A stretch of 64,000 nucleotides of DNA from the NCBI GenBank assembly GCA_001897745.1, contig MKUH01000029.1:42900-106899 (forward strand), given 5' to 3'. Under the pieces are notes generated by a model. It did not search any database. It was not told the DNA's origin and saw only the letters and a list, made by a program, of their open reading frames with translations. The translations under genes were made by a program, and so were the position numbers. This DNA is from Candidatus Accumulibacter sp. 66-26. Lineage in GTDB: Bacteria > Pseudomonadota > Gammaproteobacteria > Burkholderiales > Rhodocyclaceae. The first letter of the stretch is position 1, and every line of letters begins with the position of its first letter. This document shows, one piece after another, positions 1-64,000 of the stretch.

Positions 1-1
1 A

Positions 2-3000
2 ATCGACAGCGCCACGCTGACCGGCAACGGCAAGGTCCTTAGCCTGGGCGACTTGCATGCGAATTTTTCCGGAGACTACACCAACACCGGCGACGTCGAA
101 GCAAACGGAAGCCTGCTCGTCGAAACGCTCGGCAAGCTGACCAACAAGGCAAAACTGCAGGGTGGAACGGCTGTCGACATCCATGGCGCAGAAATCGAGA
201 ACACCGCGCAGGGTGAAATCGACGCCGCTTCAACCACCGTCAAGGCCGACGGCTTGCTGACCAACCGCGGCGTGATCGACGGAAGCAACACCTGGATCAA
301 GGCTGCCGCAATCGACAATATCGGCAGCGGCCAGTTCTACGGCGACCGCCTGGCAATCGAAGCATCGACCCTGAACAATCTTGCGGAAGGCGGTAAGGCA
401 GCGTACATCGGCGCCCGCGAACGCCTCGACATCGGCGTCCAGAACCTCTCCAATCAGGAGGGTGCCAGCATTACCAGCGAAGGCCACCTGGCCATCGGCG
501 GCAGCCTGGACGCCGACCGGAAGGCAACGGGGAAAGCCGTCAGCGTAGACAACGCCAGCGCCACGATACAGGCACAGGGCGACGTGTCGATCACGGCGGA
601 AACGGTCAGCAATCGCAACCTGCACTTCGTAACCAAGGAAGAGGTGATCTCTTCCGAGTTCATTCAAGAATACCAAGGCTACGGTTCCATGAACCGCTAC
701 CTTCCCTACCAGATTTCCCTGCCGACCGTGCGCGATAGCTTCTATCGGCTAAGCGCTCCGGATGGTCAGTTCGACAAATTCTACCGCTACGACTACACCC
801 GAACCATCAAGGAAACCCGGGTACAGAGTTCGGCCCCCGGGCAGATTCTGGCGACGCGGAACCTGCGGATTGACGCCGACAGCGTCCTCAACGATTTGAG
901 CCGCATCGTCGCCGGCGGCGCACTCCAGGTAACGACGCCAAATCTCGTCAACACGGAATTCACGGGGCAACGCGTCGTCACTGATGTGGGAACGATGATT
1001 TTCCACCTCGACCACCAACCCAAGGGGAAAGACAACGACTGGACCGAGAGGTTTTACTACGGCTATTCCCCGGCGGCGACCATTACGGGAATCCGCCTGA
1101 CCCCGACCCAGTTCGACGCAAACACCCCGCCCGGCGCCAACGGCACGCAGATTGCTGCCTTGAGCATCAACCGGGTCAGCCAGGGCGCGTCCGGCAGCGG
1201 CAACTCGGTCGTCAGCCTGGACAACCCCGCTTCCCTGGCAGGCAGCCTGAACTCCAGCAGCCTGTTCAGCGCCAATCCGAAGAGCGACAACACTTACATC
1301 ATCGAAAGCAATTCGCGATTCACCAACTACCGAACCTGGCTCAGTTCCGACTACATGCTCCAGCAGCTTGCTGTCGACCCGACGACGATACAAAAGCGCC
1401 TCGGCGATGGCTATTACGAACAACAGCTGATCCGCGAGCAGGTAACGCAATTGACCGGGCGGCGCTTCCTCGACAGCTACGCCAGCGACGAGGCCCAATA
1501 TCGGGGGCTGATCGACCAGGGGGTCACCTTCGCAAAGACCCACCAGCTCGTTCCCGGCGTTGCCCTGACACCGGCACAGATGGCGCAACTGACCAGCGAT
1601 ATCGTCTGGCTGGTGGAAAAAGACGTGACCCTGCCCGACGGCACCCAGACCCGCGCCCTGGTGCCGCAGGTCTACGCCCGCCTCCAGCCCGGCGATCTCG
1701 ACGGCAACGGCGCTCTCCTCGCCGGCAGCAACGTCGATCTCAACATCGGCAGCCGGCTCACGAACAGCGGCACCATCGGCGGGCGCAACGTGGTGTCCCT
1801 GACGGCCGACACCATCGACAACTTGGGCGGACGCATCGCCGGCAACAACGTCGCGCTGACCGCCAGAACCGATCTCAACAATCTGGGCGGCCTGCTCCAG
1901 GGCGGCGACAGCCTGATGCTTTCCGCCGGGCGCGACATCAACGTCGCCTCCACGACCCGCACCAGCCAGACGGGATCGGGCGAACGGACCAACGTGGACC
2001 GCGTGGCCGGCTTGTACGTCAGCAATCCGAACGCCGTCCTGCTCGCCAGCGCCGGGCGCGACGTCAACCTCATGGCTGCCCAGGTCGTCAACGAGGGCAC
2101 GGGGGGCACCACGGCCATTGCCGCCGGCAATAACCTCAACCTGGGTACCGTCACCGAAAGCGCCCGCTACGACGCCCTCTTCAACAGCGGCAACACTCGC
2201 CGGGAAAGCCAGCGGCAGGATGTCGGCACCGTGATCCAGACCAGCGGCGACATCCAGCTTCTGGCCGGGCAGGACATCAATGCCCGCGCCGCCCAGGTCA
2301 CCAGCGACAAAGGCGCCGTCCTGGCCAACGCCGGACGCGACATCGCAATCACCGCCGGCGACGCCGGCTACAGTCTCGACTCGACCAGCTACAGCAAGAG
2401 CACCGGCAGCTGGGGGTCGAAGAAGACGGTGACCACCCGCGACAGCGTCAGAGACACTTCGAGCATCGCCAGCACCTTCAGCGGCGATACCATTCAACTG
2501 CAAAGCGGGCGCGATCTCACGGTGAGCGGCAGCAACGTGGTCTCGACCAAGGGAACGGTGCTGCAGGCAGGCAACAATCTGACCATCGAGGCGGCCCGCG
2601 AGACCCATCAGGAAAGCCATTTCCGCGAAGAGAAAAAATCGGGCTTCCTGACCGGCGGCGGCAGCATCACCATCGGCACGCAGCAAAAGAGCAGCGATGG
2701 CAATAGCCGGGAAAACACCAGCGCAGCCAGCACCATCGGCTCGACGGACGGCAACGTGATCCTGCGGGCCGGCAGCGCCTACAGCCAGGTCGGCAGCCAC
2801 GTGCTTGCGCCGCAGGGCGATATTGCAATTAGCGCCCAAAAAGTGGACATCCTGGCGGCCGAAAATACCCTCTCGGCGCGGCAGGAAGACAAGGTCAAGC
2901 AAAGCGGCGTGACGCTGGGCGTCAGCAGCCCGATCCTGGCAGCGCTGGAGACGGCGCAGCAGATGAAAAAAGCAGGCAGCCAGACAAGCGACGACCGGAT

Positions 3001-5935
3001 GAAAGCACTGGCCGGCGCCAGCACGGCGCTGGCCGGAAAAAACGCGGTCGATGCCGTCGCCAAGGATCCGTCGGCGGGCGGCGGGGTCGGCATCTCGATC
3101 ATGCTCGGCAGCAGCCGGAACGAGACGGTGACCACCCGTGAAGTGAGCACCGCCGAGAGTTCAACCGTAGTGGCCGGCGGCGACATCCGTATCGAAGCCA
3201 AGGGCGGCGGCAAGCAAAGCGATGTCACCATCGGCGGCAGCCAGGTCAAGGCCGGTGGCGATCTGAGCGTGGCGGCGGACAACGACATCAACCTGCTGGC
3301 GGCGCAGAACACGGACGAAATGCACCGCAAGAGCAGCGGCCAGAGCGGCGGGGTCGGCGTCTCGATCACCTACGGCTCGAACGGCTTCGCTTTCGGCGTT
3401 ACCGTGAGCGCCAGCGGCAGCCGGGGCAAGGGCGAAGGCACGGACGTCGCCTGGACCGAAACCCAGCTGCAGGCCGGGCAAAAGCTCGCGCTCAACTCCG
3501 GCGCCGACACCAACCTCAAGGGGGCCACCGCCGAAGGCAAGCAGGTCTCCGCCCAGGTGGGCGGCGATCTGAACATTGAAAGCCTGCAGGACAGCAGTTC
3601 CTTCCACAGCAAGGACCAATCGATCGGCGGCAGCGTCACGATCGGCTACGGTTTCTCCGCGTCATTGAACGCTTCGCAGCAAAAGATCGACGGCGATTTC
3701 CGCAGCGTGCAGGAACAAAGCGGCCTGAAAGCAGGAGACGATGGCTTCCAGGTCACGGTCAAGGGCAACACCGATCTTAAGGGCGCGGTCATCAGCAGCA
3801 CCGACAAAGCGGTCGAAGACGGCAAGAACAGCCTAAGCACCGGCACCCTCACCACCAGCGAACTGGAAAACAAGGCCGAGTACAAGGCCAGCAGCGTCAG
3901 TCTCGGCGGCGGCTACACCTCCTCGGACTACAGTATGGCCAAGGGCGACGGCAGCCGGGCCACCCCGGCGCCGAGCAGCGGCGTCGGTACCGACGCCAAG
4001 GGCGAGGCGCAGACGGGCAGCGCCCAGACCCCCGGCAGCGCCCTGCCGAGCACCGGCGGCGCCTCGGCCACCACCCCGATCGCCCTCTCGGCCAAGGGCA
4101 GCGACAGCAGCACCACGAGCAGCGGCATCAGCGGCGGTACGATCACCATCACCGACGACGCCGGGCAACAAGCCAAGACCGGCAAGAGCGGCGAGGAGAC
4201 CATCGCCAGCCTCAACCGGGACGTCGCCACCGGGCAGGACTCCGCCAACGCCCTCAAGCCCATCCTCAACGAGCAGGAAATCCAGGCCGGATTCCAGATC
4301 ACGCAAGCCTTTGCCCAGCAAGTAGGGACTTTCCTCACCAATCGGGCGAAGGATGCCGATGAAAAAATCGCGCAAGCCAAAGAAGCCGATAGATTGGCAG
4401 CCGATCCGACGAGCAATCTTACCGACGAACAACGCCAATGGCTCAGAGATCAAGCAGGCAATCTACGTAGCGAGGCCAATGCCATCAACGAAAACTGGGG
4501 AGCCGGCGGAAGTTATCGGCAGATAGCAACAGCTCTCGTAGCGGCAGCGAGCGGGAATGTCACAGGCAGCAACGCCCAATTCGCACAGAACATGCTGGTT
4601 AACTACGTTCAACAACAAGGCGCTACGTATATTGGGAAGCTGGTTGCCGATGGCACGCTTACAGAAGGCAGCCCTCTACACGCAGCGATGCATGCCATCG
4701 TGGCATGCGCAGGTGCTGCAGCGAGTAGCCAGGCGTGCTCATCCGGCGCCCTGGGGGGAGCGACAAGCAGCTTGTTGACTGGCTTGTTTAGTGAAACCAG
4801 TCCGGACGAAACGGCAACTCAGCGTGAGGCTAAGCGAAATCTGATAACAAGCTTGGTGACGGGTATTGCAACCGTAGCCGGAAATGATGCCACTGCCGCA
4901 GGCAACGCGAGCATTGCAGCTGTCGATAACAACTGGCTTGCAACACAGCAAAAAGTTCAGATGAATAAGGAATTGGCGAAGGCTGATTCTCTTTTAGAAA
5001 AAGTCAAGGTACTTGGCAAGTGGGCTTACGTTTCGGGGAAACAGGATGTTCTAACAACAGCAGGTATTGGTAAAGGCCTCGCAGAATCAGGTTGGAGCGA
5101 CATTCAGGGCTTGAAGGAATTTTTACAAGACCCTATTGCCGGCCTGAATGGATTGAAGGAGTTGGTGAATAGCCAAGCTGCTCGATCAGCATTGGGTGAC
5201 AGCATTTCCAGGGAGTTGGATAACAAAATCACCAGAATGGAACACGCCTTGGAACAGGGAGGCGACGCCAATGCGGAGCAGCTAGGAAGAGATTTAGGTG
5301 CTTTGATCTGGCAGGTGGGGAGTGTTGCAACTGGCGTGGGGGCTGCTGCGAAGGGTGGAGCAGCACTAGCAAAAATAGGTGTTAATGTCAGCAAGAATGT
5401 TTTGGAGGGAATGGCTGTCTCAAAAGCTTACAAGTTAGCAGATGCGGAGGCTATTGCCAGTGCAAAGCAGTATAGCAACTTCTATCGTGACGGGGCTCCA
5501 ACTAACTTTCCGATAGAACTCAAAACATCTAGTGGCATTGTTATAAAATCAAACCCTGATAAAGTTACAACCATCCTCGGAACATATAGCAGCGACACTG
5601 GGAGAATTATCAACTCCGAACTTGGCATACCAAAATCAATGGCAATCGACGGGGCGCAATCCACTGGGTTTAATTTGCTAAACACACCCGATGGTTTGTA
5701 TGCCACCCTTGGCCCTGAAAAATTCTGGACTCAAGTTAATAAACCATGGTTAGATTCAGCGATTGCCAGAGGTGATGATATCGTGCTTGCAACGAAACCC
5801 GAGCTAAGCACCCTGAAAAGCGCTAATAGTTACGACGGACTTTCTGGATTCGGTAGAGAGTTTGAATATCTTAGAAAAAACGGTTTTGTTTATGAAGAAA
5901 AAACCGGAAAAATGTGCTTAGGAGGATGCAAATGA
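2..5935 (+). CDS. cdiA: CdiA-like filamentous hemagglutinin with C-terminal toxin (5' end outside window)
   Basis: Two-partner-secretion adhesin/contact-dependent inhibition effector. The frame is open to the window edge, so the signal peptide, TPS domain and true start lie upstream. The visible 1977 codons hold long beta-helix hemagglutinin repeats (phrases of the type AGRDINV and NLGGRIAGNN, roughly nt 540-3900), a Ser/Thr/Gly-rich linker (about nt 3940-4200), and an Ala-rich pretoxin region ending in VDNN at nt 4922-4933. This VDNN looks like a variant of the VENN motif that precedes CdiA toxins. About 330 residues follow; the last 130 (with NKPWLDSAIARGDD, GFGREFEYL and a terminal CLGGC) form the presumed toxin, whose activity I do not recognise. 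Base composition becomes AT-richer from about nt 4300, as expected for exchangeable toxin cassettes. An immunity-type gene overlaps the stop codon. Confidence 0.88.
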   Translation: MDSATLTGNGKVLSLGDLHANFSGDYTNTGDVEANGSLLVETLGKLTNKAKLQGGTAVDIHGAEIENTAQGEIDAASTTVKADGLLTNRGVIDGSNTWIKAAAIDNIGSGQFYGDRLAIEASTLNNLAEGGKAAYIGARERLDIGVQNLSNQEGASITSEGHLAIGGSLDADRKATGKAVSVDNASATIQAQGDVSITAETVSNRNLHFVTKEEVISSEFIQEYQGYGSMNRYLPYQISLPTVRDSFYRLSAPDGQFDKFYRYDYTRTIKETRVQSSAPGQILATRNLRIDADSVLNDLSRIVAGGALQVTTPNLVNTEFTGQRVVTDVGTMIFHLDHQPKGKDNDWTERFYYGYSPAATITGIRLTPTQFDANTPPGANGTQIAALSINRVSQGASGSGNSVVSLDNPASLAGSLNSSSLFSANPKSDNTYIIESNSRFTNYRTWLSSDYMLQQLAVDPTTIQKRLGDGYYEQQLIREQVTQLTGRRFLDSYASDEAQYRGLIDQGVTFAKTHQLVPGVALTPAQMAQLTSDIVWLVEKDVTLPDGTQTRALVPQVYARLQPGDLDGNGALLAGSNVDLNIGSRLTNSGTIGGRNVVSLTADTIDNLGGRIAGNNVALTARTDLNNLGGLLQGGDSLMLSAGRDINVASTTRTSQTGSGERTNVDRVAGLYVSNPNAVLLASAGRDVNLMAAQVVNEGTGGTTAIAAGNNLNLGTVTESARYDALFNSGNTRRESQRQDVGTVIQTSGDIQLLAGQDINARAAQVTSDKGAVLANAGRDIAITAGDAGYSLDSTSYSKSTGSWGSKKTVTTRDSVRDTSSIASTFSGDTIQLQSGRDLTVSGSNVVSTKGTVLQAGNNLTIEAARETHQESHFREEKKSGFLTGGGSITIGTQQKSSDGNSRENTSAASTIGSTDGNVILRAGSAYSQVGSHVLAPQGDIAISAQKVDILAAENTLSARQEDKVKQSGVTLGVSSPILAALETAQQMKKAGSQTSDDRMKALAGASTALAGKNAVDAVAKDPSAGGGVGISIMLGSSRNETVTTREVSTAESSTVVAGGDIRIEAKGGGKQSDVTIGGSQVKAGGDLSVAADNDINLLAAQNTDEMHRKSSGQSGGVGVSITYGSNGFAFGVTVSASGSRGKGEGTDVAWTETQLQAGQKLALNSGADTNLKGATAEGKQVSAQVGGDLNIESLQDSSSFHSKDQSIGGSVTIGYGFSASLNASQQKIDGDFRSVQEQSGLKAGDDGFQVTVKGNTDLKGAVISSTDKAVEDGKNSLSTGTLTTSELENKAEYKASSVSLGGGYTSSDYSMAKGDGSRATPAPSSGVGTDAKGEAQTGSAQTPGSALPSTGGASATTPIALSAKGSDSSTTSSGISGGTITITDDAGQQAKTGKSGEETIASLNRDVATGQDSANALKPILNEQEIQAGFQITQAFAQQVGTFLTNRAKDADEKIAQAKEADRLAADPTSNLTDEQRQWLRDQAGNLRSEANAINENWGAGGSYRQIATALVAAASGNVTGSNAQFAQNMLVNYVQQQGATYIGKLVADGTLTEGSPLHAAMHAIVACAGAAASSQACSSGALGGATSSLLTGLFSETSPDETATQREAKRNLITSLVTGIATVAGNDATAAGNASIAAVDNNWLATQQKVQMNKELAKADSLLEKVKVLGKWAYVSGKQDVLTTAGIGKGLAESGWSDIQGLKEFLQDPIAGLNGLKELVNSQAARSALGDSISRELDNKITRMEHALEQGGDANAEQLGRDLGALIWQVGSVATGVGAAAKGGAALAKIGVNVSKNVLEGMAVSKAYKLADAEAIASAKQYSNFYRDGAPTNFPIELKTSSGIVIKSNPDKVTTILGTYSSDTGRIINSELGIPKSMAIDGAQSTGFNLLNTPDGLYATLGPEKFWTQVNKPWLDSAIARGDDIVLATKPELSTLKSANSYDGLSGFGREFEYLRKNGFVYEEKTGKMCLGGCK

Positions 5936-6408
5936 ACAACCTTGCCTGTGGCACAAAAGGAGAAACAGCCATAAACAAATTAAAGCTAAGCGGACTAGCA
6001 AAAAAAGTCGATTATGAAGATTACTCAATAAAAATATACTTTGATAACTTTTCGATTGAAATCGGCCAACCAGAAAACAACTCACGACTATTAGCAGCAT
6101 GGTTTCATACCGCAGGCTGCTCATTTTTATTTGAAAATGTATGGTACGCAATCAAAGGGGAAAACTTCAATTCTTTACAAGAAAAACACGGACTGAACGA
6201 GCAAGAGGCAAACGACAATTTCATTCAAACCGTTATTAATTTTATTCTTGAAGAAAAAGAGACCATAATGAGCTGGCCACCGATTTGGTTTATTGCCGCA
6301 AGCGAACATCTAGCAAATTCAGCAGCAGAGAATTTTCCAGACATCGCACAAGCAGAGCTAAATCGCAATAGAAAAATTTGGGACACCATAAAAAAACCGA
6401 CCAGCTAG
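5932..6408 (+). CDS. Putative CdiI-type immunity protein
   Basis: 158-residue protein of unrecognised family, assigned by position. Its ATG overlaps the cdiA stop as ATGA, and AGGAGG at 5920-5925 sits 6 nt before this ATG, which decides the start over the in-frame ATG at 5926. It is predicted soluble and rather acidic, with no signal peptide or membrane segment and a Trp-rich second half (ENVWYAI, MSWPPIWFI). In CDI systems the gene directly after cdiA binds and neutralises the cognate C-terminal toxin in the cytoplasm. The gene is strikingly AT-rich beside its GC-rich neighbours, as is the toxin-coding end of cdiA, which suggests that the pair was acquired together. A function unrelated to immunity cannot be excluded from sequence. 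Confidence 0.72.
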   Translation: MNNLACGTKGETAINKLKLSGLAKKVDYEDYSIKIYFDNFSIEIGQPENNSRLLAAWFHTAGCSFLFENVWYAIKGENFNSLQEKHGLNEQEANDNFIQTVINFILEEKETIMSWPPIWFIAASEHLANSAAENFPDIAQAELNRNRKIWDTIKKPTS

Positions 6409-6453
6409 GCGAATAGATAGTTGCTCAAGGTTATGGCAAAAATCTCGGCAACG

Positions 6454-6731
6454 CCCACCAGCTCGTTCCCGGCATTGCCCTGACGCCGGCGCAGATGGCG
6501 CAACTGACCAGCGACATCGTCTGGCTGGTGGAAAAGGACGTACCCCTGCCCGACGGTACCCAGACCCGCGCTCTGGTGCCGCAGGTCTATGCCCACCTCC
6601 AGCCCGGCGGTCTCGACGGCAACGGCGCCCTCCTCGCCGGCAGCAACGTCGCGCCGACCGCCAAACCCGACCTCAACAACCAGAGCGACCCGCTTCAAGG
6701 GCGATAGCCTGATGCTTTCCGCCGGGCGCGA
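6454..6731 (+). pseudogene. Decayed duplicate fragment of the hemagglutinin gene
   Basis: This stretch repeats an internal part of the upstream adhesin. Bases 6454-6650 align without gaps to 1539-1735, then the match jumps to the sequence after 1852 and runs to 6731. The 117-bp segment missing here is flanked in the intact gene by two near-identical copies of a GGCA(G/A)CAACGTC motif, so it was probably lost by recombination between them. A 2-bp loss near 6700 shifts the frame and creates a TAG at 6705-6707. No start signal is present. It fills most of the gap between the immunity gene and the convergent YgjP-like gene; the first 45 bp (6409-6453) show nothing recognisable. Confidence 0.85.
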
Positions 6732-6743
6732 AGTCGAACGGCA

Positions 6744-7244
6744 TCAGGCCCCGCCCTCCAGATCGAGCTGCGTGAGATAGAGGCGCGTGTCGAATTCGAG
6801 CTGGAAGTAGTCCGGCTCCATGTGCGTGCAGAGCTGGTAGAAGGCGCGGTCGTGTTCGCGCTCCTTGAGGTGCGCGAGTTCGTGCACGACGATCATGCGC
6901 AGGAACTCGGGCGGCGCGTCGCGGAACAGGGTGGCGACGCGGATCTCGCGCTTGGACTTGAGACGCCCGCCCTGAACGCGCGGCACGGTGCTGTGCGTGC
7001 CGAGGGCCTTGGCGACGAGGTGCAGGCTGTTGTCGAAAAGCACCTTGGACAGCGGCTCGGCGTTACGCAGATAGCGGTTCTTCAGTTCCTGCGCGTAGTC
7101 GTAGAGCGCGCGGTCGGTGCGCACTTCGTGGCGCTCCGGGTACTTGCGGCGCAGCGCCTCGCCGAGCTCGCCGCGCGCGATGCCCTGGCGCACGCGGGCG
7201 AGCACCTCCTCCGGGTAGCCGGCCAGGTACTTCAGGCGCGTCAT
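6744..7244 (-). CDS. YgjP-like M48-type metallopeptidase domain protein
   Basis: 166-residue cytosolic protein of the YgjP/DUF45 family. The zinc-protease motif HELAH lies in VVHELAHLKEREHDRAFY, followed by a downstream Asp/Glu region as in relatives. Substrate and role are unknown for the family; some members are encoded with restriction systems, but nothing like that is adjacent here. The start chosen (ATG at 7244, MTRLKYLAGY) overlaps the stop of the upstream esterase gene as ATGA, so the two are probably translated as a pair. Longer in-frame upstream codons only add an Arg-rich stretch inside the esterase gene. Confidence 0.82.
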   Translation of the reverse strand: MTRLKYLAGYPEEVLARVRQGIARGELGEALRRKYPERHEVRTDRALYDYAQELKNRYLRNAEPLSKVLFDNSLHLVAKALGTHSTVPRVQGGRLKSKREIRVATLFRDAPPEFLRMIVVHELAHLKEREHDRAFYQLCTHMEPDYFQLEFDTRLYLTQLDLEGGA

Positions 7245-7969
7245 GCCCGGGCGGCGGCGCCGAACACGCCGCGCAGCCAACCGGCGATGTCGAGCACTTC
7301 TTCCAGACAGACGCCGTGCTCGACGGCGTAGGCGCGCCAGTCCACGGCGTAGCCGGCGGCGCGCAGCAGCTCGCCGGAGCGCTGTCCGAAGGCGTAGGGG
7401 ATCACTCCGTCGTCGCGCCCGTGCGCCATGAAGATCGGCACGTCGCGGTTGGCGGCGCCGGCCTCGGCGGCCAGCGTCTCGGCCAGCGGCAGGTAGGTCG
7501 ACAGCGCGAGGATGCCGGCCAGCCGGTGCGCGTGGCGCAGGCCGGTGTGCAGCGCGACGGCGCCGCCCTGCGAGAAGCCGGCGAGCACGATGCGCTCGTC
7601 GGCGACGCCGCGCGCGTTCTCGCGCGCGATCAATGCCTCGATCTGGCGCGCCGACTGGCGGACGCCGGCCGGGTCCTCGCGGCGCTGCGAGAAGTCCTGC
7701 GCGACGATGTCGTACCAGGCGCGCATCTCATAGCCGCCGTTGATCGTCACCGGGCGCACCGGCGCGTGCGGAAAGACGAAGCGGATCGGCGGCAGGCCGG
7801 CTGCGTCGGCGCCCGGGTCGGCGAACATCGCCTCGACGATCGGCACGAAATCGTTGCCGTCGGCGCCGAGGCCGTGCAGCCAGATGACCGCGTGGCGCGG
7901 CTGCGCGCTGCTCTCGAGTTCGACGGTGGGCAGCGGCGGGATGTCGTCGGCGGCGGTGCGGGGGTCCAT
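7241..7969 (-). CDS. Carboxylesterase/phospholipase, alpha/beta hydrolase
   Basis: 242-residue serine hydrolase of the phospholipase/carboxylesterase (YpfH, EstB) family, predicted cytosolic. Visible catalytic elements are the nucleophile elbow GFSQGG, the acid in HGRDDGVIP and the base in AVEHGV; the oxyanion region WLHGLGADGNDF is near the N-terminus. Members hydrolyse short-chain acyl esters and some act on lysophospholipids or acylated proteins; the true substrate is not evident. The start at 7969 (MDPRTAADD) is preferred to an upstream Arg-rich extension. The gene overlaps the following YgjP-like gene by 4 nt. Confidence 0.85.
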   Translation of the reverse strand: MDPRTAADDIPPLPTVELESSAQPRHAVIWLHGLGADGNDFVPIVEAMFADPGADAAGLPPIRFVFPHAPVRPVTINGGYEMRAWYDIVAQDFSQRREDPAGVRQSARQIEALIARENARGVADERIVLAGFSQGGAVALHTGLRHAHRLAGILALSTYLPLAETLAAEAGAANRDVPIFMAHGRDDGVIPYAFGQRSGELLRAAGYAVDWRAYAVEHGVCLEEVLDIAGWLRGVFGAAARA

Positions 7970-8195
7970 GGCGGGTGTCCTGGGTGGAGTGCGGCGGCGC
8001 ACGGTCGGGCGCGGAGGGTTGCGCCGCCATTGTAGCGAAGGCCGGCGAACGCGTCGGCCCGCAACGCCCGCGCAAACGGCGGCGCCCCCGGCCCTTACCG
8101 TGCACGCGGTATTTCAGCGGCGGACCGCGCCCCGCGAAAATGCTTTTGCGGCGCCGGCGGCGGATCGTTCCGGCGCCCCTTTGCGAGGGCAGGCC

Positions 8196-9296
8196 ATGCG
8201 TTCCTCATCGGGAGAACACTTCATCGCGCTCGACCACGTGCGGGCGCTGGCCGCCTGCATGGTCTTCGTCTGGCATTTCCTGCACGCGGCGAACGGCTAC
8301 CCGGTGCCGTTCAACACCGCCCCCGCGTTCTTCCCGCTGGCGCTGTTCGACGAAGGGCACACCGGCGTCGCGCTGTTCATGACGCTGAGCGGCTATCTGT
8401 TCGCCAAGCTGCTCGACGGGCGGCGCATCGCCTACCTGCCCTTTCTCTGGAACCGGGCGTTGCGCCTGCTGCCGCTGCTCGTCCTCGTCCTTCTCGGCGT
8501 CGGCCTGGCCAAGGCGCTCGCCGGCGCGTGGCTGGCCGGCTACGCCTACACGCTCGTCCGCGGGCTCGTGTTCCCGACGCTGCCGAACGGCGGTTGGTCG
8601 ATCACGGTCGAGTTCCACTACTACCTGGTCCTGCCGGTCTTCCTCTGGCTGCTGCGGCATTCGCGCTGGCTGCCGCTGTGCGTCGTCCTCGCGGCGCTCG
8701 TCCTGCGCCTTGCGCTCTACCGGCAGACGGGGGAAATCCAGACGCTCGCCTACTGGACGATCGTCGGGCGCGTCGACCAGTTCGCGCTCGGCATGCTCGC
8801 CTTCCAGTTCCGCGGCGATCTGGCCCGGCGCCATCTTCCGGTGCTCGCCGGCCTCGCCGCCTTCGCCCTCTTCTACTGGCTGTTCGACGCCGGCGGCGGC
8901 TTTTACCACCGCCCCGCCTACCCGTCGCCGAGCGCGCTCTGGATCGTCCTGCCGACCATCGAGGGGCTGGCCTACGCGGCGGGCATCGCGTGGTACGACG
9001 CCTCCTTCGCGCATGCGCACGGCGGCGTCTCGCGCTTCGTCGGGCGCATCGGCACCTATTCCTACTCGATCTACCTCCTGCATTTCTTCGTCGTCTTCCG
9101 CGCCGCCGCCTTCGTCCACGAGCACGTCATGGACATCTCGACCTTCGCGCGGGCGCTGCCCTGGGCGCTCGCCTGCTTCCTGCTGATGGTGCCGCTGGGC
9201 CACCTGAGCTTCCGCTTCGTCGAGGCGCCCTTCCTCAAGCTCAGAAAGCGCTACTACGCGACGCCCGCCACCGTGGCCGTCCGCGTGCCGGCCTGA
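8196..9296 (+). CDS. Acyltransferase 3 family membrane protein
   Basis: 366-residue integral membrane protein of the OafA/acyltransferase-3 family. The N-terminus carries the family pattern with Arg and His (HVRALAACMVFVWHF) leading into about ten hydrophobic segments. Such enzymes O-acylate surface polysaccharides, lipooligosaccharide or peptidoglycan using a cytoplasmic acyl donor. No polysaccharide genes are adjacent, so the acceptor is unknown. The ATG at 8196 is chosen because family similarity starts immediately afterwards; upstream in-frame sequence is low-complexity and overlaps the divergent promoter region shared with the esterase gene. Confidence 0.85.
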   Translation: MRSSSGEHFIALDHVRALAACMVFVWHFLHAANGYPVPFNTAPAFFPLALFDEGHTGVALFMTLSGYLFAKLLDGRRIAYLPFLWNRALRLLPLLVLVLLGVGLAKALAGAWLAGYAYTLVRGLVFPTLPNGGWSITVEFHYYLVLPVFLWLLRHSRWLPLCVVLAALVLRLALYRQTGEIQTLAYWTIVGRVDQFALGMLAFQFRGDLARRHLPVLAGLAAFALFYWLFDAGGGFYHRPAYPSPSALWIVLPTIEGLAYAAGIAWYDASFAHAHGGVSRFVGRIGTYSYSIYLLHFFVVFRAAAFVHEHVMDISTFARALPWALACFLLMVPLGHLSFRFVEAPFLKLRKRYYATPATVAVRVPA

Positions 9297-9420
9297 ACGG
9301 CGGCGGCCGCAAGCTGCCCCCCCGCCGCCGGAACTCGCCCCGCCGCCGCCGGTCCATACTGGGTCCGCCCACGCACGCCGCGCGCCCGCCGGCCGTCGCG
9401 GACGCCGCCCAGGAGGCACG

Positions 9421-10872
9421 ATGCCGGAAGTCACAGCGCTCGATCTGGCCCGAATCCAGTTCGCTTTCACGATCTCCTTTCACATCATCTTTCCGGCCAT
9501 CACGATCGGCCTGGCGAGTTATCTGGCCGTGCTGGAGGCGCGCTGGCTGCAGACCGGGCAGGCGGTCTACCTCGACCTCTACCATTTCTGGTCCAAGGTC
9601 TTCGCCGTCAACTTCGGCATGGGCGTCGTTTCCGGGCTCGTCATGGCCTACCAGTTCGGCACCAACTGGAGCGGCTTCTCGCGCTTCGCCGGCAGCATCA
9701 CCGGGCCGCTGCTGACCTACGAGGTGCTCACCGCCTTCTTCCTCGAAGCCGGTTTCCTCGGCGTCATGCTTTTCGGCATGAAGCGCGTCGGCCCCGGCCT
9801 GCATTTCCTGTCGACTTGCATGGTGGCGCTCGGCACGCTGATCTCATCGACCTGGATCATCGCTTCGAACAGCTGGATGCAGACGCCGCAGGGACACGAG
9901 ATCGTCGACGGCCGCGTCGTGCCGACCGACTGGCTGCAGGTCATCTTCACGCCGTCCTTCCCCTACCGGCTGGCGCACATGGTGCTCGCCGCCTACCTCG
10001 CCACCGCGCTCTTCGTCGCCGCCTCGGCGGCCTGGCATCTGCTGCGCGGACGCGACAGTCCGGCATTGCGCAAGATGCTGTCGATGGCCGCCGGCATGAT
10101 CCTGCTCGTCGCGCCGCTGCAGGCGCTGGTCGGCGATCTGCACGGACTCAACACGCTGCAGTACCAGCCGGCGAAGATCGCCGCGATGGAAGGCCACTGG
10201 GAGCGCAAGGACGCAGGCGGCGACGACGGGCGCGCAGCGGGCACCTCGCTGATCGTCTTCGGCCTGCCCGACATGGCCGCCGAGACGACGCGCTACGCGC
10301 TGGAAATCCCGCGCCTCGGCGGCCTCATCCTGACGCACGACTGGAACGGGCGGATCCAGGGGCTGAAGGACTTTCCCGCCGCCGACCGGCCGAACGCGAC
10401 GGTACTGTTCTGGACCTTCCGGGCGATGGTCGGCCTCGGCCTGCTGATGATCGCGCTCGGCCTGTGGAGCCTGTGGCTGCGCTGGCGCGGCCGCCTCTAC
10501 GACTGCCGCCCCTTCCTGCGCTGCACGCTGTGGATGGGCGGCGCCGGGCTGCTCGCCCTGCTCGCCGGCTGGCTGACCACCGAACTCGGCCGCCAGCCGT
10601 GGGTGGTGTACGGCCTGCTGCGCACGGCCGACGCCGTCTCGGCGCACGACGCACTGCAGGTCGGCGTCACGCTGTTGCTCTTCGTCGTCATCTACTGCGC
10701 CGTCTTCGGCGTCGGCATCGCCTACCTGCTGCGCCTGATCCGGGTCGGCCCGCTGCCGGACCCGGGACACGGCGCGGAAGCCAGCGCCAGCGCGCTGAAC
10801 GAGGTGCAGCCGCTGCTGCGCACCATCGCGCCGGAAACGGGCGGCAACGGCGCGGGCACACGGAGGCCATGA
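9421..10872 (+). CDS. cioA: Cytochrome bd-type (cyanide-insensitive) ubiquinol oxidase subunit I
   Basis: 483-residue CydA/CioA homologue, an inner-membrane quinol oxidase subunit that binds the b-type haems and reduces O2 to water without pumping protons. The N-terminal His in FTISFHIIFPA and the signature GWLTTELGRQPW are present. The length and short quinol loop suit the CIO branch rather than the longer E. coli-type CydA. A GGAGG ribosome site lies just before the start. The stop overlaps the subunit II start as ATGA, and a small DUF2474 gene follows, giving a three-gene operon. CIO enzymes usually have high O2 affinity or resist cyanide and sulfide, which would suit a facultative nitrate reducer. 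Confidence 0.95.
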   Translation: MPEVTALDLARIQFAFTISFHIIFPAITIGLASYLAVLEARWLQTGQAVYLDLYHFWSKVFAVNFGMGVVSGLVMAYQFGTNWSGFSRFAGSITGPLLTYEVLTAFFLEAGFLGVMLFGMKRVGPGLHFLSTCMVALGTLISSTWIIASNSWMQTPQGHEIVDGRVVPTDWLQVIFTPSFPYRLAHMVLAAYLATALFVAASAAWHLLRGRDSPALRKMLSMAAGMILLVAPLQALVGDLHGLNTLQYQPAKIAAMEGHWERKDAGGDDGRAAGTSLIVFGLPDMAAETTRYALEIPRLGGLILTHDWNGRIQGLKDFPAADRPNATVLFWTFRAMVGLGLLMIALGLWSLWLRWRGRLYDCRPFLRCTLWMGGAGLLALLAGWLTTELGRQPWVVYGLLRTADAVSAHDALQVGVTLLLFVVIYCAVFGVGIAYLLRLIRVGPLPDPGHGAEASASALNEVQPLLRTIAPETGGNGAGTRRP

Positions 10873-11882
10873 GCATGGGCATCGACCTTCCCCTGATCTG
10901 GGCGCTGATCGTCGTCTTCAGCATCATGATGTACGTCGTGATGGACGGCTTCGACCTCGGCATCGGCATCCTCTACCCCTTCTTCCCGGAGCGCGAGCAG
11001 CGCGACGTGATGATGAACACCGTGGCGCCGGTCTGGGACGGCAACGAGACCTGGCTGGTGCTCGGCGGCGCCGGCCTGATGGCGGCCTTCCCGCTGGCCT
11101 ACGCGGTGATCCTGAGCGCCTTCTACCTGCCGCTGTGCTTCATGCTGATGGCGCTGATCTTCCGCGGCGTCGCCTTCGAATTCCGCTTCAAGGCGCGCGA
11201 GCACGAGCGCCACGTCTGGGACAAGGCCTTCATCGGCGGCTCGCTCGCCGCCACCTTCTTCCAGGGCGTGACGCTCGGCGCCTACCTGCGCGGCCTGCCG
11301 CTCGTCGATCAGGCCTACGCCGGCGGCCCACTCGACTGGATCAGCCCGTTCGCGCTGTTCACCGGCCTCGGCCTGATCGCCACCTACGCGCTGCTCGGCA
11401 GCACCTGGCTGATCATGAAGACCGACGGCGAACTGCGCGCGCGCGCCATCGCCCTCACGCGCAAGCTGGTCTGGCTGCTGCTCGCGGCCATCGTCGCGGT
11501 CAGCGTGTGGACGCCGCTCGCCGACCCCGCCGTCGCGCAGCGCTGGTTCAGCCTGCCCAACCTGTTCTGGTTCGCGCCGGTGCCGCTGCTCGTCGCGGCG
11601 TGCATGTACTTCCTGCTGCGCGCGCTGCGCGGCGAGCCGCACGCGGCGCCCTTCATCCTCACGCTGGCGCTCGTCTTCCTCGGCTACAGCGGCCTCGGGA
11701 TCAGCCTGTGGCCGAACATCATCCCGCCCGGCGTGAGCATCTGGGCGGCCTCGGCGCCGCCGCAGAGCCAGGGCTTCACGCTGGTCGGCGCGCTGCTCAT
11801 CATTCCCTTCATCCTGACCTACACCGCGTGGTCGTACTACGTCTTCCGCGGCAAGGTCAAAGCGGGCGAGGGGTATCACTGA
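10869..11882 (+). CDS. cioB: Cytochrome bd-type ubiquinol oxidase subunit II
   Basis: 337-residue multi-spanning CydB/CioB subunit. The N-terminal segment MYVVMDGFDLGIGILYPF is typical of the family, followed by WDGNETWLV. It partners subunit I in the membrane and is needed for haem assembly. The ATG at 10869 overlaps the cioA stop by 4 nt; a second ATG at 10875 is also possible. The stop TGA shares its last base with the start of the next small gene (TGATG), indicating tight translational coupling. Confidence 0.95.
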   Translation: MSMGIDLPLIWALIVVFSIMMYVVMDGFDLGIGILYPFFPEREQRDVMMNTVAPVWDGNETWLVLGGAGLMAAFPLAYAVILSAFYLPLCFMLMALIFRGVAFEFRFKAREHERHVWDKAFIGGSLAATFFQGVTLGAYLRGLPLVDQAYAGGPLDWISPFALFTGLGLIATYALLGSTWLIMKTDGELRARAIALTRKLVWLLLAAIVAVSVWTPLADPAVAQRWFSLPNLFWFAPVPLLVAACMYFLLRALRGEPHAAPFILTLALVFLGYSGLGISLWPNIIPPGVSIWAASAPPQSQGFTLVGALLIIPFILTYTAWSYYVFRGKVKAGEGYH

Positions 11883-12064
11883 TGGTGCGGAACGGGGGCA
11901 CCGGGTCAGACGACAGCTGCGGCGGACGCGACGGCGAAGGAGCCGGTCCGTGGTGGAAGCGCGTCGGCTGGCTGCTGCTGATCTGGAGCGCCGGCGTCGC
12001 CGCCCTCGCCGTTTTCGCTTTCGGCCTGCGCCTGCTGATGCGGGCGGCCGGGCTGAGCCTCTGA
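11882..12064 (+). CDS. DUF2474-type small subunit of the bd oxidase
   Basis: 60-residue protein with a hydrophilic Gly/Asp-rich N-terminal 20 residues, then WWKRVGWLLLIWSAGV and a single transmembrane helix. This matches DUF2474 proteins, single-span peptides found after CIO-type cydAB and thought to be analogous to the CydX/CydS stabilising subunits. The start shares one base with the cioB stop. DUF2474 proteins are often shorter, so an internal start is conceivable. No terminator is obvious in the 55-bp convergent gap that follows. Confidence 0.8.
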   Translation: MVRNGGTGSDDSCGGRDGEGAGPWWKRVGWLLLIWSAGVAALAVFAFGLRLLMRAAGLSL

Positions 12065-12119
12065 CGCGGAACGCTCGCGCGCCGGACCTGCACGACGCCG
12101 CCGCCGGATTGCCGCCGGG

Positions 12120-13076
12120 CTACTTGCCCCGGCCCGGTTCACCGTCCGGCGCCTTGCCCGTATAAGGCATCCAGCGCACGGCCTGCGCGTTCGCCTCGGG
12201 CTGCAGCGTGACGTGGGCGATCCCCTGATGCTCCAGCGCGTGGCGCGCCGCGGCGAGCACCTGCGGCCAGCCGTCGAGCGAATCGACGACGAGGTGCGCC
12301 GAGAGCGCGATGCGGTTCGACGACAGCGTCCAGATGTGCAGGTCATGCACCGAGCGCACGCCCGGCACGGCGGCCAGCGCGCGCCCGACCGCCTCGGTCG
12401 ACAGGTGCGCCGGCACGCCCTCCATCAGCGCGTGCAGCACCTCGCGCAGCAGGCGCAGGCTGGAGACCAGCAGCAGCACGCAGATCAGCAGCGAGAGCAG
12501 CGGATCGATCGGCGTCCAGCCGGTCCACATCACGACCAGCCCGGCGGCCAGCGCGGCGACCGAGCCGAACAGGTCGCCGATCACGTGCAGCAGGGCGCCG
12601 CGCGTGTTCATCGTCTGCTCGCCGTGCATCAAGAGCCAGGCGACGCCGACGTTGATCGCGAGGCCGACGACGGCGACGACGGTCACCGCCTCGCCGTTGA
12701 CCGCGCTCGGTGCGAGGAAGCGGTGCACGGCGGCCCAGGCGATGCCGCCGACCACGAGCACCATGAAGACCACGTTGAACAGCGCGGCGAGCGTCTCGAC
12801 GCGGCCGTAGCCGTAGGTGTGGCGCTGCGACGGCGGACGCTGCGCGAGCCAGGCGGCGAAGGCGGCGAGCCCGAGTGAGGCGCTGTCGGTGACCATGTGC
12901 GCGGCGTCGCCGAGCAGCGCCAGCGACCCCGACCAGAAGCCGGCGAGCGCCTCGACGCCGGCGAAGGCGAGCGTCAGCAGCAGCGCCCAGCGCAGGCGCG
13001 GGCCGGCGTCGGCGTGATGGTGGTGATGGCCGTGCGCGTGATCGTGCGCGGCGTGGTCGTGGCGATGGGCGCTCAT
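12120..13076 (-). CDS. Cation diffusion facilitator (zinc-type) transporter
   Basis: 318-residue CDF exporter, probably removing Zn2+ or a related divalent cation from the cytoplasm in exchange for protons. A His-rich N-terminus (DHAHGHHHHH) precedes six predicted helices; the metal-site pattern GDAAHMVTDS is in helix II and HVIGDLFGS in helix V. The cytoplasmic C-terminal domain includes VHDLHIWTL. It resembles CzcD/ZitB. It begins 40 bp after the lutC stop on the same strand, so it could be the last gene of the long minus-strand block or be transcribed separately. Confidence 0.9.
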   Translation of the reverse strand: MSAHRHDHAAHDHAHGHHHHHADAGPRLRWALLLTLAFAGVEALAGFWSGSLALLGDAAHMVTDSASLGLAAFAAWLAQRPPSQRHTYGYGRVETLAALFNVVFMVLVVGGIAWAAVHRFLAPSAVNGEAVTVVAVVGLAINVGVAWLLMHGEQTMNTRGALLHVIGDLFGSVAALAAGLVVMWTGWTPIDPLLSLLICVLLLVSSLRLLREVLHALMEGVPAHLSTEAVGRALAAVPGVRSVHDLHIWTLSSNRIALSAHLVVDSLDGWPQVLAAARHALEHQGIAHVTLQPEANAQAVRWMPYTGKAPDGEPGRGK

Positions 13077-13116
13077 GGGACGGCGTGACGGAAGGTTGGC
13101 GGCAGGCGTCGCCGCG

Positions 13117-13827
13117 TCACTCGTCGGCGACGACGATCAGGTGCACGCGGTACGGGCCGTGCGCGCCGAGGACGATGGTCTGCTCGATGTCGCCGGTGCG
13201 CGACGGGCCGGAGACGAAATTCACCGCGCGCGGCAGGGCGCCGTGCTCGGCGCGCAGCAGGGCGAAGCCCTCCTCCATGCCGGCGACGACGCGCGAGGCG
13301 GGCACCACGGCGATGTGCGTTTCCGGCAGCAGGCTGGTCGTGGCCGCGGTCTCGTTGCCGGAGAGCAGCATCAGCGAGCCGGTTTCGGCGATCGCGCAGA
13401 AGACGCCGGTGATGCCGACCAGATCGTCGGGCGCCGCGGCGCGCGGCTCGACGGCGAGGCCGGCGGCCGCCCAATCGAGTCCGCCGAGGCGCGGCCAGCA
13501 GACGGCGCGGGCCGCGAGGCCGGTAGCGGCGAGATAGCGGGCGACGGCGGCCGGCACCTCGGCGCTGCCGGCGACCGTGTCGACGGTCGAGGACATCGCC
13601 TCGGAGCGCGCGCGGAAGCGCTGCACGAGTTCGCCCTGCGGCAGCGCGGCGAGCGCCGGGCGCGGCCCGGACGGACGCGCGGCGATGTGGTCGAGCGCCG
13701 CCTGGCGGCGGGCGGCGGCCTGCGCCGGGTCGGCGGCGGGGTCCTGCTTGAGGGCGGCGCGCACGCGGCCGAGGATGTCTTCGCGGGAAGTGTCGCTGGA
13801 TGTGTCGCGGGAGGTGTTTTGGCTCAT
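13117..13827 (-). CDS. lutC: LutC/LldG-type lactate utilization protein
   Basis: 236-residue DUF162 protein, the third component of the LutABC (LldEFG) L-lactate oxidation complex. Family signatures near the C-terminus are NETAATTSLLPE, FVSGPSRTGDIE and VLGAHGP. The N-terminus is a Ser/Thr/Asp-rich tail. Oddly it is separated by about 29 kb from lutA and lutB and instead overlaps the end of modC by 4 nt (ATGA), so it is expressed at the tail of the molybdate-transport genes. Whether it still works with the distant LutAB is inference. Confidence 0.88.
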   Translation of the reverse strand: MSQNTSRDTSSDTSREDILGRVRAALKQDPAADPAQAAARRQAALDHIAARPSGPRPALAALPQGELVQRFRARSEAMSSTVDTVAGSAEVPAAVARYLAATGLAARAVCWPRLGGLDWAAAGLAVEPRAAAPDDLVGITGVFCAIAETGSLMLLSGNETAATTSLLPETHIAVVPASRVVAGMEEGFALLRAEHGALPRAVNFVSGPSRTGDIEQTIVLGAHGPYRVHLIVVADE

Positions 13828-14969
13828 GGATGCAATTCTTGCAGAGTTTCGGGCGGAAGGTCGGAAAACGAGCGGAAGGCGTCGATCACGGCGGGATCGG
13901 GCGGCAGCAGGCGGATCGCCGCGCGCTGCAGTTGCAGCGGCACGACGGCGCCCGGCGCGATGCCGCGGCGCGCCGCCACCGAGGCGCCGATGGCGAAGGA
14001 CAGCGCGGCGTCGCCGACGCGCGCCGTGACGCTGGCGTGGCCGCGCCAGGAGAGCGCTTCGGCGACGCGGGCGCAGAGCGTGTTCTCGCGCGTCTGCTGG
14101 TCCTCGCGCACGAGCACGACGCCGGCCGCCGGCACCACCCAGCACACCGTCGCGCCGGGCGCGAAGGCCGGCGTGTAGGGCGCGAGCAGCGTGCGGCCCA
14201 GCCATTCGAAGGCCGTCGCGCCGTCCTCCGGCAGGTGGCGCAGCACCTTGCCGGCGAACAGGTTGGGCTGGTCGGTCAGGCGCGCCACCAGCGCGCTCGC
14301 CGGCTGCGCCAGCATCTCGGCCGGCGCCGCCGTCTGCAGCGTGCGGCCGTGGTGCAGCACGGTCATGCGGTCGGCGAGCAGGCTCGCTTCTTCGAGGTCG
14401 TGCGTGACGAGGACGATCGGGATGTCCAGCGAGCGGCGCAGCTGCACGAGCTGGCGCAGGAGCTTGCGCCGCGTCACCTGATCGACCGCCGAGAAGGGTT
14501 CGTCGAGCAGCAGCACGCGCGGTTCGCGCGCCAGCGCGCGGGCGAGGGCCACGCGCTGCTGCTGGCCGCCGGACAGTTCGCCCGGCTGGCGCGCTTCGAG
14601 GCCGTCGAGATTGACCCGCGCCAGCCACTCGCGCGCCCGCGCGGCGCGCTCTGGCGGCGGCAGATGGCCGAGCGCGACCGTCACGTTGGCCAGCGCGCTC
14701 ATGTGCGGAAACAGCGCGTAGTGCTGGAAGACGAAGCCGACGCGGCGCTGCTGCGGCGGCACGTCGATGCCGGCGCCGGCGTCGTACCAGGTCTGCCCGG
14801 CGCAGCGCACGAAGCCGCCGGCCGGCCGGTGCAGGCCGGCGAGGCAGCGCAGCAGCGTCGATTTGCCGCTGCCCGACGGGCCGACCAGCGCGAGCAGTTC
14901 GCCGCGCGCGCATGCGATGTCGGCGGCGAGCGGGATCGGCGCCGCCTGTTCGAGGCGCGCTTCGAGCAT
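13824..14969 (-). CDS. modC: Molybdate ABC importer ATP-binding protein (copy 1)
   Basis: 381-residue ABC ATPase. Walker A is GPSGSGKST, the signature is [15 protein letters not shown] and Walker B is [13 protein letters not shown]. The C-terminal 140 residues resemble the molybdate/sulfate transporter regulatory region (TOBE-like) but I cannot delimit it. Together with ModB and ModA it imports molybdate. The start ATG shares one base with the modB stop and the end overlaps lutC. Sequence alone does not separate molybdate from tungstate; proximity to nap genes favours molybdate. Confidence 0.88.
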
Positions 14970-15631
14970 CAGCGCGGCCCTCCGCGCCGGCCGAGGCGGT
15001 ACACCAGCATCACGGCGACGAAGGACAGGCCGAGCAGCAATGCCGACATGCCGGCCGCCGCCGAATCGTTGAAGGCCTGCACCTGATCGTAAATGGCGAT
15101 GGCGATCGTCTTCGTCTCGCCCGGCAGATTGCCGCCGACCATCAGGACGACGCCGAATTCGCCGAGCGTGTGCGCGAAGGTCAGCGCCAGCGCGGCGGCG
15201 ATGCCCGGCCAGGCGAGCGGCAGCTCGATGCGCAGGAAGGTCTGCCAGCGCGACAGGCCGGACACCCAGGCCGCCTCGCGCACCTCGCGCGGAATCGCGG
15301 CGAAGGCGCGCTGCATCGGCTGCACGGCGAACGGCAGGTTGAAGACGAGCGAGGCGAGGAGCAGACCGTCGAAGCTGAAGACCAGCGCGCGCCCGGTCAG
15401 CGCGTGGTAGGCCTGGCCGAGCGGCGAGGCGCCGCCGAAACCGAGCAGCAGGTAGTAGCCGAGCACGGTCGGCGGCAGCACGAGCGGCAGCATGATCGCC
15501 GCCTCCAGCGCGCCCTGCCCGGCGAAGCGCGACCACGCGAGGCGGCGCGCCAGCCAGACGGAAAACGGCAGCAGGACGAACGCCGTGGCGGCGGCGAGCT
15601 TCAGCGAGAGGGTGAGCGCCTGCCAGTCCAT
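14969..15631 (-). CDS. modB: Molybdate ABC importer permease (copy 1)
   Basis: 220-residue ModB-type permease with five to six predicted helices. The ABC-permease EAA loop is EAAWVSGLSRWQTFLRIELP and the family motif [13 protein letters not shown] is present. It forms the homodimeric membrane channel of ModABC. It begins 8 bp after modA and is immediately followed by modC with a 1-nt overlap, so modABC is translated as a unit. Confidence 0.93.
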   Translation of the reverse strand: MDWQALTLSLKLAAATAFVLLPFSVWLARRLAWSRFAGQGALEAAIMLPLVLPPTVLGYYLLLGFGGASPLGQAYHALTGRALVFSFDGLLLASLVFNLPFAVQPMQRAFAAIPREVREAAWVSGLSRWQTFLRIELPLAWPGIAAALALTFAHTLGEFGVVLMVGGNLPGETKTIAIAIYDQVQAFNDSAAAGMSALLLGLSFVAVMLVYRLGRRGGPR

Positions 15632-15639
15632 CGTCGCGT

Positions 15640-16506
15640 TCAGCGCGCCGGCAGCGTGAAGCCGTGGCGCTCGAAGACGGCGCGCGCCGCCGGCTGCTGC
15701 AGGTAGTCGTAGAAGCGTTGCGCATCGGCGCCGGCCTTGCGCGTCAGCGCCATGCGCTGGCGCAGCGGCGGATGCCAGTCCGCCGGCAGCAGCGCCGATT
15801 CGCCGAGCTTGGCCACTTCCGGCGAACGCGCCAGCGACCAGGCGACGATGCCGCCCTGCGTCGAGCCGCTGGTCGCGAACTGCGCCGCCTGCGCGACGTT
15901 CTCGCCGAGCACCAGCCGGCCCCGCAGCGCCTCCCAGACGCCGACCCGCTGCAGGGCGGCGCGCGCCGCGCGGCCGTAGGGCGCATGTTCGGGATTGGCG
16001 ATGGCGAAGCGCTGCACGCGCCCGTCGGCGACGGCGGCGACGAGGTCCTTCAACTCGCCGTCGGCTTTCAGTTTAGAGCCGTGCGGCACGAGCAGCGCGA
16101 TGCGACCGATCGCGTAGAGCGCGCCTTCGTCGCGCAGGAAGCCCTGCGCGGCGAGTTTCAGGACGTAGTCCTCGTCGGCCGAGAGAAAGAGATCGAAGGG
16201 CGCGCCCTGCGGTATCTGCCGCGCGAAGTTGCCGGACGAGCCGAAAGCGAGCTGCACCGCCTGCCCGCTCTCCTTCTCGTAGTTCGCCGCGATCTCGCCG
16301 AGCGCGAACTTGAGGTCGGCGGCAGCGGCGACGACGACCGGCGCCGCATGCGCAGCGGGCACGACGACGGCCCCCAGCCCGCAGGCGAGCAGCAGGCAGA
16401 GGAAGACGCGACGAATCGAGCGAATCGGCGCGAGAAAGGTCGGCGAGCGGCGAGCGGGAAAGAGAGAAGCGGGGAGCATGGGCGGCAATCCGGAAGGCCG
16501 CAGCAT
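15640..16506 (-). CDS. modA: Molybdate ABC importer periplasmic binding protein (copy 1)
   Basis: 288-residue ModA homologue with a cleavable signal peptide ending near AAHAA. Family features are AAAADLKFAL, AFGSSGNFARQI, APFDLFLSAD and PEHAPYGRAA, which frame the oxyanion-binding cleft. It captures molybdate in the periplasm for ModBC. The start at 16506 has AGGAGGG about 7 nt upstream on its strand; an alternative ATG at 16479 lacks a comparable site. No ModE-type box is visible in the 73 bp between exbD and this gene, unlike the second modA. Confidence 0.92.
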   Translation of the reverse strand: MLRPSGLPPMLPASLFPARRSPTFLAPIRSIRRVFLCLLLACGLGAVVVPAAHAAPVVVAAAADLKFALGEIAANYEKESGQAVQLAFGSSGNFARQIPQGAPFDLFLSADEDYVLKLAAQGFLRDEGALYAIGRIALLVPHGSKLKADGELKDLVAAVADGRVQRFAIANPEHAPYGRAARAALQRVGVWEALRGRLVLGENVAQAAQFATSGSTQGGIVAWSLARSPEVAKLGESALLPADWHPPLRQRMALTRKAGADAQRFYDYLQQPAARAVFERHGFTLPAR

Positions 16507-16579
16507 GATAGCCCTCCTGCCCCGGCGGAGCAAAGCGCCGCGCCGGGAACGCCCGCCCCGGCACGGCGCGCGGCGGCGC

Positions 16580-16996
16580 TCAGCCGGGCTCGGTAACGAA
16601 GCCGATCCGCAGCAGGCCGCTGCGGGCGAGAACGGACAAGGTGCGCGCCATTTCCCCGTAGGGCACCGCCGCGTCGCCCTTGAGATGGATTTCGGTGTCC
16701 GGCGCCGCAGCGGCGAGCCGGGCGGCACGCCGCTCCAGTTCGGCCGGCGTCACCGCCTCGCCGTTCCAGTGGAGCCGCCCATCGCGTTGCACGGCGATCT
16801 CGACGTGCTCGGCGCGCGTCACGTTGGGACGGCTGCTCGCCTGCGGCAGTTCGAGCTTGACCGCGTGCGTCAGCAGCGGCGCGGTGACGATGAAGACGAC
16901 GAGCAGCACCAGCATGACGTCGACCAGCGGGATGACGTTGATTTCCGACAGCGGCCGCCCGCCGGCCCCCGAGCCCAGCGTTCCCAGCCCCATCAC
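16580..16996 (-). CDS. exbD: ExbD/TolR-type energy transducer
   Basis: 138-residue biopolymer transport protein with one N-terminal transmembrane helix containing the conserved Asp (PLVDVMLVLLVVFIVTAPL) and a periplasmic domain. With ExbB it harnesses the proton gradient for TonB. The start overlaps the exbB stop by 4 nt. The tonB gene lies about 5 kb upstream on the same strand, beyond napDABC, and two TonB-dependent receptors lie further upstream, so ExbD probably serves those receptors. Confidence 0.9.
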   Translation of the reverse strand: MMGLGTLGSGAGGRPLSEINVIPLVDVMLVLLVVFIVTAPLLTHAVKLELPQASSRPNVTRAEHVEIAVQRDGRLHWNGEAVTPAELERRAARLAAAAPDTEIHLKGDAAVPYGEMARTLSVLARSGLLRIGFVTEPG

Positions 16997-17718
16997 GCGG
17001 CTCCCGCGACGCGCAGCGCCGGGGCGCGCCCGCCGCGCAGCAGCGGCGCGCCGGTGACGGCCAGCGTCAGCAGATCGTGCCCGAAGGCGTCGAGGCGGCC
17101 GAGGACGATCCGGTTGCGCCGCGTCAGCGCGTTGTAGCCGAGCACCGCCGGAATCGCCACGGCGAGGCCGATGGCGGTCATGATCAGCGCCTCGCCGACC
17201 GGGCCGGCGACCTTGTCGAGCGTGCCCTGGCCGGACAGGCCGATGGCCAGCAGCGCGTGATAGATGCCCCAGACGGTGCCGAACAGGCCGACGAAGGGCG
17301 CCGTCGATCCGACCGAGGCGAGCAGCGTCAGTCCGCGTTCGAGACGCTCGCTCTCCTCCTCGATGCCCTGACGCAGGGCGCGCGTGAGGAACTCCGACAG
17401 GCCGCCGGCGGCGTCGAGATGGCTGGCGTCGTGCGCCGCGTAGTGCCGGGTCGAATCCAGCGCGATGCGGGCGAGGCGGGCGCAGGGTTCATCGGGCGCC
17501 TCGGGCAGGCCGTCGGCCACCTCGGCGAACGAGCGGGCGCGCCGGAAGCGCGTCAGGAAGGCGGCGCTGCGGCGCCTGAGCAGCCAGTGCCCGAGCAGGC
17601 GGTCGACGATGATTCCCCAGCTGACGAGCGAGGCGAGCAGCATGGCGACGAGGATGAAACGCGCGACATGGTCGGCCTGGGCGAGAAAATGGGTGAAGCC
17701 GAGAGCGGATTCGTTCAT
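16993..17718 (-). CDS. exbB: ExbB/TolQ/MotA-type proton channel subunit
   Basis: 241-residue protein with three predicted membrane segments. The conserved MotA/TolQ/ExbB region covers LLASVGSTAPFVGLFGTVWG and the following helices with EALIMTAIGLAVAIPAV. It forms the channel that energises TonB together with ExbD. It starts 82 bp after napC; the gap holds a GC-rich hairpin but no convincing terminator, so read-through from the nap genes is plausible. Confidence 0.9.
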   Translation of the reverse strand: MNESALGFTHFLAQADHVARFILVAMLLASLVSWGIIVDRLLGHWLLRRRSAAFLTRFRRARSFAEVADGLPEAPDEPCARLARIALDSTRHYAAHDASHLDAAGGLSEFLTRALRQGIEEESERLERGLTLLASVGSTAPFVGLFGTVWGIYHALLAIGLSGQGTLDKVAGPVGEALIMTAIGLAVAIPAVLGYNALTRRNRIVLGRLDAFGHDLLTLAVTGAPLLRGGRAPALRVAGAA

Positions 17719-17800
17719 GACGGAAACCTCGGTGCGACGAAACGGGAGAAGAAGGACGCGCGCAGCGGCGCGCGGCAAACGGATTCGGAAACGGGCGATC

Positions 17801-18478
17801 TCATCGCCCAGCCCCCGCCTCCGGCGCCCCGTCGCCGTGCGTGATTTCAAGGGCGCCTTCGTTGAACCTTCCGATGTGCTGGTCGACGGCCGGCAACTGG
17901 TGGGCGATGCCCTTGTGGCAGTCGATGCAGGTCTTGCCCTCGTCGAAAGCCTTCGGATGCTCGCGCGCCGGACGCATGCCCTGCATGCTGTAGTCCATGT
18001 AGTTGAAGTTGTGGCAGTTGCGGCACGGACGCGAATCGGTCGCCTTGAAGCGCCGCCATTCGTTCTCGGCCAGCCTCTGGCGCTTGGCGAGAAACTTCTC
18101 GCGCGTGTCGATGGTGCCGAGAATCTTGTGCAGCACCTCGTTCGAGGCCTGGATCTTGCGCCACATCTTCGGCCCCCACTCCTTCGGCACATGGCAGTCC
18201 GGGCACGTCGCCCGCACGCCGGTGCGGTTCGTGTAGTGGATGGTGTTCTGGTACTCGACGAACACGTTGTCCTTCATTTCGTGGCACGAGATGCAGAACT
18301 CCTCGCGGTTGGTCATTTCCAGCGCCCAGTTGAAGCCGCCCCAGAAGACGATGCCGGCGGCGAACAGGCCGACGGCGGCAAACGGACCGACGCGCTTCAG
18401 CCAGCCGGGGACGAGTTTCCCGACCCACGCGGGAACGAGCTTTCCGAGCCGGGCCAGGAGCGTTTTTTTCGTTTCCAT
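17801..18478 (-). CDS. napC: NapC/NirT tetrahaem cytochrome c quinol dehydrogenase
   Basis: 225-residue membrane-anchored cytochrome. A single N-terminal membrane helix is followed by four CXXCH haem sites: CISCH, CPDCH, CRNCH and CIDCH. It oxidises quinol at the inner membrane and passes electrons to NapB and NapA in the periplasm. It is the last nap gene, starting 9 bp after napB. The short Ala/Gly-rich tail after the last haem is ordinary for the family. Confidence 0.95.
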
Positions 18479-18487
18479 GAAATTTCC

Positions 18488-18934
18488 CTATCTCTTGGCG
18501 GCGGGCTTATAGACGTTCTCGACCAGCGGCGGCGCGTCGAACTGCGGCACGTGGCACTGCAGGCAGAAGTAGCGGCGCGGCGAGATGTTGGGGAGTTTCT
18601 TGTCCTCCCGCGTCAGGTAGTGCGACTTGCCGACCCGGGTCGCCCGGGTCGCTTCCGCGCGCTCGGCGGAGTGGCAGTCCATGCATTTGTTGAAGTTCTG
18701 CGTCACCTCGTAGCCGCGAATGCTGTGCGGAACCAGCGGCGGCTGCCTGGCGTAGTTGCGCGGGATGCTCTCCTTGTCCGCCTCGGGGCGGAACATGTTC
18801 ACCTTCGATTCCTCCTCGATGGAGGCATTGCCCCGTTCGGAACGCAGCGTTTCCTGCGCGGCTGCGCTCCCGGCACAGCACAGGAGCAGCCCGGTCAGCA
18901 AGGCTGCGGCGTGAATCAGTTTCATAGTTCCCAT
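18488..18934 (-). CDS. napB: Periplasmic nitrate reductase dihaem subunit
   Basis: 148-residue secreted dihaem cytochrome c with a signal peptide ending near GSAAAQ and two CXXCH sites, CMDCH and CLQCH. It delivers electrons from NapC to NapA. A second start three codons downstream (18925) is possible. The gene sits 65 bp after napA and 9 bp before napC in the order napD-napA-napB-napC; napE, napF, napG and napH are absent from the cluster. Confidence 0.95.
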   Translation of the reverse strand: MGTMKLIHAAALLTGLLLCCAGSAAAQETLRSERGNASIEEESKVNMFRPEADKESIPRNYARQPPLVPHSIRGYEVTQNFNKCMDCHSAERAEATRATRVGKSHYLTREDKKLPNISPRRYFCLQCHVPQFDAPPLVENVYKPAAKR

Positions 18935-18999
18935 CTCTGTTCATCGGCCGGGCGCAAAGCGCCGGCCACTGTTTTTCTGGAAGACGATCCCTTCGGCGC

Positions 19000-21513
19000 T
19001 CAGGCCCGGAACACCTTGACCGCACACTTCTTGTAGTCCGTCTCCTTCGAAATCGGACAGGTGGCATCGAGCGTCAGCTTGTTGACCAGGCGCCCGGCGT
19101 CGAAGAAGGGAATGAACACGAGGCCGCGCGGCGGCTTGTTGCGGCCGCGCGTCTCGACGCGCAACGTGATCTCGCCGCGCCGCGAGGCCACCCGGACCTC
19201 CATCCCGCGCTGCAGGCCGCGCGCCCTGGCGTCGTCCGGGTGCATGAAGACGACGGCATCGGGAAAGGCCTTGTACAGTTCCGGGACGCGCCGCGTCATC
19301 GAGCCGGTGTGCCAGTGTTCGAGCACGCGGCCGGTGCACAGCCAGAGGTCGTACTCCTTGTCCGGCGCCTCGGGCGGCGGCTGGTAGGGCAGCGCGAAGA
19401 TCACCGCCTTGCCGTCCTGGTGGCCGTAGAAGCGGACCTTCTCTCCCTTCTTCACGTAGGGGTCGTAGCCCTCGCGGAAACGCCATAGCGTCTCCTTGCC
19501 GTCCACCACCGGCCAGCGCAGGCCGCGCGCCTGGTGGTAGGTCTCGAAGGGCGCGAGGTCGTGCCCGTGGCCGCGGCCGAAGGAGGCGTACTCCTCGAAC
19601 AGGCCCTTCTGCACATAGAAGCCGAAGTGCTTGGCATCGTCGTTGTCGAAGCCCTTCTGGATCTGCTTGAGCGGAAATCTGTCCACCTGCCCGTTGCGGT
19701 AGAGCACGTCGAACATGCTCTTGCCCTTGAGCTTCGGCGCCTTGGCCAGGAGTTCCGGCGGCCACACCTCGTCGATCCGGAAGCGCTTGGCGAACTCCAT
19801 GATCTGCCACAGGTCCGAGCGCGCCTCGCCGGGCGGCTTCACCTGCTGGCGCCAGATCTGCGTGCGGCGCTCGGCGTTGCCGTAGCCGCCCTCCTTTTCG
19901 ACCCACATCGCCGTCGGCAGGACGAGGTCGGCGGCCATCGCGGAAACCGTCGGATAGGGATCGGAGACGACGATGAAGTTGTCCGGGTTGCGCCAGCCGG
20001 GATAGAGCTCGTCGTTGATGTTCGGCCCGGCCTGCATGTTGTTGTTGCACATCTGCCAGTAGAAATTGACCTTGCCGTCCTTCAGCGCGCGCGCCATGGC
20101 CACGGCGTGCAGGCCGACCCAGTCGGGAATCGTGCCGTCCGGCAGCAGCCAAAGTTCCTCGGCGTGGCGCCGGTGCTCCGGGTTGGTGACGACCATGTCG
20201 GCCGGCAGGCGGTGGGCGAAGGTGCCGACCTCGCGCGCCGTGCCGCAGGCCGACGGCTGGCCGGTCAGCGAGAAGGGGCTGTTGCCCGGCTCGGAAATCT
20301 TGCCGGTCAGCAGGTGGATGTTGTAGATCAGGTTGTTGGCCCAGGTGCCGCGCGTGTGCTGGTTGAAGCCCATGGTCCAGAAGGAGACGACCTTGATCTT
20401 CGGATCGGCGTAGAGCTCGGCGAGCGCCTTGAGATGTTCGACGGAAACGCCGGAGAGCTTCGACACTTTCTCGACCGTGTAGTCGGCGACGAACTTTCTG
20501 AACTCGTCGAAGGTGATCGCGTCCGACTTGCCGGTGTTGCCGCGCGGTTTGCCGTCGGCGCCCGGATAGCCGTTGTTGTTGGCGTCCTTCTCGAGCGGAT
20601 GGTTCGGGCGCAGACCGTAGCCGATGTCGGTGACGCTGTTCTTGAAATTGACGTGCCTGGAAACGAACTCCTGATTCACCCGCCCCGTCGCGATGATGTG
20701 GTTGGCGATGTAGTTCATGATCGCCAGGTCGGTCTGCGGGGTGAAGATCATCGGGATGTCGGCCAGCTCGTACGAGCGGTGCTCGTAGGTCGAGAGCACG
20801 GCCAGCCTGACGTGCTTGTTCGACAGCTTGCGGTCGGAGATGCGCGTCCACAGGATCGGGTGCATCTCGGCCATGTTCGACCCCCAGAGCACGAAGGCGT
20901 CGGCGTGCTCGATGTCGTCGTAGCAGCCCATCGGCTCGTCGATGCCGAAGGTGCGCATGAAGCCGGTGACGGCCGAGGCCATGCAGTGGCGCGCGTTCGG
21001 ATCGAGGTTGTTGGAGCGGAAGCCGACCTTCATCAACTTGACGGCGGCGTAGCCCTCCATGATCGTCCACTGGCCGGAACCGAACATCGAAATGCCCTTC
21101 GGTCCCTTCTTCTTCAGGGCATCCCGGCACTTCTCCTCCATGACGTCGAAGGCCTGCTTCCATGACACCGGCGCGAACTCGCCGTCCTTGGCGAACTTGC
21201 CGTCCTTCATGCGCAGCATCGGCGTCGTAAGGCGATCCTTGCCGTACATGATCTTCGACAGGAAATAGCCCTTGATGCAGTTGAGCCCCATATTGACCGG
21301 CGCGTCCGGGTCGCCCTGGGTCGCCACCACCCGGCCGTTCTGCGTGCCGACCAGCACCCCGCAGCCGGTTCCGCAGAAGCGGCAGGGCGCCTTGTCCCAG
21401 CGGATGTCGTCCTTCGGCGGCGCGGCCTCGGCAGTGCCGCCGGGCAAACCGGCGGCGGAAAGGGCCGCTGCCGCGGCATGGGCCTTGATAAACGCTCTAC
21501 GGTCCAGCTTCAC
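19000..21513 (-). CDS. napA: Periplasmic nitrate reductase catalytic subunit
   Basis: 837-residue molybdenum enzyme reducing nitrate to nitrite in the periplasm. The N-terminus carries a Tat signal (DRRAFIK then an Ala-rich core). The 4Fe-4S cluster motif is CRFCGTGC plus a Cys about 27 residues later (LNCIKGY), and the Mo ligand Cys is in ARHCMASAV. The C-terminal molybdopterin-guanine-dinucleotide binding region is intact and the length is normal for NapA. Its start overlaps napD by 4 nt. Need for molybdenum links it to the modABC and ModE-box genes nearby. Confidence 0.97.
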
Positions 21514-21767
21514 GCCTTCTTCTCCTGTCCTTCGTTGATGTCGTCGCTGTATTGGTAAACCAGCGCCACCGAAAAGACGCCCGGCACCCGGTGCAAGGCG
21601 ACGTAGGTTTCGGAAGCGCTGCTGGTGTCGCTGTCTTCGAGGGTCAGGACCAGCTTCCCCGCCTCGACGACGGCATGGATGTCGACGCCCGGCATCGCCG
21701 CCAGCGCGGAACGGACTTCGCTCAGGCGCTCGGGAACGACGTGCAGGACGATGCTGGAAATATTCAT
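21510..21767 (-). CDS. napD: NapA-specific Tat chaperone
   Basis: 85-residue cytoplasmic NapD family protein that binds the NapA twin-arginine signal peptide and supervises cofactor insertion before export. The N-terminal strand [13 protein letters not shown] and the [13 protein letters not shown] end are typical. It overlaps napA by 4 nt and begins 97 bp downstream of tonB. No clear promoter or FNR-type site is visible in that 97-bp gap, so the nap genes may be co-transcribed with the upstream metal genes. Confidence 0.9.
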
Positions 21768-21864
21768 CGTGCCGACCTCGCGCGGATGCCGCGCTCCGCT
21801 GCCGGCGAATCGGCGCGGAACGGGGAAGGAATCAAGCCATGCGTCGATTCGTTCATTTCGCTCC

Positions 21865-22545
21865 TCACATCACGAAGACGATGGGGACCTGCACCCAGGC
21901 GGCGACCTGCGCGTCGCCGCGCCGCGCGGGAACGAAGCGCCAGCCGGCGACCGCCGCGCGGGCGGCCTCGTCGAGCCGCGCAAAGCCCGACGACGCGCCG
22001 ACCTCGATGCGCTCGGCGCGCCCGTCGGCGGAAACGAAGATGCGCAGCACGACGCGCCCTTTCTCCCCGAGCCGACGGGACGCCGGCGGGTACTGCGGCG
22101 GCGGGTTGTCGAGATAGGCGGCGTTGAAGATCGGCGGCACCAGCGGCGGCGGCGCAACGGCTGCGGCCTCTGCCGCTTGCGGCGCGGCGGACGGCGCCGG
22201 CTCGGCGGGCGCCTCGGGGACGAGGAAGGAGGACGGCGGCGCTTCGGCGCGCGGCGCGGCGGCGAGCACCGGCACCGGCGGGCGCGGGCGCTTCGCGACC
22301 GGCTTCGGCGGCGGCACCGGCGCTTCCGCCACCGGCGGTACGCGCGGCGCGATCAGGCTGGCCTGGACGATTTCGCCGAAGGTCTGCCGCGCCTGCGGCG
22401 ACACCTGCAGCACGATGCCAAGCAGCGCGACGTGCGCGAGGACGACGCCGAGCCACTGCAGCGCCGGCCGCAGCCAGCGCCGCGCCGGCGCCGGAAAGGC
22501 GCGCGGCGCGGCGCTGCCGCACAGGAAGTCCTCGGCTGTCAGCAT
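21865..22545 (-). CDS. tonB: TonB energy-transducing protein
   Basis: 226-residue TonB. There is one N-terminal membrane helix (about residues 30-50), a Pro/Ala-rich periplasm-spanning region (PPPKPVAKRPRPPVPV and similar) and a C-terminal TonB domain with YPPASRRLGEKGRVVLRIFV and GWRFVPARRG. It couples ExbBD to outer-membrane receptors. The start overlaps the end of the DUF364 gene by 7 nt, tying it to the metal-uptake genes upstream; exbBD are placed beyond nap. Confidence 0.9.
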   Translation of the reverse strand: MLTAEDFLCGSAAPRAFPAPARRWLRPALQWLGVVLAHVALLGIVLQVSPQARQTFGEIVQASLIAPRVPPVAEAPVPPPKPVAKRPRPPVPVLAAAPRAEAPPSSFLVPEAPAEPAPSAAPQAAEAAAVAPPPLVPPIFNAAYLDNPPPQYPPASRRLGEKGRVVLRIFVSADGRAERIEVGASSGFARLDEAARAAVAGWRFVPARRGDAQVAAWVQVPIVFVM

Positions 22546-23414
22546 CGCGCCGCCGGCGGCAGGCGCAGGGTGACGCGCTCCACCGTCTTGCCGAAGAAGT
22601 GATAGCCGGAACCGCCCTCGGCCAGCACTTCGAGCAGTTCGTCGGGTGCCAGCACCCGCGTCCCGCCGAGCACGGTGACGCCGCGTCCGACATAGGGCTC
22701 GGCGATCAGCGTCGCCGTCGGCCCGATCACCGCCGCCTCGGCCCCCGGCCGCAACAGGCGCAGCAGGCCGTCGAGCGAGCCGTTGATCAGCGTCGTGCCG
22801 GTGGTGATGAAGACGTCGGCCCGGGGCAGGATTTCCGGCGCCTGCGCGGCCGGTGCGTAGTAGGGCATTTCCTCGGGTTTGAGCGTCGCCGGATCGAGTT
22901 CGAGGACGTTGAAGGGCTGGCCGCGCCGGCGCAGCTCGCGCATGTAGGGCGGGAAGGCGCCGACCAGCGCCACGCGCTGGCCGGGCGCGATCGGCAGCGC
23001 CTCGAAGGCGTCGCCGCCGCTCAGCGCGGCACCGGCCGGCGGCCCGTCGCGCAGCCACAGCGTTTCGGCCAGCGCGTTGAGCGTGGCGATGGCCAGCGCC
23101 CGACGCAGGTCCTGCGCCCGGTAGAGGTCGTCGAGCACCTGCGCCGCGCGGCGCCCGGCGATCTTGCCCGGCGTCGGCATGGCCTTGGCCGAGCTCGGGC
23201 AGCACACGGCCTCGGGCACGCTCTTGATCGGCGTCGCGCACAGCCCGCCGACGCCGTTCGACAGCTTGACGCCGGTGAAGAAGATGCCGAGCACGGCGCG
23301 TTCCAGCGTCAGCGTTTCGGCCTCGGAACCGAGGCGTTCGAGGACCGCGGCGTGCAGTTCGGCAAGCAGGCTCGGCGAGTCGACGGCTGCGGCCTGGCGG
23401 GAAATCGGCGTCAT
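22539..23414 (-). CDS. DUF364/DUF4213 Rossmann-like protein, putative metal chelation
   Basis: 291-residue protein. The N-terminal part matches DUF4213 (FFTGVKLSNGVGGLCATP with a CC pair in EAVCCPSS), and the C-terminal part the Rossmann-like DUF364 domain (RVALVGAFPP, FITTGTTLINGS, VIGPTATL). Pfam describes the family as putative heavy-metal chelation; no reaction is established to my knowledge. It lies between a methyltransferase gene (5 bp upstream) and tonB (7-nt overlap), inside a run of FecCD transporters and TonB receptors, which supports a role with a metal ligand. A cytosolic location is expected; no signal peptide is seen. Confidence 0.78.
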   Translation of the reverse strand: MTPISRQAAAVDSPSLLAELHAAVLERLGSEAETLTLERAVLGIFFTGVKLSNGVGGLCATPIKSVPEAVCCPSSAKAMPTPGKIAGRRAAQVLDDLYRAQDLRRALAIATLNALAETLWLRDGPPAGAALSGGDAFEALPIAPGQRVALVGAFPPYMRELRRRGQPFNVLELDPATLKPEEMPYYAPAAQAPEILPRADVFITTGTTLINGSLDGLLRLLRPGAEAAVIGPTATLIAEPYVGRGVTVLGGTRVLAPDELLEVLAEGGSGYHFFGKTVERVTLRLPPAARC

Positions 23415-23419
23415 CGTGC

Positions 23420-24457
23420 TCACACTCCCTCCGGGCGACGGGCGAAATGCAGCTTGGTGTTGCCGTACTCGCCGGTGAGGTCGGCGCGCTCGGCGTCGAC
23501 CAGCCCGGCGTCTTCCAGGCGCTGGCAGAACTGCTCGACATGGCACAGCGGATGGCTGTCGGTGAGCACCGCCTTGTCGAGGTCGCGCAGGCCGCCCGGC
23601 GCCGTTTCGCAGGCTTCGAGGCAGAACCAGTGCGCCGCGCACAGCTCGCCGCCGCGCGTCAGGCAGGCGGCGACGGCGGCCAGCGCGTCGACCGTGTTCT
23701 TGCGTACCGGGTAGAGGCTGTGGAAGAGCACGGCGCAGTCGACGCCGCGGCACTCCTCGCGCGGCGGCGGATCGAGCGGCGTGCCCGGCACGACGCGGCA
23801 GCGTTCGGCCAGACCGCAGGCGGCAATCGTCGCCTGCGCGCGCAGCGGGGCGTCGGGCGCGACGACGAGCGTGACGCTCGCTTCGGGAAAGCGCTGGCAG
23901 AGCGCCGCGGCGAGCAGGCCGTCGCCGCCGTCGAAGCACAGCAGCGAACGCGGCGCCCGGCGCCCCGGCTGCGCGAAGCGCGCCGCCAGATGCGCGGCCA
24001 GACGGCGCGCTTCGCCGAGGAAGGGATGGCGCTCGATGGAGAGCGGTTGCGCCGGCGCCGGCGTCCACTCCGGAGACAAGAAGCGCGCCAGATCGGACCA
24101 GCCGGAGGACCGCGCCAGCCAATCGTCCAGCACCTCCGCCTGACGCCACGGACTGCTCGCGCACAGCACCTCCGCCATCCCCGGCGCCAGCCGGTAGGCG
24201 CCGCCCTCCCGCGCCAGCAAGCCGAGGTCTTCCAGCGTCTGCAGGAAGGCGCCGAGATGGGCGCCGCGCAGTTCGAGGGCGGCGGCGACGGCGGATTTTT
24301 CCGCCGGGCCGTTCCGCTCCAGCCAGTCGAACAGGCCGCTGGCGAAGCCGGCGCGCAGCGCCTGGAAGTTCTTGAAGCCGTCGCCGATGCTGCGGACGGC
24401 GGCGACTGCCGGCGGCGCTTCGAGGGCGGCGAGGTCGATGCTTCGATTCGTGTTCAT
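23420..24457 (-). CDS. SAM-dependent methyltransferase with winged-helix N-terminus
   Basis: 345-residue protein resembling O-methyltransferases of the caffeate/hydroxyindole type: an N-terminal winged-helix-like region (about residues 20-105) and a Rossmann domain (about 170-320). Motif I is degenerate (CFDGGDGLLAAAL where DxGGGxG is usual), so cofactor binding should be tested. C-terminal NTKLHFARR suits the family. Nothing in the sequence identifies the acceptor. The gene is 32 bp after a periplasmic binding protein gene and 5 bp before the DUF364 gene, so it probably acts on the same small molecule. Confidence 0.75.
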   Translation of the reverse strand: MNTNRSIDLAALEAPPAVAAVRSIGDGFKNFQALRAGFASGLFDWLERNGPAEKSAVAAALELRGAHLGAFLQTLEDLGLLAREGGAYRLAPGMAEVLCASSPWRQAEVLDDWLARSSGWSDLARFLSPEWTPAPAQPLSIERHPFLGEARRLAAHLAARFAQPGRRAPRSLLCFDGGDGLLAAALCQRFPEASVTLVVAPDAPLRAQATIAACGLAERCRVVPGTPLDPPPREECRGVDCAVLFHSLYPVRKNTVDALAAVAACLTRGGELCAAHWFCLEACETAPGGLRDLDKAVLTDSHPLCHVEQFCQRLEDAGLVDAERADLTGEYGNTKLHFARRPEGV

Positions 24458-24489
24458 TTCCAGTCTCCGGGAATGATGGTTGAGCAAAA

Positions 24490-25560
24490 TCAGTCGGCGG
24501 AAGGCGCGCCGCGCGGGCCGCCCTCCAGGATTTCCCGCGCCTGCGCCGGCGACAGTTCGGTGCCGAAGAAGTCGCGGTAGAAGCGCCGCGTCTCGGCGGC
24601 GAGGTCGAGGCCGGCGAACGGCGCCGGGTGGAACTGCTTGGCCGCCCACAGCACGGTGAGCGGCTGTTCGGCCGTGCGGTTGCCCCAGGTGTGCGCGCCG
24701 CAGGGCGCCACCAGAATGCGTCCGGCGCGCACCGCCGCGAGCCCGGCGAAGCGCGGCTCACGGCGCACGGCGGCGGCCTCCTCGTGTCCGGCGACGATCA
24801 GGATTTCGGGATTCCACGCGAGCAGCTGTTCGAGCGTGAAGCTGCGCGATTCGATGCTGCGCCCGTCGTCGGTGACGCTCTCGCCGCCGGCGGCGCGTAT
24901 CCACCATTCGGCGACGAGGTGCGGCTGCGTCAGCGTCGCCGGGCTGAAATAAAGGACGCGCGGCCGCGCCGGCGCGGCGCGGCGCAGGGTCGCGGCGACG
25001 CCGGCCAGCGTCGCGTCGAAATACGCCGCGTAGCGCTCGGCGGCCGCCGGCCGGCCGAACAGCTCGCCGAGCAGGCGCACCGCGGCCTTGACGTCCTCCG
25101 GTCGGCGCCAGGCCACGTACAGCGCCGGCAGACCGGCGCGGCGCAGGCTCTCGGCGCTCGCCCGGTCCATCGTCAGCACGGCGTCCGGCGCGGCGCGCAG
25201 CAGCCCTTCCAGATTCGGCGTGCGGTCGGCGTTCTGCAGGCGCGGCAGGTCGGCGGTGTGCGGCGCGAACACCGTCTGATAGCCCCAGCGCGGCTTGCGC
25301 GCGAAATCGGGCAGGCCGTTGGCCAGGCGCCGGCCTTCGCCGACGGCGAAGATCAGGCTGTTGAGCACCGGCACCGCGCCGACCGTGGCGACGCGCTCGA
25401 CACGCGCCGGCAGCGCCACCGCGTCGCCCGCCATGTCGGCCAGCGTGCGCGGCGCGGCGGCCAGCGTGCGCGGCGCGGCGGCCAGCGCCAGCGGCGCCGA
25501 CAGCGCCCAGCAGGCAAGCAGCGAGGGAAGGAGGCGGCGCCAGGGGAAGCGGACGATCAT
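24490..25560 (-). CDS. Periplasmic binding protein of FecCD-type ABC importer 1
   Basis: 356-residue class III (BtuF/FepB-like) binding protein. A signal peptide is followed by a tandem duplication AAPRTLAAAPRTLA around the likely processing site. Two lobes joined by a long helix are suggested by RVATVGAVPVLNSLI and the second-lobe SRSFTLEQLLAWNPEILIVA. Its ligand may be a siderophore, corrinoid or other metal chelate. It follows the ATPase gene by 16 bp. Arg/Trp-rich patches (RKPRWGYQ, WGNRTAEQP) might contact an anionic ligand; this is speculation. Confidence 0.85.
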   Translation of the reverse strand: MIVRFPWRRLLPSLLACWALSAPLALAAAPRTLAAAPRTLADMAGDAVALPARVERVATVGAVPVLNSLIFAVGEGRRLANGLPDFARKPRWGYQTVFAPHTADLPRLQNADRTPNLEGLLRAAPDAVLTMDRASAESLRRAGLPALYVAWRRPEDVKAAVRLLGELFGRPAAAERYAAYFDATLAGVAATLRRAAPARPRVLYFSPATLTQPHLVAEWWIRAAGGESVTDDGRSIESRSFTLEQLLAWNPEILIVAGHEEAAAVRREPRFAGLAAVRAGRILVAPCGAHTWGNRTAEQPLTVLWAAKQFHPAPFAGLDLAAETRRFYRDFFGTELSPAQAREILEGGPRGAPSAD

Positions 25561-25576
25561 CGCGGTGTTCTCCGAA

Positions 25577-26341
25577 TCAAAGTCGCGGCACGCAGGCGCT
25601 TGGGATGCCGGCGTGTTCGACGACATCCACCGGCGTGGCGTAAAGATCGCTCAGGGTGCGCGCGCAGAGCACCTCGCGCGCCGCGCCCGCGGCGGCGATG
25701 CGCCCGCCGGTCATTGCGGCGACGCGGGCGCCGAGCAGAAAGGCATGTTCCGGCTGGTGCGTGGTGACGAGCACGCTCATGCCGTCGGCGGCGAGCTCGC
25801 GGATGGTGCGCAGTACGCGCGCCTGGTTGCCCAGATCGAGGCTCGCCGTCGGCTCGTCCATCACCAGCAGGCGCGTCCGCTGCGCCAGCGCGCGGGCGAT
25901 CAGCGCGAGCTGGCGCTCGCCGCCGCTGACGCGGTTGAACGGGTGCTCAGCCAGGCGCTCGATGCCGACGCGGGCAAGCGCCTCGTATGCCAGGCGCTCG
26001 TCCTCGCGGCTCGGCAGGGCGAGCGGCGGCATGTGCGGCGTGCGGCCCATGAGCACCACGTCGAGCAGCGCAAGCGCGCTGTCGCCGGCGGCCTGCGGCA
26101 CGTAGGCGAGCTGGAGCGCGAGACGGCGCGAAGACGCCTCGGTCTCGCCCTCGATGCGCACGCAACCGCGTTCGAAAGACAACGCACCGATCAGGCATTG
26201 CAGCAGCGTCGTCTTGCCGCTGCCGTTGGGCCCGAGCAGGCAGAGGATTTCGCCGGCGCCGAGCGCCAGGTCGATGCCGGCGAGCACCGGCGGCTGGCCC
26301 GGCATGCGCCGGCAGATCAATCCTTCGACTTTCAGGACCAT
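25577..26341 (-). CDS. FecE/BtuD-type ABC ATPase, importer 1
   Basis: 254-residue ATPase with Walker A GPNGSGKTT, signature VSGGERQLALIARAL and Walker B LLVMDEPTASLD. It belongs to the siderophore/vitamin B12 importer branch. The first codon lies within the end of the permease gene (10-nt overlap), so the pair is translationally coupled. It energises transport of whatever the adjacent binding protein delivers. A second, similar ATPase lies 5.3 kb upstream. Confidence 0.92.
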   Translation of the reverse strand: MVLKVEGLICRRMPGQPPVLAGIDLALGAGEILCLLGPNGSGKTTLLQCLIGALSFERGCVRIEGETEASSRRLALQLAYVPQAAGDSALALLDVVLMGRTPHMPPLALPSREDERLAYEALARVGIERLAEHPFNRVSGGERQLALIARALAQRTRLLVMDEPTASLDLGNQARVLRTIRELAADGMSVLVTTHQPEHAFLLGARVAAMTGGRIAAAGAAREVLCARTLSDLYATPVDVVEHAGIPSACVPRL

Positions 26342-27396
26342 TGCCGCCTCGCTTTCGCCAGGATGACGACGAACACCGGCGCGCCGAGCACGGCGGTAAC
26401 GATGCCGAGCGGCAGCTCGGCCGCGAAGGCGCTGCGGCACAGGCCGTCGACCAGCAGCAGGTAGCCGGCACCGAGCAGCGCCGAGGCCGGCAGCAGCGTG
26501 CCGTAAGCCGGCCCGACGAGGAGGCGGGCGAGATGCGGAACGAGCAGGCCGACCCAGCCGACGATGCCGGAGATGCTGACCGCCGCCGCCGTCATCAGCG
26601 TCGCCGCCACGATCAGCACGATACGCAACGCGCCGACCGGAATGCCGAGCGTGCGCGCCTCGTCGTCGCCGGCTTCGAGCACCTGCGTCGGCCAGCGCAG
26701 CAGGAACAGCACCGACAGGCCGAGCAGCGCGAAGGGCGCCGCCCAGGCGAGGTCGCTCATGCCGACGCGGCCGAGACTGCCGAGCAGCCAGAAGACGATG
26801 GCCGGCAAGGTATCGGTCGGGTCGGCGACGTACTTCAGCGCCGACGTGAGCGCCTGAAAAAGCGCCGAGACGACCAGCCCGGCGAGCACCAGCACGAGCG
26901 CCGAACCGTTGCCCAGACGACCGGCGACGAACATCGCCGCACCGACGGCGCAGAGGCCGCCGGCGAAGGCGGCGCCCTGCACGGCCAGCGCGCTGCCGTA
27001 CAGCAGCATGGCCAGCGCGGCGCCGAAGCCGGCGCCGGCGGAAACGCCGAGGATGGCCGGCGAGGCGAGCGGATTGCGGAACAGCGTCTGGTAGGCGGCG
27101 CCGGCCGCGGCCAGACTGGCGCCGACCAGCATCGCCGCCAGCACGCGCGGCAGGCGCACGGCGAGCACAACGTTCTCGACCGCCGGCGGCTGCGCCGAAG
27201 GGGCGCCGACGAGCGCCGACCAGAGCACGTCGAGCACCGCCGCCGGCGACAGCGGGTAATGCCCGAATCCCATCGAGACGACGGCGACGGCGAAGAGCGC
27301 CGGCAGCAGCCACTCCACCCCGCCGCGCCGCCGGCCTCCCCTGCCTTTCCCGCCGGCCCGCGCGGCATCGGCCGTGCCGATTCCATCCGTTCGCAT
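26332..27396 (-). CDS. FecCD-type ABC permease, importer 1
   Basis: 354-residue permease with about ten helices and hallmark FecCD phrases: RLPRVLAAMLVGASLAAAGA, FRNPLASPAILGVSAGAGFG and GIVGWVGLLVPHLARLLVGP. It has a basic Gly/Arg-rich N-terminal tail. It forms a homodimeric channel for a metal chelate or corrinoid. It starts 10 bp after the TonB receptor 1 gene, giving receptor-permease-ATPase-binding protein order. Confidence 0.92.
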   Translation of the reverse strand: MRTDGIGTADAARAGGKGRGGRRRGGVEWLLPALFAVAVVSMGFGHYPLSPAAVLDVLWSALVGAPSAQPPAVENVVLAVRLPRVLAAMLVGASLAAAGAAYQTLFRNPLASPAILGVSAGAGFGAALAMLLYGSALAVQGAAFAGGLCAVGAAMFVAGRLGNGSALVLVLAGLVVSALFQALTSALKYVADPTDTLPAIVFWLLGSLGRVGMSDLAWAAPFALLGLSVLFLLRWPTQVLEAGDDEARTLGIPVGALRIVLIVAATLMTAAAVSISGIVGWVGLLVPHLARLLVGPAYGTLLPASALLGAGYLLLVDGLCRSAFAAELPLGIVTAVLGAPVFVVILAKARRQWS

Positions 27397-27406
27397 GCCG
27401 GCGCGC

Positions 27407-29620
27407 TCAGTACTTCGCGCTCACCGTCAGGGCCACCGTGCGCGGCGCCCCGGCGTAGTACGTCGCGCCGGCGTTGAGGTCGAAGTCGTTGGCCGAGATC
27501 TGGCCGATGTAGTTCTTGTCGAACAGGTTGAGGATCGACAGCCCGAGACCGACTTCCTGCAGCATCGCGACGTTGCGCCATTGATGACCGACGTGCAGGT
27601 CGGCGAGGAAGTAGCCGGGGACCTTCTGCTGGTTGAGGATGTCGCCGTAGCGTTCGCCGACGTAGCGCATCACCGGCGACACGGTCCAGCCGTCGCGCTT
27701 CCAGTCGAGGCCGAACTTGGCCAGAACGCGCGCCGAGTTCGGAACCTGCTTGCCGTCTACCGGCGTGACGGCGCCGTTCGTGGCCTGGATGTCGCCGTCG
27801 AACGAGAAGCGGTTGTACGACAGCGCGAAGATCGCCGACAGGCCGCCGCCGAAGCGGTAGCTCCCCTCCAGCTCGGCGCCCATGCCGATGGCGCGCGCGA
27901 CGCTCTGGTAGTAGGTGACGCCGACGACCGGATCGTAGAGGCTGACCTCCTTGTCGCGCGAGCGGCTGTAGTACAGATTCGGCGCGAGCGAAAGGCGATC
28001 GCCGTCGTAGCGCAGGCCGAGGTCGACGTTGTCGGAGATTTCCGGCCGCAGCCCGGCGAAGACCTGCTGCAGAGAAACGCCCTTGGCGACGAAGGCGGCG
28101 CGGTTGCTGTTGTAGGTCGACGCCACCGGGCCCCAGTCGGCGCGACCGAGGCGGCGCCCGTAGGCGGCGGTGAGCGCGAGGTCGTGACGCAACTCGTGGC
28201 GCAGCGACAGATTGGGCAGCCACTCGCGGAAGGTTTTCGCCGCCACCTGCTGCCACGGGTCGATCGCCGGGTTGCTGCCCCACACCGCGTCGTAGGGGAC
28301 GTCGGGCAGGCCGGCGGTCTGGTAGTACGAGAACGACGGCTGCACCTGCTGGTGCAGGCGGACGCCGCCGGACAGCGTGGTGCCGCCGACGCGGCCGGTC
28401 AGCTGCAGGAATGGGCTGCGGAACTGGTGTTCACCGTGCTTCGAGAGCACCGCCCATTTGGACCAGACCAGATCGCCGCCCGCGGTCGGCGCGTAGTCCT
28501 TCTGGTATACCGGCGGCGGCGGCGATTCCATGTCCATCCACCAGTAGCCGGCGGTCAGATCGAGCGCGGACGAGATTTTCAGGTCGTACTGCGCCGTGAA
28601 TCCCTTCGCCTCGTGCACGATATCCCAGCGGCGGACGTTGTTGCCGTTGGCCGACAGCGTGTAGCCGTCGTTCTTCCAGTAGTAGGGGCGGAAGGTGAAG
28701 CGTCCGTCGTTGCCGACCGGCAGCACCACGTTGGCGATGAGCGCCTTGTCGTCCTGCACCACCCGGTTGAAGCCGTACCAGTTCTGGCGCTGCCCCGCCG
28801 CCGGATTGAGCGTCGCGTCGTAGTCCCACGTGCGCCAGTTGTCCCGGTTCTGCATCTGGGCATAGTTCATCGCCCGGTAGGTGTGCGCCTCGTTGTGGTT
28901 GCTGAGGGCGAACAGCTCGAACTTCGCGCCGTTGGCGAAGGGCTGGGCGAGGCCGAAGGTGAAGTTGCTGCGGTCGCCGGACAGCCCGGCGCCCTTCCAT
29001 TTGTCGGCTTGCATGTCGGAGGCCGAGACGAAGAACGACGTCCCCGACGGCCCGATGCGGCCGCTGTCGACGCGCGTGAAGGTGCGGCGGAAGTTCTCGG
29101 TGCCGAAGCTCTGGCGGAATTCGACGCCGAACTTGTCCTGCGGCCGGCGCAGGGTCATGTTCGTCGCGCCGGTGGTGTTGGAAACGCCGAGGCCGGCGCC
29201 GGCCGGCATGGCGCCGCGGTACAGCTCGAAATCGGCGACGTTTTCCAGATCGAACATGTCGGCGGCGCCGTGGCCGGTGCCGGTCAGCGGCAGACCTTCG
29301 ACGTTGCGCGTCATGTGGAAGTCGCCCTTGCCGCGCAGGTTGAGGTTGCGCGTGGCGGAAAGGCCGTAGCCGTCGGCCGACTCGACGTTGACCGACGGCA
29401 TCAGGTCGAGCAGGCGGTTGGGATTGCTCTGCGCGGGGCCGCCGAGCACGGCGACGCCTTCGCGGGAAACCTGGCTGTGCGCCCAAGGTTGCGGGTCCGC
29501 TTGCGTCAGCGTCGCCTCATGGCTGCCGGGAACGACGACTTCGGACAGGGTGGCGTCGGCGGCAAGCGCCGGCGCGGCTACGAACAGGGCCGCTACGGCG
29601 GCGGCGATCGGGGTGCGCAT
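27407..29620 (-). CDS. TonB-dependent outer-membrane receptor 1
   Basis: 737-residue receptor: signal peptide ending APALA, plug domain (PNRLLDLMPSVNVES, LNLRGKGDFH, LYRGAMPAGAGLGVSNTTG) and a C-terminal 22-strand-type barrel ending in an aromatic residue (SAKY). It imports a ligand too large for porins using TonB. It begins 17 bp after the radical SAM gene with AGGAG about 7 nt before its ATG. Metal or cofactor specificity cannot be read from the sequence. It shows little obvious resemblance in plug wording to receptor 2 (35935-38037), so the two may bind different ligands. Confidence 0.92.
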   Translation of the reverse strand: MRTPIAAAVAALFVAAPALAADATLSEVVVPGSHEATLTQADPQPWAHSQVSREGVAVLGGPAQSNPNRLLDLMPSVNVESADGYGLSATRNLNLRGKGDFHMTRNVEGLPLTGTGHGAADMFDLENVADFELYRGAMPAGAGLGVSNTTGATNMTLRRPQDKFGVEFRQSFGTENFRRTFTRVDSGRIGPSGTSFFVSASDMQADKWKGAGLSGDRSNFTFGLAQPFANGAKFELFALSNHNEAHTYRAMNYAQMQNRDNWRTWDYDATLNPAAGQRQNWYGFNRVVQDDKALIANVVLPVGNDGRFTFRPYYWKNDGYTLSANGNNVRRWDIVHEAKGFTAQYDLKISSALDLTAGYWWMDMESPPPPVYQKDYAPTAGGDLVWSKWAVLSKHGEHQFRSPFLQLTGRVGGTTLSGGVRLHQQVQPSFSYYQTAGLPDVPYDAVWGSNPAIDPWQQVAAKTFREWLPNLSLRHELRHDLALTAAYGRRLGRADWGPVASTYNSNRAAFVAKGVSLQQVFAGLRPEISDNVDLGLRYDGDRLSLAPNLYYSRSRDKEVSLYDPVVGVTYYQSVARAIGMGAELEGSYRFGGGLSAIFALSYNRFSFDGDIQATNGAVTPVDGKQVPNSARVLAKFGLDWKRDGWTVSPVMRYVGERYGDILNQQKVPGYFLADLHVGHQWRNVAMLQEVGLGLSILNLFDKNYIGQISANDFDLNAGATYYAGAPRTVALTVSAKY

Positions 29621-29637
29621 CAATAACTCCTGAAGGT

Positions 29638-30729
29638 TCAAAACATGGGTGCGAAAGTGGGGGTCAGGCCCATCTCCCGGAGATACCGGGAGATGCGCGG
29701 CATTTCGTCGTGCACGACGACGCGCTCGCCGACGGCGATGGCGCGCGCCTCGCCGCCCGCGTCGGCGCCCTTGCGCGCGCGCGGGTCCTTCATCGAGACG
29801 GAAGCGCCGAGCACCTGGTTGCCGCCGCCGGCCAGCCACCACAGGGCGAGGTCGTCGGGGCCGTTGCCGGCGGCGAGGCCGAGGTCGAGCGTCGGGAAAA
29901 GCAGGCGGGCGACGGCCGTGAGGCGCGCCAGCGGCCACGGCGAGCAGCGCACGCCGCCGGCCGCGGCGCCGGGAAAGGGCATGTAGCGCGACAGGCGCAG
30001 GTGGCGCAGCATCGAGAAGCGGCGCAGGAAATGCAGGTGGGCGACGCGGTCCGCGTCCGTTTCGCCGAGGCCGACGAGCATCATCGAGCGGATCGGCATG
30101 CCTTCCTCCTCGCACAACTCCATCAGACGGATGCGCGCGGCCAGACTGTCGCCGGGCTTGCTGCGCGCGAACAGCTCGGGGTTCATCACTTCCAGCGAAC
30201 TGGTGATCGCGGCGACGCCGAGCTCCTTCAGCCCGCGCACGCCGCTGCGCGTCAGCGACGGACCGACGTTGACCTCGATCTCGACGTCCACCGCCTCGCG
30301 CACGGCCTGCACCAGCTCGATCATGTGCACGTCGTAGCCGCCGATCAGCGCGTCCTTGGCGGGCAGGCGCGTGCCGCCGGACAGGTGAAGGTGGCGGATG
30401 CCCAGTTCGGAAATCCCCCCGGCGGCGGCGACGACGTCCGCCGTTGCCGCCCCGTTGCGGCTGAAGAAGGTGCAGTAGTCGCACAGGGGGTCGAGTTCGC
30501 ACGGCGTGATCGCCGAGATGCCGGCCGACCACCAGGGCGCACGGCCGAGGGAGCGATCACGCAAGCGCCCGGCGCTGGCGAAAAGCGCGGTGGCAAAGGC
30601 CGGATCGGCGGAACGCCGGTAGAGATCGAGCAGTTCGCGTTCGCTGCACTCCTGCGGCAATCCGTCTGCGAAAGGCAACGGCTCGCGTGCCGCGAGGACG
30701 GCCTCCGGGCTGCCCGACAATTGCATCAT
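29638..30729 (-). CDS. Radical SAM protein with HmdB-like CX5CX2C cluster motif
   Basis: 363-residue radical SAM protein of the BioB/ThiH/HydE-like group. The cluster motif reads CELDPLCDYC, spaced CX5CX2C; I checked this in the DNA near 30470-30515. Most radical SAM enzymes have CX3CX2C, while CX5CX2C is described for HmdB/HcgA of the FeGP cofactor pathway of [Fe]-hydrogenase. Further features are LHLSGGTRL, EVNVGPSL, SSLEVMNPELF and MMLVGLGETDADR. The start at 30729 has GGAGG 8 nt upstream; another ATG at 30753 lacks a good site. It sits between a methyltransferase and TonB receptor 1. The reaction is unknown; generation of an organic ligand or cofactor precursor is a reasonable guess. Confidence 0.85.
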   Translation of the reverse strand: MMQLSGSPEAVLAAREPLPFADGLPQECSERELLDLYRRSADPAFATALFASAGRLRDRSLGRAPWWSAGISAITPCELDPLCDYCTFFSRNGAATADVVAAAGGISELGIRHLHLSGGTRLPAKDALIGGYDVHMIELVQAVREAVDVEIEVNVGPSLTRSGVRGLKELGVAAITSSLEVMNPELFARSKPGDSLAARIRLMELCEEEGMPIRSMMLVGLGETDADRVAHLHFLRRFSMLRHLRLSRYMPFPGAAAGGVRCSPWPLARLTAVARLLFPTLDLGLAAGNGPDDLALWWLAGGGNQVLGASVSMKDPRARKGADAGGEARAIAVGERVVVHDEMPRISRYLREMGLTPTFAPMF

Positions 30730-30801
30730 GGTGATCGCCTCCAAGGTATTCATGCATATATAACGGTGGTTGAAAAAAGGCCGGCGCCCGGCGCATTCCG
30801 C

Positions 30802-31599
30802 TCAGGCGTGCGCCTTCTCCCAGGAAATGAACGCCCAGCGCATCGGCGCACCGCTCGGCGCGTGCCCGGGCGGCATGCTGTCGTACCAGGCGCGCAGACG
30901 CGAACGTTCGTCCGCGCTCAGCTCGCCCAGCGTCCACGCGACGCGTCCGGCGAATTCGTCGAAATCGGCGCTCCCGGCCAGCCGGCCTTCGTGCTCGATG
31001 TAGTCGAGCCGCGCGTGGATGCCCATGCCGTGCAGGATGTTCAGCACGTAGATGTAGTCCGGCAGCGGCGGCTGCCGGCGTCCGACGGCCTCGATCACCG
31101 CCGGGTCGATGAAGCGGCCGCCGACGAGGTGGGTCAGGTAGACGCGCTTGCGGGCCTTGGCGTGCAGCTTGGCCAGCGCCGCCGCCATGTCGTCCACTGT
31201 CGTCGAGCGCGAGGCGACGACGATGTCGCATTCGGGCACCGCGCTCCAGTCGTCCTCCCACGCCAGCTGGATCGCCTCGACGTTGTCCAGGCCGCGCGCG
31301 GCGGCGTTTTCCAGCAGCGCGTCGAGCATGCCGCGGCTGTAGTCGAGGCCGACCACGCGCGCCAGCCGGTCGGCCAGCGGCAGACCGATGGTGCCCGGGC
31401 CGCAGCCGACGTCGAGCAGCGTCTCGGCCCCGGTAAGGTCCATGCGCGCGATGAATTCGTCGACGTAACGGCTGCGCTGCACTTTCCGGCTCATGTCCGC
31501 GGCGCGCGCGTCCCAGGCGCTGGCCGGCTTCGGCGCGCGCGCGGCGGCGGCCAGGTGATCGCTGTAGAGGCGGCCGAAATCGATGGCGGCGATGGTCAT
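30802..31599 (-). CDS. Class I SAM-dependent methyltransferase
   Basis: 265-residue cytosolic methyltransferase with a clear motif I (LLDVGCGPGTIGLPLA), followed by GLDYSRGMLDAL and an acidic post-motif region. The N-terminal 60 residues may form a lid. The acceptor is unknown. Its ATG overlaps the stop of the ATPase gene of importer 2 by 4 nt, and the radical SAM gene follows after a gap of about 70 bp, so it belongs to the same expression unit. With the second methyltransferase at 23420 it suggests tailoring of a small molecule. Confidence 0.85.
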   Translation of the reverse strand: MTIAAIDFGRLYSDHLAAAARAPKPASAWDARAADMSRKVQRSRYVDEFIARMDLTGAETLLDVGCGPGTIGLPLADRLARVVGLDYSRGMLDALLENAAARGLDNVEAIQLAWEDDWSAVPECDIVVASRSTTVDDMAAALAKLHAKARKRVYLTHLVGGRFIDPAVIEAVGRRQPPLPDYIYVLNILHGMGIHARLDYIEHEGRLAGSADFDEFAGRVAWTLGELSADERSRLRAWYDSMPPGHAPSGAPMRWAFISWEKAHA

Positions 31600-32399
31600 G
31601 ACGGGCAACTTTCCTGTGGATTCGGAATGGTGGAGGGATGCGCGGCGAGATGCGGCGCGAGGCAGGCGGCGACGGCGTCCGCGCCAACGCCGTAGAGCGC
31701 GGCCAGACGCGCGGGCGTGGCGACGGCGGCGGGCGCGCCGATGCCGGCGAGCCCGCCCGGCGCGAGCAGGGCGATGCGGTCGGCGACGCGCAGCGCGTGC
31801 TCGGGCTGGTGCGTGGACATCAACACGGCGATGCCCTGCCCGCGAAGCTCGGCGATGTGTTCGAGGACGCGGATCTGGTTGCCGAAATCGAGGCTGGCGG
31901 TCGGCTCGTCCATGACCAGCAGGACGGGTTCCTGCGCCAGGGCGCGGGCGATCAGCGCGAGCTGGCGCTCGCCGCCGCTGATCTCGGTGTAGACGCGGCG
32001 CTTCAGGTGCCCGATGCCGAGCGCGTCGAGACAGGCGCCGGCGACTTCGCGGTCGTGCCGCGACGGCGCGCCGAAGCGCGCGACGCGCGCGGCGCGTCCC
32101 ATCAGCACAATGTCCTCGACGGTATAGGGGAAGATGCCGGCGTGCGCCTGCGGCACGTAGCCGACGCGCTGCGCGAAGGCGGCGCGCGACCAGCCGGCGA
32201 CCGGCTCGCCGAGCACGCGCACCTCGCCGGCGAGCGGCGGCAGCAGGCCGAGCAGGGTCTTGAACAGGGTCGTCTTGCCGCCGCCGTTGGGACCGAGCAG
32301 GCAAAGCACCTCGCCCGCGCCGACGGCGAGGTCGATGCCCTCCCCGACCCGGCGCCGGCCGTGCCCGATCGCCAGCGCATGTGTCTCGACGATCGTCAT
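31596..32399 (-). CDS. FecE/BtuD-type ABC ATPase, importer 2
   Basis: 267-residue ATPase with Walker A GPNGGGKTT, signature ISGGERQLALIARAL and Walker B LLVMDEPTASLD. It is closely similar to the ATPase of importer 1. It overlaps the preceding permease and the following methyltransferase by 4 nt each. It is longer at the C-terminus (Ala/Pro-rich tail) than importer 1. Substrate is probably a metal chelate; relatives in this branch include siderophore, B12, haem and (MolC in Haemophilus) molybdate importers. Confidence 0.92.
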   Translation of the reverse strand: MTIVETHALAIGHGRRRVGEGIDLAVGAGEVLCLLGPNGGGKTTLFKTLLGLLPPLAGEVRVLGEPVAGWSRAAFAQRVGYVPQAHAGIFPYTVEDIVLMGRAARVARFGAPSRHDREVAGACLDALGIGHLKRRVYTEISGGERQLALIARALAQEPVLLVMDEPTASLDFGNQIRVLEHIAELRGQGIAVLMSTHQPEHALRVADRIALLAPGGLAGIGAPAAVATPARLAALYGVGADAVAACLAPHLAAHPSTIPNPQESCPS

Positions 32400-33460
32400 T
32401 CGGCCCGCCCGCTGCGCGCCAGCAGATAGAGGAAGAACGGCGCCCCGATCAGAGCGGTGACGATGCCGAGCGGCAGTTCGATGCCGGCCATCGTGCGTGC
32501 CAGCGTGTCGGCGCCGACGACGAAGCCGGCGCCGAGCAGCAGCGCCGCCGGCAGCAGGCGGGAAAAATCCGGCCCGACCAGGAAGCGCGCCGCATGCGGA
32601 ACGACCAGCCCGACCCAGCCGATGACGCCGGCGATCGAAACGACGGCGGCGGTCGCCAGCGTCGCCGCCGCGATCAGGACGAGGCGCAGGCGGACGACGT
32701 CGACGCCGAGCGCCGCCGCCTCCTCGTCGGACAGGCTCAGGAGGTTCACCCGCCAGCGCAGCAGCAGCATCGGCGCCAGGCCCAGCCCGACGAGCGGGGC
32801 CGCCGACGCGAGATCGAGCGCATTGATGCCGTTCAGGCTGCCGAGCAGCCAGAAGACGATGGCCGTCAGCTGCGTATAGGGATCGGCCATGATCTTGAAG
32901 AGCGAGATGCCGGCGCCGAGCAGCGTGCTGACGGCGACGCCGGCCAGCACGAGGACGAGCACCGGGTCGTGCCGGCGCACCAGCCCGGAGATCGCGTAGA
33001 CCGCGCCGACGGCGGCCAGCCCGCAGAGGAAGGCGGCGCCCTGCACGGCGGCCAGCGGCCAGCCGAGGTAGATGCCCACCGTCGCGCCGAAGCCGGCGCC
33101 GCTGGAAACGCCGAGGATGTCCGGCGACACCAGCGGGTTGCGGAACATGCCCTGATAGGCGGCGCCGGCGGCGGCGAGCGCCGCGCCGACCAGCATGCCG
33201 GCCGCGATACGCGGCAGGCGGATATTCCAGATCACCGTTTCCACCGCCGGCGGCAGCCCGGCGTCGCCGCCGCCCAGGCGCGCGGCGACGGAGCGCAGCA
33301 GATCGCCGGGAGCGACGGGAAACTTGCCGAAGGCGAAGGCGGCGACGAGCACGGCGCCGAGCAGCGCCAGCGCCAGGGCGTAGGCGGGCAGCCGGAGCAG
33401 CGCCGCCCGGCGCGCTGCGGGCACGGCGACATCCGCATTCACCCTGCTCGCTCCGCTCAT
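32396..33460 (-). CDS. FecCD-type ABC permease, importer 2
   Basis: 354-residue permease with hallmark phrases RLPRIAAGMLVGAALAAAGA, FRNPLVSPDILGVSSGAGFG and GVIGWVGLVVPHAARFLVGP. About ten helices are predicted. The ATG at 33460 overlaps the binding protein stop by 4 nt, which decides the start over an ATG further upstream inside that gene. It is a clear paralogue of the importer 1 permease, but is divergent enough to suggest different ligands or an old duplication. Confidence 0.92.
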   Translation of the reverse strand: MSGASRVNADVAVPAARRAALLRLPAYALALALLGAVLVAAFAFGKFPVAPGDLLRSVAARLGGGDAGLPPAVETVIWNIRLPRIAAGMLVGAALAAAGAAYQGMFRNPLVSPDILGVSSGAGFGATVGIYLGWPLAAVQGAAFLCGLAAVGAVYAISGLVRRHDPVLVLVLAGVAVSTLLGAGISLFKIMADPYTQLTAIVFWLLGSLNGINALDLASAAPLVGLGLAPMLLLRWRVNLLSLSDEEAAALGVDVVRLRLVLIAAATLATAAVVSIAGVIGWVGLVVPHAARFLVGPDFSRLLPAALLLGAGFVVGADTLARTMAGIELPLGIVTALIGAPFFLYLLARSGRAE

Positions 33461-34509
33461 TTCGTCCGGCCCGCCCGCTTGCCGCTCTCCGCCCATCCCG
33501 GAAAATCCGTGCCGTAGAACAGGCGATAGAACTCCGCACCGGCCCGTTCGAGCTCGGCGCGGCCGACGCCGTGCAGATGGGCAAGCAGCCAGCGCACGCC
33601 GATCAGGCGGTTGACGCTGGGCGGCACGTCGAGCCAGCCGAAGGGCACGGCCGGCGCGCACAGGACGCGCCCGGCGCGGACGGCGGGGACGGCGCGCCAG
33701 AGCGGATCGCTCATCACGCGCTCGGCGAAGCCGGCGTCCTGCGTCAGGATCACCTCCGGCGCCCAGCCGAGGACCTGCTCCAGCGACACGCGAACCACTC
33801 CGCCGCGCCCCGCCTCGGCGGCCACGTTGCGCCCGCCGGCGACCTCGACGGTCTCCATGTTGATCGATCCGTCGAGGCCGGTTTCCAGCCCCTCGGGACC
33901 GCGCGCGTAATAGACGCCCGGGCGTCGCCCGGCGGCCGCAGCGCTGCGCTGGCGGGCGGCCAGCGCCAGCGTCCGCTCGGCGTACGTGGCGAGCGTCTCG
34001 GCGCGTGCCGGGACGCCGAGCAGCCCGCCGACCTCGCGCAGCTGGCGCGGACTGTCGAGCAGGCGGCCGTCGACCAGCGCGTAGGGAATGCCGGTCTGCT
34101 CGGCGACGCGCTGCGCGGTCGAGGCATAGGTGGCGTCTATCGTGCCGACGTCGAGGATGAGGTCGGGCTTGAGCGTGAGCAGCGTTTCGACGGAAACCGT
34201 GCTACCGCGTCCGGCCAGACGCCCGAGCAGGGGCAGGTCGCGAAGCGGCGCGGGAAGCGCGCCGAGGGCCTCAGCGGAAAGACGCCAGGGCCAGCCGAGC
34301 AGCGCCTGCGGCGCCAGAACGGCGGTCAGCACGCTGGCCGGCGCGCCGGCGGCGAACACGCGGCGGATGCTGGCAGGCGGCGGCAGGCGTCCGAACGCGG
34401 TGACAAGGCCGGGTTGGCCAGGATCGCCCGCCTTCGCCCAGGCGCCGCGCGCCGCGGGAAGCAGCCAGGGCGCGCAGGCCAGCGCGCGCAGCAGGGTGCG
34501 GCGCTTCAC
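33457..34509 (-). CDS. Periplasmic binding protein of FecCD-type ABC importer 2
   Basis: 350-residue binding protein of the BtuF/FepB/MolA type. The N-terminus has a possible Tat-like signal (KRRTLLRALACAPWLLPA). The first lobe includes RVFAAGAPASVLTAVLAP and LLTLKPDLILDVGTIDATY; the second contains SLEQVLGWAPEVILTQ and VRAGRVLCAPAVPFGW. The GTG at 34509 overlaps the stop of the DUF2478 gene as GTGA; a GTG at 34515 is an alternative. The conserved wording around PFGWLDVPPSVNRLIG is seen in iron- and molybdate-type relatives; which metal is bound here is not decided by the sequence. Confidence 0.87.
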   Translation of the reverse strand: MKRRTLLRALACAPWLLPAARGAWAKAGDPGQPGLVTAFGRLPPPASIRRVFAAGAPASVLTAVLAPQALLGWPWRLSAEALGALPAPLRDLPLLGRLAGRGSTVSVETLLTLKPDLILDVGTIDATYASTAQRVAEQTGIPYALVDGRLLDSPRQLREVGGLLGVPARAETLATYAERTLALAARQRSAAAAGRRPGVYYARGPEGLETGLDGSINMETVEVAGGRNVAAEAGRGGVVRVSLEQVLGWAPEVILTQDAGFAERVMSDPLWRAVPAVRAGRVLCAPAVPFGWLDVPPSVNRLIGVRWLLAHLHGVGRAELERAGAEFYRLFYGTDFPGWAESGKRAGRTK

Positions 34510-35051
34510 GCGCACTCCGCCGTCCGCCGGACGCCGGCGAACCAGTTGCGGAGCGCATCCAGGGCCGGCGCCAGTTCGACCCCGGCGCGGCCGGTGAACG
34601 AACGCCAGTCGAGGAGGTAGTCGTCGGCGACGACGGTGAGCAGCGGCACGCCTTCCGCCATGAGGGCCAGCATTTCGTCGGCGAAGCCGCCGCCGTTCGC
34701 CTCCAGCGCGCCGAAGCGGTTGACGACGACGAGATCGACGAGCGCTGCGCCCTCGAAGAGCGCACGGCGCAGCGCCGCGCTGGCGTCGGCGATCCCCCCG
34801 GCGTCGATCGCGCACGCCGCCGACGCCGGGCCGAGATCCTGGAACAGCGGATAGCTGACGCCGTCCGCCAGATCGACAAGCACGGTCCCGGCCTTGCCGG
34901 CGCCTCGCACCTGCTGCACCAGGCCGCGCACCCGCCGCCCCTCCTGGCGCAGTTCGAAGGCGAAATCGGCGAGCAGGGCGTCGACGATGCCGCGCTCGGC
35001 GTGGACGATGGCGGCGATGGGGAAAGCGGGGGAGGAGGAAGATGTCTTCAT
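34506..35051 (-). CDS. DUF2478 family protein
   Basis: 181-residue cytosolic protein that I place in DUF2478, a family commonly encoded beside molybdate transport genes; function is unproven. It has an NTPase-THEP1-like shape, with IAAIVHAERGIVDALLADF where a P-loop might be but without a GKT/GKS, then LVDLVVVNRFGALEANGGGF and LTVVADDYLLDWRSFTG. It precedes the importer 2 binding protein with a 4-nt overlap and follows the cytochrome fusion gene by 29 bp. Association with Mo genes supports a molybdenum link for this block. Confidence 0.72.
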   Translation of the reverse strand: MKTSSSSPAFPIAAIVHAERGIVDALLADFAFELRQEGRRVRGLVQQVRGAGKAGTVLVDLADGVSYPLFQDLGPASAACAIDAGGIADASAALRRALFEGAALVDLVVVNRFGALEANGGGFADEMLALMAEGVPLLTVVADDYLLDWRSFTGRAGVELAPALDALRNWFAGVRRTAECA

Positions 35052-35080
35052 GTGCGATGGCTCCAGCGGTATCGACCGGA

Positions 35081-35884
35081 TCAGTCGATGATTTTTCTGA
35101 CTTCGACGGTCTTCAACCACTTCAGGTAGCGGGAGCCGAAGTGGTTGTCCCCGGCGGAGACCATGGCGATGCGCCCTTCGCTGTCGGCCAGCGGCTGTCC
35201 GTCCTTTTCCAGGATCAGGAGCACGCCGTCGCCCATCGAGGATGCGAGCAGTTCCAGCCACGAGAAAACCACGCGGTAGCCGTCGCTGGCGGTGGCGACG
35301 ACGATCGTTTTCTTGCCGTCGTGATGGGATTGCACGTCGAGTTCGGCCTGCTTGAGCACGTCGCGCAGAAGCACGCCTTTCAGCATCTGCCGCCCGCCGT
35401 CGCGCAAGGCCACCGGAATTTCCCGCTGCTCGAGCTTGCGCAGCGCGTTCACGTCGAGGTCGAGCGGCTGCTTCACGGCGCCGGAGACGGCGACGCGCTC
35501 GCTGACGAAATGCGAGAAGTCGGTGAACTCCCCGCGTACGTCGAGAATCCATTTCGCCAGCCTGCGGGCATCCTCGGGCGGCACGCGGGCGTTCGGCGGC
35601 ATGAATGGCAGCTTCGCCTTGCCCTCCCGCATCCAGCCGAGACCGTCGGGTCCCGTCCCGGCGACGATGCGCCGGGCAAGGAGTGCCTCCGCCGCCTCGG
35701 CGCTCCCGCCTCCGGCATAGCGTCCGGCCACGTCCTTGAACGCGGGGCCGTTCTGCGCCTCGGCACCGCGATGACAGGAAAGGCAGCCGCTTTTCTGCGC
35801 CAGAACGAATTCGTCCGCGGCAACGCCCGGCCCGGCGGAAAGCATGGCGAAGGCCGCCATGGCGTACATGATCGCTTGCATCAT
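35081..35884 (-). CDS. Secreted monohaem cytochrome c fused to molybdopterin-oxidoreductase-like fold
   Basis: 267-residue exported protein. A signal peptide (to about residue 22) is followed by a cytochrome c domain with CLSCH and a Met in FMPPNA as likely sixth ligand (residues 25-105). The C-terminal half resembles the sulfite-oxidase/YedY-type molybdopterin-binding fold (VAVSGAVKQPLDLDVNAL, GVLLRDVLKQAEL, IAMVSAGDNHFGSRYLKW). No Cys occurs after the haem motif, so the Mo-coordinating Cys of that family is missing and catalytic Mo binding is unlikely. It sits 50 bp after TonB receptor 2. It may bind a pterin, metal chelate or partner protein; function unknown. Confidence 0.75.
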   Translation of the reverse strand: MMQAIMYAMAAFAMLSAGPGVAADEFVLAQKSGCLSCHRGAEAQNGPAFKDVAGRYAGGGSAEAAEALLARRIVAGTGPDGLGWMREGKAKLPFMPPNARVPPEDARRLAKWILDVRGEFTDFSHFVSERVAVSGAVKQPLDLDVNALRKLEQREIPVALRDGGRQMLKGVLLRDVLKQAELDVQSHHDGKKTIVVATASDGYRVVFSWLELLASSMGDGVLLILEKDGQPLADSEGRIAMVSAGDNHFGSRYLKWLKTVEVRKIID

Positions 35885-35934
35885 TTCATCCGTTTCATCC
35901 AGAGGCCCTCCGGCAAGGCCGAAGGGCGGGGCAA

Positions 35935-38037
35935 TCAGAATTGAAGGCGGGTGGACAGGAGGAAGTTGCGGCCTTCCTGCGGATAGCCATCGACGAGCTG
36001 ATAGTTCTTGTCGAGCAGGTTGCGGCCGGTCAGGGCGATGTCCCAGTCGCGCCGGAGCTTGTATTCGACCTTCAGAGCGAGCAGTTGGTAGGCGCCCGTC
36101 CGGACGTAACCGTTGCCCACGGCCTTCGTGGACCAGCGCGCCCCGGCTGCCTCCAGGCTCGGAATCACGGTCAGGGCGTCGTTCGGCGTCCATTTGGCGT
36201 AGAGGAAGCCCTTGTTCTGCGGCGCGGTGGTCAGACGCAGCGAGGGATCGTTCGGCGCGTCGATCCGGGTATCGATCCAGGTGTAGTTGCCGCCGACTTC
36301 GAGATGGCGCGAAACCTGCGCCGCGAGGCCGAACTCGACGCCCTTGAAGACGGCCTCGCCGACGTTCCGGTTCTGGCTTTGGTTGGTCCCGTTGTAGACG
36401 ATGGGAACGTACTGGATCGCGTCCCTGACCTTGTTGTGGAAGATTGCCGCCTCGCCGCGCACGCCGGGCCAGAGCGTCTCGGCAATGCCGATTTCGAGGT
36501 TGAGGGCGCGCTCGGGCTTGAGCCAGGGGTTGGAAATGGCGCCGCCAAAACGGCTGCTGAAGCGGTCGGCCATGGTCGGGAAGCGCGTGCGATCGGAGGC
36601 CGATGCATGCAGCTTGCCGCTGCCGCTGTAGCGCCAGATCGCCGCCGCCTGGTAGTTGGTGGCAAAGCTGTCCGCCATCGGCTGATTGAACAGGACGTTG
36701 CTCGCGTATTCCTGCGCCTGCTTCGAGCGCCGGATGTCGCGGCTGATGCCGCCGATCAGGTCGAGATTGCGCGTCACATGCCAGGTATCCTCCAGCGCCG
36801 CGGACATCGTGTCCTCGATCGTCGTCTGTCGCGGCTCGGTGAAGTTCGTGGCGTGGGTCAGCTGCCACTCCGAATGATCGTCGCGGCGGTAATGCAGCGC
36901 CGCCTTCAGGGTCTGTCGCGCGAAATGCGTGGTTCCCAGCTCCAGGCTCAGGCCTTTGGCGTTGTCGTCGTAGGTGCTGGTCCAGTTCTTGGTCGTCAGC
37001 GAAACGTTGGTGTAGGCGACCAGATCGTTCCTGAATTCGTTGTAGTAAGCCTTGGCCTTCAGCCAGCTCTTGTCGCCGAGCGCGGTATGCGAAAGAAAAT
37101 AGAGGCCGGAGGTATCCCACGTCGGCCAATCCCAGGCGCTGATCGTCGACGTCCCCGTCACCGCACCGATGCCGTGCTTTTCCCCGCTCTGGGTGACGTA
37201 GTTCAGGGAGTATTCGTCGGTCGCATTCGGCGTGAAACCGGCCTTGAGACTGAAACGCCGGTCGTTCTTGCTGGTGTGATCGCGCTTGCCGCCGTCTTCG
37301 GCGACCGTCGGCTTGAAGTCCCGCGACAGACGCCAGCTATCGACATCGCGCTGCTGCGCGCTGATCTGGTAGTAGAAACGCTCCGAGCGGCCGCCCAGAT
37401 TGGCGTACACGGTATTGCCGTTGTACTCGCCGCCGCCGGCCAGTGCGGCGGTGGCGCGCACTTCGCCTTCGAACGGCTTGACCGGCTTGCGCGTCACCAG
37501 ATTGATCGCGCCGCCCATGCCGTCCGGCCCGTTGAGCACCGAGACATAGCCTTTCGAGACCTGGACTTCGGACAGGTCGGGCGTCAGAAAACGGTCGAGA
37601 TCGATGCGGTTGTCGGCGGGGAGATAAAGGCGGATACCGTCCATCAGCAAGGGAACCTGGAAGCGGTCGAAGCCGCGAATGCTGATTCCCGTTTCGTTAC
37701 GGTTGCCTGCGCCGGTCGTCGTGGCGACGCCGGGAATCAGGTTGAGCGCCTCCGCCACGCCGTCCTTGCTGAAATCCCACAGTTGCTCCCGATCCAGCGT
37801 CGCGGTGCCAAGCGCGCTTTCGTTGTCGCGATTGCCGGTCACGGTGATCTGCCCCAAGGTGAAAACCTGGCCCGCGGAAGTCAGCACGCCATCGGCGGCG
37901 TACGCCCCTCCCGACAGTGCGAGCGAAACGGCGCCGGCAATCGCGCAGCGCTTGGCTGCTCGATGCAAGCAAAAAGGCGAACGGCGGGTTCGCCGAATTC
38001 GCGACGCCGTTCCATTGACGATGCTCCCCCTGGTCAT
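35935..38037 (-). CDS. TonB-dependent outer-membrane receptor 2
   Basis: 700-residue receptor with signal peptide (ending about GGAYAAD), a complete plug (ITVTGNRDNESALGTATLD, IPGVATTTGAGNRNETGISI, GPDGMGGAINLVTRKP) and a beta-barrel ending LQF. The ATG at 38037 has AGGGGG about 7 nt upstream; upstream in-frame codons run through the regulatory region and are unlikely to be translated. It heads the long minus-strand block. A ModE-type box lies about 140 bp upstream (38178-38201), implying control by molybdate and suggesting that the ligand is a molybdenum or related oxyanion chelate (inference). Confidence 0.92.
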   Translation of the reverse strand: MTRGSIVNGTASRIRRTRRSPFCLHRAAKRCAIAGAVSLALSGGAYAADGVLTSAGQVFTLGQITVTGNRDNESALGTATLDREQLWDFSKDGVAEALNLIPGVATTTGAGNRNETGISIRGFDRFQVPLLMDGIRLYLPADNRIDLDRFLTPDLSEVQVSKGYVSVLNGPDGMGGAINLVTRKPVKPFEGEVRATAALAGGGEYNGNTVYANLGGRSERFYYQISAQQRDVDSWRLSRDFKPTVAEDGGKRDHTSKNDRRFSLKAGFTPNATDEYSLNYVTQSGEKHGIGAVTGTSTISAWDWPTWDTSGLYFLSHTALGDKSWLKAKAYYNEFRNDLVAYTNVSLTTKNWTSTYDDNAKGLSLELGTTHFARQTLKAALHYRRDDHSEWQLTHATNFTEPRQTTIEDTMSAALEDTWHVTRNLDLIGGISRDIRRSKQAQEYASNVLFNQPMADSFATNYQAAAIWRYSGSGKLHASASDRTRFPTMADRFSSRFGGAISNPWLKPERALNLEIGIAETLWPGVRGEAAIFHNKVRDAIQYVPIVYNGTNQSQNRNVGEAVFKGVEFGLAAQVSRHLEVGGNYTWIDTRIDAPNDPSLRLTTAPQNKGFLYAKWTPNDALTVIPSLEAAGARWSTKAVGNGYVRTGAYQLLALKVEYKLRRDWDIALTGRNLLDKNYQLVDGYPQEGRNFLLSTRLQF

Positions 38038-38096
38038 TCTCTTCCCCCTGAGTACCTGAACGAAATAAACAAACCGATATAACGATGGGGAAATCA

Positions 38097-38120
38097 AAGC
38101 GGAGCCGTACGGCTCCGCTT
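38097..38120. repeat. 24-bp perfect palindrome in the receptor 2 leader
   Basis: Left half AAGCGGAGCCGT is exactly complementary to the right half ACGGCTCCGCTT, with no spacer. It lies 60 bp upstream of the receptor 2 start, between that gene and its candidate ModE box, so it is probably in the transcribed leader. It could be an operator or a strong leader hairpin; no adequate T-run follows on either strand for a classical terminator. Confidence 0.7.
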
Positions 38121-38177
38121 CCGCTCCCACCTGTTCGATGAATTCCCTATGCGATCGAGCTCCCGCCCAATCCCGCA

Positions 38178-38201
38178 CGAAATATACGGTTAAACATAGC
38201 G
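38178..38201 (-). promoter_or_regulatory. Candidate ModE box upstream of TonB receptor 2
   Basis: Read on the minus strand it is CGCTATGTTT...TATATTTCG over 24 nt, ending in CG on both sides like the ModE operator as I remember it from E. coli modA (CGTTATAT...ACATAACG). It is weaker than the box at 38261 but has the same length and layout. A TATATT within it (38181-38186, minus strand) may be part of the receptor promoter. Confidence 0.55.
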
Positions 38202-38241
38202 TGCAAAATATGATCGACATCAAATCTGGAAAGATGGGGGA

Positions 38242-38269
38242 TTGACGATCTCTCGGCCGTCGCTATATT
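38242..38269 (+). promoter_or_regulatory. Sigma70-type promoter of the nifQ-like gene
   Basis: TTGACG at 38242-38247 and TATATT at 38264-38269 are separated by 16 nt, about 40 bp before the ATG at 38311. The -10 element lies inside the ModE-type box at 38261-38284, the usual geometry for repression. Confidence 0.65.
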
Positions 38270-38284
38270 GTTAAAAACATATCG
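38261..38284 (+). promoter_or_regulatory. Candidate ModE box upstream of nifQ-like gene
   Basis: A 24-nt element reading CGCTATATTG...ACATATCG. Against the E. coli modA operator (recalled as CGTTATATTG...ACATAACG) the two arms agree at nearly every position with identical spacing. It overlaps the -10 of a good promoter. A modE gene is present 3.5 kb away. Molybdate-dependent repression of the nifQ-like gene is therefore likely. Confidence 0.72.
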
Positions 38285-38310
38285 AACTGCACAAAAATCG
38301 CACTCCAGAC

Positions 38311-39949
<1,639 letters not shown>

Positions 39950-39951
39950 CC

Positions 39952-40641
39952 GTGTCGCCGAGCGGCGTCGAGTCCATCGAGTTCGGCGCGATCCGCCTGA
40001 CGCTCGAACTGGCCGGCCTGACCACCGTGCTGCTGCTGCTTCTCGGCACGCCGCTCGCATGGTGGCTGGCGCGCACCCGGTCGGCGCTGAAGGGCCCGGT
40101 CGGCGCCGTCGTCGCGCTGCCGCTGGTGCTGCCGCCCTCGGTGCTCGGCTTCTACCTGCTCGTCGCGATGGGCCCGCACGGCCCGCTCGGCAAGCTGACG
40201 CAGGCGCTCGGCCTGGGCACGCTGCCCTTCACCTTCCCCGGGCTGGTGGTGGCCTCGGTGCTCTACTCAATGCCCTTCGTCGTGCAGCCGTTGCAGAACG
40301 CCTTTTCGGCCATTCCCGAGCGCCTGCTCGAAGCGTCGGCAACGCTGCGCGCCGGCCCCCTCGACACCTTCTTCAACGTCGCCGTGCCGCTCGCCCGTCC
40401 GGGTTTTCTGACCGCCACCGTGCTCGGCTTCGCGCACACGGTCGGCGAGTTCGGCGTCGTCCTGATGATCGGCGGCAACATCCCGGACAAGACGCGCGTC
40501 GTCTCGGTGCAGATCTACGACCACGTCGAGGCGCTCGAATACGCGCAGGCGCACTGGCTGGCCGGCGGCATGCTGCTCTTCTCCTTCCTCGTGCTGCTCG
40601 CGCTGTACACGCTCAACCCGGGAGGCGTGCGCCGGCCATGA
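39952..40641 (+). CDS. modB: Molybdate ABC importer permease (copy 2)
   Basis: 229-residue permease, five to six helices, with [20 protein letters not shown] as the EAA loop and [19 protein letters not shown]. The GTG at 39952, 2 bp after the modA stop, is chosen because the protein would otherwise run back through modA in another frame; no ribosome site is visible, so it depends on coupling to modA. The stop overlaps modC by 4 nt. Confidence 0.94.
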
Positions 40642-41705
40642 TCGAAGCCCGCCTCGCCCTGCGCCACCCGGGCTTCGCGCTCGACGTCGACCTCGTCCTG
40701 CCGGGGCGCGGCATCACCGCCGTGTGCGGCGCCTCGGGCGCCGGCAAGACGACGCTGCTGCGCGTCGTCGCCGGCCTCGAAAAGCGCGCCGACGGCGTCC
40801 TGCGCATCGACGGCGAAGCCTGGCAGGACAGTGCCGCCGGCGTCTTCGTGCCGCCGCACCGGCGCGCGCTGGGCATGGTTTTCCAGGATGCGGCGCTGTT
40901 CCCCCATCTTTCCGTGCGCGACAACCTCGCGTTCGGGCAGCGACGCATGCGCGGCGCCGGCCGCGCGCCGGAAACGGCCCCGGTCATCGAACTGCTCGGT
41001 ATCGGCCATCTGCTCGAACGCCGCCCCGAAAAACTCTCGGGCGGCGAGCAGCAGCGCGTCGCCATCGCCCGCGCCCTGCTCACCGGGCCGCGCCTGCTGC
41101 TGATGGACGAGCCGCTGGCGGCGCTCGACGAGCGGCGCAAGGCCGAGTTGCTGCCCTGGCTCGACCGCCTGCACGACGAACTGGAAATTCCGCTGCTCTA
41201 CGTCAGCCACTCGCTGCCCGAGGTGGCCCGTCTGGCCGACCATCTGGTCGTGCTCGACGGCGGCCGCACGCTGGCCACCGGGCCGCTCGGCGAGGTGCTG
41301 CCGCGCCTCGACCTGCCGCTGTCGCGCGACGAGGACGCCTTCGTCGTGATCGACGCGAGCGTCGGCGAATACGACGGCGCCTACGCGCTGGCCCGCCTCG
41401 ACTTCGCCGGCGGCGCGCTGTGGGCGACGAGCGCGCCGCGCGCGCCCGGCAGCCGCGTGCGCGTGCGCATCCAGGCGCGCGACGTGAGCCTGGCGCACGC
41501 CCCGCAGCAGAGCAGCATCATGAACAGCGTCGCGACGCGCATCGTCGATTTCAAACCGCAGGAACCCGGACGCATCCTCGCCCGTCTCGATGCCGGCGGC
41601 ACGCCGCTGCTCGCCCGCCTGACGCGCAAGTCGGCCGAACTGCTCGGCGTCGCGCCGGGCATGGCGATCTACGCGCAGATCAAGAGCGTCGCGCTGCTCG
41701 ACTGA
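40638..41705 (+). CDS. modC: Molybdate ABC importer ATP-binding protein (copy 2)
   Basis: 355-residue ATPase with Walker [10 protein letters not shown], signature [15 protein letters not shown], Walker [13 protein letters not shown] and a C-terminal TOBE/Mop-like molybdate-binding domain ([32 protein letters not shown]). This is the canonical ModC architecture. The ATG overlaps the modB stop. A short perfect hairpin follows the stop in the gap before the convergent modE gene. Confidence 0.95.
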
Positions 41706-41722
41706 GGCGCCGGTCCGGCGCC
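41706..41722. repeat. Hairpin in the modC-modE convergent gap
   Basis: GGCGCCGG and CCGGCGCC pair across a single T, directly after the modC stop. There is no T-run, so intrinsic termination is uncertain, but the position between two converging genes suggests a role in ending transcripts. Confidence 0.45.
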
Positions 41723-41728
41723 ATACGC

Positions 41729-42103
41729 CTACGGTACGAGGGGCTTGAGCAGGGCGCGGAAATCGGCGAACTCGGCGGAAATCGCCGCCGACGCCTTCAA
41801 CTCCATCTGCCGGTAACGGTCGAGCGCCATGCGCCCAAAGTCGGTGAGCTGCGCGCCGCCGCCGCCGCTGCCGCCGGTCGCCGTCGCCACCAGCGGCGCA
41901 ACGAAGGCGGCATTGGTCGCTTCGACCAGCAGCCAGGCGCGTCGGTAGGACATGTCCATTTCGCGCGCCGCCGCCGAGATCGAACCGGTGCGCCCGATGG
42001 CTTCGAGCAGTTCGGCGCGCCCCGGGCCGATGGCGATGCTGGCGCCGAGCAGGACGCGCAGGCGCGGCCCTTGCGCGCTGCTGGAGCGGGGTTTCCTCGG
42101 CAC
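41729..42103 (-). CDS. modE: ModE-type molybdate regulator, DNA-binding domain only
   Basis: 124-residue LysR-like winged-helix protein matching the N-terminal domain of ModE (LLEAIGRTGSISAAAREMDM, SYRRAWLLVEATN, GGGGAQLTDFG). The two TOBE domains that sense molybdate in E. coli ModE are absent. The GTG at 42103 is preferred because AGGAGG lies about 8 nt upstream and the preceding gene ends at 42114; a longer reading to 42154 is possible. It is the likely regulator of the boxes at 38178, 38261 and 39044. It appears to be transcribed as the last gene of the lutA-lutB-ALDH-like run. Confidence 0.87.
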   Translation of the reverse strand: MPRKPRSSSAQGPRLRVLLGASIAIGPGRAELLEAIGRTGSISAAAREMDMSYRRAWLLVEATNAAFVAPLVATATGGSGGGGAQLTDFGRMALDRYRQMELKASAAISAEFADFRALLKPLVP

Positions 42104-42113
42104 AGCCCCCTCC

Positions 42114-42827
42114 TCAGACCCGGCTGACGAAGGCCTTGCCGTGGCCCTCGGCAATGGCGCGCACCTTGGCGCCGAGCGCGGCGTCGCCGGCGAAGGCCAG
42201 ACTGCCGAGATCGCTCTGCGCGCAGAGGCCGGCGATGGCCGCCTCGTCGCCCTGCAGGATGTTGAACACGCCGTCAGGCAGGCCTGCGCGCGCCGTCAGT
42301 TCGGCGAAAGCGAAGGCCGCCGAGGGCGCCTTCGGGCTCGGCTTGGCGACCACCGTCGCGCCGCCGGCAAGCGCCGGAACGACGTAGGAGAGCAGCCCGG
42401 CGAGCGGCGCGCGGTCGTCGTTGACCACGGCGACGACGCGGCCGGCGCCCCCAGCAAATTCAGCGGCCGGCGAGGCGGCACGCAGCAGCGCGACCGCTTC
42501 GGCGACTTCGGCGGCGGCCGCCGCTTCTTCCTTGCCGGTTTCATCTCCGATCAGCCTGGCGAAATGGACGGCGTAGCCGGCCAGCGCGTCGGCCACCGCC
42601 GCCAGCAGCGCGGCGCGCGCCGGCGTCGGCTCGACAGCCCAGGCGGCGCAAGCTCCCTGCGCGGCGGCCACCGCCTTGGCGGCGACGTCGGCGCCGCACA
42701 GCGGCGTGCGGCGCAGCACCTCACCGGTCTGCGGATTGCGCACGTCGAAGAAACCGTCGGTCATCGTCAGATAGGCGTGGCCGTTGATCCACAGCGGCAG
42801 GGCGAGAGGGTCGTCATTGTCGATCAT
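42114..42827 (-). CDS. Truncated aldehyde-dehydrogenase-fold protein
   Basis: 237-residue protein covering only the NAD-binding half of the aldehyde dehydrogenase fold: FFDVRNPQTGEVL, VVNDDRAPLAGLLSYVVPAL, ATVVAKPSPKAPSAAFAFAE and LPDGVFNILQGD. It ends soon after SLAFAGDAALGAKV, before the catalytic Cys domain, so oxidation of aldehydes by the usual mechanism is not expected. It is intact as an ORF, overlaps lutB by 4 nt and precedes modE by 10 bp. Either a degenerate enzyme or a recruited accessory protein of the lactate genes. Confidence 0.78.
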   Translation of the reverse strand: MIDNDDPLALPLWINGHAYLTMTDGFFDVRNPQTGEVLRRTPLCGADVAAKAVAAAQGACAAWAVEPTPARAALLAAVADALAGYAVHFARLIGDETGKEEAAAAAEVAEAVALLRAASPAAEFAGGAGRVVAVVNDDRAPLAGLLSYVVPALAGGATVVAKPSPKAPSAAFAFAELTARAGLPDGVFNILQGDEAAIAGLCAQSDLGSLAFAGDAALGAKVRAIAEGHGKAFVSRV

Positions 42828-44251
42828 GCGGATTTCCTGTTCTTTGCGTAGAGTTCTTTGAAGGTCCGGCCCTGCGGCGCCGGGAAATCGCGCCCCGCCG
42901 TCCAGCCCGGCGCGACGCCGAGCACTTCGATGCGGTCGCGGCCGCCGGCCAGCCAGTTGAGGTAGCGCACGCCGATTTTCGCGGCCAGCGCGTAGAGCGC
43001 CGGACGCGCCGCCACCCAGCCCCAGGCGCGCAGCGCGAGGCGCTCGGAGAGCGGGCGCAGGCCGTCGTCGGTCTGCTTCTCGCGCAGCTTGCGCAACAGG
43101 TCGGGCAGCGGGATTTTTACCGGGCAGACGACGCCGCACTGGTTGCACAGCATCGAGGCGTGCGGCAGGTCGAGCGCGTTTTCGAGACCGGTGAACAGCG
43201 GCGTCAGGACCGAGCCCATCGGCCCCGGATAGACCCAGCCGTAGGCGTGGCCGCCGATCGTCTGATAGACCGGGCAGTGGTTCATGCAGGCGCCGCAGCG
43301 GATGCAGCGCAGCATGTCCTCGAACTCGCTGCCGAGCAGGCCGACGCGGCCGTTGTCGACGAGCACGAAGTACATGTGCTCGGGGCCGTCCGGGTCGCCG
43401 CCGGCCTTCGTCCCGGTGAGCAGCGAGACGTAGTTGGAGATCGCCTGTCCGGTCGCCGAGCGCGGCAGCAGGCGCATCAGCGTGGCGAAGTCCTCAAGCG
43501 TCGGGACGACCTTCTCGACGCCGGTCACGACGACGTGCACCTTGGGCAGCGTGGTCACCATGCGCCCGTTGCCCTCGTTGGTGACGAGCGCGACGCTGCC
43601 GCTTTCGGCGATCAGGAAATTGCCGCCGGAGATGCCCATCTCGGCGCTGACGAAGTGCTCGCGCAGCACTTCGCGCGCCTCGCGGGTGAGCGCCGGGATG
43701 TCGGTCTTGCGCGGCTTGTTGTGCGTCTTGGCGAAGAGGTCGGCAACCTCGTCGACGTTCTTGTGCATGACCGGCGCGATGATGTGCGACGGCGCCTCGT
43801 TGCCGGCAATCTGCAGGATGTATTCGCCGAGGTCGGTCTCGACCGGCTGCACGCCGGCGGCGCTAAGCGCCGCGTTGAGGTCGGCCTCCTCGGAGAGCAT
43901 CGACTTCGACTTGATCGCCTTGCGCACGCCGTGGCGCTCGGCGATGTCGAGCACGTGCCGGCAGATCTCACCGCCGTCCTTCGCCCACAGCACCGTGGCG
44001 CCGCGCGCCTGGGCCTCGCGCTCGAAAAGTTCGAGCCAGACGTCGAGATTCTCGACGACGCGCCGCCGGACCTGCTCGCCGGCGCTGCGCAGCGCCTCGA
44101 AATCGGCGTCGGCCTGCGCGTTGTAATCGACCACCGCCTTGGCGCGCATGTCGACGAACTTGCCCTTGGCCGTCTTCAGGTTGGCCTGCAGCCGCACGTC
44201 GGCCAGCTTCTCGCCGACCCGCGCCTTGAAGAACATCGATTGCTGGCGCAT
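42824..44251 (-). CDS. lutB: LutB/LldF-type iron-sulfur lactate oxidation protein
   Basis: 475-residue protein with an N-terminal DUF162-type region (SAEMGISGGNFLIAESG, NEGNGRMVTTLPK) and two 4Fe-4S motifs, CIRCGACMNHCPVY and CNQCGVVCPV. It forms the electron-transfer core of the LutABC complex oxidising L-lactate to pyruvate. The start shares one base with the lutA stop. LutC is not here but at 13117-13827. Confidence 0.94.
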   Translation of the reverse strand: MRQQSMFFKARVGEKLADVRLQANLKTAKGKFVDMRAKAVVDYNAQADADFEALRSAGEQVRRRVVENLDVWLELFEREAQARGATVLWAKDGGEICRHVLDIAERHGVRKAIKSKSMLSEEADLNAALSAAGVQPVETDLGEYILQIAGNEAPSHIIAPVMHKNVDEVADLFAKTHNKPRKTDIPALTREAREVLREHFVSAEMGISGGNFLIAESGSVALVTNEGNGRMVTTLPKVHVVVTGVEKVVPTLEDFATLMRLLPRSATGQAISNYVSLLTGTKAGGDPDGPEHMYFVLVDNGRVGLLGSEFEDMLRCIRCGACMNHCPVYQTIGGHAYGWVYPGPMGSVLTPLFTGLENALDLPHASMLCNQCGVVCPVKIPLPDLLRKLREKQTDDGLRPLSERLALRAWGWVAARPALYALAAKIGVRYLNWLAGGRDRIEVLGVAPGWTAGRDFPAPQGRTFKELYAKNRKSA

Positions 44252-45015
44252 CAGTTCTTCGCTCCCGCCGCGGCTTCAGAGACATCGCCCGGCAACGTCC
44301 CGGCCAGGACCTCGGCCACGTGCAGCACGCGCGTCTTCTCGTCGCCCATGCGGCGCAGCTTGCCTTCGATGTTGAGCAGGCAGCCGAGGTCGCCGCCGAC
44401 CACCGCGTCGGCGCCGGCGGCCTGCGCATTGACGCATTTCTTCCCGGCGATCGCCGCCGAGACGTCGCCGAACTTGACCGAGAAGGTACCGCCGAAACCG
44501 CAGCACTCCTCGCTCGCCGGCATCTCCTTCAGGGTCAGGCCGGGCACCTTGTCGAGCAGGCTGCGCGGCTGCGCCTTGATGCCGAGACTGCGCAGGCCGG
44601 TGCACGAATCGTGGTAGGTGACGCTGCCGGCGAACGCGCCGGGCACGGTCTCGACCTTGAGCACCGTGGCGAGAAAGTCGGTCAGCTCGAAAACGCGCGC
44701 GGCGAGGCGCGCGGCGCGCTCGCCCCAGGCGGCGTCGGCGGCGAGCAGGCCGGGATATTCGGTGCGGATCTGGTCGGCGCAGGAGCCGGAAGGGGCGACG
44801 ACGTAGTCGTAGGCTTCAAATTCGGCAATCGTCTTTCTGGCGAGCGCCGCGGCGGTCTCCCGGTCGCCCGAGTTGAAGGCGGGCTGCCCGCAACAGGTCT
44901 GGCGCTCCGGCACGACGACCTCGCAGCCGGCCGCTTCGAGCAGTTTGATGGCGGCGAAACCGACGCTGGGACGCATCAGGTCGACGAGGCAGGTGACGAA
45001 CAGGGCTACACGCAT
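44251..45015 (-). CDS. lutA: LutA/LldE-type lactate oxidation protein
   Basis: 254-residue protein of the CCG family, with two cysteine-rich domains (RQTCCGQPAFNSGD and SEECCGFGGTFSVKFGD) thought to bind Fe-S clusters. It is the first gene of the lutA-lutB unit, divergent from an IclR-type regulator with 128 bp between. An inverted repeat just upstream is a likely operator. Confidence 0.94.
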   Translation of the reverse strand: MRVALFVTCLVDLMRPSVGFAAIKLLEAAGCEVVVPERQTCCGQPAFNSGDRETAAALARKTIAEFEAYDYVVAPSGSCADQIRTEYPGLLAADAAWGERAARLAARVFELTDFLATVLKVETVPGAFAGSVTYHDSCTGLRSLGIKAQPRSLLDKVPGLTLKEMPASEECCGFGGTFSVKFGDVSAAIAGKKCVNAQAAGADAVVGGDLGCLLNIEGKLRRMGDEKTRVLHVAEVLAGTLPGDVSEAAAGAKN

Positions 45016-45030
45016 GATGGTAAGATATTG

Positions 45031-45085
45031 CGCCGCACAACGGTGCGGCGTGGATTGTTAAACAGCAGATCGGACAACAGATCGG
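45031..45085. promoter_or_regulatory. Repeats in the lutA-iclR divergent region
   Basis: Perfect inverted repeat CGCCGCAC-AACG-GTGCGGCG at 45031-45050, then a direct repeat of CAGATCGG at 45066-45073 and 45078-45085. Both lie in the 128-bp region between the divergent lutA and IclR genes and are candidate binding sites for the IclR protein. Confidence 0.45.
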
Positions 45086-45143
45086 GCGGAACTCGTAATG
45101 GTATTCTGCCGCAGAACAAAACGGAAGGTTCGACAGGACGACC

Positions 45144-45920
45144 ATGGTCGCGCAGCAAGCAGAAAAAGGTTCCATACAGGTCATCGAGCGCATGATGTCG
45201 CTGCTCGACGTGCTGGCCGACTCGCCCGAACCGGCGAGTCTCAAGATTCTCGCCCAGACCACCGGGCTCCACCCCTCGACGGCGCACCGCATTCTCGCCG
45301 CGATGACCGCCACGCGCCTCGTCGAACGGCAGGACGCCGGCACCTACCAGCTCGGCATCCGCCTGCTCGAGCTCGGCAACATCGTCAAATCGCGAATCAA
45401 CATCCGCGACATCGCCCTCCCCTTCATGCAGCAGCTGCATGAGCGCATCGGCGAGGCGATCAACCTCGGCATCCGCCACGACGACGAAATCATTTACGCC
45501 GAGCGCACGTCGAGCGGCCGCTCGCTGGTCCGCGTCGTCTATCTGGTCGGCGGCCGCGCGCCGTTGCACCTGACCTCGGTCGGCAAACTCTTTCTCGCCG
45601 CCGACACGCCGGAGAACGTGCGCGCCTACGCCAAGCGCACCGGCCTGCCGGGCAAGACGCCGCACTCGCTGACCAGCCTGACGGCGCTGGAAAAGGAACT
45701 CGACAAGATCCGCCGCCACGGCCTGGCCTTCGACAACGAGGAAGCCGAGATCGGCCTGCGCTGCGTCGCCGCGCCGCTGCGCAACGACGAAGGCATCATC
45801 GTCGCCGGCCTCTCGGTATCGGCGCCGACCGACCGGCACAGTCCGGAATGGGTCGCGCAGGTCAAGGAAACCGCCGAGCAGATTTCGCAGGCGCTCGGCT
45901 ACCGCAAGGCGCGCAAATAG
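45144..45920 (+). CDS. IclR-family transcriptional regulator
   Basis: 258-residue regulator: N-terminal winged helix-turn-helix (about residues 10-70, SLKILAQTTGLHPSTAHRIL) and C-terminal effector domain (about 80-255, with RVVYLVGGRAPLHLTSVGK and GLRCVAAPLRNDEG). Divergent from lutAB, so it probably controls lactate oxidation; the effector could be lactate or another small carboxylate. It is followed by a strong bidirectional terminator. Confidence 0.92.
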   Translation: MVAQQAEKGSIQVIERMMSLLDVLADSPEPASLKILAQTTGLHPSTAHRILAAMTATRLVERQDAGTYQLGIRLLELGNIVKSRINIRDIALPFMQQLHERIGEAINLGIRHDDEIIYAERTSSGRSLVRVVYLVGGRAPLHLTSVGKLFLAADTPENVRAYAKRTGLPGKTPHSLTSLTALEKELDKIRRHGLAFDNEEAEIGLRCVAAPLRNDEGIIVAGLSVSAPTDRHSPEWVAQVKETAEQISQALGYRKARK

Positions 45921-45941
45921 ACGAAGGCGCTGCGCCAAAGC

Positions 45942-45969
45942 AAAAGGCCACGGCATGCCGTGGCCTTTT
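45942..45969. terminator. Bidirectional terminator between IclR gene and pbpG
   Basis: Perfect 28-bp palindrome with arms AAAAGGCCACGGCA and TGCCGTGGCCTTTT, giving a stable stem flanked by A and T tracts in both directions. It serves both converging genes. Confidence 0.92.
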
Positions 45970-45984
45970 TCGTGCGCGCCCGGA

Positions 45985-46920
45985 TCAGGCGTGCGTCGAG
46001 TGGCGGCGCACCGCCGAGGCGCTTTCCATCCAGCGCTTGATGCGGTTGGCGTCGCCGACGCGGGTCAGCTTGCCGGCCGAGTCGAGCAGCACGATGACGA
46101 CCGGCTTGTCGGCCACGCGCGCCTGCATGACGAGGCATTTGCCGGCCTCGTGGATGTAGCCGGTCTTCGACAGGCCGACGTCCCAGGTCGAGCTCTTCAC
46201 CAGCGGGTTGGTGTTGCGGTAGTCGAGCAGGCGGCCGCTGACTTCGACCTGCGCATCCGAGGTCGTCGAAAACTCGCGGATCAGCGGGTACTGGTGCGCG
46301 GCGCCGACCATCTTGGCCAGATCGTAGGCGGTGGAAACGTTGTTGCTGGTCAGCCCGGTCGGGTCTTCGAAATGGCTGTTCGTCATGCCGAGCGACGCCG
46401 CCTTGCGGTTCATCGCGGCGATGAAGGCGCTGAGGCCGCCCGGGTAATGCCGGCCGAGGGCGTTGGCCGCGCGGTTCTCCGAGGACATCAGGGCGAGCAG
46501 GAGCGCCGTTTCGCGCGTGATGACCGAGCCGACGTGCAGGCGCGAACGGCTGCCGCGCAGGTAGTCGACGTCCTCGTCGGTGACGGTGATCGGCGCCTGC
46601 AGATCGGGAACGCTGTCGAGCACGACCATCGCCGTCATCAGCTTGGTGATCGAGGCGATCGGCACGACCAGATCGGCGTTCTTCTGGTACAGCGCCTCGC
46701 TTCCGCCCTGCTCGATGACGAGCGCGGCGCTCGACTGGACAGCGAGGCGGCGCGACTCCTGCAGCTGTTCGGAACTGGCGACGGAGGCCTTCTTGACCAG
46801 TTTTTTCTGGACGACCGGCTTGGATTTCTTCTTGGGTGCTGCGTAAACGGATTCGACCGCGACCAGGTTGGTGCCTAGCAACGCTCCGAGCAGCAATGCG
46901 GTTTTCAGCGTAATCCGCAT
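45985..46920 (-). CDS. pbpG: D-alanyl-D-alanine endopeptidase (PBP7 type)
   Basis: 311-residue periplasmic serine peptidase of the S11 family acting on peptidoglycan cross-links. Signal peptide ends near VYAAP, followed by a Lys-rich stretch (APKKKSKPVVQKK). Catalytic motifs are SITK, SEN (LMSSENRAANAL) and SKTG. The Lys-rich region may bind envelope polymers. Monocistronic: terminator downstream, unrelated gene upstream. Confidence 0.93.
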   Translation of the reverse strand: MRITLKTALLLGALLGTNLVAVESVYAAPKKKSKPVVQKKLVKKASVASSEQLQESRRLAVQSSAALVIEQGGSEALYQKNADLVVPIASITKLMTAMVVLDSVPDLQAPITVTDEDVDYLRGSRSRLHVGSVITRETALLLALMSSENRAANALGRHYPGGLSAFIAAMNRKAASLGMTNSHFEDPTGLTSNNVSTAYDLAKMVGAAHQYPLIREFSTTSDAQVEVSGRLLDYRNTNPLVKSSTWDVGLSKTGYIHEAGKCLVMQARVADKPVVIVLLDSAGKLTRVGDANRIKRWMESASAVRRHSTHA

Positions 46921-47043
46921 GGCGGTGACTCCTGCAAGGTTCGGGGGGTGGGCGAAATTCTACTTTAGTTTAGCGAGCGGAATAGACAAATCAAGAAAAA
47001 TAAGGGGATACCAGATTTACCTAAGACCCGACTTTAATCGGCA

Positions 47044-48177
47044 TCAAATTTCGAGGAAGTCCTCCATCTCGCTTTTCCGGTCCATTGTGTCCTTGTAGCC
47101 GAGGTCGATCAGCGCCCGCGTAAACGGCTGCTCGAACAGCAGGTAGCTGGTCAGCGCGCCGCCCTGTCGGTTCATCGCCCCGACGCCGCGCAGCAGGGCG
47201 CGCACCGACCACGGCAGCGCGCGGGCATGGCGCGCGGCGATGTAATCGAGATGCTCGGACGGCGAGATCACCAGCGAGCGCACCGGGCGCAGCGGAATTC
47301 CGGCGCTTTCGCGCATTTCCGGTGGGATTGCCGTAATGGTCTGGTTGATCCGCTGCATGCGTTCGATATCGACGGCGAGGCTGTCGAGAAAGATCGACGC
47401 CAGCGAGTGGCCGGCGATCTGGGCCAACGTCGGGTAGGTCGACGAGCGCTGGCGCTGAGCTTTGTCGCTGGTGCGTCCGGCGCCGATCACGAGCACTTTT
47501 TCCGCGCCCAGGTGGATGGCAGGCGAGATCGGCGCCAGCTGGCGCATCGAGCCGTCGCCGAAATACTCGCGGTTGAGGTGCACGGCCGGAAAGACGAAAG
47601 GAATCGCGCTCGATGCGAGCAGGTGGTCGATCGTCAGGCGCGAGCGGCAGCCGAAACGCTGCGTGCGCTGCCAGACCTCGACGTCGGAATGCGCCTGGAA
47701 AAAGCTCACGCTATGCCCGCTGGTGTAGCCCGAGGCGGTCAGGCTGAGCGCGTAGAGCGAGCCGTTGGCGATGACGCGGTCGAGGTTGCGGAAATCGAGG
47801 TGGCGTTCGAGCAACTGGCGCAGCGGCTCGTTGTCGAGCAGCGAACGCGGACTGCGCCGAAGCACCCAGCCGAGCATCAGGGCGCCCAGCCAGTGCGCGC
47901 CCGAGGCGGCGATGCCGAGCGGATCGGCCCGATAGATGTGCCCGGCGTGCATGTTGCGCCAGACGCTCGCCAGCGACTCGACGGCGCCGCGGAAGTTATC
48001 GGCATGGCAGGCCAGCGTCGCCGCGTTGATGGCGCCGGCCGAGGTGCCGCAGATGATGGGAAAGGGATTGCGCGTGGGGTCCGGCAGGAGTTCGCGGACC
48101 GCCAACAGGACGCCCACCTGGTAGGCGGCGCGCGCGCCGCCCCCGGTGAGAATCAGCGCCGCTCTGCGATTGGCCAT
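47044..48177 (-). CDS. Patatin-like phospholipase
   Basis: 377-residue patatin family protein. The oxyanion glycines (LTGGGARAAYQVG), nucleophile elbow GTSAG and the catalytic Asp in FGDGSMRQ (DGS in place of the common DGG/A) are present. The family hydrolyses acyl chains of phospholipids; relatives in beta- and gammaproteobacteria are uncharacterised (RssA-like) cytosolic proteins. No signal peptide. The 123 bp to pbpG show no clear signal. Confidence 0.9.
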   Translation of the reverse strand: MANRRAALILTGGGARAAYQVGVLLAVRELLPDPTRNPFPIICGTSAGAINAATLACHADNFRGAVESLASVWRNMHAGHIYRADPLGIAASGAHWLGALMLGWVLRRSPRSLLDNEPLRQLLERHLDFRNLDRVIANGSLYALSLTASGYTSGHSVSFFQAHSDVEVWQRTQRFGCRSRLTIDHLLASSAIPFVFPAVHLNREYFGDGSMRQLAPISPAIHLGAEKVLVIGAGRTSDKAQRQRSSTYPTLAQIAGHSLASIFLDSLAVDIERMQRINQTITAIPPEMRESAGIPLRPVRSLVISPSEHLDYIAARHARALPWSVRALLRGVGAMNRQGGALTSYLLFEQPFTRALIDLGYKDTMDRKSEMEDFLEI

Positions 48178-48293
48178 CGGACGAACCTCCGGACGGACAG
48201 GATGCGCTCCATGATAAACGGGTTGGCGGCCGGCATGCTCGGGTTGTTTTCCGAAACCGGCCGCCGGACGGCGCGTACTGCGCCCGTACGACG

Positions 48294-50576
48294 CTAGATG
48301 GCGCTGTCGGCGACGGTCAACGCCGTCATATTGACGATGCGCCGGACCGTCGACGTCGGCGTCATGATGTGCGCGGGGCGCGCGGCGCCGAGCAGGATCG
48401 GGCCGATCGTCATGTTGTCGCCGGCCGCCGCCTTGAGCAGGTTGAAGGAGATGTTGGCAGCATCGAGCGTCGGCATGATCAGCAGGTTGGCCTGCCCCTT
48501 GAGACGCGAATTGGGGAAGACCTGCATGCGGATGGTTTCGTCGATCGCCGCGTCGCCGTGCATTTCGCCCTCGACCTCGAGCTGCGGCGCGCGCTCCGCG
48601 AGAATGGCCAGCACCTCGCGCATCTTCTGCGAGGTCGGCGAATCCTCGCTGCCGAAGCTCGAATGCGAAAGCAGCGCGACCTTCGGCACGATGCCGAAGC
48701 GGCGCACTTCGTCGGCCGCGAGCAGCGTCATGTCGGCAAGCTGTTCGGCGCTCGGCTCGTAGTTCACATAGGTATCGCCGATGAACACGGTGCGCCCGGA
48801 GAGCATCAGCAGGTTCATCGTGTAGTAGTTGTTCACGTCGGAACGCATGCCGATCACGTTCTTCACGTAATAGCGATGCAGCTGGTGCCGGCCGAAGGTG
48901 CCGCAGATCAGGCCGTCGGCATCGCCCAGGCGCACCATCAGCGAGCCGAACAGCGTCGCGCGCCGGCGCACTTCGCGCTTGGCGTAATCCTCCGAGACGC
49001 CCTTGCGCTCCATCAGGCGATGGTATTCGCGCCAGTACTTTTCGAAATTACGCTCGAAGAACGGGTTTTCTTCGACATGCACCACCTCGAAATCGCTATC
49101 CGGACGAATACGCAGGCCCGCCGCCTCGATCTTGCGCACGATCTCGTCGCGGCGACCGATCAGCAGCGGACGCGCGATGCCTTCGTCGCACACCACCTGT
49201 ACGGCGCGCAGCACGCGTTCGTCCTCGCCCTCGGCGAAGACGATGCGCTTGGGCGCCAGCTTGGCCTGCGCGAACACCGGCTTCATGATCAGGCCCGAGT
49301 GGTAGACGAACTCGTTGAGGCTCTGCCGGTAGGCGTCGAAGTCCTTGATCGGGCGCGTCGCGACGCCGGAATCCATCGCTGCCTGCGCGACGGCCGGCGC
49401 GATCTTGGCGATCAGGCGCGGATCGAAGGGATTCGGGATCAAATACTCCGGCCCGAAGCCGGCGGCTTTCTCGCCATAGGCCTTGGCCGCCACTTCCGAC
49501 TGCTCGACGCGCGCCAGTTCGGCGATCGCCTTGACCGAGGCCAGCTTCATTTCCTCGGTGATCGTCGTCGCGCCGACGTCGAGCGCGCCGCGGAAGATGA
49601 AGGGGAAGCACAGCACGTTGTTGACCTGGTTCGGGTAGTCCGAACGTCCGGTCGCGATGATCGCGTCGCTACGCACCGCCTTCACGTCTTCCGGCAGGAT
49701 TTCCGGATTCGGGTTGGCGAGCGCCATGATGATCGGACTGGCCGCCATCTTCGCAACCATCTCCTTCTTCAGCACGCCGCCGGCGGAAAGGCCGAGAAAG
49801 ACGTCGGCGCCTTCGATGATCTCGCCCAGCGTGCGGGCGTCGGTCTTCTTCGCGTAGCGCGCCTTGATCTCGTCCATCTCCTCGACGCGCCCTTCGTAGA
49901 CGACGCCCTTGATGTCGCTCACCCAGATGTTCTCGACCGGAATGCCGAGCATGACCAGCAGGTCGAGGCAGGCCAGCGCGGCGGCGCCGGCGCCCGAGGT
50001 GACCAGCTTGACCTTGCTCAGGTCCTTGCCGAGCAGGAACAGGCCGTTGAGGATGGCGGCGCCGACGACGATCGCGGTGCCGTGCTGGTCGTCGTGGAAG
50101 ACCGGAATCTTCATTCGCTCGCGCAGCTTCTTCTCGATGTAGAAGCACTCCGGCGCCTTGATGTCTTCGAGGTTGATGCCGCCGAAGGTCGGTTCGAGCG
50201 AGGCGATCGCCTCGATCAGCTTGTCCGGATCGCGCTGGTCGATTTCGAGGTCGAACACGTCGATGTTGGCGAACTTCTTGAACAGCACGCCCTTGCCTTC
50301 CATCACCGGCTTGGCGGCGAGCGGGCCGATCGCGCCCAGACCCAGCACGGCCGTGCCGTTGGTGATCACGCCGACGAGGTTGGCGCGCGACGTCAGGGTG
50401 CTCGCTTCGCGCGGGTCCGCAACGATCTCCTCGCAGGCCGCGGCGACACCGGGCGAGTAGGCGAGCGACAGATCGTACTGGTTGGTCAGCTGCTTGGTCG
50501 GCTGCACCGAGATTTTCCCGGGCTTCGGCTGGCGGTGGTAATAGAGGGCGGCGGCGTGAAGCTGTTCTTTATCCAT
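48294..50576 (-). CDS. maeB: NADP-dependent malic enzyme with phosphotransacetylase-like domain
   Basis: 760-residue MaeB-type enzyme converting malate to pyruvate and CO2. The N-terminal malic enzyme domain (to about residue 400) includes [27 protein letters not shown] and [15 protein letters not shown]; the C-terminal phosphotransacetylase-like part (about 430-760) is regulatory in relatives. The ATG at 50576 is chosen from similarity ([15 protein letters not shown]). It is divergent from pckG, so two anaplerotic/gluconeogenic enzymes share one intergenic region. Confidence 0.95.
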
Positions 50577-50939
50577 GACGGTTTTTCCTGGTTGAGCGTT
50601 CGTCAATAATTCATAATTATAGTAGCACAACGAAGCCGGCAGGCGCCTCTCGCGCCGCGCTGCCAAAGGGCTTGCGCGCAGCCCTTCGGGGGAGTCGGCC
50701 GAGCGGCGACTCGGCGAGCGCCAGTCTAAGCCACGCCCATTTGTGGCATAATTGTGGATTACCGAAACCACCTCGCTGCGCCACAAACGCCGAGCATGCC
50801 CGTTACACCATCACTGCGCTGGGCAAGTTTCCCGCCAGCCGCGACCGACGCCGCTCACCGGACCCCACCGGTCTCTCTTCTTGCGCGCCGCGCCACGGTA
50901 ACTCCCGCTTTCTCGACTTTCCTTTGAGAGTGTTTTGCC
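50577..50939. other. Intergenic region between maeB and pckG
   Basis: 363 bp without a gene. It contains an AT-rich start on the maeB side with a TATAAT on the minus strand (50616-50621) that may be its -10, a hairpin AAGGGCT...AGCCCTT (50666-50686), and a second GC-rich inverted repeat GAGTCG...CGACTC (50692-50712). I see no small ORF or RNA gene with good support. Confidence 0.5.
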
Positions 50940-52781
<1,842 letters not shown>

Positions 52782-52800
52782 TCCAACTGCGCTAGACTCG

Positions 52801-52827
52801 AAGGGCCGCCGATGCGCGGCCCTTTTT
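52801..52827 (+). terminator. Terminator after pckG
   Basis: Stem AAGGGCCGC (52801-52809) with GCGGCCCTT (52816-52824), six-base loop, and a run of five T. Confidence 0.88.
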
Positions 52828-52846
52828 ATTGCCTCCGGAGTTCCCG

Positions 52847-54007
52847 ATGCTTCCCCGTTCCGCCCCCCGCGTAGACGACATCGCCCCCTTCCACGTCATG
52901 GAGCTGCTGGCGCGCGCCAAGGAACTCGAAGCCGCCGGCCGCGACATCGTCCACATGGAGGTCGGCGAACCGGACTTCCCGACGCCTGCGCCGATCGTCG
53001 CCGCGGCGCAGGCGCATCTGGCCGGCGGCCGCGTCTTCTATACGCCGGCGCTCGGCCTGCCCGAGCTGCGCGAAGCCATTTCCGCCTTCTACCGAACGCG
53101 CTACGGCGTCGATGTTCCGGCGTCGCGCATCGTCGTCACGGCCGGCGCCTCCGGCGCCCTGCTGCTCGCCCTCGCCTGCCTCGCCGCACCCGGCAGCGAA
53201 TGGCTGCTCACCGATCCCGGCTACCCGTGCAACCGCCACTTCGTACGCAGCTTCGAAGGCGTTCCGGTCGGCATTCCGGTCGGCGCGGAAAGCAACTTCC
53301 AGCCGACGCTCGCCGACCTCGAACGACACTGGAACGAACGCACTGCGGGCGCGCTCTTCGCGTCACCGGCCAACCCGACCGGGACCATGCTCGACGCCGG
53401 CACGCTCGCCGCCATCGCCGGCTTCGTGCGGCAACGCGGCGGCCAGTTGATCGTCGACGAGATCTATCACGGACTGACTTACGAAGAGGACGCGCCGACC
53501 GCGCTGCAGTTCGGCAACGACATCTTCGTCGTGCAGAGCTTCTCCAAGTACTTCAACATGACCGGCTGGCGCCTCGGCTGGCTGGTCGTTCCCGAGCGTT
53601 TCGCGCGCGACGTCGAGAAGCTCGCGCAGAACCTCTTCATCGCGCCATCGACGCCGGCGCAGCACGCCGCGCTCGCCGCCTTCCACCCGGAAACGATCGC
53701 GATCCTGGAAAGCCGCCGCGCCGAACTCCGCCGGCGGCGCGACTTTCTGGCGCCCGAACTCGAGCGCCTGGGCTTTCGCCTGAGCGCCAGGCCGGAAGGA
53801 GCCTTCTACATCTACGCCGACTGCAGCGCGCTCACCGACGACAGCGAGCGCTTCGCCCGCACGCTGCTCGAAACAGCCGGCGTCGCCGTCACCCCCGGGC
53901 TGGATTTCGGCACGCACGCACCGGAGCGCCACCTGCGCCTCGCCTACGCAACGGAGGTCGGGCGCCTGGGCGAAGCCATCGACCGCATCCGGCGCTTCCT
54001 CGGCTAG
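52847..54007 (+). CDS. PLP-dependent class I/II aminotransferase
   Basis: 386-residue fold-type I aminotransferase. Visible elements are EVGEPDFPTP, YTPALGLPELREAI, the cofactor site region SPANPTGTML, DEIYHGLTY and the PLP lysine in SFSKYFNMTGWRLGW. Amino donor and keto acceptor are not determined; aspartate/alanine-type activity is common in this branch. CGGAG lies 6 nt before the ATG at 52847. The gene is independent of pckG because a terminator lies between. Confidence 0.9.
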   Translation: MLPRSAPRVDDIAPFHVMELLARAKELEAAGRDIVHMEVGEPDFPTPAPIVAAAQAHLAGGRVFYTPALGLPELREAISAFYRTRYGVDVPASRIVVTAGASGALLLALACLAAPGSEWLLTDPGYPCNRHFVRSFEGVPVGIPVGAESNFQPTLADLERHWNERTAGALFASPANPTGTMLDAGTLAAIAGFVRQRGGQLIVDEIYHGLTYEEDAPTALQFGNDIFVVQSFSKYFNMTGWRLGWLVVPERFARDVEKLAQNLFIAPSTPAQHAALAAFHPETIAILESRRAELRRRRDFLAPELERLGFRLSARPEGAFYIYADCSALTDDSERFARTLLETAGVAVTPGLDFGTHAPERHLRLAYATEVGRLGEAIDRIRRFLG

Positions 54008-54040
54008 CCGAAAGAGGCCAATGCAAGCGGCAGAAAAAGA

Positions 54041-54066
54041 AAAGGCGTAACCGGAGTTACGCCTTT
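54041..54066. terminator. Bidirectional terminator
   Basis: AAAGGCGTAAC (54041-54051), loop CGGA, GTTACGCCTTT (54056-54066), with an A-rich tract before and T-rich sequence within. It serves the aminotransferase gene and the converging histone-like gene. Confidence 0.85.
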
Positions 54067-54133
54067 CATTCGAGAGCGGGCGAGGCGAGCCAGGCTCGTC
54101 CCGTCCCACGCAGGATAGCGCTTGCTTCGGCGC

Positions 54134-55153
54134 TTACTTCGGACGCGAACCGGTCGGGAACGGCCATGCCCCGGTCGGATTGAGCGCCGACTTGAGGCCC
54201 GGCGTTGCGGCCGTAGACGGCGTCGGAGCGGCTTCCGGGGTCGCAGCGGCGCGCGACGCGGGTGCGGCCGCAGCGGCTGGCGCAGGAGCGGCCTTCGGGG
54301 CGGCGGCGGGCTTCGCGGCAGGCTTCGGCGCGGCTTTCTTTGCAGCCGGCTTGGCGGCAACCTTCGCTACTACGGGCTTGGCGGCAGCTTTCGGCGCGGC
54401 GGGCTTGGCAGCGGGCTTCGGCGCAGCCTTCTTCGCGACGGGCTTGGCAGCGGCCTTCGGTGCAGCCTTCTTCACCGCCGGCTTGGCAGCGGCTTTCGGG
54501 GCGGCCTTCTTCGCGACGGGCTTGGCGGCGGCCTTCGGCGCAGCCTTCTTCGCCGCCGGCTTGGCGGCAACCTTCGGCGCGGCCTTCTTCGCGACGGGCT
54601 TGGCGGCGGCCTTCGGTGCAGCCTTCTTCACCGCCGGCTTGGCGGCAGCCTTCGGCGCGGCCTTCTTCGCGACGGGCTTGGCGGCGGCCTTCGGTGCAGC
54701 CTTCTTCGCCGCCGGCTTGGCGACAGCCTTCGGCGCGGCCTTCTTCGCGACGGGCTTGGCGGCGGCCTTCGGTGCAGCCTTCTTCACCGCCGGCTTGGCG
54801 GCAGCCTTCACGGCAGCGGGTTTGGCCGCAGCCTTCACGGCAGTCTTCGCCGCGGGTTTGGCAGCGGCTTTCGGCGCAGCCTTCTTCGCCGCCGGCTTTG
54901 CGACAACCTTCGGCGCGGCCTTCTTCGCAACGGGCTTGGCGGCGGCCTTCGGCGCAGCCTTCTTCACCGCCGGCTTGGCGGCAGCCTTCGTCGCGGCGGG
55001 TTTGGCCGCAGCCTTCACGGCGGTCTTCGCCGCGGGTTTGGCAGCGGCTTTCGGCGCAGCTTTCGTCGCAGCAGGTTTGGCGGCCGCCTTCGGTGCGGCT
55101 TTCTTCACTACGGGCTTCTCCGCCGCTTTGGGTTTCTTTGCACTTGTTGCCAT
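54134..55153 (-). CDS. Histone H1-like Lys/Ala/Pro repeat protein
   Basis: 339-residue, almost purely Lys/Ala/Pro/Val protein related in composition to AlgP (AlgR3) and bacterial histone H1-like proteins; expected to bind DNA non-specifically through its basic tail. The body is a 13-residue periodicity of the type KKAAPKAAAKPVA over about residues 15-270. The last 60 residues are less basic (Ala/Pro/Thr-rich, ending TGAWPFPTGSRPK). A perfect AAGGAGGT ribosome site precedes the ATG. The repeats make copy-number change by slippage or recombination likely. Confidence 0.88.
   Translation of the reverse strand: MATSAKKPKAAEKPVVKKAAPKAAAKPAATKAAPKAAAKPAAKTAVKAAAKPAATKAAAKPAVKKAAPKAAAKPVAKKAAPKVVAKPAAKKAAPKAAAKPAAKTAVKAAAKPAAVKAAAKPAVKKAAPKAAAKPVAKKAAPKAVAKPAAKKAAPKAAAKPVAKKAAPKAAAKPAVKKAAPKAAAKPVAKKAAPKVAAKPAAKKAAPKAAAKPVAKKAAPKAAAKPAVKKAAPKAAAKPVAKKAAPKPAAKPAAPKAAAKPVVAKVAAKPAAKKAAPKPAAKPAAAPKAAPAPAAAAAPASRAAATPEAAPTPSTAATPGLKSALNPTGAWPFPTGSRPK
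54400..55110 (-). repeat. 39-bp tandem repeats within the histone-like gene
   Basis: Units of 39 bp coding for a 13-residue unit alternate between two main variants (KPVAKKAAPKA and KPAVKKAAPKA types), interrupted twice by a KTAVKAAAKPA block, which is itself a larger duplicated segment. Boundaries are approximate. Confidence 0.8.
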
Positions 55154-55735
55154 GGTTACCTCCTTCTTGGAATTCGAGGAACAGTTCTAACGAGCACCTA
55201 CCAAAACACCACGATCCGCGTGAACGAAGCCGGACCATCCAACGTGCGCATCATGCATATCGCGTACCTCGCCGACGCACCGATTGAATCCGTAAACAGC
55301 AATGACAGCCTGAAAGAAAGGGAGCGAAGCGGGTGCCGAGGCCGGGGTCGGGGCCGTGTCGAGCTTGCGGGATCGACCTTGCCCGCGGAGGGCAGACGAA
55401 TCGCACGGGGCACGAAGCAAAGAGGGAAAAAAGAAGGAGGAGCAGCGACGGAAGCCGTACCGGAGGAGTCCGGTGAGCATGTTGAAAATGCTTTTCGAAT
55501 GATTCGGCGTTCCGCTTATATCCATCGCATTTCGCATCCAGAGCGCCCCGGAGAGTAAAGCGCCTCGCGGAGCCGTTGGGCAACACCTACTATATGTTGT
55601 GTCACCCCTGCAATTTTCGACTAATTCTAGTAGCGCCCAATACTTGACGCAAGAAGTATTTTATGACCAGAGGAACGTGCAAAAAAAACTGTCTCCATCT
55701 GGCGACACAGGCTGCGCGATGATGGATGAAAAGCC
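55154..55735. other. Long intergenic region before the histone-like gene
   Basis: 582 bp. The first 12 bases hold the ribosome site of the histone-like gene. The rest has no ORF with convincing codon use or similarity on either strand. The part from about 55490 to 55720 is AT-richer than its surroundings (for example CTACTATATGTTG near 55590 and TTCGACTAATTCTAGTAG near 55615) and may hold the promoter of the histone-like gene. I see no tRNA, CRISPR or insertion sequence. Confidence 0.5.
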
Positions 55736-56296
55736 CTACTCGTGCGAAGCGATGCCCTTCGCGACGGCCAGGCGGCGCCATTCGAAACACGGCCCGGGAT
55801 CCGTTTTCCGCCCGGGCGAAACGTCCGAATGTCCGGCGATATCGAGCGCTCCGTAGTACGCGTGCAGCGCGGCCAACAGCGCATTCAGCCGCGCATACTG
55901 TGCAGTTTCGAAAGGCAGTTCATCGCAACCTTCGAGCTCGATGCCGACTGAGAAATCGTTGCAGCGCGCGCGCCCTTTCCAGCTCGAAACTCCCGCATGC
56001 CACGCGCGCCGATCGCAAGAAACGAACTGGATCAACTCACCGTCTCGCCGGATCAGGAAATGCGCGGAGACGCGCAGGGCGGCGATTTCAGCAAAATAGG
56101 GATGCGCCGACGGGTCGAGGGAATTAGTGAACAGGCGGGCGATATCGTCGCTACCGAAACGGCCGGGCGGAAGACTGATCGCATGCACGACGATCAACGA
56201 AGGAAGGACACCCGCCGGGCGGTCGTCGACATTGGGCGAGTCGATGCGACGCGCCAAGCTCAGCCAGCCCTCCTCGAATCTGGCGACGGCACTCAT
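55736..56296 (-). CDS. ampD: 1,6-anhydro-N-acetylmuramyl-L-alanine amidase
   Basis: 186-residue cytosolic zinc amidase recycling peptidoglycan fragments. Zinc-ligand regions are VVHAISLPPG near the N-terminus, HSDVSPGRKTDPGP near the C-terminus, with SAHFLI and RAWHAGVSSWKG between. Length is typical. The start overlaps the pilR stop by 4 nt, so it is co-translated with the pilSR two-component genes. Confidence 0.93.
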   Translation of the reverse strand: MSAVARFEEGWLSLARRIDSPNVDDRPAGVLPSLIVVHAISLPPGRFGSDDIARLFTNSLDPSAHPYFAEIAALRVSAHFLIRRDGELIQFVSCDRRAWHAGVSSWKGRARCNDFSVGIELEGCDELPFETAQYARLNALLAALHAYYGALDIAGHSDVSPGRKTDPGPCFEWRRLAVAKGIASHE

Positions 56297-57663
56297 TCCT
56301 CGATCCCGAGGCGCTCGATCCGGTAACGCAGCGAACGGAAACTGACGCCGAGGAGACGCGCGGCCGCCGTCCTATTGAAGCCCGTTTTGGCCAACGCTTC
56401 GAGGATGGCCTGCTTCTCCAGACGATTCACATAGTCGTCGAGCGTCTCGCCGAGACGTCCGCCGCTTTCGTCGACCACATCCATCGCCAGTTGCAGGTCT
56501 TCGACGACGATCGCCTCGCCGGAGCACAGGGCCGTCGCGCGCTCGAGCACGTTCTCGAGTTCGCGCACGTTGCCGGGAAAACTGTAGGCGCAGAGCGCGC
56601 GCATGGCATCGCTGCTCAGCTGCGGCGAACGGTCGCCGCCGATGCGCGCGAGCATGGCGCTGACCAGCGGCGGAATGTCGTCGCAGCGCTCGCGCAAGGG
56701 CGGCATCCGGAGCTCGATGACGTTGAGGCGGTAATAGAGGTCCTGGCGGAAAGTGCCGGCGTCGACGCACTCCTTCAGATTGCGGTGCGTCGCGGAAATG
56801 ATGCGCACATCGACCGACTCCTCGAGCGTGCTGCCGACCTTGCGCACCTTCTTTTCCTGAATCGCGCGCAGCAATTTGACCTGCATGGCGAGCGGCAGAT
56901 CGGCCACCTCGTCGAGAAACAGCGTGCCGCCCTGCGCCGCCTGGAAAAAACCGTCGCGCTCGCTGTCGGCGCCGGTGAATGCGCCCTTGCGGTAGCCGAA
57001 GAATTCGCTCTCCATCAGGTTCTCGGGAATCGCCCCGCAGTTCACCGGCACGAAAGGCGCGGCTTGGCGCGCGCCCTGCCGGTGGATCAACCGCGCCGCA
57101 AGTTCCTTGCCGCTGCCCGATTCGCCCGAAATATAGACCGGCGCCTGGCTGCGCGCGAGCTTGTCGATCATCTCGCGCACATGTCGCATGGCCGACGAAT
57201 CGCCGATCAGCCGCACGCCCGAAGCGCCTTCGTTGACGCCCGCTTCGAGGTCGCCGCCTTCCGGCGGCAGATTGAGCGCCGACTTGATCAGCGAACGCAA
57301 CTGGTCGAGCGCTACCGGCTTCGCGAGATAGTCGAAAGCCCCGGCCTTGAGCGCGGCCACCGCGTTTTCGGCACTGCCGAAGGCGGTGATCACGGCAACG
57401 GGCGTTTCCGCGTATTGCTCGCCGATCAGGCGCACGACCTCCAGCCCCTCGCCATCCGGCAGACGCATATCGGTGAGGCACAGCGCGTAGCGCTCGCGCG
57501 CCAGAAACGCGCGAGCCTCCGCCACCGTTCCCGCGCAGTCGGCGGACAAGCCCATGCGCACCAGCGTCAGATCGAGCAGTTCGCGAATATCCGCCTCGTC
57601 ATCGACGACCAGGACCCTCGCCAGTTCGCCGCGCAAACGGCGCCCTCCCTTGCTTACAGACAC
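56293..57663 (-). CDS. pilR: Sigma-54-dependent response regulator PilR
   Basis: 456-residue NtrC-type activator: receiver domain (residues about 15-130, phospho-acceptor Asp in [11 protein letters not shown]), AAA+ domain with [14 protein letters not shown] and [12 protein letters not shown], and a C-terminal Fis-type helix-turn-helix ([20 protein letters not shown]). Activates type IV pilin transcription with sigma-54 in relatives. Starts within the last codons of pilS (10-nt overlap). Assigned PilR rather than another NtrC relative because the partner kinase has PilS topology. Confidence 0.9.
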
Positions 57664-59246
57664 CCTTCAGACCTCCCTGCCATGCAAAATTGCGCCCCCG
57701 GCAAATTATCGAGCAATTCGAGCTGGGCTTCGTTGGCTTCGCACAGTTCGCGGGCGATATAGAGCCCGAGCCCGGTGCCGCGATGATGCGTCGTGAAGAA
57801 CGGCTCGAAAATCTGCTCGCGCATCGCCTCGGGAACGCCGGCGCCATCGTCGCTCACCAGCAACTCGACCCGCCCCGGTTGGCGGCCCGTGCGCGCAATG
57901 AGCCGGATGCTGCCGGTCGCTTGCTGCGAATGGCGCAGCGCATTGCCGAGCAGGTTCCACAAGACCCGATGCAGATGCGAGCGATCGAAGCAAAGCGCGA
58001 GTACCTCAGGGCAAGTGAGTTCGATGACGTCGCCCGCGATCTTCTCCTTGACCGAAAACTCTTCGACAAAAGCCGGCAGAAACTGCGACAAAAGGAGCGG
58101 CTCGCGATGCGCGCGATCGCGGCGACCCACTTCGAGAACGTCGCGGACGATGCGATCGAGGCGCTGGGTATTGTCGAGGACGATACGCAGCAAGCGCTCG
58201 TGAATTTCGCCCCGCCGCTCTTCGAGCATCAACTCGCCGGCATGGCTGATCGCCGACAGCGGATTGCGGATTTCATGCGCGATATTCGCGGTCAGGCGCC
58301 CGAGCGCGGCCAGCTTCAACTGCTGCGCCTGAGCCTGCAAGCGCCCCATGTCCTCGAGGAAGACCAGCACGTCGCGCTCGACGCTCTCGATGGCGATGAA
58401 GGTCGCGCGCAACTGCAAACCGCTCGCCGGAACGCGGACGAGACGGGTCGCCAGCGCGGGATTCGCCTGCCAGTCGGCGAAGCCCTGCACCAGTTCCGGC
58501 GAGTACTGGTCCAGCAGGAACTCCGGGGCGCCGCTCAGGCCCAGCAGTTTTTCGGCGCGGGGGTTATGCTGGCGGACCCAGCCGCTCTGGTTGAGCACCA
58601 GAACGCCATCCTGCATTTCCTCGATCACCCGCTGGCTGATCAGCATCTGGTTCTGCAGGTCGGCTCCGCGCCGGCGCGCCAGCTCTTCGTTGGCGATCAC
58701 CCGCCGGGCCAGCAGGCGGGCGGAAATTGCGACGGCAAAGAAGCCCACGCAGAACAGTCCGGCCTGGAAAAAAGCGGCCGCATCGAAGTCGCTGCCCAAT
58801 GCCCGGAAGGTCAGCTCGAACAGCACCGCCAGCGTCGCCAACGCGGCGTAGAAGAGCACCATGCGCCCCTGACCGACGAGACTGGCGCCGGCCAGCGATA
58901 CCAGCAGCATGACGCCAAACCCGCTCGTCACCCCGCCGCTGACATGCATCAGTGCGGTCATCGCAGCCACATCGACGACGACATGCGCGCTCAACTGCAG
59001 ATTGAAGTTGCGCCGGTAGCGATGCAGGAGCATCACGGAAAGCGTGGTCAACAACAGGTAGAAGCTCGTTACCGCGAGATGCCAATCGCCGTGCGCCGGA
59101 CTGAAGATCGACAAGGGCGAAGGATGCAGCGCCGACGAAACGAACAGCAGGGCAGCCAGGACGAAGCGATAGAGATTGAAGTAGCGCAGGGACTTCCAGT
59201 AGGCTTCCGAACTCTCGCCCGCTCCGGGGGCGCTATCGCTCAACAT
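57654..59246 (-). CDS. pilS: PilS-type sensor histidine kinase
   Basis: 530-residue membrane kinase. About six hydrophobic segments occupy the first 190 residues, then a PAS-like region (VIEEMQDGVLVLNQSGW), an H-box HEIRNPLSAISHAGEL, and an ATPase domain with NLLGNALRHS, DDGAGVP and GTGLGLYIAREL. It phosphorylates PilR. It may start a three- or four-gene operon with the small gene just upstream (6-bp gap). Confidence 0.9.
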   Translation of the reverse strand: MLSDSAPGAGESSEAYWKSLRYFNLYRFVLAALLFVSSALHPSPLSIFSPAHGDWHLAVTSFYLLLTTLSVMLLHRYRRNFNLQLSAHVVVDVAAMTALMHVSGGVTSGFGVMLLVSLAGASLVGQGRMVLFYAALATLAVLFELTFRALGSDFDAAAFFQAGLFCVGFFAVAISARLLARRVIANEELARRRGADLQNQMLISQRVIEEMQDGVLVLNQSGWVRQHNPRAEKLLGLSGAPEFLLDQYSPELVQGFADWQANPALATRLVRVPASGLQLRATFIAIESVERDVLVFLEDMGRLQAQAQQLKLAALGRLTANIAHEIRNPLSAISHAGELMLEERRGEIHERLLRIVLDNTQRLDRIVRDVLEVGRRDRAHREPLLLSQFLPAFVEEFSVKEKIAGDVIELTCPEVLALCFDRSHLHRVLWNLLGNALRHSQQATGSIRLIARTGRQPGRVELLVSDDGAGVPEAMREQIFEPFFTTHHRGTGLGLYIARELCEANEAQLELLDNLPGAQFCMAGRSEGCL

Positions 59247-59252
59247 GAAGCC

Positions 59253-59486
59253 TCAGTCGCCGGCGGCTTCGGCATCGCGCCGATGCGCCGGACAGCAGAA
59301 ATAGCGCTCTCCGGCCTGAATGCTCTCGCTCAAAGGCTGGTTGACGCCACAGTATGCGCACATGACCATCCGCTCCGCAGCGCGTTGCGGAGGAATCCGG
59401 GGCGACTCGGAATCCTGGCGCCGCGGCTTGCGCCACAGCCACCAGACTATCCATCCGAAGGCAATCAACAACAAATATTTGGTCAT
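59253..59486 (-). CDS. Small membrane protein with zinc-ribbon-like Cys motif (PP0621 family)
   Basis: 77-residue protein: one N-terminal membrane helix (YLLLIAFGWIVWWLW), a basic linker, then CAYCGVNQPLSESI and YFCCPAHRR, which could bind zinc. Similar small proteins are found beside pilS in betaproteobacteria. No function known. It ends 6 bp before the pilS start. Confidence 0.78.
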   Translation of the reverse strand: MTKYLLLIAFGWIVWWLWRKPRRQDSESPRIPPQRAAERMVMCAYCGVNQPLSESIQAGERYFCCPAHRRDAEAAGD

Positions 59487-59718
59487 TGCGGGAAACGGTC
59501 GAAAGACCCGTCAAGCATAGCAGAAGCGGCCTCCGGCGCGAGCACGCGAAGCGAACGAGAGGAAAACGAGCGAAAAAACGGAAATTCGGGCAATACGCGC
59601 GAAAAGCGTGAGCTGCGGAAAGACTGCTAGAAGAGGGATTGACGCGGGCCATAGCCGCGAGGAGCCGCTTAAAATTCGGGATTGCGTGCTCCGAAAGACC
59701 AAACCGAACGAAATCGGT

Positions 59719-59795
<77 letters not shown>

Positions 59796-59832
59796 ACCGA
59801 TGCCCCAAGGGGACAAAACAGCAGATTCTTCG

Positions 59833-60801
59833 CTAAAAACTTCTTGCAACAGCGAAGACTGACAATTCTAACAAAGAATTTTTATATTGTGAAGCAGGAA
59901 GTGCATCCAGTGCGGCTGCGGCCCGATCGGCCTCGAGCTTGGCTTGCTGTTTCGCGTGCTCCAGGGCGCCGGTGGCCCGAATCGCCGCCAATACCTGCGC
60001 AAAGTCGTCGCGCCCGCCGTTCTCGATCGCCCGCCGCACGCAGGCCGCCTGCTCCGCCGTGCCGTTCTGCATCACATAAATGAGCGGCAGCGTCGGCTTG
60101 CCCTCCGCCAGATCGTCGCCGAGATGCTTGCCGGTCTCGGCCTCGGCGCCGGAATAGTCGAGCACGTCGTCGATCAGCTGAAACGCCGTCCCGAGGTGCA
60201 TTCCGTAATCCGCCATGCAGCGCTCGATCTCCGGCGAGGCGCCGCCGATGATCGCCCCGATCTGCGCGGCGGCCTCGAACAGCTTCGCCGTCTTGTAGCG
60301 AATCACCTGCAGATAGGCAGCTTCGTCAACGTCGGCATCATGGCAGTTCATCAACTGCAGAACCTCGCCCTCGGCGATCACGTTGGTCGCGTCGGACAGC
60401 ACGCGCATGACGCGCAGGTCGCCAATATCGACCATCATCTGGAAGGCCCGCGAGTGCAGGAAGTCGCCGACGAGGACGCTGGCCGCGTTGCCGAACATCG
60501 TATTCGCCGTTTCGCGACCGCGGCGCAGCGCCGATTCGTCGACCACGTCGTCGTGCAGCAGCGTCGCGGTGTGAATGAACTCGACGACCGCCGCCGCCTC
60601 GTGGTGATGCGCCCCGCGATAGGAAAGCGCGCCGGCGGCCAGCAGCACCAACGCCGGACGCAATCGCTTGCCGCCCCCCTGGATGATGTATTCGGCGACC
60701 TGCCGCACGAGGACGACGTCGGAATGCAGGTGTTTGCGGATCACCGCATCGACCGCCTTCATATCCGGCTCGATCAGGTTGTACAACTGCTCCAGTTTCA
60801 C
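59833..60801 (-). CDS. ispB: Octaprenyl/polyprenyl diphosphate synthase
   Basis: 322-residue trans-prenyltransferase building the quinone side chain from IPP. The two Asp-rich motifs are LLHDDVVDESALRRG and LIDDVLDYSG, with GGGKRLRPAL near the N-terminus. The GTG at 60801 (KLEQLYNLIEPD) is chosen because it gives the usual family length; an upstream ATG at 60855 would add 18 atypical residues. Divergent from rplU. Confidence 0.94.
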   Translation of the reverse strand: MKLEQLYNLIEPDMKAVDAVIRKHLHSDVVLVRQVAEYIIQGGGKRLRPALVLLAAGALSYRGAHHHEAAAVVEFIHTATLLHDDVVDESALRRGRETANTMFGNAASVLVGDFLHSRAFQMMVDIGDLRVMRVLSDATNVIAEGEVLQLMNCHDADVDEAAYLQVIRYKTAKLFEAAAQIGAIIGGASPEIERCMADYGMHLGTAFQLIDDVLDYSGAEAETGKHLGDDLAEGKPTLPLIYVMQNGTAEQAACVRRAIENGGRDDFAQVLAAIRATGALEHAKQQAKLEADRAAAALDALPASQYKNSLLELSVFAVARSF

Positions 60802-60903
60802 GGCGCGGCGCCCTTGAAAATAAACCGGCGAATGGTAGGCGGCGCCCGCAGGCACGTCAAGCGCGGCCTGCCGGCACGCACCGCCGGAAAGGGAGCGAAC
60901 CCT

Positions 60904-60931
60904 TTGACTTGGCTAACAAAATACGTATAAT
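60904..60931 (+). promoter_or_regulatory. Sigma70 promoter of rplU-rpmA
   Basis: TTGACT (60904-60909) and TATAAT (60926-60931), 16-nt spacing, about 50 bp upstream of rplU. Near-consensus, as expected for ribosomal protein genes. Confidence 0.85.
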
Positions 60932-60981
60932 GCGCGGTTCTTTGTTTGTGTTTCACCTTGTTCAGTTCTTTGGAGTCCAAC

Positions 60982-61293
60982 ATGTACGCGGTCATAAAAA
61001 CCGGCGGCAAGCAATATCGCGTTGTCGCTGGCGAAAAATTGAAAATAGAACAGATACCGGCAGAAGTTGGCGCAGAAATCACGATTGACCAGATCCTCAT
61101 GGTAGGTGAAGGCGAATCCGTGAAGATCGGCGCCCCGCTCGTCGCTGGTGCTTCCGTCAAGGCCACCGTCCTCTCGCAGGGCCGCCACGACAAGATCCGC
61201 ATCTTCAAGATGCGTCGTCGCAAGCACTACCAGAAGCACCAGGGCCATCGCCAGAACTACACCGAAATCCGCATCGACGGCATCTCGGCCTAA
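60982..61293 (+). CDS. rplU: 50S ribosomal protein L21
   Basis: 103-residue L21, complete, starting [14 protein letters not shown] and containing the RNA-binding [15 protein letters not shown]. Co-transcribed with rpmA 18 bp downstream. Confidence 0.99.
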
Positions 61294-61311
61294 CAGAAAG
61301 GAAACTGACTC

Positions 61312-63897
<2,586 letters not shown>

Positions 63898-63968
63898 ATC
63901 AAGAGTAAGAACCTCGACAAAGAAAAAGCCCGCCAAAGCCGAGACGTTCGCCTAAAGTGTGGCTATCC

Positions 63969-64000
63969 AAAAATGACCCGGTTTCCCCCGGGTCATTTTT
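63969..64000 (+). terminator. Terminator after proB
   Basis: AAAAATGACCCGG (63969-63981), six-base loop, CCGGGTCATTTTT (63988-64000), ending at the window edge. The 70 bp between proB and the stem show no gene. Confidence 0.88.

Follow-up and report, generated by a model that had tools for sequence, protein, structure and literature searches.

A radical SAM gene block of Candidatus Accumulibacter sp. 66-26 as a possible molybdenum or tungsten acquisition system

Introduction

What is the role of a gene block that joins TonB-dependent receptors and FecCD importers to a radical SAM enzyme and to genes for molybdenum? Such a block is found in a window of 64,000 nucleotides (contig MKUH01000029.1) of Candidatus Accumulibacter sp. 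66-26. An initial annotation suggested that its middle part makes or salvages a chelator or organometallic cofactor for molybdenum, or another metal, and imports it. Here we compare the block with characterised systems and with related loci in other genomes.

Results

Layout of the block and its uptake parts

The block spans positions 13117-38223. The open reading frames bear out the initial description of a tightly spaced unit, 25 of 25 genes being on the minus strand, many neighbours overlapping by 1-10 nt and the widest intergenic gap, from TonB to NapD, being 97 bp when the closest plausible starts are used. The order is TBDR2, the cytochrome c/sulfite-oxidase-like gene, DUF2478, SBP_A, FecCD_A, ABC_A, methyltransferase, radical SAM, TBDR1, FecCD_B, ABC_B, SBP_B, O-methyltransferase, DUF364, TonB, NapDABC, ExbB, ExbD, ModABC and the LUD gene (LutC). 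Pfam names 24 of these genes, the weakest call being the O-methyltransferase (24.7 bits, just under the cut-off of 25.6), and NCBIfam supplies the last one, ModC. Among the 25 genes the Pfam search found no family of exporters, NRPS, NIS or siderophore synthetases, and with no exporter family the block has no candidate gene for secretion of a ligand. The uptake parts are:

35938..38223 (likely start 38037 or 38220), minus strand: TBDR2, TonB-dependent receptor (PF00593/PF07715)
33457..34509, minus strand: SBP_A, class III periplasmic binding protein (PF01497)
32396..33460, minus strand: FecCD_A permease (PF01032)
31596..32399, minus strand: ABC_A ATPase (PF00005)
27407..29620, minus strand: TBDR1, TonB-dependent receptor (PF00593)
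26332..27396, minus strand: FecCD_B permease (PF01032)
25577..26341, minus strand: ABC_B ATPase (PF00005)
24490..25560, minus strand: SBP_B, class III periplasmic binding protein (PF01497)
21865..22545, minus strand: TonB (PF03544, TIGR01352)
16993..17778, minus strand: ExbB (PF01618; 81% identity in a syntenic Rhodocyclaceae MAG)
16580..16996, minus strand: ExbD (PF02472; 84% in the same MAG)

Receptor, TonB-ExbBD, binding protein, permease and ATPase are all present, which by Pfam is the uptake set of TonB-dependent metallophore systems. The nearest solved structure is BtuB for TBDR2 (2.4e-14; 56% identity to its counterpart in the syntenic MAG) and YncD/PqqU for TBDR1 (1.9e-14). Both permeases match HI1471 (MolB, 2nq2) best, at 1.3e-57 for FecCD_A and 1.2e-65 for FecCD_B (89% in the MAG), and it ranks ahead of the heme, Fhu and Btu permeases among solved structures. 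The binding proteins are less clear: SBP_A matches the unnamed 4pag and 4ovk on top, then HI_1472 (MolA, 3psa; 1e-10), and SBP_B matches 4ovk (9.4e-27), 4pag and the iron-complex binding 4hn9 (1.7e-11) before HI_1472 (9.8e-8).

In Haemophilus influenzae the type II importer for molybdate and tungstate, MolBC-A (HI1470-1472), likewise has a FecCD-type permease and a class III binding protein, and HI_1472 is among the matches of both binding proteins of the block, below the top rank. The block differs in having these parts in two copies, together with TonB receptors, TonB-ExbBD, a radical SAM enzyme, DUF364 and methyltransferases. MolBC-A takes up free molybdate with low affinity (PMC4031551), and the FecCD parts may therefore need no ligand.

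The radical SAM enzyme and the accessory proteins

29638..30753, minus strand: CX5CX2C radical SAM enzyme, HcgA/HmdB-like (PF04055; TIGR03957 best; alignment; model)
35081..35884, minus strand: CytMo, c-type cytochrome with sulfite-oxidase-like domain (PF00034, PF00174)
34506..35051, minus strand: DUF2478 protein (PF10649; 67% in the syntenic MAG)
30802..31599, minus strand: MT_A, SAM-dependent methyltransferase (PF13649; 72% in the syntenic MAG)
23420..24457, minus strand: OMT_B, O-methyltransferase-like (PF08100 just under cut-off)
22539..23414, minus strand: DUF364/DUF4213 protein (Pfam)

The cluster motif of the radical SAM enzyme, CELDPLCDYC, keeps its CX5CX2C form in 26 of 26 rows examined, and its three cysteines are invariant across the 39 rows of the alignment. 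The initial label, HmdB-like, holds as far as the nearest curated family is concerned (TIGR03957, 116 bits, followed by BioB at 43.5 bits) and does not extend to membership, the score being far below the curated cut-off of 320.9. HmdB was also the best match of 10 of 10 further relatives tested, at 111-153 bits. The predicted model has a pLDDT of 90.4 and HydE as its top solved folds. In the class sample, the family was found at E <= 1e-25 in 1 of 369 genomes, that of the source only.

The enzyme has the CX5CX2C motif and the BioB/HydE/PylB grouping in common with the FeGP cofactor pathway (HcgA/HmdB, HcgB-G), in which HcgA makes the pyridinol, according to the accessible part of PMC10100467. 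It differs in its context, which is molybdenum and not iron, and the block genes searched gave no Pfam or NCBIfam match to the other Hcg proteins.

The DUF364 protein passes the Pfam cut-off and its fold agrees with the family, the same as in the "heavy-metal chelation" proteins Dhaf4260 (3l5o) and PH1506 (3npg). The available portion of PMC2954201 ties this family to transport genes for Mo, W, V and Fe and proposes chelator synthesis; its main text does not have the word "radical". OMT_B scores 40 bits against the BchU family, where the cut-off is 276. CytMo has the heme motif CLSCH, and there is no cysteine in its C-terminal sulfite-oxidase-like domain.

Recurrence in other genomes

Three bacterial phyla share a core of radical SAM enzyme, FecCD importer, binding proteins and DUF364, accompanied by TonB receptors in the Gram-negatives. 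Among the 20 close loci, at a limit of 45 bits that admits some unspecific ABC ATPases (e.g. L046), homologues of the binding protein were counted in 17, of the ATPase in 16, of FecCD in 15 and of DUF364 in 11. The initial annotation had named parts that are never conserved together as evidence against its idea, and these counts are the opposite. TonB receptors occur in 7 of the 20 and the O-methyltransferase in only 3, which suggests that the tailoring and outer-membrane steps differ between loci. In the Rhodocyclaceae MAG the order is nearly complete from TBDR2 through ModABC: TBDR2-CytMo-DUF2478-SBP-FecCD-ABC-MT-rSAM-TBDR1, then FecCD-ABC-SBP and another rSAM, followed by OMT-DUF364-TonB-ExbB-ExbD-NifQ-TOBE-ModE-ModABC.

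At genome level, to which 17 of the 32 radical SAM loci were taken (most short-contig and distant loci being omitted), DUF364 is present in 16 of 17 genomes with the radical SAM gene, as compared to 26 of the 368 genomes of the class sample that lack it. One cluster has three radical SAM genes, with SBP, FecCD and TBDR duplicated, and one has many paralogous binding proteins. Gram-positive clusters have DUF364 and the radical SAM gene without outer-membrane receptors, and NifHDK-like sets are found in some related clusters.

Molybdenum genes in and around the block

17801..21767, minus strand: NapDABC, Mo enzyme genes (Pfam; NapA equivalog 1573 bits)
13824..16506, minus strand: ModABC set 1 (ModA TIGR01256 above cut-off; ModB PF00528)
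13117..13827, minus strand: LUD protein, LutC (PF02589)
38311..38892, plus strand: NifQ (PF04891, 116.2 bits)
39056..41705, plus strand: ModABC set 2, its ModC with TOBE (ModA and ModB above NCBIfam cut-offs; ABC_tran, TOBE)
41729..42154, minus strand: ModE-like regulator, single DNA-binding domain (TIGR00637 81.9 bits, cut-off 98.5)

ModC of set 1 scores 235.9 bits with TIGR02142, below the cut-off of 285.05. NifQ, the second ModABC and the ModE-like gene (38311-42154) lie just beyond the region first annotated. Nap and LutC had been counted as members of the system, which was not borne out. NapA, NapB, NapC, NapD and LutC were each found in 0 of the 20 close loci, in the flanking DNA examined, and in the syntenic MAG TonB is followed by ExbB with no Nap between them. 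By this comparison NapDABC is not a conserved part of the radical SAM module, and LutC is probably outside it. In the source genome no Oxidored_nitro match (nitrogenase component 1) was above the cut-off; one was below, at 21.5 bits.

Within 30 kb of the radical SAM gene, in 18 genomes, we found 28 of 45 DUF364 genes (expected 0.68), 9 of 63 MoeA (0.90), 7 of 36 ModA-class (0.52) and 7 of 57 TOBE genes (0.79), an enrichment of 9- to 14-fold for the last three, although the Poisson values overstate the independence of the data, since the set has three closely related genomes of Acetobacterium and four of Desulfosporosinus. The anchors were 28 of the 32 radical SAM matches, with four weak matches at E 1e-20 to 1e-15 excluded. 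The ModA-class set was defined by matches of at least 140 bits but lacks one match, at 140.2 bits, whose contig has no radical SAM gene; the TOBE rows, 57 of 58 after exclusion of one with two in-frame stops, include several that are two halves of one gene. Within 10 kb only MoeA is clearly enriched (5 of 63, expected 0.36), with ModA-class at 2 of 36 (1 of 33, P 0.18, when the source genome is excluded) and TOBE at 0 of 57. The MoeA genes beside the module are divergent in Acetobacterium and one Desulfosporosinus (73-89 bits) and ordinary-scoring in Geobacter and Desulfosporosinus SbF1 (123-141 bits). FeoB was found near the radical SAM gene in 0 of 26 cases, a weak result as few were expected.

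Regulatory sites

38059..38086, no strand: ModE-like box (16/20 consensus bases)
38259..38286, no strand: ModE-like box between the divergent TBDR2 and NifQ (15/20 consensus bases)

The boxes were scored against 20 bases that we take to be the ModE consensus, and the limit of 15/20 was fixed after one box had been spotted by eye in the window. In 5 of the 7 Gram-negative close loci scanned, namely L029-L033, such boxes precede the radical SAM gene; in L061 and in this window they lie ahead of the first gene of the operon. At this limit there was none in L040, L042, L062, L063, L065, L066 and L070, nor in nine control loci (L010, L011, L013, L014, L016, L020, L021, L023 and L026), which are short loci of relatives. 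A ModE-like gene, its domain under the cut-off, and putative sites heading the operon are thus found together, as would be expected of a ModE regulon.

The riboswitch scan covered 22 of the 32 loci and 10 neighbouring regions, 32 stretches and 564 kb in all, the ten most distant loci being excluded. It gave 17 matches to the Mo/W riboswitch RF01055 in 11 of the 32, mostly directly ahead of module genes, plus one Moco-II, and none to RF01055 in 14 control regions (280 kb). The P of 2e-6 for this contrast is too good, since the choice of the eight control genomes followed the finding of riboswitches at their module loci; minus one match per genome it becomes 8 versus 0, P about 0.001 by hand on unchanged base counts. 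No cobalamin or other metal riboswitch reached the gathering score in the 32 loci scanned. There is no Mo riboswitch in the source window and no riboswitch at the Acetobacterium loci, where MoeA is the one link to molybdenum observed. Predicted sites of known regulators, the Moco/Tuco RNA and ModE, thus head module operons. The available part of the RF01055 paper (PMC2408646) reports transport of molybdate or tungstate and genes whose function is unknown, and its main text lacks the words "radical", "biotin" and "DUF364".

Discussion

On balance we think it more probable than not that the block is a molybdenum (or tungsten) acquisition regulon, whose enzymes would make a small metal-binding ligand and whose importers are predicted to take the complex back. 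The molybdenum idea of the initial annotation is thus kept as regards the regulatory sites and neighbours, which point to Mo/W, and loses Nap and LutC. What the sequence demonstrates is the gene content and its order, the recurring core, box-like sites, matches to riboswitches and molybdenum-gene enrichment; the ligand, its secretion and its import are inferred.

When molybdenum is scarce, the ModE-like regulator (41729-42154) would leave its boxes at 38059 and 38259, allowing expression of the divergent operons, with Mo/W riboswitches taking its place in Bacillota and Geobacter. By analogy with HcgA, the radical SAM enzyme may then form a heterocyclic scaffold, to be completed by DUF364 and the two methyltransferases. 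The ligand would exit the cell by a route for which there is no candidate among the 25 genes, and bind Mo or W. With energy from the TonB-ExbBD of the block, TBDR1 and TBDR2 would bring the complex in, and SBP_A and SBP_B with the two MolB-like FecCD importers could move it past the inner membrane, either whole or as the oxyanion released from it. The handling of free molybdate for Mo enzymes, for example the neighbouring NapA, would fall to ModABC, NifQ and DUF2478.

It is also conceivable that the product stays inside the cell, as an organically liganded Mo or W cofactor (cf. HcgA-G for Fe) that is salvaged like B12. The HcgA-like enzyme, the MoeA genes adjoining the module, the NifHDK-like sets in some clusters and the absence of an exporter among the 25 genes would all agree with this. 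We find it unlikely, however, as boxes and riboswitches at operon heads suit, we infer, an uptake induced by scarcity better than they do a cofactor that depends on the metal, the block has no obvious client enzyme, and the duplications of SBP, FecCD and TBDR, with three radical SAM genes in one cluster, resemble receptor diversification. Quite unlikely, in our opinion, is that Mo/W complexes of other organisms are imported and that the metal is then freed by the SAM enzymes and DUF364, which would process or break down the foreign ligand. The pairs of receptors and importers without an exporter, and the many paralogous binding proteins of one cluster, could be explained in this way, and the periplasmic CytMo could reduce a complex; but DUF364 and the radical SAM gene are also found in Gram-positive clusters that lack outer-membrane receptors, and the nearest characterised radical SAM enzyme builds a ring and does not degrade it (PMC10100467, accessible part).

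An ordinary iron-siderophore or B12 uptake island, by chance beside mod and nap, is disfavoured and seems improbable. Most annotations of the FecCD, SBP and TBDR families refer to Fe or B12, BtuB is the nearest solved match of TBDR2, and an iron-complex binding protein ranks above HI_1472 for SBP_B. Against this stand the MoeA, ModA and TOBE enrichment, the ModE-like boxes, the Mo riboswitches, the permeases' best match to HI1471, the lack of cobalamin or other metal riboswitches at gathering score in the 32 loci scanned and, weakly, the FeoB count. That unrelated operons were assembled by chance on one strand is hardly credible. NapDABC and LutC, which are not conserved members, would fit such an origin, but for the core it is refuted by its recurrence in three phyla, the near-complete order in the MAG and the neighbour enrichment.

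To our knowledge, the known molybdophores are catechols. Azotochelin and protochelin of Azotobacter are alike in the use proposed here, a secreted ligand that collects molybdenum; the block has no NRPS family, and its chemistry would begin with the radical SAM enzyme. More tentatively, and with somewhat less than even confidence, we suggest that the HcgA-type enzyme is the signature of an undescribed family of Mo/W metallophores in at least three phyla, perhaps of hydroxypyridine type, every member having receptors and MolB-like importers of its own and being switched on by Mo/W shortage, via ModE in Gram-negatives or the Moco/Tuco riboswitch in Bacillota and Geobacter.

Little is understood of the way in which anaerobes collect Mo and W that are scarce or bound to sulfide. 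A ligand made by a radical SAM enzyme under Mo-responsive control would, if true, be a new class of natural product and would explain the long-unassigned DUF364 family, with genes that can be tested in cultured Acetobacterium, Desulfosporosinus and Syntrophomonas.

Organisation of the block

The block in the window (G000:C29:42900-106899, 67% G+C) is an uninterrupted run of 25 consecutive minus-strand genes, from the TonB receptor TBDR2, starting at 38037 or 38220, to the LUD-domain protein LutC, with its stop at 13117. With the closest plausible starts the intergenic gaps are never longer than 97 bp and overlaps of stop and start codons are frequent, which bears out the layout described in the initial annotation. 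Pfam names 24 of the 25 genes, and ModC is named by NCBIfam. The uncharacterised part of the block is flanked by molybdenum genes on either side.

Genes next to the block
38311-38892, plus strand, NifQ, outside the block and divergent from it
39056-41705, plus strand, second ModABC, outside the block and divergent from it
41729-42154, facing NifQ and the second ModABC, single-domain ModE-like gene (81.9 bits, below the cut-off of 98.5)

LutB and LutA (42824-45015, both identified by eye) are on the same strand as LutC (13117-13827), at a distance of about 29 kb. The intervening DNA holds the molybdenum genes and, again judged by eye, a short frame that is aldehyde-dehydrogenase-like (about 42114-42820). 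The molybdenum island may be an insertion into a lut operon. An open frame of 1960 aa at the start of the window (53-5935) possibly encodes a large surface protein.

The radical SAM enzyme and the transporters

The radical SAM enzyme of the block has the cluster motif CX5CX2C, as CELDPLCDYC, and the three cysteines are retained across 39 aligned homologues; 78 homologous proteins were found among 7997 candidates scored. Its nearest curated family is HmdB, with 116 bits as compared to 43.5 for BioB and 30.9 for PylB, though this is far below the curated HmdB cut-off of 320.9. HmdB is also the best family for 10 further relatives (111-153 bits), some of which share just about 30% identity with the enzyme of the window. 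The structure model is confident (pLDDT 90.4) and resembles HydE, HydG, BioB and PylB. HcgA, which carries the same motif, is described as forming the pyridinol from which the FeGP cofactor is made (PMC10100467). Taken together, the HmdB kinship, the model and the chemistry of HcgA make it likely that the enzyme builds a small cofactor-like molecule. In one relative, P0029, the C-terminus continues into what appears to be the end of a TonB receptor.

For both permeases of the block, FecCD_A and FecCD_B, the best solved-structure match is HI1471, above the heme, ferrichrome and B12 permeases. According to PMC4031551, HI1470/71 and MolA make up the molybdate importer MolBC-A. The binding proteins SBP_A and SBP_B both match HI_1472, ranked below unnamed structures, and for SBP_B an iron-complex binding protein also ranks above it.

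Distribution and synteny

No orthologue of the enzyme was found in 40 relatives, the best other match reaching 37 bits, and at E ≤ 1e-25 the present genome is the sole carrier of the family in a sample of 369 from its class. A single pattern-based search of the species-genome collection yielded 32 loci. In the tree of the enzyme, a core clade of 23 rows takes in 12 from Bacillota, six from Pseudomonadota, two from Thermodesulfobacteriota and one from Acidobacteriota, besides two unlabelled ones, and the distant rows are from Omnitrophota, Elusimicrobiota and Thermodesulfobacteriota. The tree neighbours of the window enzyme are two Burkholderiales MAGs, a Desulfocapsaceae MAG and one copy from a Rhodocyclaceae MAG. 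Importer genes are found beside the enzyme in Bacillota, Pseudomonadota, Thermodesulfobacteriota and the distant Omnitrophota locus L049, while the 6-kb Acidobacteriota locus has the enzyme without companions.

The most constant partners in 20 close loci are the binding protein (17), the ABC ATPase (16), FecCD (15) and DUF364 (11), followed by a TonB receptor in seven, all Gram-negative, and an O-methyltransferase in three. DUF364 is present in 16 of the 17 other genomes examined that have the enzyme versus 26 of 368 class genomes without it (Fisher 3e-16), a figure that is a guide only, the two sets being of unlike taxonomy.

The order of the block is repeated on a contig of the Rhodocyclaceae MAG, JACFMQ010000002 (L061, L042, L062). 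It begins with TBDR2, CytMo, DUF2478, SBP_A, FecCD_A, ABC_A, MT_A, the radical SAM enzyme and TBDR1, after which additional radical SAM, SBP, TonB receptor and FecCD units are inserted. FecCD_B, ABC_B, SBP_B, a radical SAM gene, further receptors, OMT_B, DUF364, TonB, ExbB and ExbD follow, and the series ends with NifQ, a TOBE protein, ModE and ModABC. Identity is 89% for FecCD_B and 86% for DUF364, and just 36-44% for ModABC. NapDABC is absent between TonB and ExbB in the MAG, and neither Nap genes nor LutC occur in any of the 20 close loci, several of whose contigs stop near the enzyme. The gene content of the MAG implies that Nap is probably a later arrival in the present genome, and that NifQ, ModE and Mod are members of the neighbourhood.

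Molybdenum and tungsten genes near the enzyme

In the 18 genomes, including the present one, 28 of 45 DUF364 genes (expected 0.68), 9 of 63 MoeA genes (0.90), 7 of 36 ModA-class genes (0.52) and 7 of 57 TOBE genes (0.79) lie within 30 kb of the enzyme. When the present genome is left out, MoeA is 9/61, ModA 5/33 and TOBE 6/54. Within 10 kb the enrichment is clear only for DUF364 (20/45) and MoeA (5/63, expected 0.36), with ModA at 2/36 and TOBE at 0/57. The control, FeoB, was never found near the enzyme (0/26, about 0.4 expected). When these genes are pooled with the riboswitches, ModE-like boxes and transporter kinship described here, each of the 18 genomes examined has at least one molybdenum or tungsten link at its locus; for the three from Acetobacterium it is MoeA alone.

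Divergent MoeA proteins, with scores roughly half those of the top MoeA proteins in the same genomes, adjoin DUF364 in Acetobacterium (L041:4925-6145, L043:4861-6144, L069:3926-5047 and 10742-11887), and it is possible that they are metal insertases for another ligand. Two MoeA genes occur in a Desulfosporosinus cluster (L068:4900-12485), along with stretches similar to NapA (27-41% identity) and a frame that by eye resembles aldehyde ferredoxin oxidoreductase, a tungsten enzyme. NifH- and NifD/K-like genes are located inside some clusters (L048:5626-8798, L056:507-4232, L031:19564-20391). Pfam calls those of L048 and the NifD/K pair of L056, and NifH of L031 and L056 was recognised by similarity. 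Four Desulfosporosinus clusters share a conserved repeat protein, Sel1-like by eye (L036:15279-15929 and kin in L038, L054 and L056; 65-73% identity).

Riboswitches and ModE-like boxes

The Mo/W riboswitch RF01055 gave 17 matches in 11 of the 32 scanned stretches, together with one Moco-II, mostly immediately before module genes.

Mo/W riboswitches and the genes that follow them
L046, before the radical SAM gene
L068, before a weak radical SAM-like gene, and before SBP
L034, before SBP
L038, L054 and L056 (marginal, 38.1 bits), before OMT
L036, L037 and L044, before FecCD
L067, before FecCD, before a methyltransferase, and one copy before a gene without known role
L040:4860-4975, 5105-5151 and 5267-5385, Geobacter, two riboswitches and Moco-II in tandem before DUF364

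Copies are numerous in some of these lineages, at least 15 in S. wolfei and 8 in D. hafniense as given in PMC2408646, which makes a comparison with control regions advisable. None was found in 14 such regions of 20 kb each from eight of the same genomes, that is 16 in 220 kb at the loci versus 0 in 280 kb of control, or 8 versus 0 when one match per genome is discounted, as these genomes were picked after their matches had been seen. The third stem, whose absence is linked to tungsten in PMC2408646, is missing in two aligned Geobacter elements and kept in four aligned Bacillota ones.

A scan of all 64 kb of the window with the E. coli ModE consensus gave two putative ModE-like boxes, both in the intergenic region between TBDR2 and NifQ, and 20 simulated sequences gave none (expected 0.00 for the window and at most 0.15 for any other locus). 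A box was also observed upstream of the enzyme in five of seven Gram-negative close loci scanned, ending 4 bp to about 170 bp ahead of its likely start, with 19 (L029), 16 (L031) or 15 (L030, L032, L033) of 20 consensus bases. In Geobacter (L040) riboswitches are found in place of the box, and in the Rhodocyclaceae MAG the enzyme of L042 is internal to a long cluster that has the box at its first gene (L061). ModE-like genes are close by in L031, L062, L064 and L065.

We found no description of a radical SAM/DUF364/Mol-type module in a literature search. The inference of a molybdenum-linked system is now supported further than the window by itself would allow, by the genes near the enzyme, the riboswitches, the ModE-like boxes and the kinship of the transporters.
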